Below are positions 1-64,000 of a stretch of 64,000 bases of DNA, piece by piece. Position 1 is the stretch's first letter; each line of letters begins with the position of its first letter. Source of the stretch: an uncultured Bacteroidota bacterium. GTDB taxonomy: Bacteria > Bacteroidota > Bacteroidia > Chitinophagales > Chitinophagaceae. The stretch covers positions 62,001 to 126,000 of the forward strand of contig CAINUN010000016.1 of the NCBI GenBank assembly GCA_903853805.1, written 5' to 3'. Position numbers and translations under genes: made by a program. The notes under the pieces were generated by a model. It did no database searches. It worked only from the letters and a program-made list of their open reading frames with translations, and was not told the DNA's origin.

Positions 1-72
1 AATTAAATAGTTTTGTTACACAAAGAAAAGCAATTTTGTCAATACCCAAATTATCAAGTGAACTATTGAAAG

Positions 73-555
73 ATGAATACAATAATTAGACTTTGTTTGT
101 TACTATTATTGTGTATAAACGCACATTCTCAAAACCAGTCCAATTATATTCAAATCAACTTAAATAGCACTTTAAACTTTCTCATCACAAGCCCAAACAA
201 TATTGAGTCTGACCAGACTATTCAGAATGCATTAACCATTCAAGTTATGAGCAAGGCAAGCAATTGCAGCATTTATGCGCGATTGAATAACTTAACTTAC
301 CCATCAGGATTTACTGTACCTTCTCCATTTTTGAAAATTGATTGGACTAATGACAACAGCAATAAGGACTATAATTTAATTACTGCGCCAATTGCATTAA
401 ATAGTACTGATCAACTTCTTTTTAGCCAAAAAAAAATGCCTAGCGCCTCTAATTATTATAGCTACTACTACAACCTAATTTTGTCTCCGCCAACTTATGC
501 TTTAGTGCCAGGGAGTTATAGTTTCAATATCCTATTTACAATGACACAGCCTTGA
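73..555 (+). CDS. small secreted protein, first of three tandem related exported proteins
   Basis: ORF with N-terminal signal peptide (MNTIIRLCLLLLLCINAHSQ); C-terminal YSFNILFTMTQP resembles the two following ORFs. Confidence 0.65.
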   Translation: MNTIIRLCLLLLLCINAHSQNQSNYIQINLNSTLNFLITSPNNIESDQTIQNALTIQVMSKASNCSIYARLNNLTYPSGFTVPSPFLKIDWTNDNSNKDYNLITAPIALNSTDQLLFSQKKMPSASNYYSYYYNLILSPPTYALVPGSYSFNILFTMTQP

Positions 556-1052
556 AAAGATTATTGTCCATACTTGTTTTATTTTTTTCAGCTACTACAG
601 TAGTTGCTCAATATTCCTTTTCTGGAAACGCAAATGGTACAATTAGTGTTTCAGCAATTCAGTCTATTTCCATTATTGGAGGCACAACGATCCCTAGTCT
701 TTCTTCCCTCGACGATTATTTTAATGGCGTTGTGATGAGTAATTATGTTACAGCGACTATTAAAAGCAATGTTTCTTGGGTTGTGGTAGTTCAAGCTCAA
801 AACAACTATTTTACGGCAATGTCATCAGGGGCAAGTACAAATATGCCAGCAAGTGTGCTAAGCTTAAAAACATCTTCTAGTGGAACTTACCTCTCCTTGA
901 ACACAAATGGTATTAACTTGAAAACAGGAAACAAAACAGGCAATTCAATTTCGGGCACTAATTTCAATGTGGACATGAAATTCAATCCAGGGTTCAATTT
1001 TAAAGGAGGCATCTACTCTATTGCACTTTTATACACCCTTACTCCTCAGTAA
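552..1052 (+). CDS. small secreted protein, second of three tandem related exported proteins
   Basis: TTG start overlapping the TGA stop of the upstream ORF; signal peptide MKRLLSILVLFFSATTVVAQ; C-terminal GGIYSIALLYTLTPQ. Confidence 0.65.
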   Translation: MKRLLSILVLFFSATTVVAQYSFSGNANGTISVSAIQSISIIGGTTIPSLSSLDDYFNGVVMSNYVTATIKSNVSWVVVVQAQNNYFTAMSSGASTNMPASVLSLKTSSSGTYLSLNTNGINLKTGNKTGNSISGTNFNVDMKFNPGFNFKGGIYSIALLYTLTPQ

Positions 1053-1260
1053 TATTCTCAAAGGATTTTCTAATGATTAGTTAACTGACTGCAAAAAAAC
1101 AGTTAACCCTTTCTATTTGTTTGAAGCAGGTGAAATCTTATTTCATCTTTGTGTCATCAAAGTAAAACAAAAACTCCGAAAGGGTTTAAAACAAAACAAA
1201 GACACACTAACAAAACAGCTCGCCAAAGTCTATGATTCAACGAGCAAACAAAACAAAACA

Positions 1261-1818
1261 ATGAAGAAACTTCTTTTAATCGCAGCAGTTGCAATTGGTT
1301 TTCAAACAGCAATATTTGCTCAAAGCAATGCTTCTGGTACCGCACAACAAAATGTGCAACTTGCTTTAAGTAATGCTCTTGAAATCAAATTTAATAGCAA
1401 CAACAGCACTACAGGTCCTACTGTAACACTTCCTTTCAATTCAGTTACTGATTTTCAAAATGGTGTTATTAGTAGCGATATTGACTTATATGTTCGTTCC
1501 AACAAAAACTTTACTGTTACTGTAAACAGTTCTTCTAATCAATTTACTTACACTGGTTCCGCTTCACAAAACACAACCATGTCAGTACCTAGTGTTCTTG
1601 GAATCATGGTAACATCCAATAACACTGGAGGTTCTATTGGAAACAATTTTAGCTCAAACAGTTTTAACAACATCAATTCAAACTCAAAAACACTCTTTCA
1701 AAACTGTACTTATGGTGGCAATCAAAACTTCACTATTAAGTATAAAGCTACTCCTGGATTTAATAGTCCTTCGGGTACTTATTCAACCGACGTCATTTAT
1801 ACTGCAACGCAGCAATAA
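1261..1818 (+). CDS. small secreted protein, third of three tandem related exported proteins
   Basis: Internal ATG at 1261 gives signal peptide MKKLLLIAAVAIGFQTAIFAQ; the upstream extension of the listed ORF is unlikely; C-terminal SGTYSTDVIYTATQQ. Confidence 0.7.
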   Translation: MKKLLLIAAVAIGFQTAIFAQSNASGTAQQNVQLALSNALEIKFNSNNSTTGPTVTLPFNSVTDFQNGVISSDIDLYVRSNKNFTVTVNSSSNQFTYTGSASQNTTMSVPSVLGIMVTSNNTGGSIGNNFSSNSFNNINSNSKTLFQNCTYGGNQNFTIKYKATPGFNSPSGTYSTDVIYTATQQ

Positions 1819-1864
1819 TAAAGAAGCTTCGCCCCTTACTTCATCTCTGTTCATAGAGGATTTC

Positions 1865-3277
1865 TCACTTCAATTCTAAAAGGGCAATATTTTCAATGTG
1901 GTGGGTATGTGGAAACATATCCACCGCTTGCATTTTAGTGATTTTATAAACCTCATCCAACAACGCTAAATCTCTTGCTTGTGTGGCAGGATTGCAACTT
2001 ACATACACCACTTTCGGTGCTTTCATTTTCAAGAGTTGTTGCACTAATTTTTCATGCATGCCTGCGCGTGGCGGGTCGGTGATGATGACATCGGGCTTGC
2101 CGTGTTCTTTAAAAAAAGCATCGGTGCAAATGGCTGCTACATCGCCTGCAAAAAACAAACAATGATTCAAATTGTTAAGCGCCGCATTCACTTTCGCATC
2201 TTTAATAGCATCTTCTACCACTTCAATGCCAATGACTTTTTTAGCGCCTTGCGAACAAAAAATGCCAATGCTTCCTGTGCCACAATAAAGGTCATACAAC
2301 ACTTCATTGCCTGTAAGTCCTGCAAAAGCGCGTGTGGCTTGATACAAGGCTTCTGCCTGTTGGGTATTGGTTTGAAAGAATGATTTTGGTGAAATCTTAA
2401 ACTTAAAATCTTCGAGCTTTTCTTCTATAAATCCTTTGCCATGATAGGTAATCACATCGAGATCGTAAATGCTGTCGTTTACTTTTGGATTGATGGTGTA
2501 GTGAAGCGTGGTGATATTGGGCACTTGCGCCAATAAATAATCGAGCATCAACTCCCGATTCTTTTTATCCTCGTGCTGAAACACCACATTCACCAACACT
2601 TCGCCCGTGGTTGCTACGCGAACAATGGCATTACGCAGCCATCCTCTTTGTTCTTTGTAATCGTAATACGCAAATTGGTTTTGCTCGGCAATTGCTCTCA
2701 ATGCTTTTAAGCTGGCATTTGATGGGTCCGGCTGAAGATAACAAGACTCGATGGGCACTACTTTATCGAACAAACCAGGCGCATGAAAACCCAAAGCAGG
2801 TTCGGGCAAAAACGCGGCACCATCGGCTGCTTTTATTTCTTCATTGGTACGGTAGCGTTGGTTGGAAAACGTGAACTCTAATTTATTTCTGTAAAACTGT
2901 TGCTTGGGGCTGCCCAATATAGGGTCCATTTCGGGGAGGTCGATATGCCCAATGCGTGTCAGTTGGTCAAGGACTTGTTGTTGTTTGAACTGCAATTGTT
3001 TTTCGTAAGGAAGCATTTGCCACTTGCAACCACCACACACACCAAAGTGCTGACAAAAAGGAACGAGCCTATCGGGCGAAGGTTGCACCAAACGCATCAT
3101 TCTTCCCTCAGCCCAATTCTTTTTTTGCTTGTGCACAAACACATCTACCACATCACCGGGAATGACATTTTCTATAAACAACACTTTGCCATCGTCAAGG
3201 TGAGCAATGCTTTTTCCCTCAGCGGCATAAGCGGCAATGGTTAGGTTTTCTACGGTATACTTTTTCTTCCTTTTCAA
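1865..3277 (-). CDS. rlmD: 23S rRNA (uracil-5-)-methyltransferase, TrmA/RlmD (RumA) family
   Basis: TRAM-like N-terminus, FeS cysteines CQHFGVCGGCKW, SAM motif YDLYCGTGSIGIF, DPPRAGMH and SCNPATQARDL motifs. Confidence 0.92.
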   Translation of the reverse strand: MKRKKKYTVENLTIAAYAAEGKSIAHLDDGKVLFIENVIPGDVVDVFVHKQKKNWAEGRMMRLVQPSPDRLVPFCQHFGVCGGCKWQMLPYEKQLQFKQQQVLDQLTRIGHIDLPEMDPILGSPKQQFYRNKLEFTFSNQRYRTNEEIKAADGAAFLPEPALGFHAPGLFDKVVPIESCYLQPDPSNASLKALRAIAEQNQFAYYDYKEQRGWLRNAIVRVATTGEVLVNVVFQHEDKKNRELMLDYLLAQVPNITTLHYTINPKVNDSIYDLDVITYHGKGFIEEKLEDFKFKISPKSFFQTNTQQAEALYQATRAFAGLTGNEVLYDLYCGTGSIGIFCSQGAKKVIGIEVVEDAIKDAKVNAALNNLNHCLFFAGDVAAICTDAFFKEHGKPDVIITDPPRAGMHEKLVQQLLKMKAPKVVYVSCNPATQARDLALLDEVYKITKMQAVDMFPHTHHIENIALLELK

Positions 3278-3399
3278 AAAACAATTATTAAGCGCGCAAA
3301 AATAAGGTGTGAGGAGGGAGATTGTGCAGGGTTATATATCAATAGTTTTTGCTGTTGAGATATTGAATTGGAAAATTTAGAAACCCTGTGGCTTGAAGT

Positions 3400-4398
3400 T
3401 TATCTAAACTCATTCAGCACGTTTCTTATTTTTTCTCCTAAGGAATCAAACAATTTATTGTTCTCCTCTTTTTCTAAAGAGAGTGTCACCAACGCCATCT
3501 TATGTTGCCATGACCAGCGAATGATTTCGCGTGATGAAAAGACAGCAATGTTGGGCAACTTCATACGTTTAGGTAATCCGTTTTCAAGAATGCATTGTTC
3601 GAGGAAGGAAAGCACATTATTTAGTTTCAATGAATTGCTGAAAATATGGGCATTTAAAGGAGTTTTTGTTTCATCATCCACAATATACAATACCGAATCT
3701 TTGCCTTCATTCAGCATGCCCAAAACCCAAGATGCTCCTGGCTTTTGAATTCTGTTTTTTGCAACTGCAATTTCACTTGATTTGGTTTTTTGCTCGCTTG
3801 CATTCTTGCGTGTGCGTTCGAGGTAAACCATTCCATCACGATAAACACGCTTGATTTGTTTGCGTGTCCATGTTGGATTTTTCTCTAAGCAAATGACACA
3901 CAAATCATCGAAGCTGATGGTTTTATTGGAATGAATTGTTTTTACCAATGCATCATAAACCACATAGTCTTCCACTTCGGGTTTGCGAGGTTTGTAGCCA
4001 TAGGTTTCGGTGTCAATACCTGCAATAGCACATGCCTGAGCTGCATTGATTGTGTAACGTTTGATGAGTACTGCTACTAATCTTTTAGAGAAGCTTTTGT
4101 TTTTATCAATTGCAGCGATAGACGACACCAACATTTGGTATTTCTCGTCGCCATCAGTTGAGACTTGATTCAGTAATTCTGGCTTCGATGTTTTAATGAT
4201 TTTTTGTGCAGCTGGCTTTCTAAAGTTCTCTGCTTCACGTTCAAAATCTTTATCCCCCTTAAACTCTTCAATCCAATTGTATAAAGTAGCTCTAGTGATA
4301 GAAGCTTCCATTAAAATTTGGCGAACAGTTTTCAAACGAGTTACTTTTTCAAGCACCCATTGCTTTCTTTTCTTAGCATCGTAACGGTAGGAATTCAT
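3400..4398 (-). CDS. IS3-type OrfA/OrfB-like protein with apparently degenerate DDE integrase core (putative domesticated transposase)
   Basis: Start taken at MNSYRYDAKKRK (4398). HTH QILMEASITRATLYNWIEEFKG; OrfB HTH-like ACAIAGIDTETYGYKPRKP...RKQIKRVYRDGMVYLERTRKN; rve-like VLYIVDDETKTPLNAHIF...ENGLPKRMKLPNIAVFSSREIIRWSWQHKMALVTLSLEKEENNKLFDSLGEKIRN. Confidence 0.6.
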   Translation of the reverse strand: MNSYRYDAKKRKQWVLEKVTRLKTVRQILMEASITRATLYNWIEEFKGDKDFEREAENFRKPAAQKIIKTSKPELLNQVSTDGDEKYQMLVSSIAAIDKNKSFSKRLVAVLIKRYTINAAQACAIAGIDTETYGYKPRKPEVEDYVVYDALVKTIHSNKTISFDDLCVICLEKNPTWTRKQIKRVYRDGMVYLERTRKNASEQKTKSSEIAVAKNRIQKPGASWVLGMLNEGKDSVLYIVDDETKTPLNAHIFSNSLKLNNVLSFLEQCILENGLPKRMKLPNIAVFSSREIIRWSWQHKMALVTLSLEKEENNKLFDSLGEKIRNVLNEFR

Positions 4399-4423
4399 CG
4401 GGTGTGAAGTTAAAAAATGAACA

Positions 4424-5785
4424 TTACTTTCCGATACAAAACTTACTGAAGATGTAGTCGAGTTTGTCTTCGTTTGTAATCTCGCCGGTAATTTCTCCAA
4501 GGAAATAAAGACAACGCCGAATGTCGAGAGCAACTAAATCGCTTGGAATTTTATTGTCGAATCCCGACTGAACATCTAGCAAAGATTGCAGCACTTCTTT
4601 CAAAGCAGCACAATGGCGGGCATTGGTGATGATAGTGCCTTCGGTATTAAGTTTACCATCAGTTGCTTTTTGAAAAATAGCTTCGCGTAAAAATTGCGCT
4701 CCTTCATTTTTTGCAGAAAGAGACATGATTTCAAATGGAAAGGAAGAAAGTACTTTATGCGCAGCTAAGTCAGCTTTATTGCCAACTACTAAAAAGGTTT
4801 TACCACTTTGTTGTATTTCTTTAATGGTATTCAGTAACTCCTGTTCATCGAAATTGGTGAGGTCGAAGAGATAGACAACAATATCTGCTTCTAGCATTGC
4901 TTTTTTACTGCGTTCGATGCCGATACTTTCAATAACATCTAGAGTATGTTCTCTAATCCCTGCAGTATCAATGAGGCGAAACAGAATACCACTGATGTTA
5001 AGGGTTTCTTCGATTGTGTCGCGAGTGGTGCCTGCAATTTCACTTACTATTGCGCGCTCTTCATTGAGCAAAGCATTGAGTAAAGTGCTTTTGCCTACGT
5101 TGGGTTTGCCAATGATAGCCACTTTTACACCTTGCTTTATTACGTTTCCAAGGCGGAAGGAATCAATGAGGTTTTGAATTTTGAATTTTGAATTTTCAAT
5201 TAAACTGAGGAACTGACTTCTATTGGCAAACTCCACATCTTCCTGACTAAAATCTAATTCTAATTCAATCAATGCGCTGAACTTGATGAGTTCTTCACGA
5301 ATGGCTTTAAGGTCGTGACTGAAACCACCTCGTAGATTGTGGATAGCAGCATGATGGGCAGCACTACTTTGGCTGGCAATTAAATCGGCAACTGCTTCAG
5401 CTTGGGTGAGATCGAGTTTTCCATTGAGGAAGGCACGTTGCGTAAACTCACCGGGCTTGGCATAAACTGCACCGTTTTCGGCACAGAGTACCATTATTTT
5501 TTCGACAATGTACTGCGAACCATGACAACTGATTTCGACTACATCTTCTCCAGTATAACTTCTTGGATTTTGGTAAAGACTTACTACGACTTCATCAATG
5601 ATAGTTGTGCCACTTACGATTCTACCAAAATGAAGGGTGTGGGTCTTTTGCTCAAAAATTTTTTTGCCTTTCCATATTTTTTGAACTATGGAAATGGCTT
5701 CAGCACCACTGAGGCGAATGATGCCAATGGCGCCCTCACCTGATGGTGTGGCAAGGGCAACAATAGTATTTGATGTGACGTACAA
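4424..5785 (-). CDS. mnmE: tRNA uridine-5-carboxymethylaminomethyl(34) synthesis GTPase MnmE
   Basis: TIVALATPSGEGAIGIIRLSG N-terminus, G1 GKPNVGKSTLLN, DTAGIRE, C-terminal FCIGK. Confidence 0.97.
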   Translation of the reverse strand: MYVTSNTIVALATPSGEGAIGIIRLSGAEAISIVQKIWKGKKIFEQKTHTLHFGRIVSGTTIIDEVVVSLYQNPRSYTGEDVVEISCHGSQYIVEKIMVLCAENGAVYAKPGEFTQRAFLNGKLDLTQAEAVADLIASQSSAAHHAAIHNLRGGFSHDLKAIREELIKFSALIELELDFSQEDVEFANRSQFLSLIENSKFKIQNLIDSFRLGNVIKQGVKVAIIGKPNVGKSTLLNALLNEERAIVSEIAGTTRDTIEETLNISGILFRLIDTAGIREHTLDVIESIGIERSKKAMLEADIVVYLFDLTNFDEQELLNTIKEIQQSGKTFLVVGNKADLAAHKVLSSFPFEIMSLSAKNEGAQFLREAIFQKATDGKLNTEGTIITNARHCAALKEVLQSLLDVQSGFDNKIPSDLVALDIRRCLYFLGEITGEITNEDKLDYIFSKFCIGK

Positions 5786-5976
5786 GATGGAAAGTTAAAA
5801 GTCAAAAGTAGAAAGTAAAATGGTGAACGGTGAAAGAAAATAATGAGATAGGATGTATTAGTAGAGAAGAATTGAGCTGAGATACTTTGTAGGTAGTGTT
5901 TTCTTTAACTTAGTTAATCAATTAGTTCACAAATTCTATAACTAATTGATTTTCAATGATAATATTTTTTTAAAGT

Positions 5977-6010
5977 TTGGCTTTTCTATTGGTTCTAAGC
6001 CTATCTTTGC
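5977..6010 (+). promoter_or_regulatory. putative Bacteroidota sigma-ABfr-type promoter upstream of rpsO
   Basis: TTTG (5977-5980) and TATCTTTG (6003-6010), matching the TTTG / TAnnTTTG pattern with a 22-nt spacer. Confidence 0.45.
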
Positions 6011-6046
6011 CGCTCAAATTTTTAAAAAAGAAAAACAATTATTACA

Positions 6047-6319
6047 ATGTCGCATTTATCTTTAGATCAAAAGAAAAAGATTTACGCAACCTATGGCGGA
6101 AACGATAAAAATACAGGTTCCATCGAGGCGCAAATTGCTCAAATGACTGAGCGTATCAATCATATTTCTAACCATCTTCAACAAAATAAGAAAGATTTTT
6201 CTACGCATCGTGGTTTGATGACGTTGGTAGGTCGTCGTAAGCGTTTTTTGCAATATATGCAACGTACGGACATTACCGGCTACCGTCAGCTTATTGAAAA
6301 ACTCGGTCTCCGTAAGTAG
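6047..6319 (+). CDS. rpsO: 30S ribosomal protein S15
   Basis: Typical S15 sequence (GSIEAQIAQMTERI..HLQQNKKDFSTHRGLMTLVGRRKRFLQYM). Confidence 0.97.
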   Translation: MSHLSLDQKKKIYATYGGNDKNTGSIEAQIAQMTERINHISNHLQQNKKDFSTHRGLMTLVGRRKRFLQYMQRTDITGYRQLIEKLGLRK

Positions 6320-6341
6320 TTATAATAAACAACAAAAAGGC

Positions 6342-6368
6342 ATTCCCAACATCCGTTATGTTGGGAAT
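6342..6368 (+). terminator. rpsO-pnp intergenic hairpin (attenuator/terminator or processing site)
   Basis: Perfect 11-bp stem ATTCCCAACAT-ccgtt-ATGTTGGGAAT followed by a T-rich stretch. Confidence 0.7.
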
Positions 6369-6399
6369 ATCTTTATTTAATGATGCCAAAACAATTTGT

Positions 6400-8817
6400 A
6401 TGATTCCGAATCCGATTTCCGTCTCGTTTAAACTCGCAGACGGTCGCGAAATATCCATTGAAACAGGCAAACTCGCCCGTCAAGCAGACGGTTCTGTAGT
6501 TGTGCGCATGGGTAATTGTATGTTATTGGCTACTGTAGTAGCCACTTCCGAGCCTAAGCCCGGACAATCTTTTTTTCCTTTAACCGTAGATTACCAAGAA
6601 AAATTTGCTTCTGCTGGTCGCATTCCGGGTTCATTCTTTAAAAGAGAAGGACGCTTAAGCGATTATGAAGTGCTAATTTCTCGTTTGATAGACCGCGCAT
6701 TGCGTCCACTTTTCCCTGAAGATTATTACTGTGAAGTACAAGTAATAGTAAATCTTATTTCTTCTGACCCAGAAATCATGCCGGATGCATTGGCTTGTTT
6801 GGCTGCTTCTGCTGCATTGGCTGTTTCAGATGTGCCTATTCAAGAAGTTATTTCTGAAGTACGTGTAGGCCGTATTAATGGCGAATATAAAATTAACCCT
6901 ACCCGCACTGAAATGAAAGATGCGGATATGGATTTCATCATTGCAGCTACCGATAAGAACATAATGATGGTAGAAGGCGAGGCAAAAGAATGCCAAGAAG
7001 AAGACCTTGTCAAAACCATTGAATTGGCACATGAAGCGATTCGTGTTCAAATAAAGGCGCAACATGAGCTTCGTGAAAAAGTAGGTATTGCATCTAAGCG
7101 CGCATATGCTCCTGCTGAAAACAAAGAAGAACTTAAAAAGAAAGTTGAAGATTTTGCTAGCGCAAGAATGATGGAAATTTCTCGCGGCGGAACAGCAAAA
7201 CACGATCGCAGTGAACAATACAAACAGCTTGCAGATTATATGATGACACATCTTAAAGCTAGCTATTCTGAAGATGCTCCGATGCCAGATGCGGATGGTA
7301 AATTGGCTAAGAAATACTTTGAAGATCTTCAGTATTATACGGTACGTAACATGATTTTGGACGAAAGCCGTCGCTTAGATGGTCGTGGTTTGGAAGATGT
7401 TCGCCCGTTGACAATGGAAATCGATTATTTACCTTCTCCACATGGCTCTGCTTTATTTACTCGTGGTGAAACACAATCTTTGACCACCGTTACTTTAGGT
7501 ACTTCTGAAGATGAATTGTTACAAGAAAGTGCTGCAACATCGGAATATGCTAAGTTTATCCTTCACTATAATTTCCCCCCTTTTTCTACAGGTGAAGTAA
7601 AATTTTTACGTGCGGCAAGCCGCAGAGAAGTAGGTCATGGCAATTTGGCAATGCGTTCGTTGAAGCAAATGATGCCAAACGAAGCCGCATTCCCTTATAC
7701 AGTTCGTATTGTTTCTGATATTTTAGAATCTAATGGTTCGTCTTCAATGGCTACTGTTTGTGCAGGTTCACTTGCATTAATGGATGCTGGTGCACCATTC
7801 CCTAAACACGTTGCTGGTGTTGCAATGGGATTAATTTCTCGTGCTGATGACGGTAAATGGGCTGTGCTCACCGACATTCTTGGAGATGAAGATCATCTTG
7901 GAGATATGGACTTTAAAGTAACAGGTACTAGAGATGGTGTTTGTGGTATTCAAATGGATATCAAAGTAGATGGATTGAGCATGGATGTAATGCGTAGTGC
8001 ATTAGCACAAGCTCGCCGTGGAAGGATGCACATTCTGGATGCCATGTATGCTTGTACACCTGCTGCTCGTACTGAATTGAAACCACATGCACCACGCATT
8101 GAACAAATTGAAATTGAACGTGAATTCATAGGTGCTGTGATTGGTCCAGGCGGTAAAATCATTCAAGAAATTCAACGTGAAACTGGTGCTACCATCAATA
8201 TTGAAGAGGTAGACAATAAAGGAATTATTAAGATTTTCTCTGCCAATAAGGAAAGTATTGATAAAGCCAGAGCTTGGATTAATGGAATTGTTGCCGTTCC
8301 TGAAATTGGCGCAGAATATGAAGGCGTAGTAAAAAGTATTGTTGCTTTTGGTGCTTTCGTAGAATTCCTCCCAGGCAAACAAGGTTTATTACACATCTCA
8401 GAAGTAAGCTGGAAACGCCTTGATACGCTAGATGATGTGATGAAAGAAGGTGATACTATTCAAGTAAAACTAATTGGTACAGATCCTAAGACTGGTAAAC
8501 TTCGTCTTAGTCGTAAGGTATTAATGCCAAAACCTGATGGTTATGTAGAGCCTGAACGTCGTGAGCGTAGCGAAGGTGGTGATCGTCGTGATCGTGATCG
8601 TCGTGATGATCGTGGTGGTGACCGCCGCGACAGAAGAGATGATCGTGGTGGGAACGACCGTCGCCGTGATGACCGTGGTGGTGATCGCAGACATGATGAT
8701 CGTCGTGAAAACGAACGTAGAAATGAACAACCTCGTCAAGAGCAAACAAGAGAACAAAATCAAGATCAACCACAACAGAATAATGTTGCAGGTGGTGACG
8801 ATGATTTGAAAATGTAA
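6400..8817 (+). CDS. pnp: polyribonucleotide nucleotidyltransferase (PNPase) with Arg/Asp/Gly-rich C-terminal tail
   Basis: Two RNase PH domains, KH (IGPGGKIIQEIQRETGATINIEE), S1 (GAEYEGVVKSIVAFGAFVEF); start at MIPNPISVSF preferred because the upstream ATG lies in the 6342-6368 hairpin. Confidence 0.97.
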   Translation: MIPNPISVSFKLADGREISIETGKLARQADGSVVVRMGNCMLLATVVATSEPKPGQSFFPLTVDYQEKFASAGRIPGSFFKREGRLSDYEVLISRLIDRALRPLFPEDYYCEVQVIVNLISSDPEIMPDALACLAASAALAVSDVPIQEVISEVRVGRINGEYKINPTRTEMKDADMDFIIAATDKNIMMVEGEAKECQEEDLVKTIELAHEAIRVQIKAQHELREKVGIASKRAYAPAENKEELKKKVEDFASARMMEISRGGTAKHDRSEQYKQLADYMMTHLKASYSEDAPMPDADGKLAKKYFEDLQYYTVRNMILDESRRLDGRGLEDVRPLTMEIDYLPSPHGSALFTRGETQSLTTVTLGTSEDELLQESAATSEYAKFILHYNFPPFSTGEVKFLRAASRREVGHGNLAMRSLKQMMPNEAAFPYTVRIVSDILESNGSSSMATVCAGSLALMDAGAPFPKHVAGVAMGLISRADDGKWAVLTDILGDEDHLGDMDFKVTGTRDGVCGIQMDIKVDGLSMDVMRSALAQARRGRMHILDAMYACTPAARTELKPHAPRIEQIEIEREFIGAVIGPGGKIIQEIQRETGATINIEEVDNKGIIKIFSANKESIDKARAWINGIVAVPEIGAEYEGVVKSIVAFGAFVEFLPGKQGLLHISEVSWKRLDTLDDVMKEGDTIQVKLIGTDPKTGKLRLSRKVLMPKPDGYVEPERRERSEGGDRRDRDRRDDRGGDRRDRRDDRGGNDRRRDDRGGDRRHDDRRENERRNEQPRQEQTREQNQDQPQQNNVAGGDDDLKM

Positions 8818-8832
8818 TCGAAACTTGTATAG

Positions 8833-8876
8833 AAAATAAAAGAGGCAGTAATAAAAAACTGCCTCTTTTATTTTTG
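8833..8876 (+). terminator. rho-independent terminator (possibly bidirectional) after pnp
   Basis: AAAATAAAAGAGGCAGT..ACTGCCTCTTTTATTTTT. Confidence 0.85.
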
Positions 8877-8890
8877 AAAAAAAGAGAACT

Positions 8891-9316
8891 CTACGGGCGA
8901 GGTTTTACTCTTCTAAAAATGTAGCGCGTTAAGAAAAGCCCGCCTGAACTATTGCCTTCATTTGATTGGCTGTGTGAACCTGTTGTTACTTGAAGAAGCT
9001 CCCAGCCATCTTCAGCATAACCATTAATTCTATCTACTATAGCCCGGTCGTTATTGGCAATATTTCCAAAATTGATTCCAACAAGACTGTAAAAATTTTT
9101 TAAGTCCTTTTCAATCAATTGTCCACCATCATCAGTAGTTAAAATCCTTGATCGTCCAAGTCCACCTGGAATAACAGATTCGATGGTTGAAAATTGTTTG
9201 TACTCATAAACAATAGGATTGTCTTGTGAAGCTGATGTCGCACGAAAAGAATAAATGCCAAGAACAATGAGCGCAGAAAATGCTGCAATAGAAATGGTTT
9301 TAATTGTGTTGTTCAT
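8891..9316 (-). CDS. hypothetical exported/membrane-anchored protein
   Basis: 141-aa ORF with N-terminal hydrophobic segment; no recognisable family. Confidence 0.6.
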   Translation of the reverse strand: MNNTIKTISIAAFSALIVLGIYSFRATSASQDNPIVYEYKQFSTIESVIPGGLGRSRILTTDDGGQLIEKDLKNFYSLVGINFGNIANNDRAIVDRINGYAEDGWELLQVTTGSHSQSNEGNSSGGLFLTRYIFRRVKPRP

Positions 9317-9392
9317 TTTTGGAGAAATTTTTTAGTTAAAGAATATGAACAGTAAACATAAAAATTATGCCAAACTTCATTTCAAAAAATCA

Positions 9393-10442
9393 TCAGCACT
9401 TAATAAATACAGATAAATATTTTTGGGAAATAGTTTCAAGACTATGTTGAAGAATAACATAATTATAGGCATTTTCAATTTGAAATTTTCGGCTTTCACT
9501 GCGTTTAGAAAGAAGAAGATTAATTCCGTTTGCAATCTCTTTTTCTGCTTGAATATCACAGGCTTTCCCTCTACCATTCTCCAACAATTCTATTATTCCT
9601 CCGGTTTTTGTTCCTACAACAGGTACTTTGTAAAGAAAGGCATCTAAAATACTACTTCCCAGTCCTTCTTCAACAGAATTGAGCACAAAGACATCGAATA
9701 AGCTATAGTAGTCTTCAACATTTGGTTTGAAGCCAAATAGGAAATATTGATTTTCCAAATTGTAATCCTTAATTGCTTGTACGCATAGATCGAATAAGGG
9801 ACCATCGCCAAAATGGAGCACCACAAAATCATCTCTTTGTTTCTTTAACTCACAAATTGCTCGAATTGTTGTGAGCGGATCTTTTGATTTGTCTAGCGCT
9901 GCAATTGTGCCAATAATAAACTTTGAGTTGGGAATATTTAAGTCTTCTAGAAACCTCTTTGTTTTATGAATGTCCAATTTTTTTGCAATTGCTACATCTG
10001 AAATTACTTCAATATCTTTCCTCTTACAAAACAATTCGAGAGTATTTTTTACTGCTTTACTTACAGCTATAATTTTATCCGTTTTCAGGTATTTAATTTT
10101 TGTAAAAAAACCTTTTGGTAAAAAGTCAACTCGTCTTGAAAAGACTATTTTTTTTTGATGAAATGGCTTTGATAGTAAGCAATAAGTTAGAATGTGTGAG
10201 GTTTGAGCATGAATAACTTCATAGGCTTTTGCCTTTGTACATAAAAACCAAAAGACTTGTATAATATTGCTGAAAGAAATGACTTTTACTTTTGCTTTTT
10301 GGGCTTCATTTTCAAGTTGAAAACCTTTTCTACAAACTAAATCCACTTCATTTTTTTCTGCTAAAAAACCTATAATATTATATAAGGTTTGCCTTTCTCC
10401 CCCACGCCATGTTTTTTCAAAATTTAATTCAAGAATTTTCAT
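9393..10442 (-). CDS. glycosyltransferase family 4 (GT-B) protein
   Basis: Rossmann-type pattern with DVFVLNSVEEGLGSSILDAFLYKVPVVGTKTGGI; start MKILELNFEKTWRGG. Confidence 0.85.
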   Translation of the reverse strand: MKILELNFEKTWRGGERQTLYNIIGFLAEKNEVDLVCRKGFQLENEAQKAKVKVISFSNIIQVFWFLCTKAKAYEVIHAQTSHILTYCLLSKPFHQKKIVFSRRVDFLPKGFFTKIKYLKTDKIIAVSKAVKNTLELFCKRKDIEVISDVAIAKKLDIHKTKRFLEDLNIPNSKFIIGTIAALDKSKDPLTTIRAICELKKQRDDFVVLHFGDGPLFDLCVQAIKDYNLENQYFLFGFKPNVEDYYSLFDVFVLNSVEEGLGSSILDAFLYKVPVVGTKTGGIIELLENGRGKACDIQAEKEIANGINLLLSKRSESRKFQIENAYNYVILQHSLETISQKYLSVFIKC

Positions 10443-10447
10443 TGAAG

Positions 10448-11215
10448 TCAACTTTTGTGCTTACTAATTTTTCCATACTGAAAAATCTTACTGTATTTGG
10501 CAAAACTTGCAAAGGCAGATAGTTTACAAATCATGTACCCTTCGTAGCCATCTAAAAAACCAAGTTTGAGGATGTAGTTGTAGAAAAATTTCCAAATAGG
10601 TGCTAGAAAAACAACCAGAATATTAGTGGTTATTCCTTTATTCACATCGCGCCATGCAATGATCTCGGAATAGTGTTCAATTTGTTTAAAAAAATCAGAC
10701 ACAGAATGATAAGTATAATGAAAAAGATGCCCTTTTAATAACAATGCCTTTTGTTTTATTAGGGGTTGCCAATACTCATGAATTTTATCCCCTTCCCAAC
10801 AACCAAATTTTTTATTATAAAGTCTGATTTTTTTATCAGGATACCATCCTGAATGTTTTATCCATTTACCACAATAATTACTGAAACGTTCAACTTTAAA
10901 AGCAATAGTTCTTTCATTTGGTTGTAGTTGTATTAAAGACTGCATTAGTTCTTCAGATAATTCCTCATCTGCATCAAGACTCAATACCCAATCATTTTTT
11001 GCAATTGAAGTAGCGTAGTTTTTTTGTTCTACATAACCCAAAAATGATTGACTAACAAAACTAGCATTATAATGCCTTGAAATCTCCTCGGTTTTATCTG
11101 TTGAATTACTGTCAACAACCACAATTTCATCAGCTATTGTCTGAACTGATCTAAGACATCGCTCCAAGTTTTTTTCTTCGTTGAGTGTTATAATGACAAC
11201 ACTGATTTTTAACAT
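10448..11215 (-). CDS. glycosyltransferase family 2 protein (LPS core-like)
   Basis: MLKISVVIITLNEEKNLERCLRSVQTIADEIVVVDSNSTDKTEEI; WVLSLDADEELS. Confidence 0.9.
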   Translation of the reverse strand: MLKISVVIITLNEEKNLERCLRSVQTIADEIVVVDSNSTDKTEEISRHYNASFVSQSFLGYVEQKNYATSIAKNDWVLSLDADEELSEELMQSLIQLQPNERTIAFKVERFSNYCGKWIKHSGWYPDKKIRLYNKKFGCWEGDKIHEYWQPLIKQKALLLKGHLFHYTYHSVSDFFKQIEHYSEIIAWRDVNKGITTNILVVFLAPIWKFFYNYILKLGFLDGYEGYMICKLSAFASFAKYSKIFQYGKISKHKS

Positions 11216-11305
11216 GCCGAGTTTGAAGTAAAATAAAGTTAAAACAGTAATTCGTTGGTAAAACTAAATCTAGAAATGAAATAGAAAAGAAATGCAAACA
11301 GGGAA

Positions 11306-11773
11306 TTAGGAAAGTAATTTTTGTCGTAGAAGAAACTCAAATTGATCGTTGGAAAGTGCAAGTCGCTCGGCATATTCTCTTTCTTCTTTTCTTTTTTTAT
11401 AAATGGCGTATGCTTCTTCAATTTTTTCTGAAAGTTCTTTTTCGAGCCAAGGTTTTTCAAGATAAGCCATGATTTTTCCAATGTTCACGGCATCTTTTAA
11501 CGCTTCAAAATCGGTAAAACCTGTTAATAATATTCTCATTGGATCGGGATGATTTGGAAGAATTTTTTCAAGAAATTCTACTCCAGTCATCCCTGGCATT
11601 CGTTGATCAGTTATCAATACATGGATTTCATTTTCATCAAGAATTGGAATTGCCTCCTCACCACTAATTGCAGTAAAAACATTATACTTAATACGAAAAG
11701 TAGCCTTAAACGAAATAAGGTTATTAAGTTCGTCATCAACGTAGAGTATGTTTACTTTTTCTTCTTCCATCAC
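11306..11773 (-). CDS. response regulator receiver protein
   Basis: NILYVDDE, VLITDQRMPGMTG, ILLTGFTD, EKPW receiver motifs. Confidence 0.88.
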   Translation of the reverse strand: MMEEEKVNILYVDDELNNLISFKATFRIKYNVFTAISGEEAIPILDENEIHVLITDQRMPGMTGVEFLEKILPNHPDPMRILLTGFTDFEALKDAVNIGKIMAYLEKPWLEKELSEKIEEAYAIYKKRKEEREYAERLALSNDQFEFLLRQKLLS

Positions 11774-11909
11774 AATGTCACACTAAAATTAGAAATTAGA
11801 TTCGTTTTACAAAGTTAGTGCGATAAATAAAATATTTCAAGGTTCTAGGATTATTTTTAGAAGGAGTATAAATTTACTCTATTCTTTAACTAATTAAAAT
11901 GATTTTAGG

Positions 11910-14210
11910 GTGGAGTTTTCAATTGAAAGACTGAAACTAAACAGTCTTGATACGAGTTCATATTTACCAATTATCTTCAGATTAAGCAACGCTGAAGACC
12001 GTGTTGCATTAATTGAATTGACTCAAATAAATAAACTATCTCTTGTTGTCATTGACGAAATATTAGGTCAGATAAAGGAACTGATAAAATGCAAAAATGC
12101 TCATCGCAAGATTTTGGACGTCGAATACGAGCACTTAATCCAAGATAATTTGCAAAACAAAACACTTGAAGAGTATGGTGTTTGGGTATATTATCCTTGG
12201 AACAATCGTTTAGTGCATCTTCTCGACGAAGAAGAATTTATAACCTTACGTACTAACAGAAATCAGTACAAAATTACAAACGAAGAACAGGAATTACTTC
12301 GAAAAAAGAAAATTGGAGTCATTGGATTGTCTGTAGGTCAATCCATTGCATTGACACTTGCCATGGAAAGGGCTTGTGGTGAATTACGACTGGCAGATTT
12401 TGATACTGCTGAATTGAGCAATTTGAATCGCATTAGGACAGGTGTACAAAATCTTGGACTACACAAGACGATAATATCCGCAAGAGAAATAGCAGAGATA
12501 GACCCATTCCTGAAAGTAAGAATTTTCAATGACGGCATCACCACGAGTAATATTGATTCATTTTTTGAAGATGGAGGGAAGCTCGATTTATTGGTAGAAG
12601 TATGTGATGGATTGGATGTTAAAATCAAAAGCCGGCATAAGTCCCGTTCGCTTCAAATTCCAGTTGTAATGGATACAAACGACCGCGGAATGCTTGATGT
12701 TGAACGTTATGATTTGGAGCCTAACAGGGCTATTTTACATGGACTTGCTGAAGGACTTGACCCTGAAAATATTGGCGACCTTACCAACGAACAAAAGATA
12801 CCATACATACTGAAAATGGTAGGCGCTGAAACAATTTCTACTCGTCTAAAAGCCTCAATGATGGAAGTGGAACAATCCATCAACTCATGGCCACAATTAG
12901 CTTCGTCAGTAGTTCTTGGAGGAGCAGTTACAACAGATGTTTGTCGTAGAATTTTACTCGACCAATTCCACGATTCAGGAAGATATTATGTGGACCTAGA
13001 TGAAATCATTGGCGATAATTTAGACGAACCAGAAGCGCCAACTTTAAAGAACCCTTATGAACCATTAGTGATTGAGGAGATGGATTTGTTGGCAGAAAGT
13101 GTTTTGCAAAAAAGCAATGATGAGTCATTAGCCATTTCCGAAATCAATCTCAATAAAATAATTGATGCTGCTATTATTGCACCATCAGCAGGCAATAATC
13201 AACCTTGGAAATGGTTGTACAAAAAAAAATGTCTATTCTTATTTCATGATCAAAATAGGTCATGGAGTTGGGGCGATTTTGCAGCAATGGGAGCGCATAT
13301 GTCGTTGGGTACTGCCATTGAAAACGTAAAACTTCAGGCTGCCGCGTTAAACCTAGAATCTATTGTAGATTTAGAACCAATTCCTCATAATGAAAAACTT
13401 GTAGCAGTTATTCGTTTTTGCTCTTTAGAAAATCCAAGAGAAATAGATGTTGAATTGGCATCAGCTTTATACCAAAGAAACACCAATCGAAATAATGGCA
13501 CAAAACAGCCGATTCCATTGCAGCTGATTCAAAATATGGAACAACTTGTTTTGGAATATTCTGGTCTTCAGTTTTTGCATATTGAAGCCTATAATCAAAT
13601 TATTGAGTTAGGAGAAATTATTGCAGGCTGTGACCGTGTACGGTTATTACACCAACAAGGTCATGAAGAATTTTATAACGAAGTTAGATGGAATAAAGAA
13701 CAAGCAGAATCAACTGGAGATGGAATTGAAATAGCATCTGTTGATTTGAAAGCTAGTGAAATTGCCGGTTTCTCTATGGCAAAGGATTGGAAAGCAGTTT
13801 CTTTGCTCGCTCAAAAAAATATGGGTAATGCTTTTAAAAGCTTTTCAAAAAAAGCTGTTCAAACTGCTTCATGTATGGCTTTGGTAACAATTCCCTCTTT
13901 CAGTCAAAATGAATTGATAAAAGCTGGAAGGGCTATTGAAGATGTATGGATTTATGCCAATAAAGAAGGCATAGCATTTCACCCGATGTTATCACCTGTG
14001 TTTTTCTTTAACCGTATGGTTCACGGTAAAGAAGAACATATTGACGGTAAAATTCTAGATGAATTGAAAAAGCTCAGAAAAAACTTTCATAAAATTTTTC
14101 CAGTGAAAGAGGGAGCTAGTGAAGCATTTCTTATTAAGTTGTCCATTGCAAATGAAGCAAGTGTAATATCAATGAGAAAACCTAAAAACGAAATTTTTTA
14201 TCGAAGATAA
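11910..14210 (+). CDS. ThiF/E1-like adenylyltransferase fused to nitroreductase-like domain (Rv1355c/MoeY-like)
   Basis: KKKIGVIGLSVGQSIALTLAMERACGELRLADFDTAELSNLNRI (ThiF nucleotide-binding) and C-terminal IIDAAIIAPSAGNNQPWKW (nitroreductase FMN-binding motif). Confidence 0.82.
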   Translation: MEFSIERLKLNSLDTSSYLPIIFRLSNAEDRVALIELTQINKLSLVVIDEILGQIKELIKCKNAHRKILDVEYEHLIQDNLQNKTLEEYGVWVYYPWNNRLVHLLDEEEFITLRTNRNQYKITNEEQELLRKKKIGVIGLSVGQSIALTLAMERACGELRLADFDTAELSNLNRIRTGVQNLGLHKTIISAREIAEIDPFLKVRIFNDGITTSNIDSFFEDGGKLDLLVEVCDGLDVKIKSRHKSRSLQIPVVMDTNDRGMLDVERYDLEPNRAILHGLAEGLDPENIGDLTNEQKIPYILKMVGAETISTRLKASMMEVEQSINSWPQLASSVVLGGAVTTDVCRRILLDQFHDSGRYYVDLDEIIGDNLDEPEAPTLKNPYEPLVIEEMDLLAESVLQKSNDESLAISEINLNKIIDAAIIAPSAGNNQPWKWLYKKKCLFLFHDQNRSWSWGDFAAMGAHMSLGTAIENVKLQAAALNLESIVDLEPIPHNEKLVAVIRFCSLENPREIDVELASALYQRNTNRNNGTKQPIPLQLIQNMEQLVLEYSGLQFLHIEAYNQIIELGEIIAGCDRVRLLHQQGHEEFYNEVRWNKEQAESTGDGIEIASVDLKASEIAGFSMAKDWKAVSLLAQKNMGNAFKSFSKKAVQTASCMALVTIPSFSQNELIKAGRAIEDVWIYANKEGIAFHPMLSPVFFFNRMVHGKEEHIDGKILDELKKLRKNFHKIFPVKEGASEAFLIKLSIANEASVISMRKPKNEIFYRR

Positions 14211-14902
14211 TGTTTAAGATTAGGGTTTTTAGGGCTATAGAAGACCTAGAATCGTGTCAACTTTTTGCTACTGGACATGCAAACGTATTGCGTGACTATG
14301 GTATTACTAAAGTTACGTCTTCAAAAAATGATTGGTTTTTCAATCCCAATGTTCTTGTAGTAACTGTAGAAGAAACAGAATCGAATAAAGTTGTAGGAGG
14401 AGAACGAATTCATATTGTTAACAAAGATTTCCTTCTTCCAATTGAAGAAGCTGTTTCAGTAGTTGAACATCGAATTTTTGACCTTGTAAAAACGTACACA
14501 GAAAAAGGAATTACAGGTGAATTATGTGGACTATGGAATGCAAAAGATATTGCAGGGAGAGGGGTAAGTCTATTATTAACCAAGATTGGAGTTGCTTTAG
14601 CACACATGCTTAACATGGACAGTATATTTGTTTTGTGTGCTCCTTATACTGTATCAATGTGTCAATCAGCAGGATTTGAAATTGAAACCTCTATTGGCAA
14701 CAATGGAACATTTATTTACCCAAAGCTTGATCTTATCGCTACCTCTTTAGTAATTAAAGACTTGGGGGTATTACTACATGCAGAAAATCAAATACGCGAA
14801 CAAATCTTTAACTTTATAGCTTATCCTATTAATGTCATCACAGAAATTGGTCAAAGAGGAGAAACACAAATAACCTATAATATTCAAATCCCTAAATTTT
14901 AG
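14210..14902 (+). CDS. putative GNAT / autoinducer-synthase-like acyltransferase
   Basis: FRAIEDLESCQLFATGHANVLRDYGI..KVVGGERIHIV..ELCGLWNAKDIAGRGVSLLLTKIGVALAHMLNMDSIFVLCAPYTVSMCQSAGFEI resembles GNAT/LuxI-type organisation; 1-bp stop/start overlap with upstream gene. Confidence 0.5.
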   Translation: MFKIRVFRAIEDLESCQLFATGHANVLRDYGITKVTSSKNDWFFNPNVLVVTVEETESNKVVGGERIHIVNKDFLLPIEEAVSVVEHRIFDLVKTYTEKGITGELCGLWNAKDIAGRGVSLLLTKIGVALAHMLNMDSIFVLCAPYTVSMCQSAGFEIETSIGNNGTFIYPKLDLIATSLVIKDLGVLLHAENQIREQIFNFIAYPINVITEIGQRGETQITYNIQIPKF

Positions 14903-14910
14903 GATATACT

Positions 14911-17076
14911 ATGCGCTTATATGCTAAACATCTTTTTTCTTTTTTCTTTTTCTTATGCTCATTACATGTGTATGCTGAATCATTTAATGATAGCATCATT
15001 GTTTTCAATGGAGAAAAAAAAGAACCGATGCTCATTGGCAAACAGCTTTTTATTTTTAAAGACACAACTGGGGCTATAAGTATTAATGATGTTGAAAATA
15101 AGTGTAGTTTTTCTCAGAGTAAAAACTCGGTTCCAAATCTAGGAGTAGATGAGGCTGTTTTTTGGATTAGGTTTCAAATCCAAAATCTAAGCAATGATGA
15201 CGATATGCTACTTGTTATTGAAGATGCATTAATTAAAGACGTTACACTTTTTACAAAAACAGAGAAGGGATTTCTTAACAATAATATTTCCAAAGACTTT
15301 GTTTTTTCATCAAGAAATAATGACAACCAGCATCCACAATTTTCATTAAAACAAACCATAGGTAGTAGTCAAGTTTATTATTTAAGAGTACATGGTTTTA
15401 CACAATTGGTTATTCCAATAAAACTGGGAACAAGTGAGGCGATTTATAACACTGCAATTAATAACGACCTTTTTTCCGCTATCTATTTTGGAGTGATGTT
15501 GGTGATGTTCTTGTATAACCTCTTCATCTACATAAGTGTAAAAGACAAAAGCTATCTTTACTATATCCTCTACATTCTTTCAGTTGCATTTGTACAATTA
15601 AGTGTTACTGGACTTGGCTTCAAATATCTTTGGTCTAACGCACCCACTTTCGAACAGGCATCTGTTTTTATTTTCCCTTCGCTTACTGCAATTACATCTA
15701 TAGCATTTTTTAGACGATTTCTTAACAGTAAACAATTAACCCCAAAGGCAGACAAACTATTGTGGTTGTTTGTTGTCGGTTATATATTCACTCTTTATAG
15801 TGCTTTCTTCGGCAATAAGTGGCTTGCATATAATCTCTTGAACCTTAATGCGCTACCTCTTGCTCTTTACATGATAATTCTTGCTGCTTACATCAAACAG
15901 AAGTATAATTATCGTCCTGCATTTTTTTTCCTAGTAGCATGGAGTGTTTTTTTGATGGGTATAGTTGTTTTTGTTTTGAAAGATGTGGGGATTATCCCTT
16001 ATAATCTGCTTACAGTATCAAGCATTCAAATTGGTTCTGCTGTTGAAACAGTATTACTTTCAATTGCCTTAGCAGATAGAATTAATACACTAAAAACTGA
16101 AAAAGAAAAAAGCCAACGTGAGGCTTTGCTTGCTCTCCAAGAAAATGAACGAATAATTCGCGAACAGAACATTTTTTTAGAAACAAAAGTTACTGAAAGA
16201 ACTCAAGAATTAAATGAATCAAACCAACATCTTGAAAAGGCGCTTACTGAACTTCAGGAAAAAGAAACGCAGCTTGTTGAGTCTGAAAAAATGGCTTCAT
16301 TGGGTCAACTAACAGCTGGTATTGCACATGAAATAAACAACCCAATCAACTTCGTTACATCAAACGTCAATCCATTAAAAAGAGATGTTTCAGTGCTTGT
16401 AGAAATGATAGAAAAAATGGAATCAGTTTCTGTAAGCGAAATGACAGCAGAGGAAAAACTAAAGGAAATAAAATCCCTGAAGCATATCAACGATTACGAT
16501 TACCTTAAAATTGAAATTGATCACCTTATAAAAGGGATAGGAGAAGGTGCAAATAGAACAGCAGAAATTGTAAAAGGACTGCGTATTTTTTCAAGACTTG
16601 ATGAAGATGATTTGAAAAGAGCAGATGTAAATGAAGGGGTGAATTCAACCATTATTATTATTAACCACCTATTAAATAATATTATTGAAGTTGAAACTCA
16701 TTTTGCTAACTTGCCAATGATTGAATGTTATCCGGGTAAGCTGAATCAGGTTTTTTTGAACATCATGTCCAACGCTATTTTTGCCATTCAAAAAAAATGG
16801 AAAAATCAAAAGGGTGGAAAATTGGTGATTGAAACGCTTAATGTGGATAGAGAAATTATCATTAAAATATCAGACAACGGCACAGGCATGGATGAAGCCA
16901 CTAAAAAGAAACTATTTGATCCTTTCTTCACTACAAAAGACGTTGGAGAAGGGACTGGCTTAGGCTTGTCTATTGCATACAATACTATTAAAAAACATAA
17001 CGGAACTATTGAGGTTATTTCCGAATTAGGCGAAGGTTCTTCATTTGTAATGACTTTGCCAATTCTTCAAGTTTAA
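14911..17076 (+). CDS. 7TMR-DISM sensor histidine kinase
   Basis: Signal peptide, extracellular 7TMR-DISM-like domain, multiple TM segments, coiled coil, HisKA MASLGQLTAGIAHEINNPINFV, HATPase motifs DNGTGM, GEGTGLGLSI. Confidence 0.92.
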   Translation: MRLYAKHLFSFFFFLCSLHVYAESFNDSIIVFNGEKKEPMLIGKQLFIFKDTTGAISINDVENKCSFSQSKNSVPNLGVDEAVFWIRFQIQNLSNDDDMLLVIEDALIKDVTLFTKTEKGFLNNNISKDFVFSSRNNDNQHPQFSLKQTIGSSQVYYLRVHGFTQLVIPIKLGTSEAIYNTAINNDLFSAIYFGVMLVMFLYNLFIYISVKDKSYLYYILYILSVAFVQLSVTGLGFKYLWSNAPTFEQASVFIFPSLTAITSIAFFRRFLNSKQLTPKADKLLWLFVVGYIFTLYSAFFGNKWLAYNLLNLNALPLALYMIILAAYIKQKYNYRPAFFFLVAWSVFLMGIVVFVLKDVGIIPYNLLTVSSIQIGSAVETVLLSIALADRINTLKTEKEKSQREALLALQENERIIREQNIFLETKVTERTQELNESNQHLEKALTELQEKETQLVESEKMASLGQLTAGIAHEINNPINFVTSNVNPLKRDVSVLVEMIEKMESVSVSEMTAEEKLKEIKSLKHINDYDYLKIEIDHLIKGIGEGANRTAEIVKGLRIFSRLDEDDLKRADVNEGVNSTIIIINHLLNNIIEVETHFANLPMIECYPGKLNQVFLNIMSNAIFAIQKKWKNQKGGKLVIETLNVDREIIIKISDNGTGMDEATKKKLFDPFFTTKDVGEGTGLGLSIAYNTIKKHNGTIEVISELGEGSSFVMTLPILQV

Positions 17077-17099
17077 AACACCCCACTAAGTTGAATAAA

Positions 17100-18182
17100 A
17101 TGGAAAAATTCAAAGTTCTGTACATTGACGACGAAATCAATAACCTCGTTGGTTTAAAAGCTTCGTTTAGACTTGACTATGACATTCTAATTGCAGAAAG
17201 TGCTGATGGAGGGAAAGAAATATTAGAGCATAATCCTGACATCAGAATTATTCTTTGCGACCAACGAATGCCTGGCAAAACAGGTATTGAGTTTTTTGAA
17301 GAAATTGCATCAAAACACCCAAACCCCATTAGAATGTTGATTACTGGCTATACAGATATAGAATCAGTTATTAACGCCATCAATAAGGGTCATGTTTTCC
17401 GCTATATTTCGAAACCTTGGGAATCCAATGAAATTAAGTTTGCAATTGAAGAAGGCAATAAATTTTACCTCACTCAATCAATGCTTACGCAAAAAAATGA
17501 ACAACTTCAAAAGGCTTATGAAGAGCTAGACAAATTTGCTTATAGCGTTACACACGATATGCGAGGTCCTATTGTTAGTGTTTTGGGAGCTATTGAATTA
17601 ACAAAAAGTGCCGAAACATTGAAAGATGTGCAAGAGATCATGGATATGATGGAAAAATCAGTTCAGCGTGTTGAAGAATTTATGCGCAATATGCACTACT
17701 ACTACAGTCTTAAGCGAGGAGAATTAGAAATAGGGGAAATAAATTTTGAAGAACTAATTCTTGAACTAAAAGACCTTTTTACACCTAATGCCAATCAGTC
17801 TAATGTACTATTCGACATTATTCTTGATCAAAAAGAATTTTTAAGATCGGACATTGTTCCTATTAAAATTATCCTCAACAACTTAATATCCAACGCAATA
17901 AAATACCAGCGTATGGATAATGATACTAAATTTGTACGTCTTGAAATTTCTATCACTAAAGGAAATGCTACATTTACAGTATCCGACAACGGAATTGGTA
18001 TAGATGATGCATACCTGAACGACATCTTCAAAATGTTTTTCAGAGCAACATCAGAAAATACCGGATCTGGTTTTGGGTTGTATAATGTGAAAGATGCTGT
18101 AAGGAAACTCAATGGAGATATTCAAGTAAAATCAAAACGGGGCGAAGGTTCCGAATTTAAAGTAACCATACCAAGTAAATAA
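17100..18182 (+). CDS. hybrid response regulator-histidine kinase
   Basis: Receiver (VLYIDDE, LCDQRMPGKTG) followed by HisKA (FAYSVTHDMRGPI) and HATPase (NAIKYQ, DNGIGI, SGFGLYNV). Confidence 0.92.
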   Translation: MEKFKVLYIDDEINNLVGLKASFRLDYDILIAESADGGKEILEHNPDIRIILCDQRMPGKTGIEFFEEIASKHPNPIRMLITGYTDIESVINAINKGHVFRYISKPWESNEIKFAIEEGNKFYLTQSMLTQKNEQLQKAYEELDKFAYSVTHDMRGPIVSVLGAIELTKSAETLKDVQEIMDMMEKSVQRVEEFMRNMHYYYSLKRGELEIGEINFEELILELKDLFTPNANQSNVLFDIILDQKEFLRSDIVPIKIILNNLISNAIKYQRMDNDTKFVRLEISITKGNATFTVSDNGIGIDDAYLNDIFKMFFRATSENTGSGFGLYNVKDAVRKLNGDIQVKSKRGEGSEFKVTIPSK

Positions 18183-18184
18183 TC

Positions 18185-18586
18185 ATGAGCGCAGATAAAA
18201 TCCATTTTGTAGTAATTGACGATAGTAAACTCGATTGCTTTATTGCGGAAAAAGTCATTCAGAACACAGGTCGTTGTGAATCAGTTCGTTCATTTATGAT
18301 GGCTGCTGATGCGCTCGAATTTCTTGGCAAACAGCCTTTTGATGATGAACATAGAATCATGATACTTGTAGACATTCAAATGCCCATCATGAATGGCTTT
18401 GAGTTTATTGAATCATTTGAGGCAATAGTGCCAGAAGACAGAAGAAGAAATTACATCATCAACTTGCTTTCATCTTCTATCAATGAGAGTGATATGATTC
18501 GTGCTAAAGCTTACCAAAGTGTTCGAACATTCCTAAACAAACCTTTGACCAAATCCTCAATAGAAGATTTTCTAGTCAAAATTTAA
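18185..18586 (+). CDS. response regulator receiver protein
   Basis: VVIDDSKLD, ILVDIQMPIMNGFEF, NKPL. Confidence 0.9.
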   Translation: MSADKIHFVVIDDSKLDCFIAEKVIQNTGRCESVRSFMMAADALEFLGKQPFDDEHRIMILVDIQMPIMNGFEFIESFEAIVPEDRRRNYIINLLSSSINESDMIRAKAYQSVRTFLNKPLTKSSIEDFLVKI

Positions 18587-18668
18587 TAGATTTCCCCAGC
18601 TAAAGAGCTTTATGCATAAATAACTCTTGTGCTTCATTGCCTATTTATAAGGCTTCAATAATAGCATC

Positions 18669-19118
18669 ATGTCAAAAATTCTCACGCTCTTCTCACTAAT
18701 TTTTTTCACATTGACATCTTGTAAAAAAGAAGAAGAAACACCAATAAATCCAAACATTAATTGGAAAGTAGGACCAACGGTTTATAGTGGTACAGTTGTA
18801 AAAGATTCAATTGCTGGAAGTTTATATGCACTTGCAACAAATAGCAGTTTCATTGTAAATTATTACGATACCCTGATTTCTGGAAATTACAATATTGTCT
18901 ATCTCCCCGATACTTTATTTGATTTGGGTGTAACCGTTGTAACAACTGTTAATGGGTTAACGAACTATTACACATCTTCAAACAAAAACAATTCTGTAAC
19001 TGCATTAGTTTCTACAGACACCGCAAATAGAACAGTGGTGCATATCCCAGAAATTTGGGCTTACAATACTTTCAATTCTAATGATAGCGTAATGATTAGT
19101 GGGACAGTTACAAAGTAG
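18669..19118 (+). CDS. putative lipoprotein
   Basis: Lipobox-like LTSCKKEE; 149 aa. Confidence 0.6.
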   Translation: MSKILTLFSLIFFTLTSCKKEEETPINPNINWKVGPTVYSGTVVKDSIAGSLYALATNSSFIVNYYDTLISGNYNIVYLPDTLFDLGVTVVTTVNGLTNYYTSSNKNNSVTALVSTDTANRTVVHIPEIWAYNTFNSNDSVMISGTVTK

Positions 19119-19250
19119 ATCAACTGAATAGACATGATTTAATTATCTTCTTACCCCTAAGTTATTTTCAATACTCTTTTTTCGAAAAAGACACCTTAAC
19201 ACAAAGAGGTAAGTGCAACATACTACTCGCTTTTGTATCTTGCTGCCCTT

Positions 19251-20249
19251 ATGAAAAAAGAGATTGTTGTCAGCGGCATCCGTTCTACAGGTTACTTGCA
19301 CCTTGGCAATTATTTTGGCGCGATGCGCAATTATGTGAAGATGCAAGAAGACTATGATTGCTATTTTTTTGTAGCCGATTATCATAGCCTTACCACCCAC
19401 CCCGATCCTAAAGATTTGAAAGCAAATGTGTTTAGGGTTGCAGCAGAAAATATTGCTTGCGGACTTGACCCTAATAAAGTGACGCTTTATGTTCAAAGCG
19501 ATGTGCCTGAAGTGACGGAGTTATACCTCATGCTCAATATGATGGCTTATAAAGGCGAGCTAGAAAAAGTACCTACGTTTAAAGAAAAAGCACGTAACCA
19601 ACCCGACAATGTAAATGCGGGATTATTGACCTACCCCGTTTTGATGGCTGCAGATATTTTGATTCATAAAGCCGTGAAAGTTCCTGTAGGAAAAGACCAA
19701 GAACAACACTTGGAGATGGCGCGCAATTTTGCCAATCGTTTTACAAGCAGGTACGGAGAAGTTTTTCCAGAGCCTATGCCTTTCAACTTTGGCAATCAAT
19801 TGATAAAAGTGCCTAGTCTTGATGGCGCGGGCAAAATGAGCAAGAGCGAAAATGTGAATGCCACTATTTTTCTAGCCGATGAAGATGATGTGATTCGCAA
19901 AAAAGTGATGAAGGCAAAAACCGACCAAGGACCTACGGAACACAACAGTGAAATGCCCGACTATATCCAAAACCTATTCCTTTTGATGGATTTGGTGTGT
20001 GCTCAAGAAACTGTTGACCAATATAAAACGGCATTCAACACCTGCACCATTCGTTACGGAGATATGAAGAAACAATTGGCAGAAGACATGGTCAATTTCG
20101 TTCGTCCTATCCGCGAAAAAACAATTGAGCTTCACAATAACGAAGCCTTGTTGCAAAAGATTTTGAAAGAAGGTGCTGAGAAAGCAAGAGTAAGCGCCCG
20201 TGCTACTATTGAAGAAGCAAGAAAAATAATTGGCATCAATTATTATTAA
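19251..20249 (+). CDS. trpS: tryptophanyl-tRNA synthetase
   Basis: Start MKKEIVVSGIRSTGYLHLGNYFGAM; KMSKS motif. Confidence 0.96.
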   Translation: MKKEIVVSGIRSTGYLHLGNYFGAMRNYVKMQEDYDCYFFVADYHSLTTHPDPKDLKANVFRVAAENIACGLDPNKVTLYVQSDVPEVTELYLMLNMMAYKGELEKVPTFKEKARNQPDNVNAGLLTYPVLMAADILIHKAVKVPVGKDQEQHLEMARNFANRFTSRYGEVFPEPMPFNFGNQLIKVPSLDGAGKMSKSENVNATIFLADEDDVIRKKVMKAKTDQGPTEHNSEMPDYIQNLFLLMDLVCAQETVDQYKTAFNTCTIRYGDMKKQLAEDMVNFVRPIREKTIELHNNEALLQKILKEGAEKARVSARATIEEARKIIGINYY

Positions 20250-20309
20250 AAATTTTACCTTGGCTAAGGTTTTGAAATTCCTTTTGAAACCAACCATCAA
20301 TTTTAAACA

Positions 20310-20942
20310 ATGGCAAAAAAGAAGACCAAACACATAGCTCTTGCAGGAAACATTGGCGCAGGCAAAACTACACTCACCACCATGCTTGCTAAACATTATA
20401 AATGGACACCCCATTTTGAAGATGTTGAGCGTAACCCATACCTCGTAGATTTCTACGAAGACATGCATCGTTGGTCATTCAATTTGCAAATCTATTTTCT
20501 CAATAGTAGGCTCAATCAATTGCTTGATATTCGTAAGGGTACAGAAATTGTTATTCAAGACAGAACCATTTATGAAGATGCCTACATTTTTGCCCCCAAT
20601 CTTTATGAAATGGGCTTAATGCCTAAACGCGATTTTGAAAACTATTCTACTTTTTTTCAAAATCTAAAGACCATGATTGATGCTCCTGATTTGTTGATTT
20701 ATCTAAAAGCATCAATACCTAAACTCGTTGACCAAATTCAAAAACGTGGCAGAGATTACGAAGAAAATATTCGCCTCGATTACTTAAAGCGACTCAATGA
20801 ATTCTATAACAAATGGATTGATTCTTATACCGATGGACCATTACTTGTTGTAGATGTGGACAATATGGATTTTGCCAACAACGAAGAAGACTTTGCCGAT
20901 GTCGTGAGAAGAATTGAAGCGCAAATACACGGTTTGTTTTAG
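20310..20942 (+). CDS. deoxynucleoside kinase
   Basis: P-loop GNIGAGKTTL, QDRTIYEDAYIFA motif. Confidence 0.92.
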   Translation: MAKKKTKHIALAGNIGAGKTTLTTMLAKHYKWTPHFEDVERNPYLVDFYEDMHRWSFNLQIYFLNSRLNQLLDIRKGTEIVIQDRTIYEDAYIFAPNLYEMGLMPKRDFENYSTFFQNLKTMIDAPDLLIYLKASIPKLVDQIQKRGRDYEENIRLDYLKRLNEFYNKWIDSYTDGPLLVVDVDNMDFANNEEDFADVVRRIEAQIHGLF

Positions 20943-20975
20943 CCATCAATTTTCTTGTTCAAGAAAATAAAAAGA

Positions 20976-23501
20976 ATGAAGCACCTAATCCTTTTTCTGC
21001 TTTTTGTTTTCAGCTTTCCAACAATTAATGCTGCAACTCTTTCTGGAAAAATAACAGACAGCAAGGGCGATGTATTACCATTTGCAGTTGTCTTTGTAAG
21101 AGGAACAACGCAAGGAACAAGTGCTAATGCACAAGGTATTTACCAACTCAATTTACAATCAGGAAGTTTCATTATTGTTTGCCAGCAAATGGGTTTTAAG
21201 CAAACTGAATTCAACATAACTGTAACTGGGAATGAAAACTTAACTCATGATTTCAAACTTGCAGAACAGCGAATGGAGATGAAGGAATTTGTACTGAAAT
21301 CTGATGATGACCCTGCCAAGTACATTATGCGCAAAGTGATTGCTAAACGCAAATACTATGAAAGGTTTATCAAAAATTTCGAAACAGATATTTACCTCAA
21401 AGGTGCCTTCAAAACACGACACACACCTGCAAAGGTTTTGGGTCAGAAAGTTGATGCTGATGAAATGGGATTGGATAGCAATAAGCAGGGCATTTTATAC
21501 TTGTGCGAAGAAGTAGCCACGTATTTTAATAATGGTAAGCAGCGAAAAACATTGATTCATTCTGTAAAAGAAAGTGGTAGCCCAAATGGTCTTGGCTTTG
21601 CTCAGTTTCCACCCGTAATCAACGTTTATCAAAACAACATTTCCATCGCTCAACAACTAAATCCTCGCGGGTTTATTTCACCTGTCAACGACAATGCTTT
21701 TCTCTATTATAAGTTTAAACTTCTTGGAGATTTTGAAGAGAACAACAAAACCATTTATAAAATCAAAGTCACACCAAAACGACTCTATGAACCTTTGTTT
21801 GAAGGCGAAATATTTGTGGTGGATGATGACTGGTCACTTCATAGTTTGAACCTCACCACTACCAAGAAATCGAACATGGAATTTCTTGACACTTTCCGTC
21901 TACATCAAGTTTACTTACCACTAATAAAAGGGAATTGGGTCATCAAGCAACAAGTACTAGATTTTACTTTGAAGATTTTCGGGTTCGATATGTATGGCTA
22001 TATGACTACGGTATATAACAACCAAAAAGTGAATGAACCTATTGCCGATTCGATATTTCAAGACAACATGATTTCAGTTTATGATAAGACTGCTAACAAA
22101 AAAGATACAGCCTACTGGAAAGACACTCGCCCCATCCCTTTACAAACAGAAGAAGTAAAAGACTACTCAAAGAAAGATAGCCTGCGATTGGTGTTCGAAA
22201 ACCCACATCGCATTGATTCCATAAGAAGAAAAGAAAACCATTTTAAACCAACAGCTCTCTTATTGTCTGGCTATTCATTCAGTGGGAAAGAGAATAAATT
22301 TTCCATAGGAACAAATGCTTTACTCACTGGCATGTTGAATTACAACACAGTAGAAGGATTAAATATCGCACCTCGTTTTTGGATCAATAAACGAATAGAT
22401 TCTTTTCAGTCAATTTATTCAACCCTTGCAACACGATATGGTTGCAACAGCACTCACTTCAACGCCATCGGTAGAATAACCTATTTCAATAGCGACAAAA
22501 ACTGGAGAGGAAGATGGTGGAATGTAGGTATTGAAGGGGGTAAATATGTCTTTCAACTCAACAGTAGCAATCCTATTGACCCGTTGTATAATTCATTTGC
22601 GACATTAATAGACAGGCATAACTTTCTAAAAATCTACGAACGAATGCAAGCCGGAGTTTTTGCTGGAAGAAATTATGGGAATGGACTGCGTTGGGCAGTG
22701 TGGATGGGTTATCAACAAAGATTGCCTTTAGAGAATACTACTGATTTTAGTTTTGCAAAAACAGACAAGGGTGGTTTTACCGACAACCTTCCTTCCGAAT
22801 TTACATCAATAGGATTTGAAAAACAGGATGCTGTAATCATGAAGTTCAATGTGCATTATAAACCTGGAGTTACCTACACTCAATATCCCGAATATAAAGT
22901 GGCTAATGGAAGCAAGTGGCCTACATTCAGCTTATTCTACCAAAAAGGAATTCCCGATTTATTGAACAGCACTGTTGACTATGACAAATGGCGACTAAGA
23001 ATTAAAGACGAATTGAGTTTGAAAGTATTCGGCGCTCTTCAATATAGTTTCATCACGGGTGGATTCATCAATAGTAATTCACTCAGCATTCCCGATAGAA
23101 ACCACATCATTGGCAATCAATATTCAGTAGCATCCAACTATCTCGAAAGTTTTCAGTTGGCTCCTTATTATCAATACACCAATGCTGAACCTTGGTTAGC
23201 CGAAACGCATTTTGAATGGCATTTGAATGGATTGCTCACTAATAAAATCCCCCTTTTCCGACAAATGCGTTGGTATGCTGTTACGGGTATTAATTCACTT
23301 TACTTCAGCAACACCAATAATTACACCGAAGCTTTTATTGGCATTGATAATTTCGGCTACGACAAGTTCCGAATGTTTCGAATTGATTTAGTACAATCTT
23401 TCAATGCCCTACAACAGTTGAATACCGCAGTGCGCATTGGATTACATCTCAATGGTGTTACCGTAAACCTTAGCGACAACAATCATGAAAGTGAATGGTA
23501 A
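20976..23501 (+). CDS. DUF5686 family outer-membrane protein with carboxypeptidase-regulatory-like N-terminal domain
   Basis: SGKITDSKGDVLPFAVVFVRGTTQGTSANAQGIYQL plus long beta-strand-rich C-terminus. Confidence 0.8.
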   Translation: MKHLILFLLFVFSFPTINAATLSGKITDSKGDVLPFAVVFVRGTTQGTSANAQGIYQLNLQSGSFIIVCQQMGFKQTEFNITVTGNENLTHDFKLAEQRMEMKEFVLKSDDDPAKYIMRKVIAKRKYYERFIKNFETDIYLKGAFKTRHTPAKVLGQKVDADEMGLDSNKQGILYLCEEVATYFNNGKQRKTLIHSVKESGSPNGLGFAQFPPVINVYQNNISIAQQLNPRGFISPVNDNAFLYYKFKLLGDFEENNKTIYKIKVTPKRLYEPLFEGEIFVVDDDWSLHSLNLTTTKKSNMEFLDTFRLHQVYLPLIKGNWVIKQQVLDFTLKIFGFDMYGYMTTVYNNQKVNEPIADSIFQDNMISVYDKTANKKDTAYWKDTRPIPLQTEEVKDYSKKDSLRLVFENPHRIDSIRRKENHFKPTALLLSGYSFSGKENKFSIGTNALLTGMLNYNTVEGLNIAPRFWINKRIDSFQSIYSTLATRYGCNSTHFNAIGRITYFNSDKNWRGRWWNVGIEGGKYVFQLNSSNPIDPLYNSFATLIDRHNFLKIYERMQAGVFAGRNYGNGLRWAVWMGYQQRLPLENTTDFSFAKTDKGGFTDNLPSEFTSIGFEKQDAVIMKFNVHYKPGVTYTQYPEYKVANGSKWPTFSLFYQKGIPDLLNSTVDYDKWRLRIKDELSLKVFGALQYSFITGGFINSNSLSIPDRNHIIGNQYSVASNYLESFQLAPYYQYTNAEPWLAETHFEWHLNGLLTNKIPLFRQMRWYAVTGINSLYFSNTNNYTEAFIGIDNFGYDKFRMFRIDLVQSFNALQQLNTAVRIGLHLNGVTVNLSDNNHESEW

Positions 23502-23553
23502 GATGTTGTTTGACTTATTGACTTCGCTAAGCTGTGCACAAGTGGCAAGTTTT

Positions 23554-23910
23554 GGGCTACAATCCAATAGGTTTTCGGTCATGCCCATTTTCGTATTTCT
23601 ATAGCCCACAACAAATTGGTTCATGCCCACAATGCTCGGGTTTGAGCCCAGAAGCAATGGGTTACAGCCCATAATACATCGGCTAAAGCCCAAAACCAAA
23701 GGGCTAAAGCCCACAATGCTCGGGTTGCTGCCCACAACCAAGGGGCTAAAGCCCAAAACCTTCCAGTCATAGCCCACAATGCTCGGGCTAAAGCCAACAA
23801 CCAAGGGGCTAGCGCCCAAATATCTTCGGTCATGGCCCACAACCTTCGGGCTTGAGCCCATCCACCTTCGGTCATCTCCTAAATGATTTGGGCTGCCGCC
23901 CACAGCATTT
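23554..23910. repeat. 21-bp degenerate tandem repeat array (about 17 contiguous units)
   Basis: Consensus approximately GGGCTAAAGCCCACAACCTTC; units stay in a fixed 21-bp register, each with a short GGGC..GCCC-type stem or a GGTCATGGCC variant. Confidence 0.9.
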
Positions 23911-24004
23911 AGGATTGTGAAAAAACAATTTAACTACAGGTCTTGTAAGTTGGAAAAAGACTTTTCGCTATCGCAAAACCCCGACACCTGTTTATATTTG
24001 TCTC

Positions 24005-24478
24005 ATGCTAGAAGACTTACACCTTTCTAAAGGAACCAAAGAAGAACAATACCAAAATCTGTTACCTCAAATCAAAGCCTTGTTGGCGCATGAAACCGAC
24101 TTTATTGCCAACCTTGCGAATGTAGCGGCTGCATTGAAAGAACAATTTGGGTGGTTTTGGGTGGGTTTTTATTTGGTGAAAAATGAGGAGTTGGTTTTAG
24201 GTCCATTTCAAGGTCCGGTGGCTTGCACAAGAATCAAAAAAGGTAAAGGGGTTTGTGGTACGAGTTGGCAACAAGCTGCCACGATTATTGTTCCTGATGT
24301 GGAATTGTTTCCGGGACATATTGCTTGCAACAGTCTTTCTAAAAGCGAAATTGTTGTGCCCATTATTCGAGGCAATGAAGTAGTTGGTGTGTTGGATGTT
24401 GATAGCGATACTCTTAATAGTTTTGACAACACAGACCAACATTATTTAGAAGAAATCATTGCTTCAATTACTGTGTAA
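24005..24478 (+). CDS. GAF-domain protein, free methionine-(R)-sulfoxide reductase (fRMsr)-like
   Basis: GFYLVKNEELVLGPFQGPVACTRIKKGKGVCGTSW; HIACNSLSKSEIVVPI. Confidence 0.88.
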   Translation: MLEDLHLSKGTKEEQYQNLLPQIKALLAHETDFIANLANVAAALKEQFGWFWVGFYLVKNEELVLGPFQGPVACTRIKKGKGVCGTSWQQAATIIVPDVELFPGHIACNSLSKSEIVVPIIRGNEVVGVLDVDSDTLNSFDNTDQHYLEEIIASITV

Positions 24479-24551
24479 AACATCTTTAATTCACCATACA
24501 AACGTAACTTGCAAGAACTGAACATGAAACTTTAACTAACAAATTCCTGCA

Positions 24552-25283
24552 TTGAAGCATTTCTATTTCATACTGATTTTACTTTTGGATTGCAATGCTT
24601 CGTTTGCACAATTGCTGAAAGGAAGAGTGATGGATGGCGATACGCAAAAGCCTATTGTGGGCGCAGTGATTGCAAATATCAATAGCCGACAAATTGCAAT
24701 GACAGATTCCTCAGGACACTATACACTAGTAGCCAATTTCAATAATGAAATCATGGTTTCTTTTCAAGGATATAAAACACAGACCAAAAAAGTTGCTCCA
24801 TCGCAATTGGGTATTTCTATCTTGAACATTGAATTGATGAAACTCAGCTACCAATTAGAGGAGTTTATTTTCCACCCAAAATATACGCGCTACCAACTCG
24901 ACTCTATGGAAAGAAAGTCGGTTTATATTCGTGTGTTGTCGAGAGAGAAAAGCACTATTGCTAGTCCTGTTTCTTGGATAGCCGAAAAATTCAACGCTAA
25001 TAGTAAACGTATTTTCAAGTTTCAGAAAAACTATTATTATTGGGAAACTGAAAAGTTTATTGAATCAAGATATTTACCTGAAATTGTTGAAAAACTTACC
25101 CAACTTCATGGCGATACGCTTGCAACCTTCATGAACAATTATCCTTTGCCTTATGATTATGCAAGGGTTGCATCCGAGTTAGAAATCAAAATCTTTATCC
25201 GCGATAGTTACAAGCAATGGCTAAAGCATCCTGTTTATCCTCCTATCATTACACAAGATGCCTTGAAAACGGACAAGCACTGA
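24552..25283 (+). CDS. carboxypeptidase-regulatory-like domain secreted protein
   Basis: LLKGRVMDGDTQKPIVGAVIANINSRQIAMTDSSGHYTLVA; TTG start. Confidence 0.75.
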   Translation: MKHFYFILILLLDCNASFAQLLKGRVMDGDTQKPIVGAVIANINSRQIAMTDSSGHYTLVANFNNEIMVSFQGYKTQTKKVAPSQLGISILNIELMKLSYQLEEFIFHPKYTRYQLDSMERKSVYIRVLSREKSTIASPVSWIAEKFNANSKRIFKFQKNYYYWETEKFIESRYLPEIVEKLTQLHGDTLATFMNNYPLPYDYARVASELEIKIFIRDSYKQWLKHPVYPPIITQDALKTDKH

Positions 25284-25310
25284 GCCAACCGAATTGAGTT
25301 AATTTGCAGC

Positions 25311-26030
25311 ATGATTCCACAATGGCAAAAAGGTATTGTCAAAAAAATTGTTCAAGAAAACCCAACCACAAGAAGGTTTTGGATTGAACTTCCTGAAACA
25401 ACCCAATTCAATTTTCTTCCGGGTCAATATATAACGCTTGACCTACCTATTCATGAACGAAGAAATCTTCGTTGGCGCAGTTATAGCATTGCCTCTATGC
25501 CCGATGGCAGCAATGTCTTTGAACTCCTCATTGTTCATGCCCTAAATGGTGTGGGCACTACCTATCTTTTTAATGAAGTAGCCGTAGGAAGTGAATTGAC
25601 TTTTCGCGGACCCAATGGCATCTTTACTTTACCCACTAACATTGCCCACAAAGACCTTTTCTTTATTTGCACGGGCACAGGCATTGCGCCATTTAGAAGC
25701 ATGCTACAACACATACGTCATCAACAGATTCCCCATCAAAACATTCATCTTGTTTTTGGTTGCAGAACACAGACAGACCTTTTGTATCCTACCGAAATGA
25801 AGGAATTGGAACAACAACTTACTGGGTTCCATTATCACCCAACTCTATCTCGTGAAAGTTGGGATGGGAAGTCGGGTTATGTTCATGAAGTTTATGCTTC
25901 GCTTTGCAAGGAAAAACAAGCTGCTGTATTTATGCTTTGTGGTTGGCGAAATATGGTGGACGAAGCCTTAGAAAGAATTGAGGCTATGGGCTATGACAAG
26001 AAGGATATTTTGCACGAACTCTATGGTTGA
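25311..26030 (+). CDS. ferredoxin/flavodoxin--NADP+ reductase-like FAD oxidoreductase
   Basis: RWRSYSIAS FAD motif, GTGIAPFRSMLQHI, LCGWRNMVDEA. Confidence 0.88.
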   Translation: MIPQWQKGIVKKIVQENPTTRRFWIELPETTQFNFLPGQYITLDLPIHERRNLRWRSYSIASMPDGSNVFELLIVHALNGVGTTYLFNEVAVGSELTFRGPNGIFTLPTNIAHKDLFFICTGTGIAPFRSMLQHIRHQQIPHQNIHLVFGCRTQTDLLYPTEMKELEQQLTGFHYHPTLSRESWDGKSGYVHEVYASLCKEKQAAVFMLCGWRNMVDEALERIEAMGYDKKDILHELYG

Positions 26031-26125
26031 TTGCAAGATGAAAATGATTCAAAGTGATTGTAAGCGTTTAGTTGGTTTTCGTTTTAATAATCCCTTTACT
26101 TATTCTTTCCTTACTTTGTAACATC

Positions 26126-28144
26126 ATGACAAACAAAAAAACAAACAAGAAAACAAGTTTCACCACCACTCATAGTTACAAAGGAAGATTAGAGATTGTA
26201 AAAAACGGCATGGGCTATGTGATGGTCGAAGGATTGAAAAAAGACATCGTCATCCGACAAGATAAAATGGGCTTGGCATTAGATGGTGATGATGTACGAG
26301 TGGAAGTGAGCGGCACTCCAAAGAAAAATGGCAGGCAAGACGGCATCATTACGGATGTTATTAAAAGACATCAAACAGAGTTTAGCGGTACGCTGAAAGT
26401 ATCTGCACATTTCGCTTTTCTCATTCCCGATAAGCAAAATATGCCGGTGGATATTTTCATTCCATTGGAGTTAATGCACGATGCCAAAGACGGCGATAAA
26501 GCCATTGTGAAAATAAAAGACTGGACACCCAAGGCTAAGAATCCTATAGGAGAGGTCATTCATATTTTGACTAATGAACCGGATAATGAAATTGCCATGA
26601 AGAGCATCTTGCTCGAAAGTGGTTTCCCGCTTTCTTTTCCTGACGAAGTGTTGGAAGAAGCGGCTCGTTATCCCGAAGGAATTAGCGAGGATGAATTGCA
26701 TTACCGTAAAGATTTTAGAAACACGTTGACGGTCACTATTGACCCGGTGGATGCCAAGGATTTTGATGATGCTATTTCTTTCAAAGAAATTTCAAAAGAT
26801 GTTTATGAAGTGGGCGTTCACATTGCCGATGTGTCGCACTACATTCAAAAATCATCTGCACTCGACCAAGAAGCTTTTAGACGAGCAACAAGTGTCTATC
26901 TTCCAGACAGAGTCGCACCCATGTTGCCGGAAAGATTGTCGAATGAATTGTGTTCGCTTCGTCCGCATGAAGATAAATACACGTTCTCTGCTGTTTTTCA
27001 ATTAGATGGCAATGGAATAGTGTTGGATTATTGGTTGGGCAAAACGGTCATTCATTCCGACAGGCGGTTTAGTTATGAAGAAGTACAGGAAATGATTGAA
27101 GGTGCCGATGGTGACCATAAGGAAGTCATCATGACCTTGAACAGCATTGCACAAACACTTCGCAAAAAACGTTTTCAAAAAGGAGCCATCAATTTTTCTT
27201 CGCAAGAAGTTCGTTTTCAATTGGATGAAAACGCCAAACCCATTGGCATCATCATTAAAGAAAGTAAAGAAGCGCACCAACTCATTGAAGAGTTGATGTT
27301 GTTAGCCAATAAACAAGTTGCCACTTATGTTTCGGCATTTGAATTTAAAGGAAGAGAAGTGCCATTCCCTTATCGTGTGCATGATGTGCCCGATGTGGAC
27401 AAGCTAAAAATGTTCACGGCTTTTGCTGGTCGTTTTGGATACAAGTTCAACATTGCAACACCCGAAGACATTGCAGCTTCTTTCAATGAAATGTTGCAAC
27501 TAGTTCAAGGAAAACCGGAGCAACATGTACTCGAAACTTTAGGTATTCGCACCATGTCGAAAGCGGTATATACCACCGACAATATTGGGCATTATGGTTT
27601 GGGCTTTAGTCATTATTGCCACTTCACTTCGCCTATTCGCCGTTACCCAGATGTGTTGGTGCATCGGGTGCTTTGGGAATGTTTGAACAACGACATCAAG
27701 CCTGTGAAACACATGGAACAAGAATGTCGTCATTGTAGCGAAATGGAGCGCAAAGCAATGGATGCCGAACGCAGTGCCAATAAGTACAAACAGGTGGAAT
27801 ATATGCAGCAGTTTGTGGGCGAGGATTTTGATGCGGTAATTAGTGGCGTTTCTACTTTTGGTTTTTGGGCAGAGACGGTGGAACACAAATGCGAAGGCAT
27901 GGTTTCAAAAACTGACTTGAATGATATTGACGATTTTGAGTTTAAGGAAGATGAGTATGCGCTTGTTGGCTTTTTAACTGGACTAAAGTTTAGTATGGGC
28001 GATAAAATAAAAGTGAAAGTTGCCGCTGCCAATCTTGAAAAAAGACAGATTGATTTTGCCTTAGTGGGGATGGAAGATGTGAAGTTGGCACATAGAGCGA
28101 GAGCAAAAGTGAAAAGTCAGAAGGTTAAAAAGGGGAAGAGGTGA
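26126..28144 (+). CDS. rnr: ribonuclease R
   Basis: Cold-shock domains, RNB motif TIDPVDAKDFDDAISF, S1 domain; start MTNKKTNKK preferred. Confidence 0.95.
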   Translation: MTNKKTNKKTSFTTTHSYKGRLEIVKNGMGYVMVEGLKKDIVIRQDKMGLALDGDDVRVEVSGTPKKNGRQDGIITDVIKRHQTEFSGTLKVSAHFAFLIPDKQNMPVDIFIPLELMHDAKDGDKAIVKIKDWTPKAKNPIGEVIHILTNEPDNEIAMKSILLESGFPLSFPDEVLEEAARYPEGISEDELHYRKDFRNTLTVTIDPVDAKDFDDAISFKEISKDVYEVGVHIADVSHYIQKSSALDQEAFRRATSVYLPDRVAPMLPERLSNELCSLRPHEDKYTFSAVFQLDGNGIVLDYWLGKTVIHSDRRFSYEEVQEMIEGADGDHKEVIMTLNSIAQTLRKKRFQKGAINFSSQEVRFQLDENAKPIGIIIKESKEAHQLIEELMLLANKQVATYVSAFEFKGREVPFPYRVHDVPDVDKLKMFTAFAGRFGYKFNIATPEDIAASFNEMLQLVQGKPEQHVLETLGIRTMSKAVYTTDNIGHYGLGFSHYCHFTSPIRRYPDVLVHRVLWECLNNDIKPVKHMEQECRHCSEMERKAMDAERSANKYKQVEYMQQFVGEDFDAVISGVSTFGFWAETVEHKCEGMVSKTDLNDIDDFEFKEDEYALVGFLTGLKFSMGDKIKVKVAAANLEKRQIDFALVGMEDVKLAHRARAKVKSQKVKKGKR

Positions 28145-28233
28145 TTTGATTCTTTAGACTTTTTGTTTCATTATCAATCTCCCCATTTTCCCCATTATTT
28201 TCAAAACTTACCATTTCCTTGTGTTGGAAATAG

Positions 28234-28261
28234 TTTTTTTAAAGAAAATTTCCCGAATCAT
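28234..28261 (+). repeat. leader shared with the 52.6 kb array
   Basis: TTTTTTTAAAGAAAATTTCCCGAATCAT, compare TTTTTTTAGGGAAATTTTCCGAATCAT at 52646-52672. Confidence 0.75.
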
Positions 28262-28271
28262 AGAACCTGCG

Positions 28272-28500
28272 TATGCCAATTGAAGGAAAACAACTGTTTG
28301 GATGCAATTGGTATATGCCAACTCAAAGAAAACAACAGTTTGGATGCAATTGGTATATGCCAACTCAAAGAAAACAACAGTTTGGATGCAATTGGTATAT
28401 GCCAACTCTAGGAAAACAACTGTTTGGATGCAATTGGTATATACCAACTCTAGGAAAACAACTGTTTCCCTTCAATTGGTATATACCAATTGAAGGGAAA
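28272..28500. repeat. 42-bp tandem repeat array, family A1 (5 full units plus partial)
   Basis: Units start at 28272, 28314, 28356, 28398, 28440, 28482; consensus TATGCCAACTCTAGGAAAACAACTGTTTGGATGCAATTGGTA; units 2 and 3 identical. Confidence 0.95.
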
Positions 28501-28505
28501 GACGC

Positions 28506-28690
28506 CGAACGCGCAGATAGGCATAAAACAAATTACTTATCGCACCCCGAACGCGCGGATAGCCATAAAACAAATCATGTATCGTACTCCGAACGCGCGG
28601 ATAGGCATAAAACAAATTATTTATCGCACTCCGAACGCGCGGATAGGCATAAAACAAATTATTTATCGTACTCCGAATGCTCGGATAGGG
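28506..28690. repeat. 42-bp tandem repeat array, family A2 (4 full units plus partial)
   Basis: Units start at 28506, 28548, 28590, 28632, 28674; consensus CGAACGCGCGGATAGGCATAAAACAAATTATTTATCGCACTC. Confidence 0.95.
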
Positions 28691-28768
28691 AAACATACTT
28701 GATAATGACGACGTAGGCACAGCCTAACGCCGAACTATTAGGATAGAAGCTACGGCGAACTGAGTGAA

Positions 28769-30526
28769 TTATTTATTCTCTTTCTCCAAACTTGCCTTTT
28801 TTTCTGCCACTTTCTTGAAGTAGGTTTGGTATTTAGGCTCGTCAGTCATGTAGAAAATAGCTTCTCGTTTTTTGACACACTTTTCATTGATTTCTTCTTT
28901 GGTCACAAATTCCATTTTGACGTTTGCTTTCTTCCAAACATAGGTTTTGGAGGAAAGAATGATTTTAAATTCACTTCCATAACTACAACTAACCGTATCA
29001 TAAGTAATTTTGATACTTGTTGGCGGCGCTATTTTTCGGTTGATGGCTTTGTAGAAAGTAGTATCAGTCCTTGCAGAAAACTGCATGAGTTTATTGTTAT
29101 CAAACAACATTTCTATGTTTCTGAAATAACCAACACTCCAAATATCACAAGCAGACTCAATCAGCATTTTATAACCCGGAACAAATCGTGCACGATTGAA
29201 TCTACCTGAATCTGTTTTTAAATTTTCATTGGGATTTGCAATTACTTCTGCATGATAATTCCAAGGTAAAGGAGGGCTTCGATGTTTCCAATTACTAAAA
29301 ACAACTTGTCCTTGATAATATTCCTTGTTTATTCTCTGATAATCTTGAACAAAAGAATCAAACTCTGATTTCCCAATCAGATAATATTTCCCAAGTACAC
29401 CAAAACCAAAATCCTGCTTATAAGACTTTGGTGATTTTAGGTCGGCAATTGCTCTTTTATGTGGTGAGTCTTTTGAATGTTGTGATAACCATTTGCCTAA
29501 ATCTGACAATGTAGCGCCGTCCAAAACCCTAATATTTCCAACAAAGAAGTACTTGCTTAAAACTGAACCTTGATTAGTTCCTATGTTTCTAGCTTCCATT
29601 TTTTTTCTGAAATCATCTAATGATTCCATTCCTAATTTGGCTCTTTGATCATTGATTATTTTTTCAGAAGCTTCATCAAGATATTCCACGTAAGTTTTAT
29701 TGTCATAAAAAAAACCATTTACAAAAAGTGGAAATGAAATAGTGGTATTTCTCAACTTTACGGAGTCTGATTTAGGACTTTCATTTAATAGAAATGCAAA
29801 ACTGTGAAGTTCAAAATCGAAATTCAAAACAGCTTCATATAAGAACGTATCCAACAAGTGTGAAGGTTTACCCCCATAGGCACCTGCATTATGATGTAAA
29901 ATGATGATGTCGTAACCTATTGATGGGGCAATATCAAAATCATTCAATTGATTTCCCAAAGTCACTTCATTTTGTACACCATTTTTTTTGAACAATTGCA
30001 ACAGTCTTGCTGCATTAATAGAATCTACTGTATAGGTAGAGTCCGTCATGTAAGCACCATCATTTAATTTAGTATAGTATAACCTTACACCTCTATCCCA
30101 GTCCATCATTTTATGAATAGAATTAGCTAAGGGTCTTGAAGAAAAAGTATCGTTTGGGTATTTCTTAAGTAGTCTATGAATCTCTTGCAGGTCTTCTCCT
30201 TGATAGAACTTTAGAATTTTGTTTTGCAAATAAACTTTACCCAAACCACGAGCTAATAATTTTGAAAAATACTTTTCTGCTAATGGGTATTTTTTGGTGT
30301 CCATTGCAGCAAAAAAAGCGTTCAATAAATCTTTGCTGAAAGATTTATTAGAATTGATGGCAAAAGCTTTTTGAAAGAAAGTATTTGCTGTTTCAAAGTT
30401 GCTATCGCAAATAGCCAACTCTGCAAGGTTGGTATTTTTATAATAGTCTAAGTTGGTAGATTGGGCTTTTAATTGGGTAATAACTACCAATAAAAAAATA
30501 AAAATTGAGGGTGATTTTCTCATCAA
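28769..30526 (-). CDS. hypothetical secreted protein
   Basis: 585-aa ORF, signal peptide FIFLLVVITQLKAQ; N-terminal region TPR-like. Confidence 0.7.
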   Translation of the reverse strand: MMRKSPSIFIFLLVVITQLKAQSTNLDYYKNTNLAELAICDSNFETANTFFQKAFAINSNKSFSKDLLNAFFAAMDTKKYPLAEKYFSKLLARGLGKVYLQNKILKFYQGEDLQEIHRLLKKYPNDTFSSRPLANSIHKMMDWDRGVRLYYTKLNDGAYMTDSTYTVDSINAARLLQLFKKNGVQNEVTLGNQLNDFDIAPSIGYDIIILHHNAGAYGGKPSHLLDTFLYEAVLNFDFELHSFAFLLNESPKSDSVKLRNTTISFPLFVNGFFYDNKTYVEYLDEASEKIINDQRAKLGMESLDDFRKKMEARNIGTNQGSVLSKYFFVGNIRVLDGATLSDLGKWLSQHSKDSPHKRAIADLKSPKSYKQDFGFGVLGKYYLIGKSEFDSFVQDYQRINKEYYQGQVVFSNWKHRSPPLPWNYHAEVIANPNENLKTDSGRFNRARFVPGYKMLIESACDIWSVGYFRNIEMLFDNNKLMQFSARTDTTFYKAINRKIAPPTSIKITYDTVSCSYGSEFKIILSSKTYVWKKANVKMEFVTKEEINEKCVKKREAIFYMTDEPKYQTYFKKVAEKKASLEKENK

Positions 30527-30924
30527 CTCTTACCCCAATACCACTCATCCTCCTTGGAAACAGCTTCTTTTTGTTTCCAATAATCGGCAGTAACTACTTT
30601 GCCATCAAGGGTTTTGAGCTCGCGGTTGTACACGGCATTGACCATGCTAAAAGATACATCAGTTACGCCCACGGTAAAGGTTTCAGGGAGTTTTACTTCG
30701 GGGGCTGCTTCAACAGGTGCAGGTGTTTCGCCTTCGGCTACGGGTTTTGGTGCAGGCTTAGGTGCTGCTTTTGGTGGTGGACTTGCCACCACTACTACAG
30801 TAAAAAGGTTATGTTCTAATAATGTCTTTAAAAAAGAAACACGTTCGGGCGTGCAATTCTTTTCAACGATGGCGCATTTTACATCACCAAGATCTTCGAA
30901 ACCATGATTCGGATTGAGTGCCAT
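30523..30924 (-). CDS. conserved hypothetical protein with Pro/Ala-rich linker, adjacent to nuoN
   Basis: 133-aa ORF, closely spaced with nuoN; PPPKAAPKPAPKPVAEGETPAPVEAAPEV linker. Confidence 0.7.
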   Translation of the reverse strand: MALNPNHGFEDLGDVKCAIVEKNCTPERVSFLKTLLEHNLFTVVVVASPPPKAAPKPAPKPVAEGETPAPVEAAPEVKLPETFTVGVTDVSFSMVNAVYNRELKTLDGKVVTADYWKQKEAVSKEDEWYWGKS

Positions 30925-30926
30925 AA

Positions 30927-32336
30927 TTATTTTCCTGCTAAAGTGGTTATGTGTTCAAATAATCCGCTTACAAATCCTGTGGCAATGACGCCTGCCAAAC
31001 AAATAATCAAAGCCAAGCGAAGCGGTAAACTTCCTTTGAGTGAAGCAATAGGTTGGTCGTTGTTGTCTATAAAAATGGCTTTCACCAAGCGCAAATAATA
31101 ATAGAGCGAAATGACCATGTTCATTACTGCAACAATGACAAGCAAATAATCACCTTTGCTAGCACCTGCCGTAACGAGGAACATTTTACCAAAGAAACCT
31201 GCTGTTGGCGGAATGCCTGCCAACGAAAAAAGACAAATAGCAATGACCCAAGAAGCAAATTTATTGTTGGTATAAAAGCCTTTGAAATCGTTGATGTTTT
31301 CTTTGCCTGTTTGTGAAGACACCAAGGACACCACACCAAATACACCGAGATTGGAAAAGGTGTAAATAATGAGGAAGTAAATCGCAGCTGAAATGCCCAT
31401 GATGCTCGTAGAAGATATGCCAAGCATGATGTAACCAACCTGCGCAATAGAAGAAAAGGCAAGGAAGCGTTTGATGTTATCTTGACGGATGGCAAATAGA
31501 TTGCCGACAGTAATGGTAACGAGAATGCTTAGGTAAAGCACATGGTACCAAGTATGTTCGAAATTGGGGAATACTTTATAAAGCGCAGTGATGAAAATGA
31601 AGACTATAGAGCCTTTTGAAATCACAGAAAGATAGGCAGTAACGGGTGCAGGTGCCCCTTCATAAACATCGGCAGTCCATAAATGGAATGGCACTGATGA
31701 AAGTTTGAAAGCAAAACCCGAGAAGATGAAGAGGAAGGCAAGCATTTGCAATTTGCTCGTGCTGAGTTGTGGCGCCATTTCGCTGAAATTTAAAGTGCCC
31801 GTAGTGCCATACAACATAGAAACACCAAACAACAAAATGCAAGAAGCAAAAGCAGATGACAAAATCATTTTCACAGCAGACTCAGATGATTTTGTTTTGT
31901 GCAAATCATAATTACACAAGGCTGCTAAAGGAATGCTTGATAACTCAAGTCCGAGATAGAACATGAGGAAGTTGCCACTCGAAATCATGAAATCCATTCC
32001 AAGTAAAGTGCATAATAACAGAATAAAGAACTCAAGGGTATTATCGTTTTCCTTCAAATAATCGAAGGCAAACAGGGAGATTATAAATGTGCCAAGATTG
32101 AGGATACTCTTTTCTAGAAAAATAAGTTCATTGGTTTGGTACATGCCATTGAACAAACTGCCTTCGGTATTGCAGCAAAAACCCCAAAGGAAGTTGGCTA
32201 ACAATAAAATGTTGACGAAATAGAGAAGGCTGGTGTTGGACTTAATGCCATCCCATACTTTCAATATCAGCAATAGGAAAATAATACCCGTAAGTATCAT
32301 TTCCGATTTCATGACTAATAAAAACTCAGTACCCAT
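30927..32336 (-). CDS. nuoN: NADH-quinone oxidoreductase subunit N
   Basis: Proton-pumping antiporter-like subunit, operon position; KLSSVPFHLWTADVYEGAPAPVTAYLSV. Confidence 0.95.
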   Translation of the reverse strand: MGTEFLLVMKSEMILTGIIFLLLILKVWDGIKSNTSLLYFVNILLLANFLWGFCCNTEGSLFNGMYQTNELIFLEKSILNLGTFIISLFAFDYLKENDNTLEFFILLLCTLLGMDFMISSGNFLMFYLGLELSSIPLAALCNYDLHKTKSSESAVKMILSSAFASCILLFGVSMLYGTTGTLNFSEMAPQLSTSKLQMLAFLFIFSGFAFKLSSVPFHLWTADVYEGAPAPVTAYLSVISKGSIVFIFITALYKVFPNFEHTWYHVLYLSILVTITVGNLFAIRQDNIKRFLAFSSIAQVGYIMLGISSTSIMGISAAIYFLIIYTFSNLGVFGVVSLVSSQTGKENINDFKGFYTNNKFASWVIAICLFSLAGIPPTAGFFGKMFLVTAGASKGDYLLVIVAVMNMVISLYYYLRLVKAIFIDNNDQPIASLKGSLPLRLALIICLAGVIATGFVSGLFEHITTLAGK

Positions 32337-32367
32337 TTATAAATGCTTTCAGTTTCTTGCTAAAAAA

Positions 32368-33894
32368 TTATTTACCTGCTATTCCTCTTGTAATATTTTC
32401 CATAATCACACCCGTATCAGGACCAATCAAATCGTTTAATAAAAACGGCGCCATACCAATTATCAGAATGCTGACCATAAGTACTACAGATGCTAATCTT
32501 TCATTCCAACTTGCATCTTTAAACCCTAAGAATTCTTGATTTTTGATAGGACCCATTGCGGTAGAACCAACGGCTCTTAAAATGTAAACTGCAGTCACCA
32601 CAATTGAAGCACAGGCAAGAATGGTAGCTACTCTGTAATAAGTTTCTCCATGTTGCCAACCACCCACAAAAACCGTCATTTCAGCTACAAATCCACTTAA
32701 TCCAGGCAAGCCTAGAGAACACAAACCTGCCAACACAAATATGGTCATGATAAAAGGAATTGTCTTCAGTAAACCGCCTAACTGCGCTACAATACGGGTA
32801 TGAGTTCTTTCATAAATCATTCCAATGGCTGCGAAGAAAAGGGCTGTCATTAAACCATGTGAAACCATTTGTAAAACAGCACCAGTAATAGCCGTTTTGG
32901 TCAACATGCCAATACCAAAAATCACAAATCCACAGTGGCTCACAGAAGAATAAGCATTGATGTATTTCAGGTCAGTTTGCATCAATGTTGCAAATGCACC
33001 GTAAATGATAGCGATGGTTGAAAGCAAGATGATTATCCAGGAATATTCGTGTGCTGCTTCGGGCATTAAAAAAGTTGCTACTCTTAGACATCCATACCCC
33101 CCTAATTTCATAGAAATTCCTGCAAGGAACATAGATGCTGCTGTAGGTGCTGAAGAGTGCCCATCAGGCGCCCAAGTGTGAAATGGAAACATGGCAGTGA
33201 ACACTCCAAATCCAACAAACAAGAAAGGGAAAATGATGCGTTGAATTTCAATTGGGAAATGCATTTTAGCTAATAAAAGCAGATTGAATGTGTGGGCACC
33301 TTCTCCTGTATCTGAATTCAAATACAAACAAAGCATACCAATTAACACCAAAGCAGATCCACCCATTAACATTAAGGCCAATTTCATGGCGCTGTATTCT
33401 TTCTTGCCGCTTCCCCAAATGCCTATCAATAAGAATTTAGGAATAACCGCTACTTCTAAAAAGAAGAAAAGAGCAAATAAATCGAGGGAAATAAAGAAAC
33501 CGTAAGCACCCATGCTCAACAAAGCAATGAGAAAGAAAAACTCTTTAGTGAGTTTGGTAACATTCCAAGAAACCAATACGCCTGCTAATACCACCACAGC
33601 AGTCAATAAAATCATGGCGATGGAGATGCCATCCACGCCAACATAATATTCAATGTTCAAACTACTGAACCAAGAATGATGGGCTTCAAAAAGCATAGCA
33701 GCTTTGTTTCCTGCAGTTCTTTCTTTGTTGTAAGCCAAGAGCAATTCAACCGAATAGCCCAGTTGAATAACCGCTCCGATAAAAGCCATCCATCTTGCTT
33801 GTGCTTTAGGAACGAGCAGAACAGCTACAGCTGTAAGCAAAGGAATGAGTAATAATATACTTAGGTTGATCATATAGTAATTTTCAAACGCCAA
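32368..33894 (-). CDS. nuoM: NADH-quinone oxidoreductase subunit M
   Basis: MFPFHTWAPDGHSSAPTAASMFLAGISMKLGGYG. Confidence 0.96.
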   Translation of the reverse strand: MAFENYYMINLSILLLIPLLTAVAVLLVPKAQARWMAFIGAVIQLGYSVELLLAYNKERTAGNKAAMLFEAHHSWFSSLNIEYYVGVDGISIAMILLTAVVVLAGVLVSWNVTKLTKEFFFLIALLSMGAYGFFISLDLFALFFFLEVAVIPKFLLIGIWGSGKKEYSAMKLALMLMGGSALVLIGMLCLYLNSDTGEGAHTFNLLLLAKMHFPIEIQRIIFPFLFVGFGVFTAMFPFHTWAPDGHSSAPTAASMFLAGISMKLGGYGCLRVATFLMPEAAHEYSWIIILLSTIAIIYGAFATLMQTDLKYINAYSSVSHCGFVIFGIGMLTKTAITGAVLQMVSHGLMTALFFAAIGMIYERTHTRIVAQLGGLLKTIPFIMTIFVLAGLCSLGLPGLSGFVAEMTVFVGGWQHGETYYRVATILACASIVVTAVYILRAVGSTAMGPIKNQEFLGFKDASWNERLASVVLMVSILIIGMAPFLLNDLIGPDTGVIMENITRGIAGK

Positions 33895-34276
33895 TATTCA
33901 ATTCTTCTAAAACAATATTTTTTAAGTCTGTTGCAGCATCAATACAACAACCTACATTTTCTACAGCAAGACAATATTTACCATCGCATTGTTCTCCATG
34001 AAGTCCTTTGCATTTCAAAGCGGAAATGGGAATACTTCCAAAAGACTCATTGGAAATAATGCATAAATCCATGAGTTGTTCGAGACTCATCAACTCATTA
34101 CTTTGAACGCCTTTTGACAGCAAGTATTGAATCATTAAATGTCTCATGGAAGAACGCAAATTCTGGCAAGCTGATAGAGTAACCACATCTTCATGAGGAC
34201 GATTGATTTCCTTTTGTGCTAAAGCCAATTCTTGTTCGGCTTGATGAATGGCGTTTTGAAGTTGTAGATTGTTCAT
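33884..34276 (-). CDS. uncharacterised Cys-rich protein encoded between nuoL and nuoM
   Basis: 130-aa ORF overlapping nuoM start; CKGLHGEQCDGKYCLAVENVGCC. Confidence 0.7.
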   Translation of the reverse strand: MNNLQLQNAIHQAEQELALAQKEINRPHEDVVTLSACQNLRSSMRHLMIQYLLSKGVQSNELMSLEQLMDLCIISNESFGSIPISALKCKGLHGEQCDGKYCLAVENVGCCIDAATDLKNIVLEELNIGV

Positions 34277-34288
34277 TTATTCTAATTT

Positions 34289-36220
34289 TTAAGTCCAGAA
34301 ATAAATAAACAATAAAACAAATCCAAGCACACCTGCAAAATAATAGGCTGCATATTGCTGCACTTTTCCCGATTGAAGTCCTTTTATTAATAAAGAAACT
34401 TGCATAGAAATAGTTGCCAACAAATTCATGAAACCATCCACAATGTTTTTATCAAACCAAGCCGCAGGACGACCAATTAGGTTGAATACAATTTTCTTGG
34501 TGATGAACAAATAAAGTTCGTCAATATAAAATTTGCGATAGGCAGCCGTATACAAACCGCCAATGCTAGCAGCCAATTTATCAGGTGCCGTATTTTCTTT
34601 TTTGTAGAATGAATAAGCAAGTAAAATACCACCAAGAGCCAAGGCAACGGGAGCTACAGAAAAACTTAAATGGAATTCGGTGAGTAATTGCTTACCATCA
34701 GCGGTAACAAAATTGCCAAATGGAATGAAACCTACTAGGATGGACAATAAAGCCAAGAAAAGCAAAGGCAATTTCATGGTTAATGGTGCTTCGCCATGGT
34801 GTTCATCGTTATGACCATGAAATGATTTGTTCCAAAAAATATTAAAGTATAAACGGAACATGTAAAAAGCCGTAATTGCAGCAGTAAGAATAGCGATACA
34901 AAAAACTAATTTATTGGTATGGAAAGCTGCTTGTAAAATTTCTTCTTTACTAAAGAAACCTGCAAATGGTGGAATCCCGGCAATAGCCAAACAAGCAATA
35001 AGGAAAGTGATATGCGTAACAGGCATTAGCTTCCTCAACCCGCCCATATCTTTCATGTCATTACTGTGTACATAGTGAATTACTGAACCTGCACCTAAGA
35101 ATAACAATGCTTTGAACATAGCATGGGTAAACAAATGGAACATAGAAGCCATGTAGCCCAAGCCATTTTCACCACCATATCTTGCTACACCTAATGAAAA
35201 CATCATGTACCCAATTTGCGACATGGTGGAATATGCTAACACGCGTTTAATATCTGTTTGTGTGCATGCAATGATTGCGGCAAAAAAGGAGGAAGTAATA
35301 CCGACCCATGTCACTACATCCATTGCGTTTACCGAACTGCTAAAAACTGGGAACAATCTTGCTACTAAAAACACACCGGCAACAACCATAGTTGCAGCAT
35401 GAATTAAAGCAGAAACAGGAGTTGGACCTTCCATGGCATCAGGCAACCAAATATGTAACGGGAACATGGCAGATTTTCCTGCACCACCCATAAACACTAG
35501 TAACAAACCCCAGGTCAACGCAGAACATCCTAAGAAAGAAGCTGCTGTGATGGAATGTAATTGAGTGCTATCAGTTGTCAATCGACTAATTAAGGTTTGA
35601 AAGTCAAGCGTTTCCCCATAAAAAGACAATACCAAAATACCTATTAAAAAACCAAGGTCTGCAAATCGGGTAACGATAAACGCTTTTTTAGATGCAGCAA
35701 CGGCAGAAGGTTTGTCAAAATAATAACCAATCAACAAATAAGAAGAAACACCTACTAATTCCCAAAACATATATATCTGGAAAATGTTGGAAGACATCAC
35801 CAAACCCAACATAGAGAAAGTGAACAACCCAAGAAAAGAATAATAAGTAGCAAAACGTTCCTCTCCATGCATATAACCAAGGCTATAAAAATGCACCATT
35901 AATGAAACCAAAGTAACTACTACCAACATCATTACAGAAATTGGGTCGAGTAAGATGCCAATATCAATGGAAATACCTGATGCAAATTGCAGCCAAGTCA
36001 ATTTATAAGGAACTATTTGTTGATAAATGTCGTTCACTTTACCAACTACAAAAAAGTAATCATATGCAACAGTGAGCGATAAAATAAATGAACCCAACAA
36101 AGCAAGCGTTCCTAACGCACCACATAAATTGGGAAAGTACTTTTTACCACCTAATGCAATGATTAAAAAACTAATTAGCGGTAAAAGAGGAATGAGTATA
36201 ATGAGGTTAGTACTAAGCAT
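34289..36220 (-). CDS. nuoL: NADH-quinone oxidoreductase subunit L
   Basis: KSAMFPLHIWLPDAMEGPTPVSALIHAATMVVAGVFLVAR. Confidence 0.97.
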   Translation of the reverse strand: MLSTNLIILIPLLPLISFLIIALGGKKYFPNLCGALGTLALLGSFILSLTVAYDYFFVVGKVNDIYQQIVPYKLTWLQFASGISIDIGILLDPISVMMLVVVTLVSLMVHFYSLGYMHGEERFATYYSFLGLFTFSMLGLVMSSNIFQIYMFWELVGVSSYLLIGYYFDKPSAVAASKKAFIVTRFADLGFLIGILVLSFYGETLDFQTLISRLTTDSTQLHSITAASFLGCSALTWGLLLVFMGGAGKSAMFPLHIWLPDAMEGPTPVSALIHAATMVVAGVFLVARLFPVFSSSVNAMDVVTWVGITSSFFAAIIACTQTDIKRVLAYSTMSQIGYMMFSLGVARYGGENGLGYMASMFHLFTHAMFKALLFLGAGSVIHYVHSNDMKDMGGLRKLMPVTHITFLIACLAIAGIPPFAGFFSKEEILQAAFHTNKLVFCIAILTAAITAFYMFRLYFNIFWNKSFHGHNDEHHGEAPLTMKLPLLFLALLSILVGFIPFGNFVTADGKQLLTEFHLSFSVAPVALALGGILLAYSFYKKENTAPDKLAASIGGLYTAAYRKFYIDELYLFITKKIVFNLIGRPAAWFDKNIVDGFMNLLATISMQVSLLIKGLQSGKVQQYAAYYFAGVLGFVLLFIYFWT

Positions 36221-36223
36221 GAC

Positions 36224-36538
36224 TTAAAATTTCATTGTATTTGTTTCTTCTACATCAATAGTCTTGTAATTCCGATATAGGTTGATGATGATGGCAATGG
36301 CAACAGCTGCCTCAGCAGCAGCAATAGTGATGATGAATATGGTAAAAAACAATCCATCAAGCTTGTCTGGAAACAAAAACTTGTTGAATACGATAAAATT
36401 GATATTGATGCTATTCAAAATCAATTCTATTGCCATAAGCATGGTAATGAGATTTCTTCGAGTAAGAAAACCGTAAACGCCAATGAAAAACAGCGCACAG
36501 CTTACAAACAAGTAATGATTCAAACTGATTTCGTTCAT
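36224..36538 (-). CDS. nuoK: NADH-quinone oxidoreductase subunit K
   Basis: GVYGFLTRRNLITMLMAIELILNSINI. Confidence 0.95.
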   Translation of the reverse strand: MNEISLNHYLFVSCALFFIGVYGFLTRRNLITMLMAIELILNSININFIVFNKFLFPDKLDGLFFTIFIITIAAAEAAVAIAIIINLYRNYKTIDVEETNTMKF

Positions 36539-36583
36539 ATTCTATTTCATAAACAGAAGCTTTGAAGCTTCTCTGTTATTAAA

Positions 36584-37099
36584 TTATTTTTCAGTCTTTA
36601 CTTTCATGGCAATGACAATACAGCCAATCAATGCTGCTAACAATAACATACTCACCACTTCAAAAGGAAGAATATAGCCGTGTTCAGTTGTGCTTAGCAT
36701 TTGTGAACCAATGTTGTTGGCACTTGGTTCAATGGCAGCAGCATTACTTTTTATAAAAACTTGTTCTTTGATGAATAAATAGGTTAGTGCACAACCCAAA
36801 ATAGCAGCTAAACCACTAAAAACAGCTCGAATAAGTACTGGTTTTTCCATATCTCCTCCTGAACCGTGAGTAAGGAAAATAGAAAAAATGATTAATACAA
36901 CAATGCCACCAACATATACCACGATTTGTACGGCTGCAATAAATTCATATTCTAGCAAGAAATACAACCCTGCAATGCCAATTAGGGAGAACAAAAGAAA
37001 TACCGCTGAACGGAAAATTTTTCTTGAGGTAACGGCAAGCAATCCTCCTCCGAGAATGACAGCCGAAAGCAAATAAAATAGGATGGTTGCTACATTCAT
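36584..37099 (-). CDS. nuoJ: NADH-quinone oxidoreductase subunit J
   Basis: FIAAVQIVVYVGGIVVLIIFSIFLT. Confidence 0.95.
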   Translation of the reverse strand: MNVATILFYLLSAVILGGGLLAVTSRKIFRSAVFLLFSLIGIAGLYFLLEYEFIAAVQIVVYVGGIVVLIIFSIFLTHGSGGDMEKPVLIRAVFSGLAAILGCALTYLFIKEQVFIKSNAAAIEPSANNIGSQMLSTTEHGYILPFEVVSMLLLAALIGCIVIAMKVKTEK

Positions 37100-37575
37100 T
37101 ATTCTACACCCTCCATGATTTTAGAACCTGGTTTATTTAATATTTTTTTCAGTTGCGTCTTGTCATATACGCTATGTTCATAAGTCTGCGCCATAACAAT
37201 GGCATCAGACGGACAAGAGGTAATACAATTATTACAAAGCGTACATAGTTCAAGATGATAAACAAAAGCTTCAATTGCTTTTTTCTTTTTACCATCTTCT
37301 TTTATCTCTTGCTTGGTAATAATTTTTATAGTTCCATTTGGGCAAGCAATTTCACAAGCTTGACAACCCGTGCAACGATGTTCATTGTTTTCATTATGAG
37401 GCATAGTAACCTCCCCTTTGAAACGATCAAACATCTTTAAAGTAGCACGATTGTCCGGATATTCTTCGGTAAGAATTTCTTTAGGATGCGTGAAATAATA
37501 CCCTGTCTTCCTCATACCTGTGAGCAAAGACTTTATGGATTTAAAAATCGTCCCGAAGTAATCTTTTAGGAACAT
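37099..37575 (-). CDS. nuoI: NADH-quinone oxidoreductase subunit I
   Basis: Two 4Fe-4S motifs CTGCQACEIACP and CTLCNNCITSCP. Confidence 0.95.
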   Translation of the reverse strand: MFLKDYFGTIFKSIKSLLTGMRKTGYYFTHPKEILTEEYPDNRATLKMFDRFKGEVTMPHNENNEHRCTGCQACEIACPNGTIKIITKQEIKEDGKKKKAIEAFVYHLELCTLCNNCITSCPSDAIVMAQTYEHSVYDKTQLKKILNKPGSKIMEGVE

Positions 37576-37602
37576 CTATTGTTAATTTTCTTTTTTATTC
37601 AG

Positions 37603-38697
37603 TTATAAATACCAACCCATTATTGCCATTATTGTCACTAAAATAATATTGACCATACTTATTGGCAATAAATATTTCCATTCCAAATTGAGCAATTGAT
37701 CCACACGCAAGCGAGGGAATGTCCAACGGAATTGCATAATGATAAATATGATGGCAAATGTTTTTCCTAAAAACCATAATGAAGATGGAATGAAATCCAT
37801 AATGTGATTAAATGCTTCCCAATGACCAATATGGAAAGGCATCCAACCACCCAAAAACAAAGTTGCAGCCATAGCCGAAACAACAAAAAGATTAATGTAC
37901 TCAGCTAAAAGGAACATCGCGAATTTCATCCCTGAATATTCAGTATGAAAACCACCCGTAAGTTCCTGTTCTGCTTCCGAAAGGTCAAAAGGCGCACGGT
38001 TAATTTCAGCAGTAGAAGCAATAACAAAAATGACAAATGAAATGAAAATAGGTAAATGTCCTTTAAAAATCCACCATCCATCAGCTTGACTCATTACTAT
38101 ATCCGAAATTTTTAAGCTGCCGGTCATAATAACAATAGAAATAATGGATAATCCTACTGAAAGTTCGTAGCTCACAATTTGAGCACCACTACGCATAGCA
38201 CCCAATAAAGAATATTTATTGTAACTACTCCAACCAGCCATTAAAATTCCAATAACAGCAATAGAGGAAATGGAAGTAACATATAACACACCAATATTTA
38301 AATCCCATAATTGAAAGTTTTTAGCAAAAGCAATAGGTGCCATCACCAACATGGAAACAACTACTACAATAATGGGTGCAAGATTGAACAAGAATTTATC
38401 AGAAGCATTGGGTGTCAATCCTTCTTTGAAAATGAGTTTTACAGTATCGGCAACAATTTGTAAAGTTCCTTTTGGTCCAACCCGGTTAGGACCGAGGCGC
38501 AATTGCATAAACGCAGCTACTTTTCGTTCCATATAGCCAAGAACGAAACATAGAGGCACTAAGAAAACCAACAAACAAACGCCCGCAATTGCCATTTCCA
38601 CAACATTGAGAATTGTTGCATTCGCAATAGCTGATGACAGCCAACTATGAATGCTGCTTGCGAGGGATGAAAAACTTATTTCGAGTAACTGGTTCAA
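37603..38697 (-). CDS. nuoH: NADH-quinone oxidoreductase subunit H
   Basis: ERKVAAFMQLRLGPNRVGPKG; RAPFDLSEAEQELTGGFHTEYSGMKFA. Confidence 0.97.
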   Translation of the reverse strand: MNQLLEISFSSLASSIHSWLSSAIANATILNVVEMAIAGVCLLVFLVPLCFVLGYMERKVAAFMQLRLGPNRVGPKGTLQIVADTVKLIFKEGLTPNASDKFLFNLAPIIVVVVSMLVMAPIAFAKNFQLWDLNIGVLYVTSISSIAVIGILMAGWSSYNKYSLLGAMRSGAQIVSYELSVGLSIISIVIMTGSLKISDIVMSQADGWWIFKGHLPIFISFVIFVIASTAEINRAPFDLSEAEQELTGGFHTEYSGMKFAMFLLAEYINLFVVSAMAATLFLGGWMPFHIGHWEAFNHIMDFIPSSLWFLGKTFAIIFIIMQFRWTFPRLRVDQLLNLEWKYLLPISMVNIILVTIMAIMGWYL

Positions 38698-38729
38698 TTT
38701 CTTTTGTTTTAATGCTTCAAAAAATCATA

Positions 38730-39851
38730 TTATCTATCAATATCCGGAATAACCAAATCTATTGTTGCCATAATAGCTACCAAATCACCGATTTTAGTAC
38801 CCACTGACATCGTTTCTAAGGCAGAAAGATTACTGAAATTTGGTGAGCGATATTTAATTCTATATGGAGAAGCGGCACCGTCACTTACGATGTAAACGCC
38901 TAATTCTCCGCGAGCAGTTTCCACTTTTTGGTAAAATTCACCTTTAGGAAGTTTTATTACATTCTTGGTTTTGCCTTGAATATCCCCTTCAGGAAGATTG
39001 TCAATCATTTGTTCAATGATATGAACAGATTGTTTCATCTCTTCAATCCTAGCCATATAACGGGTATAGCAATCGCCGCCTTCCATAACTACTTCTTCAA
39101 AATCTAATTTTTCATAACCATCATAAGGAAACCATTTTCTAATGTCACAACTTATGCCCGAAGCCCTTGCTGTTGGACCAGTTACACCAAAAGAAATAGC
39201 ATCTTCTTTCGATAAATAACCAACGCCCTTAGTTCTGTTTTCAAAAATTACATTGCCGGTTAGGATTTCTTCATATTCACGGTATTTCGACTTGATTTGT
39301 TGCATGACATCCTTTACTCTTTTTTGGAAGTTAGGATTAACATCATACATCACGCCACCAGGAACACAGAAATTTTGTGTCAATCTTGCACCGCAGGTTT
39401 CTTCAAAAATTTCCATAATGGCTTCGCGCTCGCGGAAAGCATAAAAGAAAGGAGTAACCGCGCCAAGATCAAGACCTGTACAGCCCCACCACAATTGATG
39501 TGATTGAAGCCTAGTCAACTCAGCCAATAAAACCCTGATTGCTTGAGCACGTGCCGGAACCTCAACTTGTAACCCCTTTTCAACTGCCAAGGCGCATGCC
39601 TGATTGTTGATATGCGCACTGAGATAATCCATACGGCTAGTGGCATAAATAAAGTTGCGGTAAGAAAGTCTTTCCGACATTTTTTCTATGGAACGATGTA
39701 TATAACCCAAGTGAGGTTGTACTTTCTTAATCGTTTCGCCATCGAGCCAAACCTTTAAATGGAGAACACCGTGGGTAGAAGGGTGTTGGGGACCCATATT
39801 GATGACAAATTCCCCTTCCTCGGTCATGAAATTTTCGCCTAACAAACTCAT
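38730..39851 (-). CDS. nuoD: NADH-quinone oxidoreductase subunit D
   Basis: NMGPQHPSTHGVLHLKVWLDGE. Confidence 0.97.
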   Translation of the reverse strand: MSLLGENFMTEEGEFVINMGPQHPSTHGVLHLKVWLDGETIKKVQPHLGYIHRSIEKMSERLSYRNFIYATSRMDYLSAHINNQACALAVEKGLQVEVPARAQAIRVLLAELTRLQSHQLWWGCTGLDLGAVTPFFYAFREREAIMEIFEETCGARLTQNFCVPGGVMYDVNPNFQKRVKDVMQQIKSKYREYEEILTGNVIFENRTKGVGYLSKEDAISFGVTGPTARASGISCDIRKWFPYDGYEKLDFEEVVMEGGDCYTRYMARIEEMKQSVHIIEQMIDNLPEGDIQGKTKNVIKLPKGEFYQKVETARGELGVYIVSDGAASPYRIKYRSPNFSNLSALETMSVGTKIGDLVAIMATIDLVIPDIDR

Positions 39852-40303
39852 ATCTCAATCATGTTTACGTCCACGTAATTTTTTCTCAAAGGATATCCAG
39901 ACCAGTCTTCATCTAGCAAAATTCTTCTTAAATCTGGGTGATTCGTAAACTTCACACCAAACATATCATAGACCTCCCGCTCATGAAAATTAGCGCCTTT
40001 CCATAGGTCGCAAATCGTTTCAATTTCAGGATTGTTAACATCGGTGAGTTTTACTTTTACTACCAATTGATGTTTAAAGGTGCAAGAAAGTAAATGATAA
40101 ACCATGGTGAAATTAGTTTTCCAATCCACGCAGGTAAGGCAAAACAAATGGTCAAATTTCCACGCTGCCTCATTTCTTAATTGCTCAATGCAATTGCGAA
40201 AATTAGAGGGTCCCACCACAATATTTATATACTCGCTGCCTTCCTCAAAAACCATTTCAGGATAATGAGCAGTTAGCGATAGTTTTAACTCTTCATTACT
40301 CAT
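39848..40303 (-). CDS. nuoC: NADH-quinone oxidoreductase subunit C
   Basis: [41 protein letters not shown]. Confidence 0.95.
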
Positions 40304-40830
40304 TTGGCAAGTTCTTTAGATTTTCCAAAATAAGTTTCATGCTTAATTTTTTCTTGTAACGTAATCATAGCATGCAATAATGCTTCTGGTCGGGGAGGAC
40401 ATCCCGGAACATAAACATCTACAGGAATGATATGGTCAACGCCTTTTACTACGGAATAAGTGTTGTAAAAAAACGGTCCACCCGAAATAGTACAAGCGCC
40501 CATAGCAATCACATATCTAGGTTCAGGCATTTGATCATAAAGACGTTTCAACACAGGTGCCATTTTCATTACAATAGTGCCCGCAACAATGATTAAATCT
40601 GCTTGGCGTGGAGTTGCACGAGCAACTTCAAAACCAAAGCGCGACCAATCATATTTTGCATCGGCAGCCGACATCATTTCAATGGCGCAACAACTTGTAC
40701 CAAACACCAACGGCCAAAGCGAATTGGAACGAGCCCAATTGATTAAATCATCGAGTTTGGAAACCAAAATCCCGCCATCGGGAGTTTCGTGAAGTTGTGC
40801 AGGGAATATCAGTTTATCTTTTTCAGACAT
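40300..40830 (-). CDS. nuoB: NADH-quinone oxidoreductase subunit B
   Basis: [34 protein letters not shown]. Confidence 0.96.
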
Positions 40831-40887
40831 AATGTTTGTTTGTTGTGTTATTATAAGTGCATTTAGCACTCGAAATAACGAAGTGAT

Positions 40888-41238
40888 TTACATCCATTTC
40901 AAAGCACCTTTTCTATAAGCGTATAGTAAGCCCATAAAAAGGATAAACATGAAAATGACAATCTCTACTAAACCCACCATACCAACACTTTTTACGACAA
41001 CAGCCCAAGGGTACATGAATACCAATTCCACATCAAATACTAAGAAGATGAGCGCAAAGAGATAGTAGCCTACATTGAACTGTATCCAAGAGGTGCCTGA
41101 TGTGGGAATTCCACATTCATAGGGTTCGCCTTTAACTAAGTTGGTAGAACGTTTTGCGATGGCCCATGATAGAATTATGCCGCCCCCGGCAAAAGCCACA
41201 CCGCAGATAATGAGTAAGATTAAAACACCCGCACCCAT
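40888..41238 (-). CDS. nuoA: NADH-quinone oxidoreductase subunit A
   Basis: EPYECGIPTSGTSWIQFNVGYYLFALIFLVFDVELVFMYPWAV. Confidence 0.95.
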   Translation of the reverse strand: MGAGVLILLIICGVAFAGGGIILSWAIAKRSTNLVKGEPYECGIPTSGTSWIQFNVGYYLFALIFLVFDVELVFMYPWAVVVKSVGMVGLVEIVIFMFILFMGLLYAYRKGALKWM

Positions 41239-41387
41239 AATTGATAAATATTTTGCAAAGTCATTAGAAATTCTCTGCGAAATTAGTGATTCACATCATT
41301 ACCACCTCTGACTATCATCAATTTTACTCTCAGAAACTGAAATATTTTTACACACTCAAAATTTATCAATTTCAAAATCTTTTTTTC

Positions 41388-41735
41388 ATGGCTTTAAGAA
41401 TTACAGAAGACTGCATTAATTGCGGTGCCTGCGAACCTGAATGTCCTAACAGTGCCATCTATGCAGGTGGTGATGAATGGCGTTTTTCCGACAAAACTTC
41501 TTTAACAGGAATGTTCAATGCTAAAAGCGGTATAAGTGTCGATGCCGATGCTGTACAAGCTGCTGTTTCAGACGATTATTATTACATCGTTTCTGACAAA
41601 TGCACTGAGTGTGTGGGCTTCCATGAAGAGCCTCAATGCGCTGCTGCTTGCCCTGTAGATTGCTGCATTAAAGACGAAAACTTTGTAGAATCTCAAGAAG
41701 AATTGTCGAGCAAGAAAGATATTTTGCACGCTTAA
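41388..41735 (+). CDS. 4Fe-4S dicluster ferredoxin
   Basis: CINCGACEPECPNSAI and CTECVGFHEEPQCAAACPVDCC; start MALRITED. Confidence 0.93.
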   Translation: MALRITEDCINCGACEPECPNSAIYAGGDEWRFSDKTSLTGMFNAKSGISVDADAVQAAVSDDYYYIVSDKCTECVGFHEEPQCAAACPVDCCIKDENFVESQEELSSKKDILHA

Positions 41736-41761
41736 TTTTTTCTCAATAAAAAATAGCTTTA

Positions 41762-41801
41762 AAAGAAAAGGACGTTGCTCATGCAACGCCCTTTTCTTTT
41801 T
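41762..41801 (+). terminator. rho-independent terminator
   Basis: AAAAGAAAAGGACGTTGC-tcat-GCAACGCCCTTTTCTTTTT. Confidence 0.85.
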
Positions 41802-41916
41802 TATCAAATCTGAAGATTTGTTACCGATAAGACGAAGTCCCGAGACATTGGCCTAACAATTTGGAAGACTACACCGAGCTAGTTAAAAAAACACAAAGGA
41901 ATTCTAAGCGAAAAAT

Positions 41917-41958
41917 GATTTTAGAAGCCTAAAATTGGATTTTAGAAGTCCCCAAAAA
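41917..41958. repeat. two-copy 21-bp direct repeat in the sucC upstream region
   Basis: GATTTTAGAAGcctaaaattg / GATTTTAGAAGtccccaaaaa at 41917 and 41938. Confidence 0.45.
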
Positions 41959-42204
41959 AGAATCGTGCAAGGCTAATATATACTAGGTGAGACTCATACC
42001 CCATCCATTTTAAAGCATAAAAGAACTCATAGGAAAGCACATTAACAGTTGTAAAGCGAATGTTCTTTATCTCTTTGCATCTTTGCAAAAAAACTCAGTG
42101 TGTTCTGTCTTTCTCTTTACTTCTTAACACAGCTACTGACTGCCGTCATTGCTTGAATATTGTGTGGGATATTCAATTATCTTCGCGCAAAATTTTTTGA
42201 GACT

Positions 42205-43422
42205 ATGAATTTGCATGAATACCAAGCTAAGGAATTATTGAAACGTTTTAACGTTCCAACTCAAGAAGGGATTGCTGTTGACAAAGTAGACAATGCCCTC
42301 AATGCTTATAAACAATTAGCGGTGGACAATGGAACCAAATTTGCCGTGGTAAAAGCCCAAATTCATGCGGGTGGTCGCGGTAAGGGAACCATGAAAGAAG
42401 TGCCTGAACAACATGGGGTGCAAGTGGTGAAAAGCGCTGAAGATGTGGAAAGAGTTGCCAAAAACATTTTAGGTAATACGTTGGTTACTATTCAAACAGG
42501 TGCTGTAGGAAAAGTGGTTCATAAAATCCTCGTTGCAAAGGATATGTATTACGACGGACCAAGCGAGCGCAAAGAGTTTTATTTATCTATCCTCCTCGAC
42601 CGTGCTAAGAAGCAAAACGTCATTATGTATTCTACCGAAGGCGGTATGGATATTGAAGAAGTAGCCCACAGCACACCTGAGAAAATATTTAAAGAATGGG
42701 TGGCGCCAAATATGCAATTGCAAGGCTACCAAGCCCGCAATATTGCCTTCAACCTTGGGCTTAGTGGCGATGCGTTTAAAAATATGGTTAAGTTTGTAAC
42801 TAACCTTTACAATGCCTATGTAACGCTCGATTGTTCCATACTCGAAATCAATCCTTTGTTCAAATCTGCTGATGATAAAATCTTTGCGGTGGATTGCAAG
42901 ATGAACTTGGATGAAAACGCCTTGATTCGTCATAACGACCTTGCCGACCTTAGAGATAAACTTGAAGAAGATCCAACCGAAGTAGAAGCTGGAGAATATA
43001 ACCTGAACTATGTAAAACTAGACGGAAACGTGGGTTGCATGGTCAATGGTGCCGGTCTTGCAATGGCAACGATGGATATGATTAAACTTGCTGGAGGTGA
43101 GCCTGCCAACTTCTTGGATGTAGGCGGAAGCGCAAATGCACAAACCGTAGAAGCAGGTTTCCGTATTATTCTTAAAGACCCGAATGTGAAAGCAATCCTC
43201 ATCAACATCTTTGGTGGTATTGTTCGTTGCGACCGTGTGGCTGCTGGTGTTATTGAAGCTTACAAAAAATTGGGCAACATAAGCATTCCAATCATTGTTC
43301 GTCTTCAAGGAACAAATGCTGAAGAAGCTAAGAAACTTATCGTAGAAAGCGGATTGGAAGTACAATCTGCCATTCTTCTCAGTGAAGCAGCTGATTTGGT
43401 GCAAAAAGCTGTGATGGCATAA
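42205..43422 (+). CDS. sucC: succinyl-CoA synthetase (ADP-forming) beta subunit
   Basis: MNLHEYQAKELLKRFNVPTQEG, NIFGGIVRCDRVAAGV; start at 42205. Confidence 0.97.
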   Translation: MNLHEYQAKELLKRFNVPTQEGIAVDKVDNALNAYKQLAVDNGTKFAVVKAQIHAGGRGKGTMKEVPEQHGVQVVKSAEDVERVAKNILGNTLVTIQTGAVGKVVHKILVAKDMYYDGPSERKEFYLSILLDRAKKQNVIMYSTEGGMDIEEVAHSTPEKIFKEWVAPNMQLQGYQARNIAFNLGLSGDAFKNMVKFVTNLYNAYVTLDCSILEINPLFKSADDKIFAVDCKMNLDENALIRHNDLADLRDKLEEDPTEVEAGEYNLNYVKLDGNVGCMVNGAGLAMATMDMIKLAGGEPANFLDVGGSANAQTVEAGFRIILKDPNVKAILINIFGGIVRCDRVAAGVIEAYKKLGNISIPIIVRLQGTNAEEAKKLIVESGLEVQSAILLSEAADLVQKAVMA

Positions 43423-43441
43423 GTTAGTTGATAGAAGATAG

Positions 43442-43472
43442 AAAAAGCCGCGAATTGATTTGCGGCTTTTTT
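43442..43472. terminator. bidirectional rho-independent terminator after sucC
   Basis: AAAAAGCCGC-gaattgattt-GCGGCTTTTT. Confidence 0.85.
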
Positions 43473-43495
43473 ATGGTCGGTTGAATTTCAAATTT

Positions 43496-44221
43496 CTACT
43501 CTTCTTCATCTTGTTGTTGCTCTTTCCCCTTGTGTTTTCCCTTCGATTTTTTAGCAGGCTGAGGTTCTTCAATGCCTTCTTGGTCCATAATTTCGTGCGG
43601 AAGTTTTTTGTGTGTTTTAGCTTCGGGTTCATCGCCCATCACAGCACTTTTGTTTTTAGCATTTACTACCCCTTCTTCTTCATCTTCTTCCTGCTTATTA
43701 TTTGTTTGTTTTTGAGGAGGAGGGATATCATCTTCTCCTGATGTTGCAATGGCATTATTGATTTCAAGCAGGAAAAACTTTTCTTTTTGCCCAAATTCTA
43801 TGGTTTGCTGGTTGACTCTTGCAATAGCCTCAGCATCAGTTGGTTTCACAGCCTCAGCAGGAACCATCACGTTCTTTAAGTATTGCTTTTCAATTTGAAG
43901 ATAGTTGGCAATAGTGGTCAACAGTCCGCGTTCATCGCCTTGTGCCATGATTTGTTTCATGTTGGCAATGTGCATGTCAAGAAAACGTTCAAGCAGGTGT
44001 CTTTGTGGTATTAGTAAAGCAAGATTTTTGTTTTGCACAGCTTCGTCAAAAGCCTTGTTCCAATTAAGCCTTGCCGTTTCGCTTTGTTCTTTTATTTGCA
44101 ATAGCCCACGGTTGGTATAATCTTGAGCATTAGAAAAAGAAAAGGCGAATAATAATAGTGGGAGTAATAACCTGCGCATCATCAGCATGTTTAAGAAACA
44201 AATATACCTTGTTTGAAACAA
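43496..44221 (-). CDS. hypothetical exported protein with charged low-complexity C-terminus
   Basis: LLLPLLLFAFSFSNAQ signal; EEDEEEG and KKSKGKHKGKEQQQDEEE tail; true start may be an internal ATG near 44190. Confidence 0.7.
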   Translation of the reverse strand: MFQTRYICFLNMLMMRRLLLPLLLFAFSFSNAQDYTNRGLLQIKEQSETARLNWNKAFDEAVQNKNLALLIPQRHLLERFLDMHIANMKQIMAQGDERGLLTTIANYLQIEKQYLKNVMVPAEAVKPTDAEAIARVNQQTIEFGQKEKFFLLEINNAIATSGEDDIPPPQKQTNNKQEEDEEEGVVNAKNKSAVMGDEPEAKTHKKLPHEIMDQEGIEEPQPAKKSKGKHKGKEQQQDEEE

Positions 44222-44319
44222 TCAAAAAGCAGTAAATAGTTTTTCAAATGAAAGCATTGTCAAAAAAAAATCTTGTCAAGCATATTCAACCTACTTTTGC
44301 GCCGAAATCAAAAAAAAAT

Positions 44320-46170
44320 ATGGGAAAAGTAGCCATCAACATAGCTACCGGAAGTTTACAAACCAAAGACACCATTGTGGGCATTGACCTTGGCACCACC
44401 AATAGTCTTATTGCCATTGTGAGAGAAGACACTAAAGCACCAATTGCTTTACGTGAAATTGATGGGCTTACACTTGTTCCTTCCATTGTTTACTTTGATG
44501 AGTTCAACAATCCTTTGGTGGGAACTGCTGCACGCGAAAAATTGATAGAAGCGCCAGAGCGCACTATTTATTCGGCAAAAAGACTCATGGGTAAATCCTA
44601 TAAAGATGTAAGCGAACATGCTGCTTCTTTTGCCTATAAAATCATTGACGACAATACCGATTCTTTATTGAAAGTACAGGTGAATGATAAATTCTACACA
44701 CCTATTGACCTTAGTGCAGAGATACTTCGTGAATTGAAAAAGCGTGGTGAGCATATCCTTAAGACATCTATCACAAAAGCAGTCATCACGGTTCCTGCAT
44801 ACTTCAACGATGCACAAAGACAAGCCACTCGTGATTCAGGAAAATTGGCCGGATTGGATGTATTGCGCATTGTGAACGAACCAACCGCCGCAAGTCTTGC
44901 TTATGGATTGGGAGTAAGCGCTGATGAAGAAAAAACGATTGCTGTTTATGACCTTGGTGGTGGCACTTTCGATGTTTCAATTTTACACATCATCAACGGC
45001 ATTTTTGAAGTCTATTCTACACACGGCGACACTTATTTAGGTGGCGATGATATGGATAGATTAGTAGCAGATTTTTTCAAAAAACAATTGCCAAGCAAAG
45101 ATGAGCATGACAAAAAACACTTGCAAGAGCTAAGATTGAAAGCCGAGGAAGCGAAGAAATATTTGAGTAATAATGAGTTCTTTGAATCGGAAATTGACGG
45201 ACAAAAAATTCTCATCAATAAAGAACAATTCAACAGCTTAATACTTCCATTAGTAGAGCGCACATTGAATAGTTGCAGGCTTGCTTTGAAAGATGCAACC
45301 TTAACACCTGATAAAATTGATGCAGTAGTGATGGTAGGCGGCTCGACTCGAGTGCCATTGGTAAAAGAAAAAGTAAAATCATTTTTTGGAAAAGAATTGT
45401 TTGACCAATTGAATCCCGATGAAGTAGTGGCATTAGGTGCTGCAGTTCAAGCAGATATTTTGGCAGGCAACAATACCGAAATGCTCTTACTCGATGTGAC
45501 CCCACTATCTCTTGGATTAGAAACCATGGGAGGATTGATGGATGTGCTTATTCCACGCAATTCAAAAATCCCTACCAAAGCAGGTCGCCAATACACAACG
45601 CAAAAAGATGGACAAGGCGGAATGCGCATTTCAGTTTTTCAAGGAGAAAGAGATTTGGTTCAAGACAACAGAAAGCTTGCTGAATTCAACCTTACAGGCA
45701 TTCCCGCAATGCCTGCAGGTTTGCCTAAAGTGGAAGTGAGTTTTCTCATAGATGCAGATGGCATTCTAAAAGTTAGTGCTAAAGAACTACGCAGTGGCAT
45801 TCAACAAACTATAGAAGTGAAACCTCAGTATGGATTGACGGACGAACAAGTGGAGCAAATGCTGATGGATTCGCTCACACATGCTAAAGATGATATTGCC
45901 ACTCGTGCACTTGTTGAAGCGACAACAGAAGCCACTCAAATGTTGGAAACCACTGAAACGTTTTTAGAAAAACATAAGGACATGTTAACGGAAGAAGAAG
46001 TCAACATTACGATGGCAAAAATGAAGGATGTAACACAAGCTATATTCAACAAAAACAAAAACCTTATTCAAAAAGAAATGGAAACCCTCAACGAAGTTTC
46101 ACGTCCTTTTGCTGAAAGGGTAATGGATGCGGCTTTGAAAGATGCAATGAAGGGAAAAAAGATTGTGTAG
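44320..46170 (+). CDS. hscA: Hsp70-family chaperone, HscA-like
   Basis: [35 protein letters not shown]; start [12 protein letters not shown]. Confidence 0.88.
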
Positions 46171-46203
46171 TGAAAACCTTAACTGTTTGCAGTTCAAAAA
46201 AAA

Positions 46204-46965
46204 TCAACCAAATATCAACGTCATCAAACCTGCAATAACACCAAGAAGAATTGCAAAGACTTTTGGAATAGTCATTGCATGATGTCGGGTACCACTTTCA
46301 AAAAATATAGTTGTAGAGATGTGGATGAATGCGCCCGCAACTATTGGAATAATCCAAATGATGATATTGCTGAGGTGTAAATAATGCTTCCCTAGATTCT
46401 CTGAAAGAAAAGAAGCTATTGGTGTAATCAATGCAAAGAAAAGCAACACAGTGAAGGCTCTTTGTTTTCCCTTTTGTGAAATAACTAAAGCAGTAAGCAA
46501 GATAGCTTCTGGTAATTTGTGAGCAGCAACAGCAAGGTATAATGCCGTTTCTGTTGCACCCATTCTATAGTTGAAGCCTAATGGAATACCTTCCATAAAT
46601 GCATGTAGCGATAGTCCAAACAAAACAGCGGTAAGTGGTAAAGCTGCTTGTGTATGTAAATGGTGCTCATGACCATGATGATGATGATGACCATTTGTAT
46701 GGGAGTGTCCATGTTCTACTCCATGAGTCAATCTTTGGATAATAAATTGTAAGAAAAACCCAGCAAGGACTAAAGCCCCTGCTTCATGTCCGCCTAGCTC
46801 AGTAAAAGTTTCAGGTATTAGGTGAAGTAAAGTAATACTCAATAAAAATGAACCTGAAAAAGCCAAAAGATAATTAGTGCCCTTTTCGTTTACAGTAGTT
46901 ACCAAAAGTGGAATACTTCCACCAATTAGGGTAATGAAAAAAAGTAACAAGTTGAAAATTGACAT
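46204..46965 (-). CDS. ZIP-family metal transporter
   Basis: His-rich loop HGVEHGHSHTNGHHHHHGHEHHLH; TM motif AFMEGIPLGFNYR and AVAAHKLPEAI. Confidence 0.9.
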   Translation of the reverse strand: MSIFNLLLFFITLIGGSIPLLVTTVNEKGTNYLLAFSGSFLLSITLLHLIPETFTELGGHEAGALVLAGFFLQFIIQRLTHGVEHGHSHTNGHHHHHGHEHHLHTQAALPLTAVLFGLSLHAFMEGIPLGFNYRMGATETALYLAVAAHKLPEAILLTALVISQKGKQRAFTVLLFFALITPIASFLSENLGKHYLHLSNIIIWIIPIVAGAFIHISTTIFFESGTRHHAMTIPKVFAILLGVIAGLMTLIFG

Positions 46966-47045
46966 TTTTATGATTGTAGCCTCTAAGAAACCGAACAAAA
47001 TTACTTTTTTTAGTACAAGTTACAGCATGATAAAACTCATCAAAA

Positions 47046-47666
47046 TTGTTTCTGAATATCAATAGCAATATTTTTGAGCCAAACAGATATTTATTGAGAG
47101 CCTCAATCTTCATCCTTCTTTTCAGCGCCCTTTTCTTTTCTTGTAATAAAAAAGAAAAAGAAATGGCAACATTTACCGCCGAAAGCGGAACTTATTTCTC
47201 TATTCGTCAGTTTGCAAAAGATCAATTCGATTCTTTTTGGCAGCAACCATTTGGATTTGAAAAAACAGAAGTAATTAATGGAAAGAAAGACACTGTCTTA
47301 CTTGGTGGCTTAAGTATGGATTGGGGGTCTATTCTTCAAACATTTTTTGATGCAGACATTAGCGACACTAAAAACATTGGCAAATATGAGTTTACTGTTA
47401 TCAATGAAGACGCAACCATGTCGAAGATTTATGATTACGAAGCTAAAGACCCGAAATTGTTTACCCAAAAAACACAGATAGTCATAGATCCTTTTACAGA
47501 AAGAATCAAAGCTGTTTATATAGAGACGCACAAAGAAGATTTTTGGAAAAAGGAAAGTCAAAAGTTGTTTTATGTGCCATTGAAAGTGATTCAAATTCAA
47601 AAGTTCGAATCACTCCGTCTTGGAAAAGATTTGAGCACTCGCACCGAATATCATTTCATGAACTAA
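47046..47666 (+). CDS. putative lipoprotein
   Basis: Lipobox-like LFFSCNKKEKE; alternative (TTG) start. Confidence 0.6.
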   Translation: MFLNINSNIFEPNRYLLRASIFILLFSALFFSCNKKEKEMATFTAESGTYFSIRQFAKDQFDSFWQQPFGFEKTEVINGKKDTVLLGGLSMDWGSILQTFFDADISDTKNIGKYEFTVINEDATMSKIYDYEAKDPKLFTQKTQIVIDPFTERIKAVYIETHKEDFWKKESQKLFYVPLKVIQIQKFESLRLGKDLSTRTEYHFMN

Positions 47667-47673
47667 TCCCCTC

Positions 47674-49497
47674 ATGAACCGCGAAGTCTTTCAAAATATT
47701 GTCTCTTCCATTCCGCATCAACCAGGTTGCTACAAATATTTTGATGAAAGCAAGCAATTGTTGTACGTAGGAAAGGCAAAAGACTTACGCAAGCGAGTAA
47801 GTTCTTATTTCAACAAAACGTTAGATAGTTTTAAAACACGAAGACTAGTTTCACTTATTCACAGTATTGAGTTTACCATAACCGACTCCGAACATGATGC
47901 ATTCTTGTTAGAGAATTCCCTCATCAAACATTATCAGCCCAAATTCAACATTAGCCTAAAAGACGACAAGACTTATCCCTATGTAGTGATAAAGAAAGAG
48001 CATTTTCCAAGAGTTTTTTTTACTAGAAAAGTAATTCGAGATGGCTCGGAATATTTAGGTCCTTACACAGGTGTTTTTCGTGCACGTGAGTTGATGGAGA
48101 TTATCAAACAAAGTATTCCGCTCAGAAATTGTACGCTCAATCTTTCGAAAGAAAATATTGACAAAGGCAAATTCAAAGTCTGCCTTGAATATCATCTTGG
48201 TAATTGCAATGGACCTTGTCAAGGTTTTCAAACTGAAGAAAATTACAAACAAGACCTGCAACAGATAAGGCATATTTTGAAAGGAAATACTGCTGAAGTC
48301 ATTCGACACCTCAAACAGCAAATGAACGATTGTGCAGCTAACCTAGAATTTGAAAAAGCAGCCATTCTGAAAGAAAAAATTGCATCCTTACAACAATACG
48401 AGGTTCGTTCTACGGTTGTCAACCCCCATTTAGGCGACCTTGATGTAGCCAGCATTTTGAGCGACGACAAGCTGTCCTTTGTCAATTACTTGCGCGTTAT
48501 TAATGGCAGTGTAGTGTATGCTAAGACTTTGAAAATTGATAAGCAATTAGAAGAAACGGACGAAGAAATTTTGTCGTTGGCATTGGCTAGAATGCGCGAA
48601 ACTTTTCACAGCAATTCGCCTGAAGTCATTGTGCCATTTAAAGTTTATGTAACCGAACCGAACACAGTCATTACCATCCCTAAAATTGGTGACAAGAAAA
48701 AACTCCTCGATCTTAGCATCAAAAATGCATTGTTGTTTAAAGATGAAATGCGAAAGAAAAATGCGTTGATGCTCACCACACCTTCTAAAGAAAAAGACTT
48801 GTCAATCTTAGAAGAATTGCAGACTGTATTGCATTTGAAAGAACTCCCAATTCATATTGAATGCTTCGACAACTCCAATTTTCAAGGCTCTTTTCCAGTG
48901 GCTGCAATGGTTTGTTTTCGGGATGCACAACCTTTTAAAAAAGACTATCGTCATTTTCATATCAAAACGGTGGAAGGCATCAACGATTTTGCCTCAATGG
49001 CTGAAATTGTTTATCGACGCTACAATAAATTAATTGAAGAGGAAAAAGAATTGCCTCAATTGGCCATAATAGATGGGGGCAAAGGTCAATTGAGTGCAGC
49101 CATGGAAAGTGTTCGGAAATTGGGTATTGAAAACCGATTGACTTTAATTGGATTAGCAAAGCGCGAAGAGTCTATTTTCTTTGTCGGAGATAAAGAACCC
49201 ATTCAACTTCCTTTTGACAATCCTGCTCATTTACTCATTCGCCGCATTCGTGATGAAGTGCACCGTTTTGGCATTACTTTTCATAGAGAAACAAGAAGCA
49301 AGGGCACCATTAAAAACAACCTTGAAAACATTCCTGGCATTGGCGAAAAAACGGCTACCGACTTGCTCAAGGCTTTTCGTTCTGTTAAAAACATTAAAAC
49401 AATGACTGAAAGAGAATTGACAAAGGTCGTTGGCGCATCTAAAGCAAGAATTGTCTTCCACTATTTTCATCCTAGAGAGGAAGAACCAACTTTGTGA
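47674..49497 (+). CDS. uvrC: excinuclease ABC subunit C
   Basis: GIY-YIG domain (GCYKYFDESKQLLYVGKAKDLRKRVSSYF), UvrC endonuclease region, C-terminal HhH. Confidence 0.97.
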   Translation: MNREVFQNIVSSIPHQPGCYKYFDESKQLLYVGKAKDLRKRVSSYFNKTLDSFKTRRLVSLIHSIEFTITDSEHDAFLLENSLIKHYQPKFNISLKDDKTYPYVVIKKEHFPRVFFTRKVIRDGSEYLGPYTGVFRARELMEIIKQSIPLRNCTLNLSKENIDKGKFKVCLEYHLGNCNGPCQGFQTEENYKQDLQQIRHILKGNTAEVIRHLKQQMNDCAANLEFEKAAILKEKIASLQQYEVRSTVVNPHLGDLDVASILSDDKLSFVNYLRVINGSVVYAKTLKIDKQLEETDEEILSLALARMRETFHSNSPEVIVPFKVYVTEPNTVITIPKIGDKKKLLDLSIKNALLFKDEMRKKNALMLTTPSKEKDLSILEELQTVLHLKELPIHIECFDNSNFQGSFPVAAMVCFRDAQPFKKDYRHFHIKTVEGINDFASMAEIVYRRYNKLIEEEKELPQLAIIDGGKGQLSAAMESVRKLGIENRLTLIGLAKREESIFFVGDKEPIQLPFDNPAHLLIRRIRDEVHRFGITFHRETRSKGTIKNNLENIPGIGEKTATDLLKAFRSVKNIKTMTERELTKVVGASKARIVFHYFHPREEEPTL

Positions 49498-49555
49498 TGA
49501 TTATCAACCAAGTCAGTGCTTGCTTATTTACCTTTGCATAAATATTACCAAATTC

Positions 49556-49957
49556 ATGTCCGAAAATAAACCCCCACTTCTGCCCAGTATTTTAAAAATG
49601 AAATGCCCTAACTGCCGTAAAGGAAACATGTATTTGCAGTCATCTGTTTTCCCAATGAATACAATGATGCAAATGCCTGAACGATGCAGTGAATGTGGTC
49701 AAAAAATGGAATTGGAAGTAGGATTTTATTACGGCACTGGCTATGTCAGTTATGTATTGACTGTTGCAATTATTGCTATTTGCTTTATTAGTTATTGGTT
49801 AATTATTGGCATGTCGTCAAAAGACTATAGCATCTTTTATGCATTGGGCACAGCCATAGGCATAGCCCTTTTGTTGCAGCCGCTCATCATGCGTTATAGT
49901 CGCGTCATTTACCTCTACATGTTTGTGAAGTTTGGTAAAGGACGCGCATCTCGATAA
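49556..49957 (+). CDS. DUF983 family protein
   Basis: KCPNCRKGNMY..CSECGQKME plus two TM helices. Confidence 0.85.
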   Translation: MSENKPPLLPSILKMKCPNCRKGNMYLQSSVFPMNTMMQMPERCSECGQKMELEVGFYYGTGYVSYVLTVAIIAICFISYWLIIGMSSKDYSIFYALGTAIGIALLLQPLIMRYSRVIYLYMFVKFGKGRASR

Positions 49958-49962
49958 GCCTT

Positions 49963-50616
49963 TTACTTCTTGAGTTTTTCTTTAAAAACCTTTTGAAATT
50001 TCTCCAACTTAGGTTTGATGACAAACATGCAATAAGGCTGACTGCCATTTTCGCTATAATAGTTTTGATGATACTCCTCTGCCTTATAAAACACAGTGAA
50101 AGGAGAGATTTCTGTTACCACATTTGAAGGATAAGCATGTTCTTCGTTGATGCTCTTTTTATATATCTCTGCCTTTTGTTTTTGTTCATCATTATGATAG
50201 TAAATAACACTTCGGTATTGCGTACCTACATCTTCGCCCTGACGATTGAGTTGAGTAGGGTCATGTGCCCCCCAAAAGGCTGCTAACAACTCATCAAAGC
50301 TAATCACTGCAGGATTATAATAAATATTAGTCACTTCAGCATGCCCTGTTTGTCCTGTGCACACTTGTTTGTAAGTAGGATGTTCCACTTGTCCACCACT
50401 AAAGCCTGATTCTACCTTTACTACTCCCTTTAATTGTTGAAACTGTGCTTCTACGCACCAAAAGCAACCTGCGCCAAAAGTTGCGGTATCTAATTTCATG
50501 TTTGTGGTTGATTCGTTCATAGGATTGTGTTGATGATTATTCTTTTTTTGAGCACATGCAAATAAGTGAATACTGCTGAAAGCAAGCAATAAAATGATTT
50601 TCAAGGTACATTTCAT
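49963..50616 (-). CDS. msrA: peptide methionine sulfoxide reductase MsrA
   Basis: TATFGAGCFWCVEAQFQQLKGV; EEYHQNYYSEN; start MKCTLKIIL. Confidence 0.95.
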   Translation of the reverse strand: MKCTLKIILLLAFSSIHLFACAQKKNNHQHNPMNESTTNMKLDTATFGAGCFWCVEAQFQQLKGVVKVESGFSGGQVEHPTYKQVCTGQTGHAEVTNIYYNPAVISFDELLAAFWGAHDPTQLNRQGEDVGTQYRSVIYYHNDEQKQKAEIYKKSINEEHAYPSNVVTEISPFTVFYKAEEYHQNYYSENGSQPYCMFVIKPKLEKFQKVFKEKLKK

Positions 50617-50768
50617 GTTGGGGAAATTATTTTTAGCATAACGTAGGAAACGCGAAAATAGTTTACTGCATTGCCTTTGCAACATTATTTTAACATCAAC
50701 CACAAAAAAATGTGGCTTCTTAGCAAATTCTTTTTTGAAAATTAAATGGCTAGGTTAATTTTGGCCTT

Positions 50769-50853
50769 GGAGAGATGGCAGAGCGGTCGAATGCGGCGGT
50801 CTTGAAAACCGTTGACTGTCAAAGGTCCGGGGGTTCGAATCCCTCTCTCTCCG
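50769..50853 (+). tRNA. tRNA-Ser (anticodon UGA)
   Basis: Acceptor stem GGAGAGA/TCTCTCC, anticodon loop CTTGAAA, long variable arm, T-arm GGTTCGAATCC. Confidence 0.95.
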
Positions 50854-50897
50854 CAAGGAGAATTCGAAAGCAAATGCTATCTTATTCTACAGGTCTT

Positions 50898-50932
50898 AAA
50901 AGAGGTTGCTGAAAAGCAGCCTCTTTTTTTTT
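50898..50932 (+). terminator. rho-independent terminator after tRNA-Ser
   Basis: AAAAGAGGTTGCTGAAAAGCAGCCTCTTTTTTTTT. Confidence 0.85.
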
Positions 50933-50991
50933 ATTTTCTTTCTTAACGGTCGCATTTCTTTGGTTGTTATTTTTGCCACTATTTCAATAAA

Positions 50992-52590
50992 ATGCTTCGC
51001 ACCGATTTTCTCGTTATTGGCTCTGGTATTGCAGGACTAAATTTTGCCATCAAAACTGCTAAACGCTTTCCTGATCAAACCATCACGATTCTCACCAAAG
51101 TCAATACTGACGAAACCAATACGAAATATGCACAAGGCGGTATTGCTGTGGTAAATGACCGTGAAAAAGACAGTTTTCAAAAGCATATTGAAGACACTTT
51201 GGTTGCCGGTGACGGATTATGCAATCAAAAAGTAGTAGAGATTGTAGTGAACGAAGGACCTGAACGTGTGGAGGAGATGATTGACCTTGGCACTCAGTTC
51301 GACAAAGATATTGAAGGCGATTTCCTTAGAGGCAAAGAAGGCGGGCATTCCGAATACCGCATCCTTCACCATAAAGATATTACAGGATTTGAAATGGAGC
51401 GTGCATTAGTGGAAGAAGTGGCAAAATATCCCAATATTAACATCCACAACCATTGGTTTGTTATTGACATCATTACGCAGCATCATCTTGGATATTTGGT
51501 CACTAAATCAACTCCCAATATTGAGTGCTATGGCGTTTATGCCTTGAACCTTCAAACCAATGAGATTGAAAAGATTCTTAGTAAAATAACCGTCATGGCA
51601 TCGGGCGGAACAGGACAAGCTTATCGCACCACCACTAACCCAAAGATTGCCACCGGCGATGGTATAGCCATGTTTTACAGAGCTAAAGGACGAATTGAAA
51701 ATATGGAGTTCATTCAGTTTCACCCCACAGCTTTGTACCAAGCAGGTGTGAGCCCTTCTTTCTTAATTACCGAAGCCGTAAGGGGCGATGGTGGCATTCT
51801 TAGAAATAAAGAAGGCGAAGCATTCATGCAACGTTATGACCCTCGTGCCGACCTTGCCCCACGTGATATTGTAGCCCGTGCTATTGATAATGAAATGAAA
51901 CGCACCGGAACTGAATCTATTTTCTTGGATTGCAGACACATGGAATTAGAAAAGTTTAAGGCGCACTTTCCAAATATTTATGATAAGTGCATGAGTGTGG
52001 GCATTGATGTGATGAAGAACATGATTCCTGTGGCGCCTGCAGCACATTATTGTTGTGGAGGAATTAAAGTAGATGAGATTGGGCGTTCATCCATCACCAA
52101 CCTATATGCTTGTGGCGAGTGTAGCAGCACAGGACTTCATGGAGCCAATCGTTTGGCAAGCAATTCTCTGTTAGAGGCTTTGGTGTTTGCCCATCGATGT
52201 TCGGAAGATGCGGCAACTAGAATAGACAAGTTGCAGTTTAATGATGCTATCCCCGATTGGAATGCATCGGGCACCAACGACCCTCAAGAAATGATTCTCA
52301 TTACCCAAAGCCTTAAAGAACTCCAATTAATCATGAGCGATTATGTGGGCATTGTTCGCAATAATGTTCGTTTAGAACGAGCCATGCGCCGCATAGATTT
52401 ATTGCACGAAGAAACCGAAACGCTTTACCGCACCACCACTGCTTCACCGCAATTACTAGAATTAAGAAACCTGATTACCATTGGATTTTTAATAGTAAAA
52501 GGAGCACAGTTTAGAAAAGAAAGCCGTGGCTTGCATTACAATACTGATTTTCCAGAAAAAGCAGAGATGTTGCAGAATATCGTATTGTAA
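50992..52590 (+). CDS. nadB: L-aspartate oxidase
   Basis: FLVIGSGIAGLNFAIKTA; YAQGGIAVV; GANRLASNSLLEALVF. Confidence 0.95.
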   Translation: MLRTDFLVIGSGIAGLNFAIKTAKRFPDQTITILTKVNTDETNTKYAQGGIAVVNDREKDSFQKHIEDTLVAGDGLCNQKVVEIVVNEGPERVEEMIDLGTQFDKDIEGDFLRGKEGGHSEYRILHHKDITGFEMERALVEEVAKYPNINIHNHWFVIDIITQHHLGYLVTKSTPNIECYGVYALNLQTNEIEKILSKITVMASGGTGQAYRTTTNPKIATGDGIAMFYRAKGRIENMEFIQFHPTALYQAGVSPSFLITEAVRGDGGILRNKEGEAFMQRYDPRADLAPRDIVARAIDNEMKRTGTESIFLDCRHMELEKFKAHFPNIYDKCMSVGIDVMKNMIPVAPAAHYCCGGIKVDEIGRSSITNLYACGECSSTGLHGANRLASNSLLEALVFAHRCSEDAATRIDKLQFNDAIPDWNASGTNDPQEMILITQSLKELQLIMSDYVGIVRNNVRLERAMRRIDLLHEETETLYRTTTASPQLLELRNLITIGFLIVKGAQFRKESRGLHYNTDFPEKAEMLQNIVL

Positions 52591-52645
52591 GACTCCTTTT
52601 CTATAGAAGATAATACTTCCCCATTTCCCCTTTCTGCGCAAGCAA

Positions 52646-52672
52646 TTTTTTTAGGGAAATTTTCCGAATCAT
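52646..52672 (+). repeat. leader shared with the 28.2 kb array
   Basis: TTTTTTTAGGGAAATTTTCCGAATCAT. Confidence 0.75.
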
Positions 52673-52802
52673 GCAATCCGTTAGTACAGATTGGCAAAAT
52701 CGGAACCGAATAATGGGATCCGTTGCAACAGATTGTAAGAATCGGAACCGAATGAAGGAATCTGTCGCAACAGGTTGGAAGATTCGAAACCGAATCATGC
52801 AA
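52665..52802. repeat. 42-bp tandem repeat array, family B (3 full units plus partial)
   Basis: Units start at 52665, 52707, 52749, 52791; for example CGAATAATGGGATCCGTTGCAACAGATTGTAAGAATCGGAAC. Confidence 0.93.
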
Positions 52803-52838
52803 AACACATATGTGTGTCGGAGAAAAAGACGCCGAATC

Positions 52839-52864
52839 AACCAACACCAGCTTTGGTGTTGGTT
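52839..52864. terminator. strong hairpin between convergent genes, possible terminator or RNA structure
   Basis: Perfect 11-bp stem AACCAACACCA-GCTT-TGGTGTTGGTT. Confidence 0.6.
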
Positions 52865-52910
52865 AAAAAGAAACCACATGAACAAAAAAGCGCAAAGACA
52901 AGTTTAAAAA

Positions 52911-53522
52911 CTATTCCTTGCCTTTCTTTCCAAACAACTTTTCGCCTGCTTTAATAGAAAACTTCAGCTTGTTTTCATCGGGCGGAATTGGACAATTAAA
53001 CCCATCGGCATAGGCACAATAAGGGTTATAACATTTGTTGAAGTCAATAACAAGCCTGTTGTCTTTAATGTCGGTAATAGAAAGGTCGAGATAGCGCCCG
53101 CCAGCATAAGTGGTGAGGTAATTAGTGCCATCGGTAAACGGAAGGAATAGATGGTTTTTGTAAGCAGCTTGTTTCACCAAATCACAACTTTGATAGAGTG
53201 CAAGCCGAATGTTTTTCCGATGTCCTTTAAGATGAAAAGTAACATAACCAAAGCGATGATAGCGTTTGATTTTACCGCTGTGTGTAGGAATTGAAAAACT
53301 GTTGGTATCCGTTGCTGGAATTAATGTAGCAACCACCCAATACTTCCTATCGGTATCAAAAAAACGAAGCCATTGAAGGTCCTCTTGTTTCAAAGGGCTT
53401 CGCGCATCTTGAAGAAATTCTTGTTTATAATTTTCTCTAAAAGCAGCAATAGAATCGCGGTAGGTTTGTGCTATTCCTGAAAAGGAAATAAGCATGAAAA
53501 TGGCTATGAACAATCGTTTCAT
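52911..53522 (-). CDS. DUF1684 domain-containing exported protein
   Basis: Signal peptide; YNPYCAYADGFNCPIPPDENKLKFSIKAGEK C-terminal signature. Confidence 0.88.
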   Translation of the reverse strand: MKRLFIAIFMLISFSGIAQTYRDSIAAFRENYKQEFLQDARSPLKQEDLQWLRFFDTDRKYWVVATLIPATDTNSFSIPTHSGKIKRYHRFGYVTFHLKGHRKNIRLALYQSCDLVKQAAYKNHLFLPFTDGTNYLTTYAGGRYLDLSITDIKDNRLVIDFNKCYNPYCAYADGFNCPIPPDENKLKFSIKAGEKLFGKKGKE

Positions 53523-56398
53523 TTCTTATTGATTGATGAGGTTGTAAGTTCTTCTTTCAAAAATTTTCCGGTGTGGCTGTCTTTGATTTTTGCAATGTCT
53601 TCTGGCGTGCCTGCACCAATGAGTTTTCCACCTCCACTACCTCCTTCCGGTCCCATATCTATAACATAGTCGGCAACTTTGATAATGTCGAGGTTGTGCT
53701 CAATAACCAACACCGTGTTGCCTCTATCCACCAACCGATTTAAGACAGCAAGCAAGTGTTTGATGTCTTCAAAATGCAAACCTGTTGTGGGTTCATCGAG
53801 GATATAAATCGTTTGACCTGTATCGCGTTTAGAAAGTTCGGTAGCCAACTTCACACGTTGTGCTTCGCCACCACTAAGGGTTACTGCGCTTTGACCAAGG
53901 GTTACATATCCAAGCCCAACATCTTGCAATGTCTTTACTTTTCGATGCAAGAAATGAATGTTGACAAAAAACTCTACCGCTTCATCCACAGTCATGTTCA
54001 ACACATCCGAAATAGACTTTCCTTTAAAACGAATCTCCAACGTTTCCCGATTATATCTCCTTCCGTTACACTTTTCGCAAGGCACATAAACATCGGGCAG
54101 GAAATTCATTTCAATCACACGCATCCCTCCGCCCTGACATTCTTCACAACGACCATTTTTTACGTTAAATGAAAATCTTCCTGCATTATATCCTCTGATT
54201 TTTGCCTCAGGCACTTGTGCATAAAGCTGACGAATTTCGTTGAAGAAACCACAATAAGTGGCAGGGTTGCTACGAGGAGTTCTGCCAATAGGACTTTGAT
54301 CAATTTCAATTACCTTGTCAATATGTTCCAATCCTTCCACCTTGTCATAAGGCATTGGCTGTTGTTTGAAATTGGGGTAGCAATGTTTGGCAAGAATTGG
54401 GTAAAGCGTTTCATTAATCAAAGTGCTTTTACCACTACCCGACACCCCACTAACACAAATAAATGTGCCAAGCGGAAGATTGATATTGACCTTCTTGAGG
54501 TTATTGCCTTTTGCGCCTTTCAACGTAATGTTTTTGCCATTCCCTTTTCTTCTTTCCATAGGAATTTCAATGTTGAAATGACGATTAAGATAGTTGGCAG
54601 TTGTTGTGTTTTCTTTAATCACCTCTTGCGGATGTCCTTGACTAACAATCCTTCCTCCATGAATGCCAGCAGCAGGTCCAATATCAATTAGATGATCTGC
54701 TGCAAGCATAATGTCTTTGTCATGCTCTACCACTAAAACAGAGTTGCCGCCGTCACGAAGATTCTTCAATGCATGAATGAGCCTTTGGTTATCACGTTGA
54801 TGTAAACCAATGCTTGGCTCATCAAGGATGTAAGTAATGCCAGTTAATTGAGAGCCTATTTGTGTTGCCAACCTTATGCGTTGCGATTCACCACCACTAA
54901 GGCTTCGTGTAGGACGATTGAGTGTGAGGTAATGTAATCCTACATCAAGCAAGAAGCTAAGCCTATCCCGAATTTCTTTGAGGATATCTTTGGCAATAGT
55001 TCGCTGTTTGTTGCTAATACGTTCTTCAACATTCTGAAACCAATCTTGCAATTCTTTTAAAGAGCAAGAAGAAAGAGTAGCAATGTTTTTTTCATCAATC
55101 TTAAACCAAAGACTTTCTTTTTTCAATCGAGAACCATTGCAAATAGGGCATTCATTCAACTGCATATAACCCTCCGCCCAATCGCGAATGGCATCGGATG
55201 AAGTTTCATGAAACCAACGCAAAACCATATTGATTACACCTTCATAATCTGTGTTTGAAGGAACAGCAACTTCATTTTCGTTTTCATTATTTTGAAAAGT
55301 GATAATGCCCTCTTCATTTCCATATAAAAGCAGGTTAAGTTGTTTATTAGTAAGCTCTTTGATGGGTTTATTAATAGGTATTTTATGCTTTTTAGCAAAA
55401 GAAGTTGCATGACTAAATGAGTGCGCTTCTCTTTCTTCACCCAAAGGAGCAATGCCCCCTTCTGTTATGCTTTTATTATTGTCAGGAATTACTTCTTTAA
55501 TATTAATTTGATAAACATTTCCTAACCCTTTACACTGTGGACATGCACCATAAGGAGAGTTGAAAGAAAAGGTATTTGGCGAAGGTTCTTCATAAGAAAT
55601 GCCGGTTTCTGCACACATGAGTTGCTTACTATATTGAGCCAATTTCCCTGAATCTGCATCCAATACAAACATCAATTCCTTGCCCATGTTCAATGTTTGT
55701 TGCACACTTTGACTCAATCTTGCTTTGGCATCATCTTGCACTATCAATCTATCAACGACCAGCTCAATTTCATGAATCTTGTAGCGGTCAACTTGCATTC
55801 TTTCTTTCAGGTCAAGAATCTCACCATTAACACGCACTTTTAGGTATCCTTGTTTGCGCAATTGCTCAAACAACTCACGGTAATGTCCTTTTCTTCCTCG
55901 TACTATGGGTGCTAGTAAAATGATTTTTTTTAAGTAAAAATGTTCGAAGATGTGGTTAATGATTTCTTCTTCCGAAAACTTAGCCATCTTCTTGCCTGTA
56001 TTATAGGAATATGCTTCAGCTACTCTCGCAAAAAGTAAACGTAAAAAATCATAAACTTCTGTAACTGTCCCTACTGTTGAGCGAGGATTTCTATTGGTTG
56101 TTTTTTGTTCAATAGAGATAACTGGCGAAAGTCCGCTTATTTTATCTACGTCTGGTCTTTCAAGATCGCCCATAAATTGTCTTGCATAAGCTGCAAAGCT
56201 TTCCATGTAACGACGTTGACCTTCGGCAAAAATAGTGTCAAATGCTAATGAAGATTTTCCACTACCACTAATACCAGTGATGACAACTAATTTATTTTTA
56301 GGAATAGAAACATCAATATTCTTCAGGTTGTGTACTCGTGCACCTTGAACTTCAATATAATATTGATGATGAGTTAATTTTTTTTCTGTTGGAGGCAT
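53519..56398 (-). CDS. uvrA: excinuclease ABC subunit A
   Basis: [43 protein letters not shown], zinc-finger [33 protein letters not shown]. Confidence 0.98.
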
Positions 56399-56427
56399 AA
56401 AAAATGAGGCTCAATTTAGGGCAAAAG

Positions 56428-56454
56428 AAAATGCCCCGCTTAGCGAGGCATTTT
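56428..56454 (-). terminator. rho-independent terminator after the OmpA/TSP3 gene
   Basis: AAAATGCC-c-CGC-tta-GCG-a-GGCATTTT. Confidence 0.8.
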
Positions 56455-56472
56455 ATTAATATTAAATACTAA

Positions 56473-58254
56473 CTATTCTTGTCTAAGATTAGGAAAAGGT
56501 GGAGCCACATTTGATGGTCCATCTTCACCCTCATTAGCTGAACGGAACATTACTGAATTAGCATCTCCACTTCCTGCATATTGGAAGATGAAACGGTTAC
56601 GGTCGATGCCATGAACATCACTCATGAAATTGATGATAGCATTTACACGATCCCAACTACGTTGTTGTTTTTTCTTACTGTCATTACCGTTACCTATAAT
56701 TACGACTTTACATGTTGGGTTTGCTTTCATTTGAGAAGCAAGGTTTGCTAACTGATTTCGGAGAGTTGGGGCGACTTCTGCCTTGTTTCCAGAGAAAGTA
56801 AGACTTCCGAAACTGATATTTCCACAATGACTAGCAGGTGGCGTTTCAGTTTTCTTACCCTCACATCCATCAGGACATGGACACTTACCAACGCCATCAG
56901 CATCTACTGGCTGACAAATAGTAGGTGTAATCAATTCTTTATCGCGGAAATCAGGAACACCATCACCGTCAGTATCCAAAGGACAACCATGTGCATCAAC
57001 AGGAACACCAACTGGACTACCAGGACACTTATCGAATTGATCTGGAATACCATCACCATCATTATCGGGTAAAGTTGGGTCTGGTAAACGCATATGACGA
57101 GGGTCACTAATTTCGTTCATTGCATGATCAAGTGGATTAATCCACCAAAGTGGAGCAACAGTTTTACGTTTGTTACCTAAATTATAATTCAATCCAAGTG
57201 AACCGTAATTATAAATATCGTTATTAGCAGTACTTGAGCCATTGCTTTCTTTTTGAGAACCATCTAATAAATCAGTTCCAGTGAAAGACATTTTCTCTTC
57301 TAGCTGCAAAGTGAAACGCTGATTTAGTCTGTATTGAAATCCCATACCTGTTGTAAATACGGGCTCTACATTACGTCCTCCGCTTCCTCCTGATGAACTT
57401 TTGGCTGGATTGCTCTCATATGAATCATCCATAAGCGCATATAAAGCATCATAAACTTTTTTTCTATCTGCCCAAGTAACTGGAGCACCTTGAAATGTAG
57501 GTTCAGTTTTATCAGGATAACCAGGAACACCATTCCAGCCTGCAATTAAATTTGGAGCAAACGCATAAGTTTTACCTTCTTTATTAAATGCATTCACCTT
57601 AGGTGTAAATGACATCATACCAAGTCCCACAAAACCATACATACTTAGTTTATTGGTAGCTTTATGAAAACGAATATTGTTTAACGCGCCAACTAATTGA
57701 ACAGAAGCTTCGCCAATAGCTGTTCTGTAGTTGTTGTAAATGTAACTTGACGGGTCATATCTATTGTTTACTCCAGCAAATGAAGGGTTAGTCCATGGTG
57801 CTTCATTGGCTAGGTGTGGGCGATAATCCATTCCCGTTGCTTTAGCATTAATATACTGAAAACGAACACTGAGAAAATAACCTAAAGATTTACGTACAGT
57901 AATACCCCAACCCATAGCTTGTGATGGACCGCCATGACCTGCAAGATTTTTAGAAAGTGCAGAAAAGGAAGTAACATCTCCCATAATATTGGAAAGACCA
58001 CCATTCACACCTATCTCCAACATATTGTTGGGCATTGGGCAAAAAGCAGTTTGATGGTTCATGTAACTCTTATATTGAGCTAAACGCTTGCCTTTGTAGT
58101 AGCTGGAATCAAGCTGGTCATAGTTTTGCCCGCGATATGTCATGTCACGTCCCGACCATTTTGCAGCAGCAGAATCAGATTCCTGTGCTTGTAAAGTCGG
58201 CGAAGCAAAAACAGCGCAAAATCCGGCAAGTAATAGGTGCTTTTTATTAACCAT
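56473..58254 (-). CDS. OmpA-family outer-membrane protein with thrombospondin type-3 repeats
   Basis: DNDGDGIPDQFDKCPGSPVGVPVDAHGCPLDTDGDGVPDFRD; C-terminal OmpA-like domain. Confidence 0.85.
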   Translation of the reverse strand: MVNKKHLLLAGFCAVFASPTLQAQESDSAAAKWSGRDMTYRGQNYDQLDSSYYKGKRLAQYKSYMNHQTAFCPMPNNMLEIGVNGGLSNIMGDVTSFSALSKNLAGHGGPSQAMGWGITVRKSLGYFLSVRFQYINAKATGMDYRPHLANEAPWTNPSFAGVNNRYDPSSYIYNNYRTAIGEASVQLVGALNNIRFHKATNKLSMYGFVGLGMMSFTPKVNAFNKEGKTYAFAPNLIAGWNGVPGYPDKTEPTFQGAPVTWADRKKVYDALYALMDDSYESNPAKSSSGGSGGRNVEPVFTTGMGFQYRLNQRFTLQLEEKMSFTGTDLLDGSQKESNGSSTANNDIYNYGSLGLNYNLGNKRKTVAPLWWINPLDHAMNEISDPRHMRLPDPTLPDNDGDGIPDQFDKCPGSPVGVPVDAHGCPLDTDGDGVPDFRDKELITPTICQPVDADGVGKCPCPDGCEGKKTETPPASHCGNISFGSLTFSGNKAEVAPTLRNQLANLASQMKANPTCKVVIIGNGNDSKKKQQRSWDRVNAIINFMSDVHGIDRNRFIFQYAGSGDANSVMFRSANEGEDGPSNVAPPFPNLRQE

Positions 58255-58442
58255 AACGAGTTTTGTTTATAAAAAAGTAAACAGTTGAAGTAATGAAACA
58301 GAATATTGCTTCACCATACGAGACAAAATAAAGAAATTTTTTTTGAAATTCAGAATGATTGTTTCAAGAATTTTAAAAAAATATTCCACATAATGAAAAC
58401 CAACCACGATTTTTGCCCTTCCCATAGTGAAAGGAATCTTCA

Positions 58443-59405
58443 ATGCAATTGGTAAAACAAGTCATAGGTAAGGATTTAGCAGCTTTTGAAAAGAAATTTT
58501 CAGAGAGTGTAAAAGGAAACAATGCCTTATTAGACCGTATTATGCAATTTATCATAAAGCGAAAAGGAAAACAAATGCGTCCCATGTTTGTCTTTCTTTC
58601 AGGAAAAATAGCAGGCGGAATTAATGAAAAAACCTTTCGTGCAGCTTCTTTAATAGAACTTCTACATACTGCTACGTTAGTGCATGACGATGTTGTGGAT
58701 AATGCAATGCTCCGTAGAAATTTCTTTTCTGTAAATGCATTATGGAAGAACAAGATTGCTGTTTTAGTAGGCGATTATTTATTATCGAAAGGGTTGTTGC
58801 TTTCAATTGAAAACGAAGATTACCAAATTCTAAAAATCACGTCCAGAGCCGTTAAAGAAATGAGTGAGGGAGAGCTTTTGCAAATGGAAAAAGCCCGTAA
58901 ACTTGACATTAGTGAAGAAGTTTATTTTGAAATTATCCGTGCAAAAACAGCTTCACTTTTATCTGCTGCTTGTGCTGCTGGTGCTTATGCTGCAACAGAC
59001 GATAAAGATAGCTCAGAGTATTTCAGGCAGTTTGGCGAGAAAGTAGGGATTGCTTTTCAAATCAAAGATGATCTTTTCGATTACGGAACTGATAACGTGG
59101 GTAAACCTACAGGCATTGATATCAAAGAGAAGAAAATGACATTGCCACTTATTTATACGTTGCAACATTGTGATAAAGAAACCAAAAGGAAAATCATTTA
59201 TATAGTCAAAAACCAAAACACAGATAGAAATAAGGTGAATGAAGTTATTGAATTAGTAAAAAAAATGGGTGGGATAGAGTATGCTTATCAAAAAATGAAA
59301 GATTACCAAGAAGAAGCGCTAAATATGCTTAATCATTTTCCACTAAGCCCTGAGAAAAACGCTATGGCTGAGTTGGTGAATTATGTGATTGACCGAAAGA
59401 GCTAA
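58443..59405 (+). CDS. polyprenyl diphosphate synthase
   Basis: LLHTATLVHDDVVDNAMLRR; FQIKDDLFDYG. Confidence 0.93.
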   Translation: MQLVKQVIGKDLAAFEKKFSESVKGNNALLDRIMQFIIKRKGKQMRPMFVFLSGKIAGGINEKTFRAASLIELLHTATLVHDDVVDNAMLRRNFFSVNALWKNKIAVLVGDYLLSKGLLLSIENEDYQILKITSRAVKEMSEGELLQMEKARKLDISEEVYFEIIRAKTASLLSAACAAGAYAATDDKDSSEYFRQFGEKVGIAFQIKDDLFDYGTDNVGKPTGIDIKEKKMTLPLIYTLQHCDKETKRKIIYIVKNQNTDRNKVNEVIELVKKMGGIEYAYQKMKDYQEEALNMLNHFPLSPEKNAMAELVNYVIDRKS

Positions 59406-59551
59406 TACAATCTTCAGCGCTAATAAATCTTTCAATTCATTTTTATTCCTTAATGAGATAATAACTATGCAATCAATTTATGTCTAGTACTACCTAATTC
59501 CATTATGTTCGAAACCCCTATTTTTGCCCTTATCTAAAAATCACGTGTGTC

Positions 59552-62500
59552 TTGCGTTTAAAGTCTTTAGAAATAAAGGGTTTCAAGTCGTTTGCCGACA
59601 AAACCCTTGTGTTGTTAGACCACCCCATTACGGGCATTGTGGGGCCAAATGGTTGTGGCAAGTCCAATATCATTGATGCTATTCGCTGGGTTATTGGCGA
59701 ACATAAAATCAAAGCCCTTCGTTCGGATAACCTGGAAGATTTGATTTTCAATGGTTCGCGTACGCGCAGTGCTTCGGGCATGGCTGAGGTGTCTTTGACC
59801 TTTGAAAACACCAAAAACCTACTGCCTACCGAGTTCAACACCGTTACCATTACCCGCAAGTTTTTTAAGAATGGCGAAAGTGAATATCGCCTCAATGATG
59901 TAAGCTGTCGCTTGAAAGACATTCTCAATCTCTTCCTTGACACGGGGGTGAGCAACGATAGTTATGCCATCATTGAATTGGGCATGGTGGACGACATTAT
60001 TAAAGACAAAGACGGTTCGCGTAGAAGGATGTTGGAGCAGGCTGCGGGTATTTCTATTTATAAAACAAGAAAACGCGAAGCCAAACTAAAGCTCGATGCC
60101 ACCGAGCAAGACATTGCACGCATTGAAGATTTATTGTTTGAAATAGGCAATAATGTGCGCACTTTAGAAAGTCAGGCAAAGAAGGCGGAGCGCTATTTTA
60201 CCATTAAAGGAGAATATAAAGAAATAAGTGTTGAATTGGCGAAGGCATCTTTAGAACAATTTAACGACCAATATAAAAGCCTGAATGAGCAACACGACCG
60301 CGAGACCGACCTAAAAACCCAACTCGAGGCCATTGTTGCCACCGAAGAAGCAGCTATTGAACAGCAGAAAACCAAACTCATTCATCGAGAGCAAGACCTG
60401 AATGTGTCGCAAAAGCAGTTCAATGAACTTATCAACAGAATTCGTCAGTTGGAAAGTGATAAAAAGCTCGCTTCTCAGCGGCTCGAACATTTACGCGACC
60501 GAGAAAGAAGTTTGAAAGATTTTTTGGCAAATGCCGATGTGCAAGCCAAGCAATTGGAAGAGTCTATTCGCTTCACCAACCAACAAGTAACGGAGGAAAC
60601 TGAGATGTTGGAAGAGGTGAGAGCCCAATTGGAAGAACTGCGGGGTTCGGTGGATGAAAAAAGAGCCGCTTTTGATGAGCAAAAGAAAGACATTGAAGGG
60701 TTGCGCAATGAATATCAAACAAAGCAAAGAACCCAATTTGAAGCCGAAAAGAAAGTGGCCGTTGCCGATACTTCGGTGATGAATTTGCAACGCAGCATTT
60801 TTCAATTGCAAGAAGAAAAAAACACTAGAAATAGTCAGATTACCAATATTAATGTAGAAAAAAAGCTTGCAGAAGAACAATTAACCGACAAGCAGTTTCA
60901 GCTACAAGAACTCATTGTGAAGCAAGAAGAAGTAAAGGGTAAAATCCTTCAAAGCCAAGCAGCGTTGGAAACCTTCCGCTCGCAGTTGGTGGATGAAAAC
61001 AGAAAATATGACAGCCGTAAGAACGAACACGATTTGTTGAAGTCTTTGGTTGAAAGTTTAGAGGGGTATCCTGATAGCATTAAGTTCCTAAAGAAAAACA
61101 AAGAATGGAACAATTCGGCACCTTTGCTATCGGATGTATTTGTGGTGCAAAACGATTACCGCATAGCCCTCGAAAATCTTCTAGATAATTATCTCAACTA
61201 TTATATTGTTGACCATCTTGCCGATGCCACCAAAGCCGTGAGTCTGCTAGATGCTAACAAAAAAGGCAAGGCTAATTTCTTTGTCCTCAGTCATTTCAAC
61301 GATTATAAACAAGAAAAAAACAACCCGCTCGAAGGCTTCATTCCTGCCTTGAGTGTGGTGACGGTGGACGAGCAATACAAGCAACTTGCCCAACATCTTT
61401 TAGGGCATGTATATATTGCAGCAAAAGGGGTTGATATTGCTGCGCTTCCCTTGCACAATGGCAATGTGATTGTGGAGCAAACAGGCAAGATAGTGCGCGG
61501 ACATTATACAATTAGTGGTGGATTTGTGGGTTTGTTTGAAGGCAATAAAATTGGAAGGGCAAAGAACTTAGAAAGATTGGCAAGTGAAATTGATACGCTT
61601 TCAAAATCTACTGCTTCGCTCAAGCAAATCATCTCGGAAACCCAAACCAAAATCACAGGGTTCAATCAAGAGTTGAACGACAGAGCCATTGAGCAAAACA
61701 AACAAGAAATCAATCGCCTGCAAAACCAAGTGGTGAATCTTGCGCATCGCATCGAAAACTTTGAACACCTCAACCAAAGTGGGGAACAAAGATGGCAAGA
61801 GGTGCAAGAACAATTGGAAAACACCCATGCAAGCATTGCCGATACCCGCCAAGATTTAGAAAACATTACCGAGGCATTGCAAGGCGTTCAACAACGTATT
61901 CGCGAAGCCGAGCAGGCTTTTCAAGTGGTGGAACAAGAGTTTAATTTTGTAAACCAACAATACAACCAACAAAACATTCTTTATGCCCGCCAACAAAGCA
62001 AGATTGATGGGCTGAAGCAAGAACTCAGTTTCCGTAGCAATCAACTCAGCGATTTGCAACGACAAGTAACTACCAATCGCGAACAACTACAACAAAACAC
62101 GCTTCAACTTGCCGAAACCGAAGGCAAATTACACGGTGGCGACTCTGAGTTGTATGACCTCATGACCAAGAAGGAAAAAGATGAACGTGAACTGAATGAG
62201 AAAGACCGTGCCTACTACGAAATGCGCAACAACATTTCGGCACAAGAAAGTCAGCTCAACCAAAAGCGCCGAGAGAAAGAACATGCTGAAACCTTGCTGA
62301 ATGGTATTAAGGACAAGCTCAACGATATGAAGCTGCGCCTTACCGGATTGAAAGAAAGACTAAGTGTGGAATTTCGCGTGAACCTCGATGATATTATTGA
62401 CGAACCCCGCAAAACCGAAACGCCCGTTGAAGAATTGAATGCCGAAGCCGAACGCCTGAAAAAGCGCCTCGAAAGCATGGGTGAAGTAAACCCCACTGCC

Positions 62501-63082
62501 ATCGAAGCCTATACGGAAATGAAAGCCCGACACGATTTTATTCTTGAGCAAAAGACCGACTTGGTGGACGCAAGAGTTTCCTTGCTCGCTACCATTGAAG
62601 AGGTGGAAAACACTGCCAATAGCAAGTTTAGAACAACCTTCGACCGTGTGCGCGAAAACTTTGTATCGGTGTTCAAGGCTTTGTTTACGGAAGACGATTC
62701 TTGCGACCTTCGCCTCACCGACCCTGATAATGTAGCAGAAAGTAATATTGAAATATATGCGCAGCCCAAAGGCAAGCGCCCAAGTACCCTCACCCAACTT
62801 TCGGGCGGAGAAAAGACCTTGACTTCCACGGCATTTCTCTTTGCCATTTACCTTATCAAGCCTGCTCCTTTCTGCATTTTAGATGAGGTAGATGCCCCGC
62901 TCGATGATGCGAATGTGGGCAAATTCACCAATATGATTCGCAAGTTTTCCGACAACTCTCAGTTCATCATCGTCACCCACAACAAGCAAACAATGGCTGC
63001 CGTAGATGTGATTTATGGCGTGACCATGCAAGAAGCGGGTGTGAGTAAATTGGTACCAGTGGACTTTAGGAGCTTGAATTAG
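59552..63082 (+). CDS. smc: chromosome segregation protein SMC
   Basis: GPNGCGKSNIIDAIRWVIGE, long coiled coil, hinge, LSGGEKTLTSTAFLFAIYLIKPAPFCILDEVDAPLDD. Confidence 0.97.
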   Translation: MRLKSLEIKGFKSFADKTLVLLDHPITGIVGPNGCGKSNIIDAIRWVIGEHKIKALRSDNLEDLIFNGSRTRSASGMAEVSLTFENTKNLLPTEFNTVTITRKFFKNGESEYRLNDVSCRLKDILNLFLDTGVSNDSYAIIELGMVDDIIKDKDGSRRRMLEQAAGISIYKTRKREAKLKLDATEQDIARIEDLLFEIGNNVRTLESQAKKAERYFTIKGEYKEISVELAKASLEQFNDQYKSLNEQHDRETDLKTQLEAIVATEEAAIEQQKTKLIHREQDLNVSQKQFNELINRIRQLESDKKLASQRLEHLRDRERSLKDFLANADVQAKQLEESIRFTNQQVTEETEMLEEVRAQLEELRGSVDEKRAAFDEQKKDIEGLRNEYQTKQRTQFEAEKKVAVADTSVMNLQRSIFQLQEEKNTRNSQITNINVEKKLAEEQLTDKQFQLQELIVKQEEVKGKILQSQAALETFRSQLVDENRKYDSRKNEHDLLKSLVESLEGYPDSIKFLKKNKEWNNSAPLLSDVFVVQNDYRIALENLLDNYLNYYIVDHLADATKAVSLLDANKKGKANFFVLSHFNDYKQEKNNPLEGFIPALSVVTVDEQYKQLAQHLLGHVYIAAKGVDIAALPLHNGNVIVEQTGKIVRGHYTISGGFVGLFEGNKIGRAKNLERLASEIDTLSKSTASLKQIISETQTKITGFNQELNDRAIEQNKQEINRLQNQVVNLAHRIENFEHLNQSGEQRWQEVQEQLENTHASIADTRQDLENITEALQGVQQRIREAEQAFQVVEQEFNFVNQQYNQQNILYARQQSKIDGLKQELSFRSNQLSDLQRQVTTNREQLQQNTLQLAETEGKLHGGDSELYDLMTKKEKDERELNEKDRAYYEMRNNISAQESQLNQKRREKEHAETLLNGIKDKLNDMKLRLTGLKERLSVEFRVNLDDIIDEPRKTETPVEELNAEAERLKKRLESMGEVNPTAIEAYTEMKARHDFILEQKTDLVDARVSLLATIEEVENTANSKFRTTFDRVRENFVSVFKALFTEDDSCDLRLTDPDNVAESNIEIYAQPKGKRPSTLTQLSGGEKTLTSTAFLFAIYLIKPAPFCILDEVDAPLDDANVGKFTNMIRKFSDNSQFIIVTHNKQTMAAVDVIYGVTMQEAGVSKLVPVDFRSLN

Positions 63083-63386
63083 TGTGTATTTTTGATGGTA
63101 GATTTTATGGAAAAATCCAAAGACACAGTTCATAATATTTATACTTTTTTTCGTGGGATTAGCGTTGTTCATGAATTTTATGCAGACTCTTTTCAAATCA
63201 ATTTTTCGTTCAAGAAATTTTCTTAAATAACAAGTCATCTACTTTTTTATATAAAAAGTTAAAAGCATTGCAAAATCATTTTCTTTTTTAAAGAATAATA
63301 CTTTGACTTTTTATTTTTACGCTTTTCCAACTGACTATGTTTATTCACAGTCTTATTGCTAAAAAAAACTAATTTCACCAACTTTT

Positions 63387-64000
63387 ATGAAAAACAGCAT
63401 TAAAGTACTCCTACTGCTTTTGTTGGCAGCCTTGGCAAAGCCTTCATTGGCAAAAGATGGATACAAAATCCAGGTTAAATTTATCGGCACTACTGATAGT
63501 ATGGTTTTTCTTGCACATTATTATGGAAAACCATTACCTACAATTTATAAAACTGATTCAGCAAAAATTGACAAAAAAGGAAACACATTTTTAAAAAGCG
63601 ATTCAGTGATACTTGGTGGCATTTACATCCTATTGCTATCAGATAAGAAAACTTACTTCGAATTGTTGCTTAATAATTGTGACGACATGAGTATTACCGC
63701 TGATGTAAGAAATATTCCAGATGGTATTGTTTACAAAAACTCAGATGAAAATATCAAGTTTCAGAATTATGTCAATTTCCTTAAAGGCTTTGGTGAAAAA
63801 CAACAAAAATTAGAAGAAGAATTCAGAAACGCTGCTACACCTAAAGATAGTATTGCTGCAAGAGAAAAATTAGTGACTTCTTCAAAAGAGTTGACTAATT
63901 ATCGTAAAGACATTATTGCCAAAAACGCCAACACTCTCTTAGCTAATATTTTCCGCGCCTTAGAAACCCCGATTGTACCTGAGGGAGATCATTTTTTACC
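63387..64000 (+). CDS. secreted protein, DUF4369/thioredoxin-like family N-terminal part (truncated at window edge)
   Basis: Open frame from ATG 63387 to the window end: MKNSIKVLLLLLLAALAKPSLAKDGYKIQVKFIGTTDSMVFLAHYYGKPLPTIYKTDSAKIDKKG; not in the ORF track because it has no stop. Confidence 0.7.
   Translation, partial: MKNSIKVLLLLLLAALAKPSLAKDGYKIQVKFIGTTDSMVFLAHYYGKPLPTIYKTDSAKIDKKGNTFLKSDSVILGGIYILLLSDKKTYFELLLNNCDDMSITADVRNIPDGIVYKNSDENIKFQNYVNFLKGFGEKQQKLEEEFRNAATPKDSIAAREKLVTSSKELTNYRKDIIAKNANTLLANIFRALETPIVPEGDHFL

Follow-up and report, generated by a model that had tools for sequence, protein, structure and literature searches.

Intergenic tandem arrays of unrelated sequence share a 21-bp length quantum in a Chitinophagaceae genome

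The window, i.e. the whole stretch of 64,000 nucleotides analysed here, carries several intergenic tandem arrays, none of which is assigned to a strand. Three of them, A1, A2 and B, had been described in an earlier note as arrays of 42-bp units, and Tandem Repeats Finder detects all three; their repeat units are mutually unrelated. Array A1 (28272..28500; 42 x 5.5, 91% match) has a unit made of two inverted 21-bp halves (self-inverse p=0.024), and a related array is found at C50:37604-37752 (79% identity). Its 3' end is a perfect palindrome of 36 bp (28465..28500; 18 bp per arm, centre 28482.5), possibly a hairpin or a cruciform: the RNA fold of 28440-28520 gives a z of -6.3, and the palindrome is terminator-like on the minus strand (one found against 0.7 expected). 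Array A2 (28505..28689; 42 x 4.4, 90% match), whose units start with CCGAA, is self-inverse at p=0.050 and is devoid of RNA structure (z 0.36 for the fold of 28500-28640). The motif AAAGACGCCGAA lies at 28498-28509, one base away from the position first given, and its second copy (52825-52836), formerly placed just after array B, is in fact inside it, at the junction of units 4 and 5. No array of the window matches an Rfam family, the only Rfam match there being one tRNA, and CRISPR-type unique spacers are absent, the array units being contiguous.

Array B is longer than was first thought. The Tandem Repeats Finder call (52664-52802, 42 x 3.3, 78% match) agrees with the extent of the earlier note, but the array runs on to 52873 (52664..52873), since units 4 and 5, whose middle is swapped, retain the CCGAAT head and the length; it thus comprises five units of exactly 42 bp, starting at 52664, 52706, 52748, 52790 and 52832. 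Each unit consists of the CCGAAT head followed by a variable dyad whose centre falls between positions 20 and 21 of the unit; along the array, inverted matches of 11/18 return every 21 bp. In unit 5 the sequence AACCAACACCAGCTTTGGTGTTGGTT (52838..52863, no strand assigned) forms a strong predicted RNA hairpin (fold of 52790-52890: z -4.6 on the plus strand, -4.2 on the minus strand), which makes it a candidate transcript 3' end for nadB and/or the DUF1684 gene. A third array in the window, overlooked at first reading, is array C (23600..23917), located between two co-oriented genes of the plus strand encoding a DUF5686 and a GAF-domain protein. It is built of 21-bp monomers (~TAGCCCACAATGCTCGGGCTA) arranged in 42/63-bp higher-order blocks, with sharp self-match lags at 21/42/63/84. 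Two kin of 295 bp each were found (C19:37476-37770 and C103:23842-24137), and against both copies the array of the window shows a 21-bp gap.

The leaders that precede the arrays at loci A (28182..28261, plus strand, 3' of rnr; CCCCATTTTCCCC ... TTTTTTTAAAGAAAATTTCCCGAATCAT) and B (52615..52672, plus strand; ACTTCCCCATTTCCCCTTTCTGCGCAAGCAATTTTTTTAGGGAAATTTTCCGAATCAT, its last bases being the head of repeat unit 1) are present where they had been reported. The B leader resembles C100:32876-32940 (89% over 65 bp, E 9e-17) and C93:19379-19452 (E 3e-6), the A leader matches C100 over 28 bp (96%, E 6e-6), and a diverged copy stands ahead of a 42-bp array on C52. By these similarities the leader is a genuine repeat, above chance. 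Among its five loci, the copies at A, B, C52 and C93 directly precede 42-bp units. The proposal that it defines the array class nevertheless has to be abandoned, because there is no array behind the copy on C100, so that the leader occurs in part independently of arrays, and because it is missing from the other arrays read out, including the second A1-family copy at C50:37604.

A leader joined to a minisatellite recalls BrickBuilt, a MITE/minisatellite of Porphyromonas gingivalis with 23-nt tandem repeats, about two turns long, and a flanking leader (PMC4596501). Like our arrays, BrickBuilt belongs to the Bacteroidetes, is intergenic and species-private, combines short tandem repeats with a leader and exists in partial forms (PMC4596501). 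A non-autonomous transposon of this kind, mobilised by a transposase in trans, would account for the leader loci, three of which are directly followed by related 42-bp units, and for the reappearance of array C, in other sequence contexts, as a block of 295 bp. However, BrickBuilt has one repeat sequence in all copies, terminal inverted repeats on leader and tail, and a leader that is never repeat-less (PMC4596501), whereas the arrays described here have many unrelated units that share the period only and vary from locus to locus, one leader is array-less and most arrays are leaderless. Terminal inverted repeats were not found either: at five loci, the best matches did not exceed the best of 40 shuffles. 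We consider this origin improbable.

That two loci share a 42-bp period is no accident. The genome was sampled as stretches totalling 864 kb, plus a separate replicate of 140 kb. In the 864 kb, a threshold-free ranking gives 42, 84, 126, 21, 63 and 105 as the six strongest intergenic self-match lags, and the period is 21n (tolerance of about 1 bp per 42) in all 22 strong intergenic arrays, among which about 20 unrelated sequences are represented; the gap-tolerant Tandem Repeats Finder agrees. The idea of one period with a replaceable sequence thus extends to the genome as a whole, and an equal abundance of other periods was not seen. A first attempt at replication, restricted to complete intergenic regions within 3-kb loci, yielded one 14-bp array only, because most arrays sat at the locus edges; scanning the whole 3-kb loci gave five further non-heptamer arrays, all with lag 42. 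Genome-wide, the number of arrays is estimated at a hundred or so. The families are small: three loci for C, two for A1, and three for the B family plus one leader-only copy. Blocks of one to four monomers were amplified, and some whole blocks or leaders reappear at other loci.

The earlier note equated 42 bp with four helical turns; the length fits, but the actual quantum is half of that, 21 bp or two helical turns, as shown by some arrays of direct 21-mers and by the many 42-mers that consist of two inverted 21-bp halves. With 10.5 bp to the turn, no integer length shorter than 21 bp completes an integer number of turns. Arrays with periods of 10/11, 31/32 or 52/53 bp, lengths that likewise come close to whole turns, are almost absent. 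The lock is tight: even in arrays merely 55–70% identical the 21n peaks stay sharp, with background level at +-1, and next to the 22 arrays we counted only two single-base phase slips versus several hundred substitutions. Such locking suggests that a length ruler operates when the repeats are made or maintained.

As 21, 42, 63 and 84 are all divisible by 3, unrecognised coding repeats might produce such a series, and chance or an ordinary slippage of any period could be invoked as well. But 8/22 arrays have no open frame and the mismatches are not focused on one codon position, so that coding repeats are rejected; periods of 22, 41, 44 and 85 also occur, other multiples of 3 show no lag enrichment, and the same lag method finds no 21n peak in relatives or in E. 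coli. These explanations are hardly credible.

Dyad symmetry, assigned to each family in the earlier note, is real in A1, with its perfect arms, and in B, but not universal: one test finds it significant in 4/22 arrays. A self-inverse test is positive for 7/12 arrays of the 41–44-bp class versus 1/10 of the 21–22-bp class, the 7/12 with inverted 21-bp halves in 42-bp units corresponding to a Fisher value of 4e-5. Compensatory changes in the palindrome (covariation 0.400 versus 0.195+-0.042 when shuffled and <=0.121 when slid) are a property of family B only, not a general one. The first proposal, based on the position of both loci between convergent genes, was that they are terminators or REP/BIME-like elements, working at the ends of transcripts as hairpins in RNA or DNA. 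REP/BIME, GTAG-/CGTC-tagged palindromes, are indeed intergenic dyads of 20–40 bp, sometimes in tandem and with alternating orientation (PMC3733652), and the compensated dyad of family B together with the strong RNA folds of the A1 end and of B unit 5 goes in the same direction. Against it, 7/25 of the 21n arrays lie between convergent genes versus 33/119 of all intergenic regions >=300 bp, without any array preference for gene orientation; A2 does not fold, and a general terminator or RNA role is not supported, strong folding being seen in two individual palindromes; and most arrays of direct 21-mers are dyad-less. REPs moreover have one conserved high-copy sequence, tagged and tied to RAYT transposases (PMC3733652), while the families here count about one to five loci and share neither a REP sequence nor an Rfam family. 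The source genome has five weak Y1_Tnp matches, fewer and weaker than the array-poor genome G001, and the two Y1_Tnp loci inspected are without a 21n array; dispersal by RAYT appears doubtful, Y1/RAYT genes not tracking array abundance. Elements of this type are an unlikely explanation.

The arrays are largely private to this lineage: their density is ~29–36 per Mb in the source genome versus ~2 per Mb in sampled relatives, and a search for orthologous arrays in 149 further genomes of the family gave no DNA match for array C or for locus B. We read A1, A2, B and C as part of an intergenic minisatellite population that is specific to this lineage and built on a 21-bp module, born by duplication with a two-turn step, and give this reading a probability of about 45%. 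Slippage of a strand, or a switch of template, while DNA is replicated or repaired would both create and lengthen arrays, preferentially in steps of 21 bp (two helical turns). Re-pairing on the same strand would produce direct 21-mers; a strand switch at a dyad would place two 21-bp halves in inverted orientation, which makes a 42-bp unit, and could also be the source of the compensatory changes in family B, since template switching in imperfect palindromes yields such changes. No local function would be required of the resulting array. A locked period with free sequence agrees with this model, as do the private families; the difference in density fits a recent burst, the lack of coding and of orientation preference is expected of a mutational process, and a grouping of 21-mers into 42/63/84 blocks is what slippage or unequal exchange typically leaves behind. 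On the other hand, old arrays stay in phase despite their divergence, a state that pure duplication would not guard afterwards, the near absence of the other periods close to whole turns is not accounted for, and no enzyme or defect that could supply the ruler was found.

The protected phase would be better explained by a helically phased platform, in which arrays would be retained because the exact two-turn spacing aligns their bends, dyads or half-sites along a single face of the DNA. An architectural protein, guided more by geometry than by sequence, would coat or bend them, in nucleoid organisation or as a supercoil barrier or insulator. Family B, exactly 42 bp in 11/11 consecutive units (plus the single C93 unit) despite the swapped middle, its compensated dyads and the frequent inverted halves of the 42-bp units also suit such a platform. 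Yet congeners carry few such arrays, dyads are not general, a common motif is absent and no candidate protein was found; curvature by phased A-tracts was rejected, the AA/TT power at 10.5 bp (0.114) being no clearer than at the other harmonics of 21 bp (0.111 at 5.25 bp, 0.094 at 7 bp). This alternative is thus a serious one, though rather doubtful, and we slightly favour two-step duplication over selection for helical phasing. Whichever applies, it is tentatively conceivable that one process of this lineage, mutational or selective, makes or keeps arrays of arbitrary sequence at the two-turn quantum in about a hundred loci, blind to sequence but reading geometry.

Bacterial minisatellites are usually seen as products of slippage, with an arbitrary unit length. 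Here one genome holds tens of unrelated arrays under one length rule equal to two turns of B-DNA, with few in the sampled relatives: either slippage in replication or repair can be governed by a helical ruler, or some protein chooses its DNA for the spacing of the repeats and not for their sequence. The arrays resemble bacterial VNTRs and minisatellites by their units of tens of bp, their higher-order blocks and their species-private character, but a single genome-wide length quantum was not found for these in the literature searched; nor did our search, short of most subscription journals, find papers on 21/42-bp locking. Another comparable case is that of the heptameric SSRs of Xanthomonas and Nostoc, intergenic, diverse in sequence and restricted in period, for which polymerase geometry was proposed as the cause of the 7-bp bias (PMC4692102). 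Unlike these, the unit here is 21 bp, on average without 7- or 14-bp substructure (mean z in the 42-bp consensus units: -0.36 at lag 7 and 0.04 at lag 14), so that a heptamer origin (21 = 3 x 7) is rejected. Heptamer arrays do exist in relatives, as a separate class, and a 14-bp echo is present in A1.

Genes were called with a simple codon model in 864 kb of the genome carrying the window (GCA_903853805.1, 3.5 Mb in 106 contigs) and the strongest repeat lag, scored without gaps, in each of the 280 intergenic regions 80 bp or longer was compared with Markov shuffles. Thirty-eight arrays were detected, 22 of them strong (score of at least 40), with periods of 21 (five arrays), 22, 41 (two), 42 (nine), 44, 63 (two), 84 and 85 bp: all 22 equal 21 bp or a multiple of it (21n) to within about 1 bp per 42, and 21 satisfy a strict 21n rule, which chance would grant to 19% of lags. 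A threshold-free self-match sum over all sampled intergenic DNA puts 42, 84, 126, 21, 63 and 105 as its top six lags, and the gap-tolerant Tandem Repeats Finder leaves the period picture unchanged. A second sample (47 loci of 3 kb, 140 kb, chosen by an unrelated A+T-rich pattern) gave one 14-bp array and five arrays outside the heptamer (7/14-bp) class, all five at lag 42. Extrapolating from the samples, we estimate about 100-125 21n arrays in the whole genome. The earlier note held that the shared period exceeds coincidence; other periods are not equally common, and on that count the proposal survives strongly.

In the window, sequence check and repeat finding agree with the positions first proposed for A1 (28272-28500), A2 (28505-28689), array B (now extended to 52664-52873) and the leaders preceding loci A and B. 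Array B was rightly placed but made too short: five units of exactly 42 bp start at 52664, 52706, 52748, 52790 and 52832, the last two with the CCGAAT head of the others and a different middle. A third array, C (23600-23917), had been overlooked; flanked by co-oriented genes, it is built of 21-bp monomers grouped in 42/63-bp blocks. Pfam supports the flanking genes as previously named (an RNB domain for rnr; DUF1684), gives fumarate reductase/succinate dehydrogenase flavoprotein domains for the nadB-like FAD protein, and likewise supports DUF5686 and GAF. The arrays are non-coding. ORFs crossing them at 28273-28716 (+) and 23442-23903 (-), of 147 and 153 aa, are probably spurious, since a period multiple of 3 keeps an open frame open. 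Both other copies of array C (sampled stretches L138 and L139, around 1350-1960) have homologous sequence 3' of the array, which gives them the look of a single segmental duplication; the flanks of the window copy are unrelated to theirs.

The length quantum is 21 bp rather than 42. Direct 21-mers (e.g. in stretches L023, L148 and L152) give sharp lags at 21, 42, 63 and 84, lags 20 and 22 being at background. Self-inverse arrays consist of inverted 21-bp halves in pairs, with a dyad centre each 21 bp; self-inversion is significant in 7 of the 12 arrays with a 41-44-bp unit (Fisher 4e-5) and in one of ten in the 21-22-bp class. Across the twelve 42-bp units of family B (array B and its relatives on contigs C52 and C93) the head is retained, as is a dyad with co-changing arms (paired cells, 75%). 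Covariation reaches 0.400, versus 0.195±0.042 with shuffled partners and at most 0.121 with slid partners; the evidence for compensatory change is good but not conclusive, because sequence relatedness and repeat homogenisation weaken such statistics. As RNA, the palindrome at the end of A1 and unit 5 of B fold strongly; A2 does not.

The leader is truly a dispersed repeat, with five copies of about 55-65 bp. Four of them (A, B, C52 and C93) run directly into 42-bp repeats. The final bases of the leader (CCGAATCATGC) also form the head of the B-family unit; the first repeat therefore starts within the leader. No 42-bp repeats follow the fifth copy, on contig C100, and most arrays elsewhere have no leader, which weakens the tie to the arrays proposed earlier. 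Terminator/BIME and MITE models account for parts of family B or of the leader without covering the array class as a whole. Membership of REP/BIME fails on copy number and lack of common sequence, that of heptamer SSRs on substructure. Among known systems BrickBuilt of Porphyromonas gingivalis comes closest: it joins a leader, a minisatellite of 23-nt units and a tail in one element (PMC4596501). The terminal inverted repeats that define it were looked for at five loci here and not found. Within the open-access literature searched, we found no report of genome-wide 21n locking of unrelated intergenic arrays.

With an identical whole-sequence scan applied to every genome, near-21n hits are 25 of 31 here (864 kb), 1 of 3 and 0 of 2 in the congeners G001 (400 kb) and G003 (270 kb), and 2 of 13 in other relatives (808 kb), with none in 100 kb of E. 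coli. In relatives 21-, 22- and 44-bp arrays are scattered, and 14-bp heptamer arrays commoner. A sample of 149 further genomes from the family holds no match to array C or to locus B; judged by such comparison, the array sequences are private.

The 22 arrays surveyed for phase carry hundreds of differences from consensus (831 if composite arrays are counted); their apparent indels occur as compensating pairs, and a flank search for out-of-phase continuations turned up no more than two slips of one base and a single half-unit shift. Substitutions usually outnumber spontaneous indels about ten to twenty times; so few slips suggest that the phase is protected, bearing in mind that array ends were defined ungapped and that homogenisation can purge misfit units. 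Two models are left. Selection for helical phasing, through a protein reading geometry, would explain both this protection and the dyads; we regard it as plausible, though less likely than not. The reading we slightly prefer, with a probability of about 0.45, is that slippage or template switching in this lineage yields 21n arrays: a step of two helical turns would produce 21-mers, direct or inverted, of arbitrary sequence. Such a duplication step would account for the unrelated sequences, their privacy, the lack of orientation preference and the higher-order blocks.

Other repeats were seen as well. In relatives, intergenic heptamer arrays (e.g. GTGAATG, GGTTAGT), a different, already described period-restricted class, occur in G010 (L099 4396-4630; L098 1739-1814), in G003 (L196 3526-3675) and in stretch L065. 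G001 has intergenic repeats of 98, 54 and 107 bp (L085 14211-14412; L078 9288-11182) unrelated to 21n, and in G000 a 78-bp repeat, not 21n, adjoins a weak Y1 transposase (Y1_Tnp) match (L256 948-1099). A 44-bp array of G002 (L203 1934-2066) shows a clear dyad (TGAGCCGAATAGGAAACTTATTCGGCTCA) and is a possible counterpart, in another species, of the inverted-pair class.
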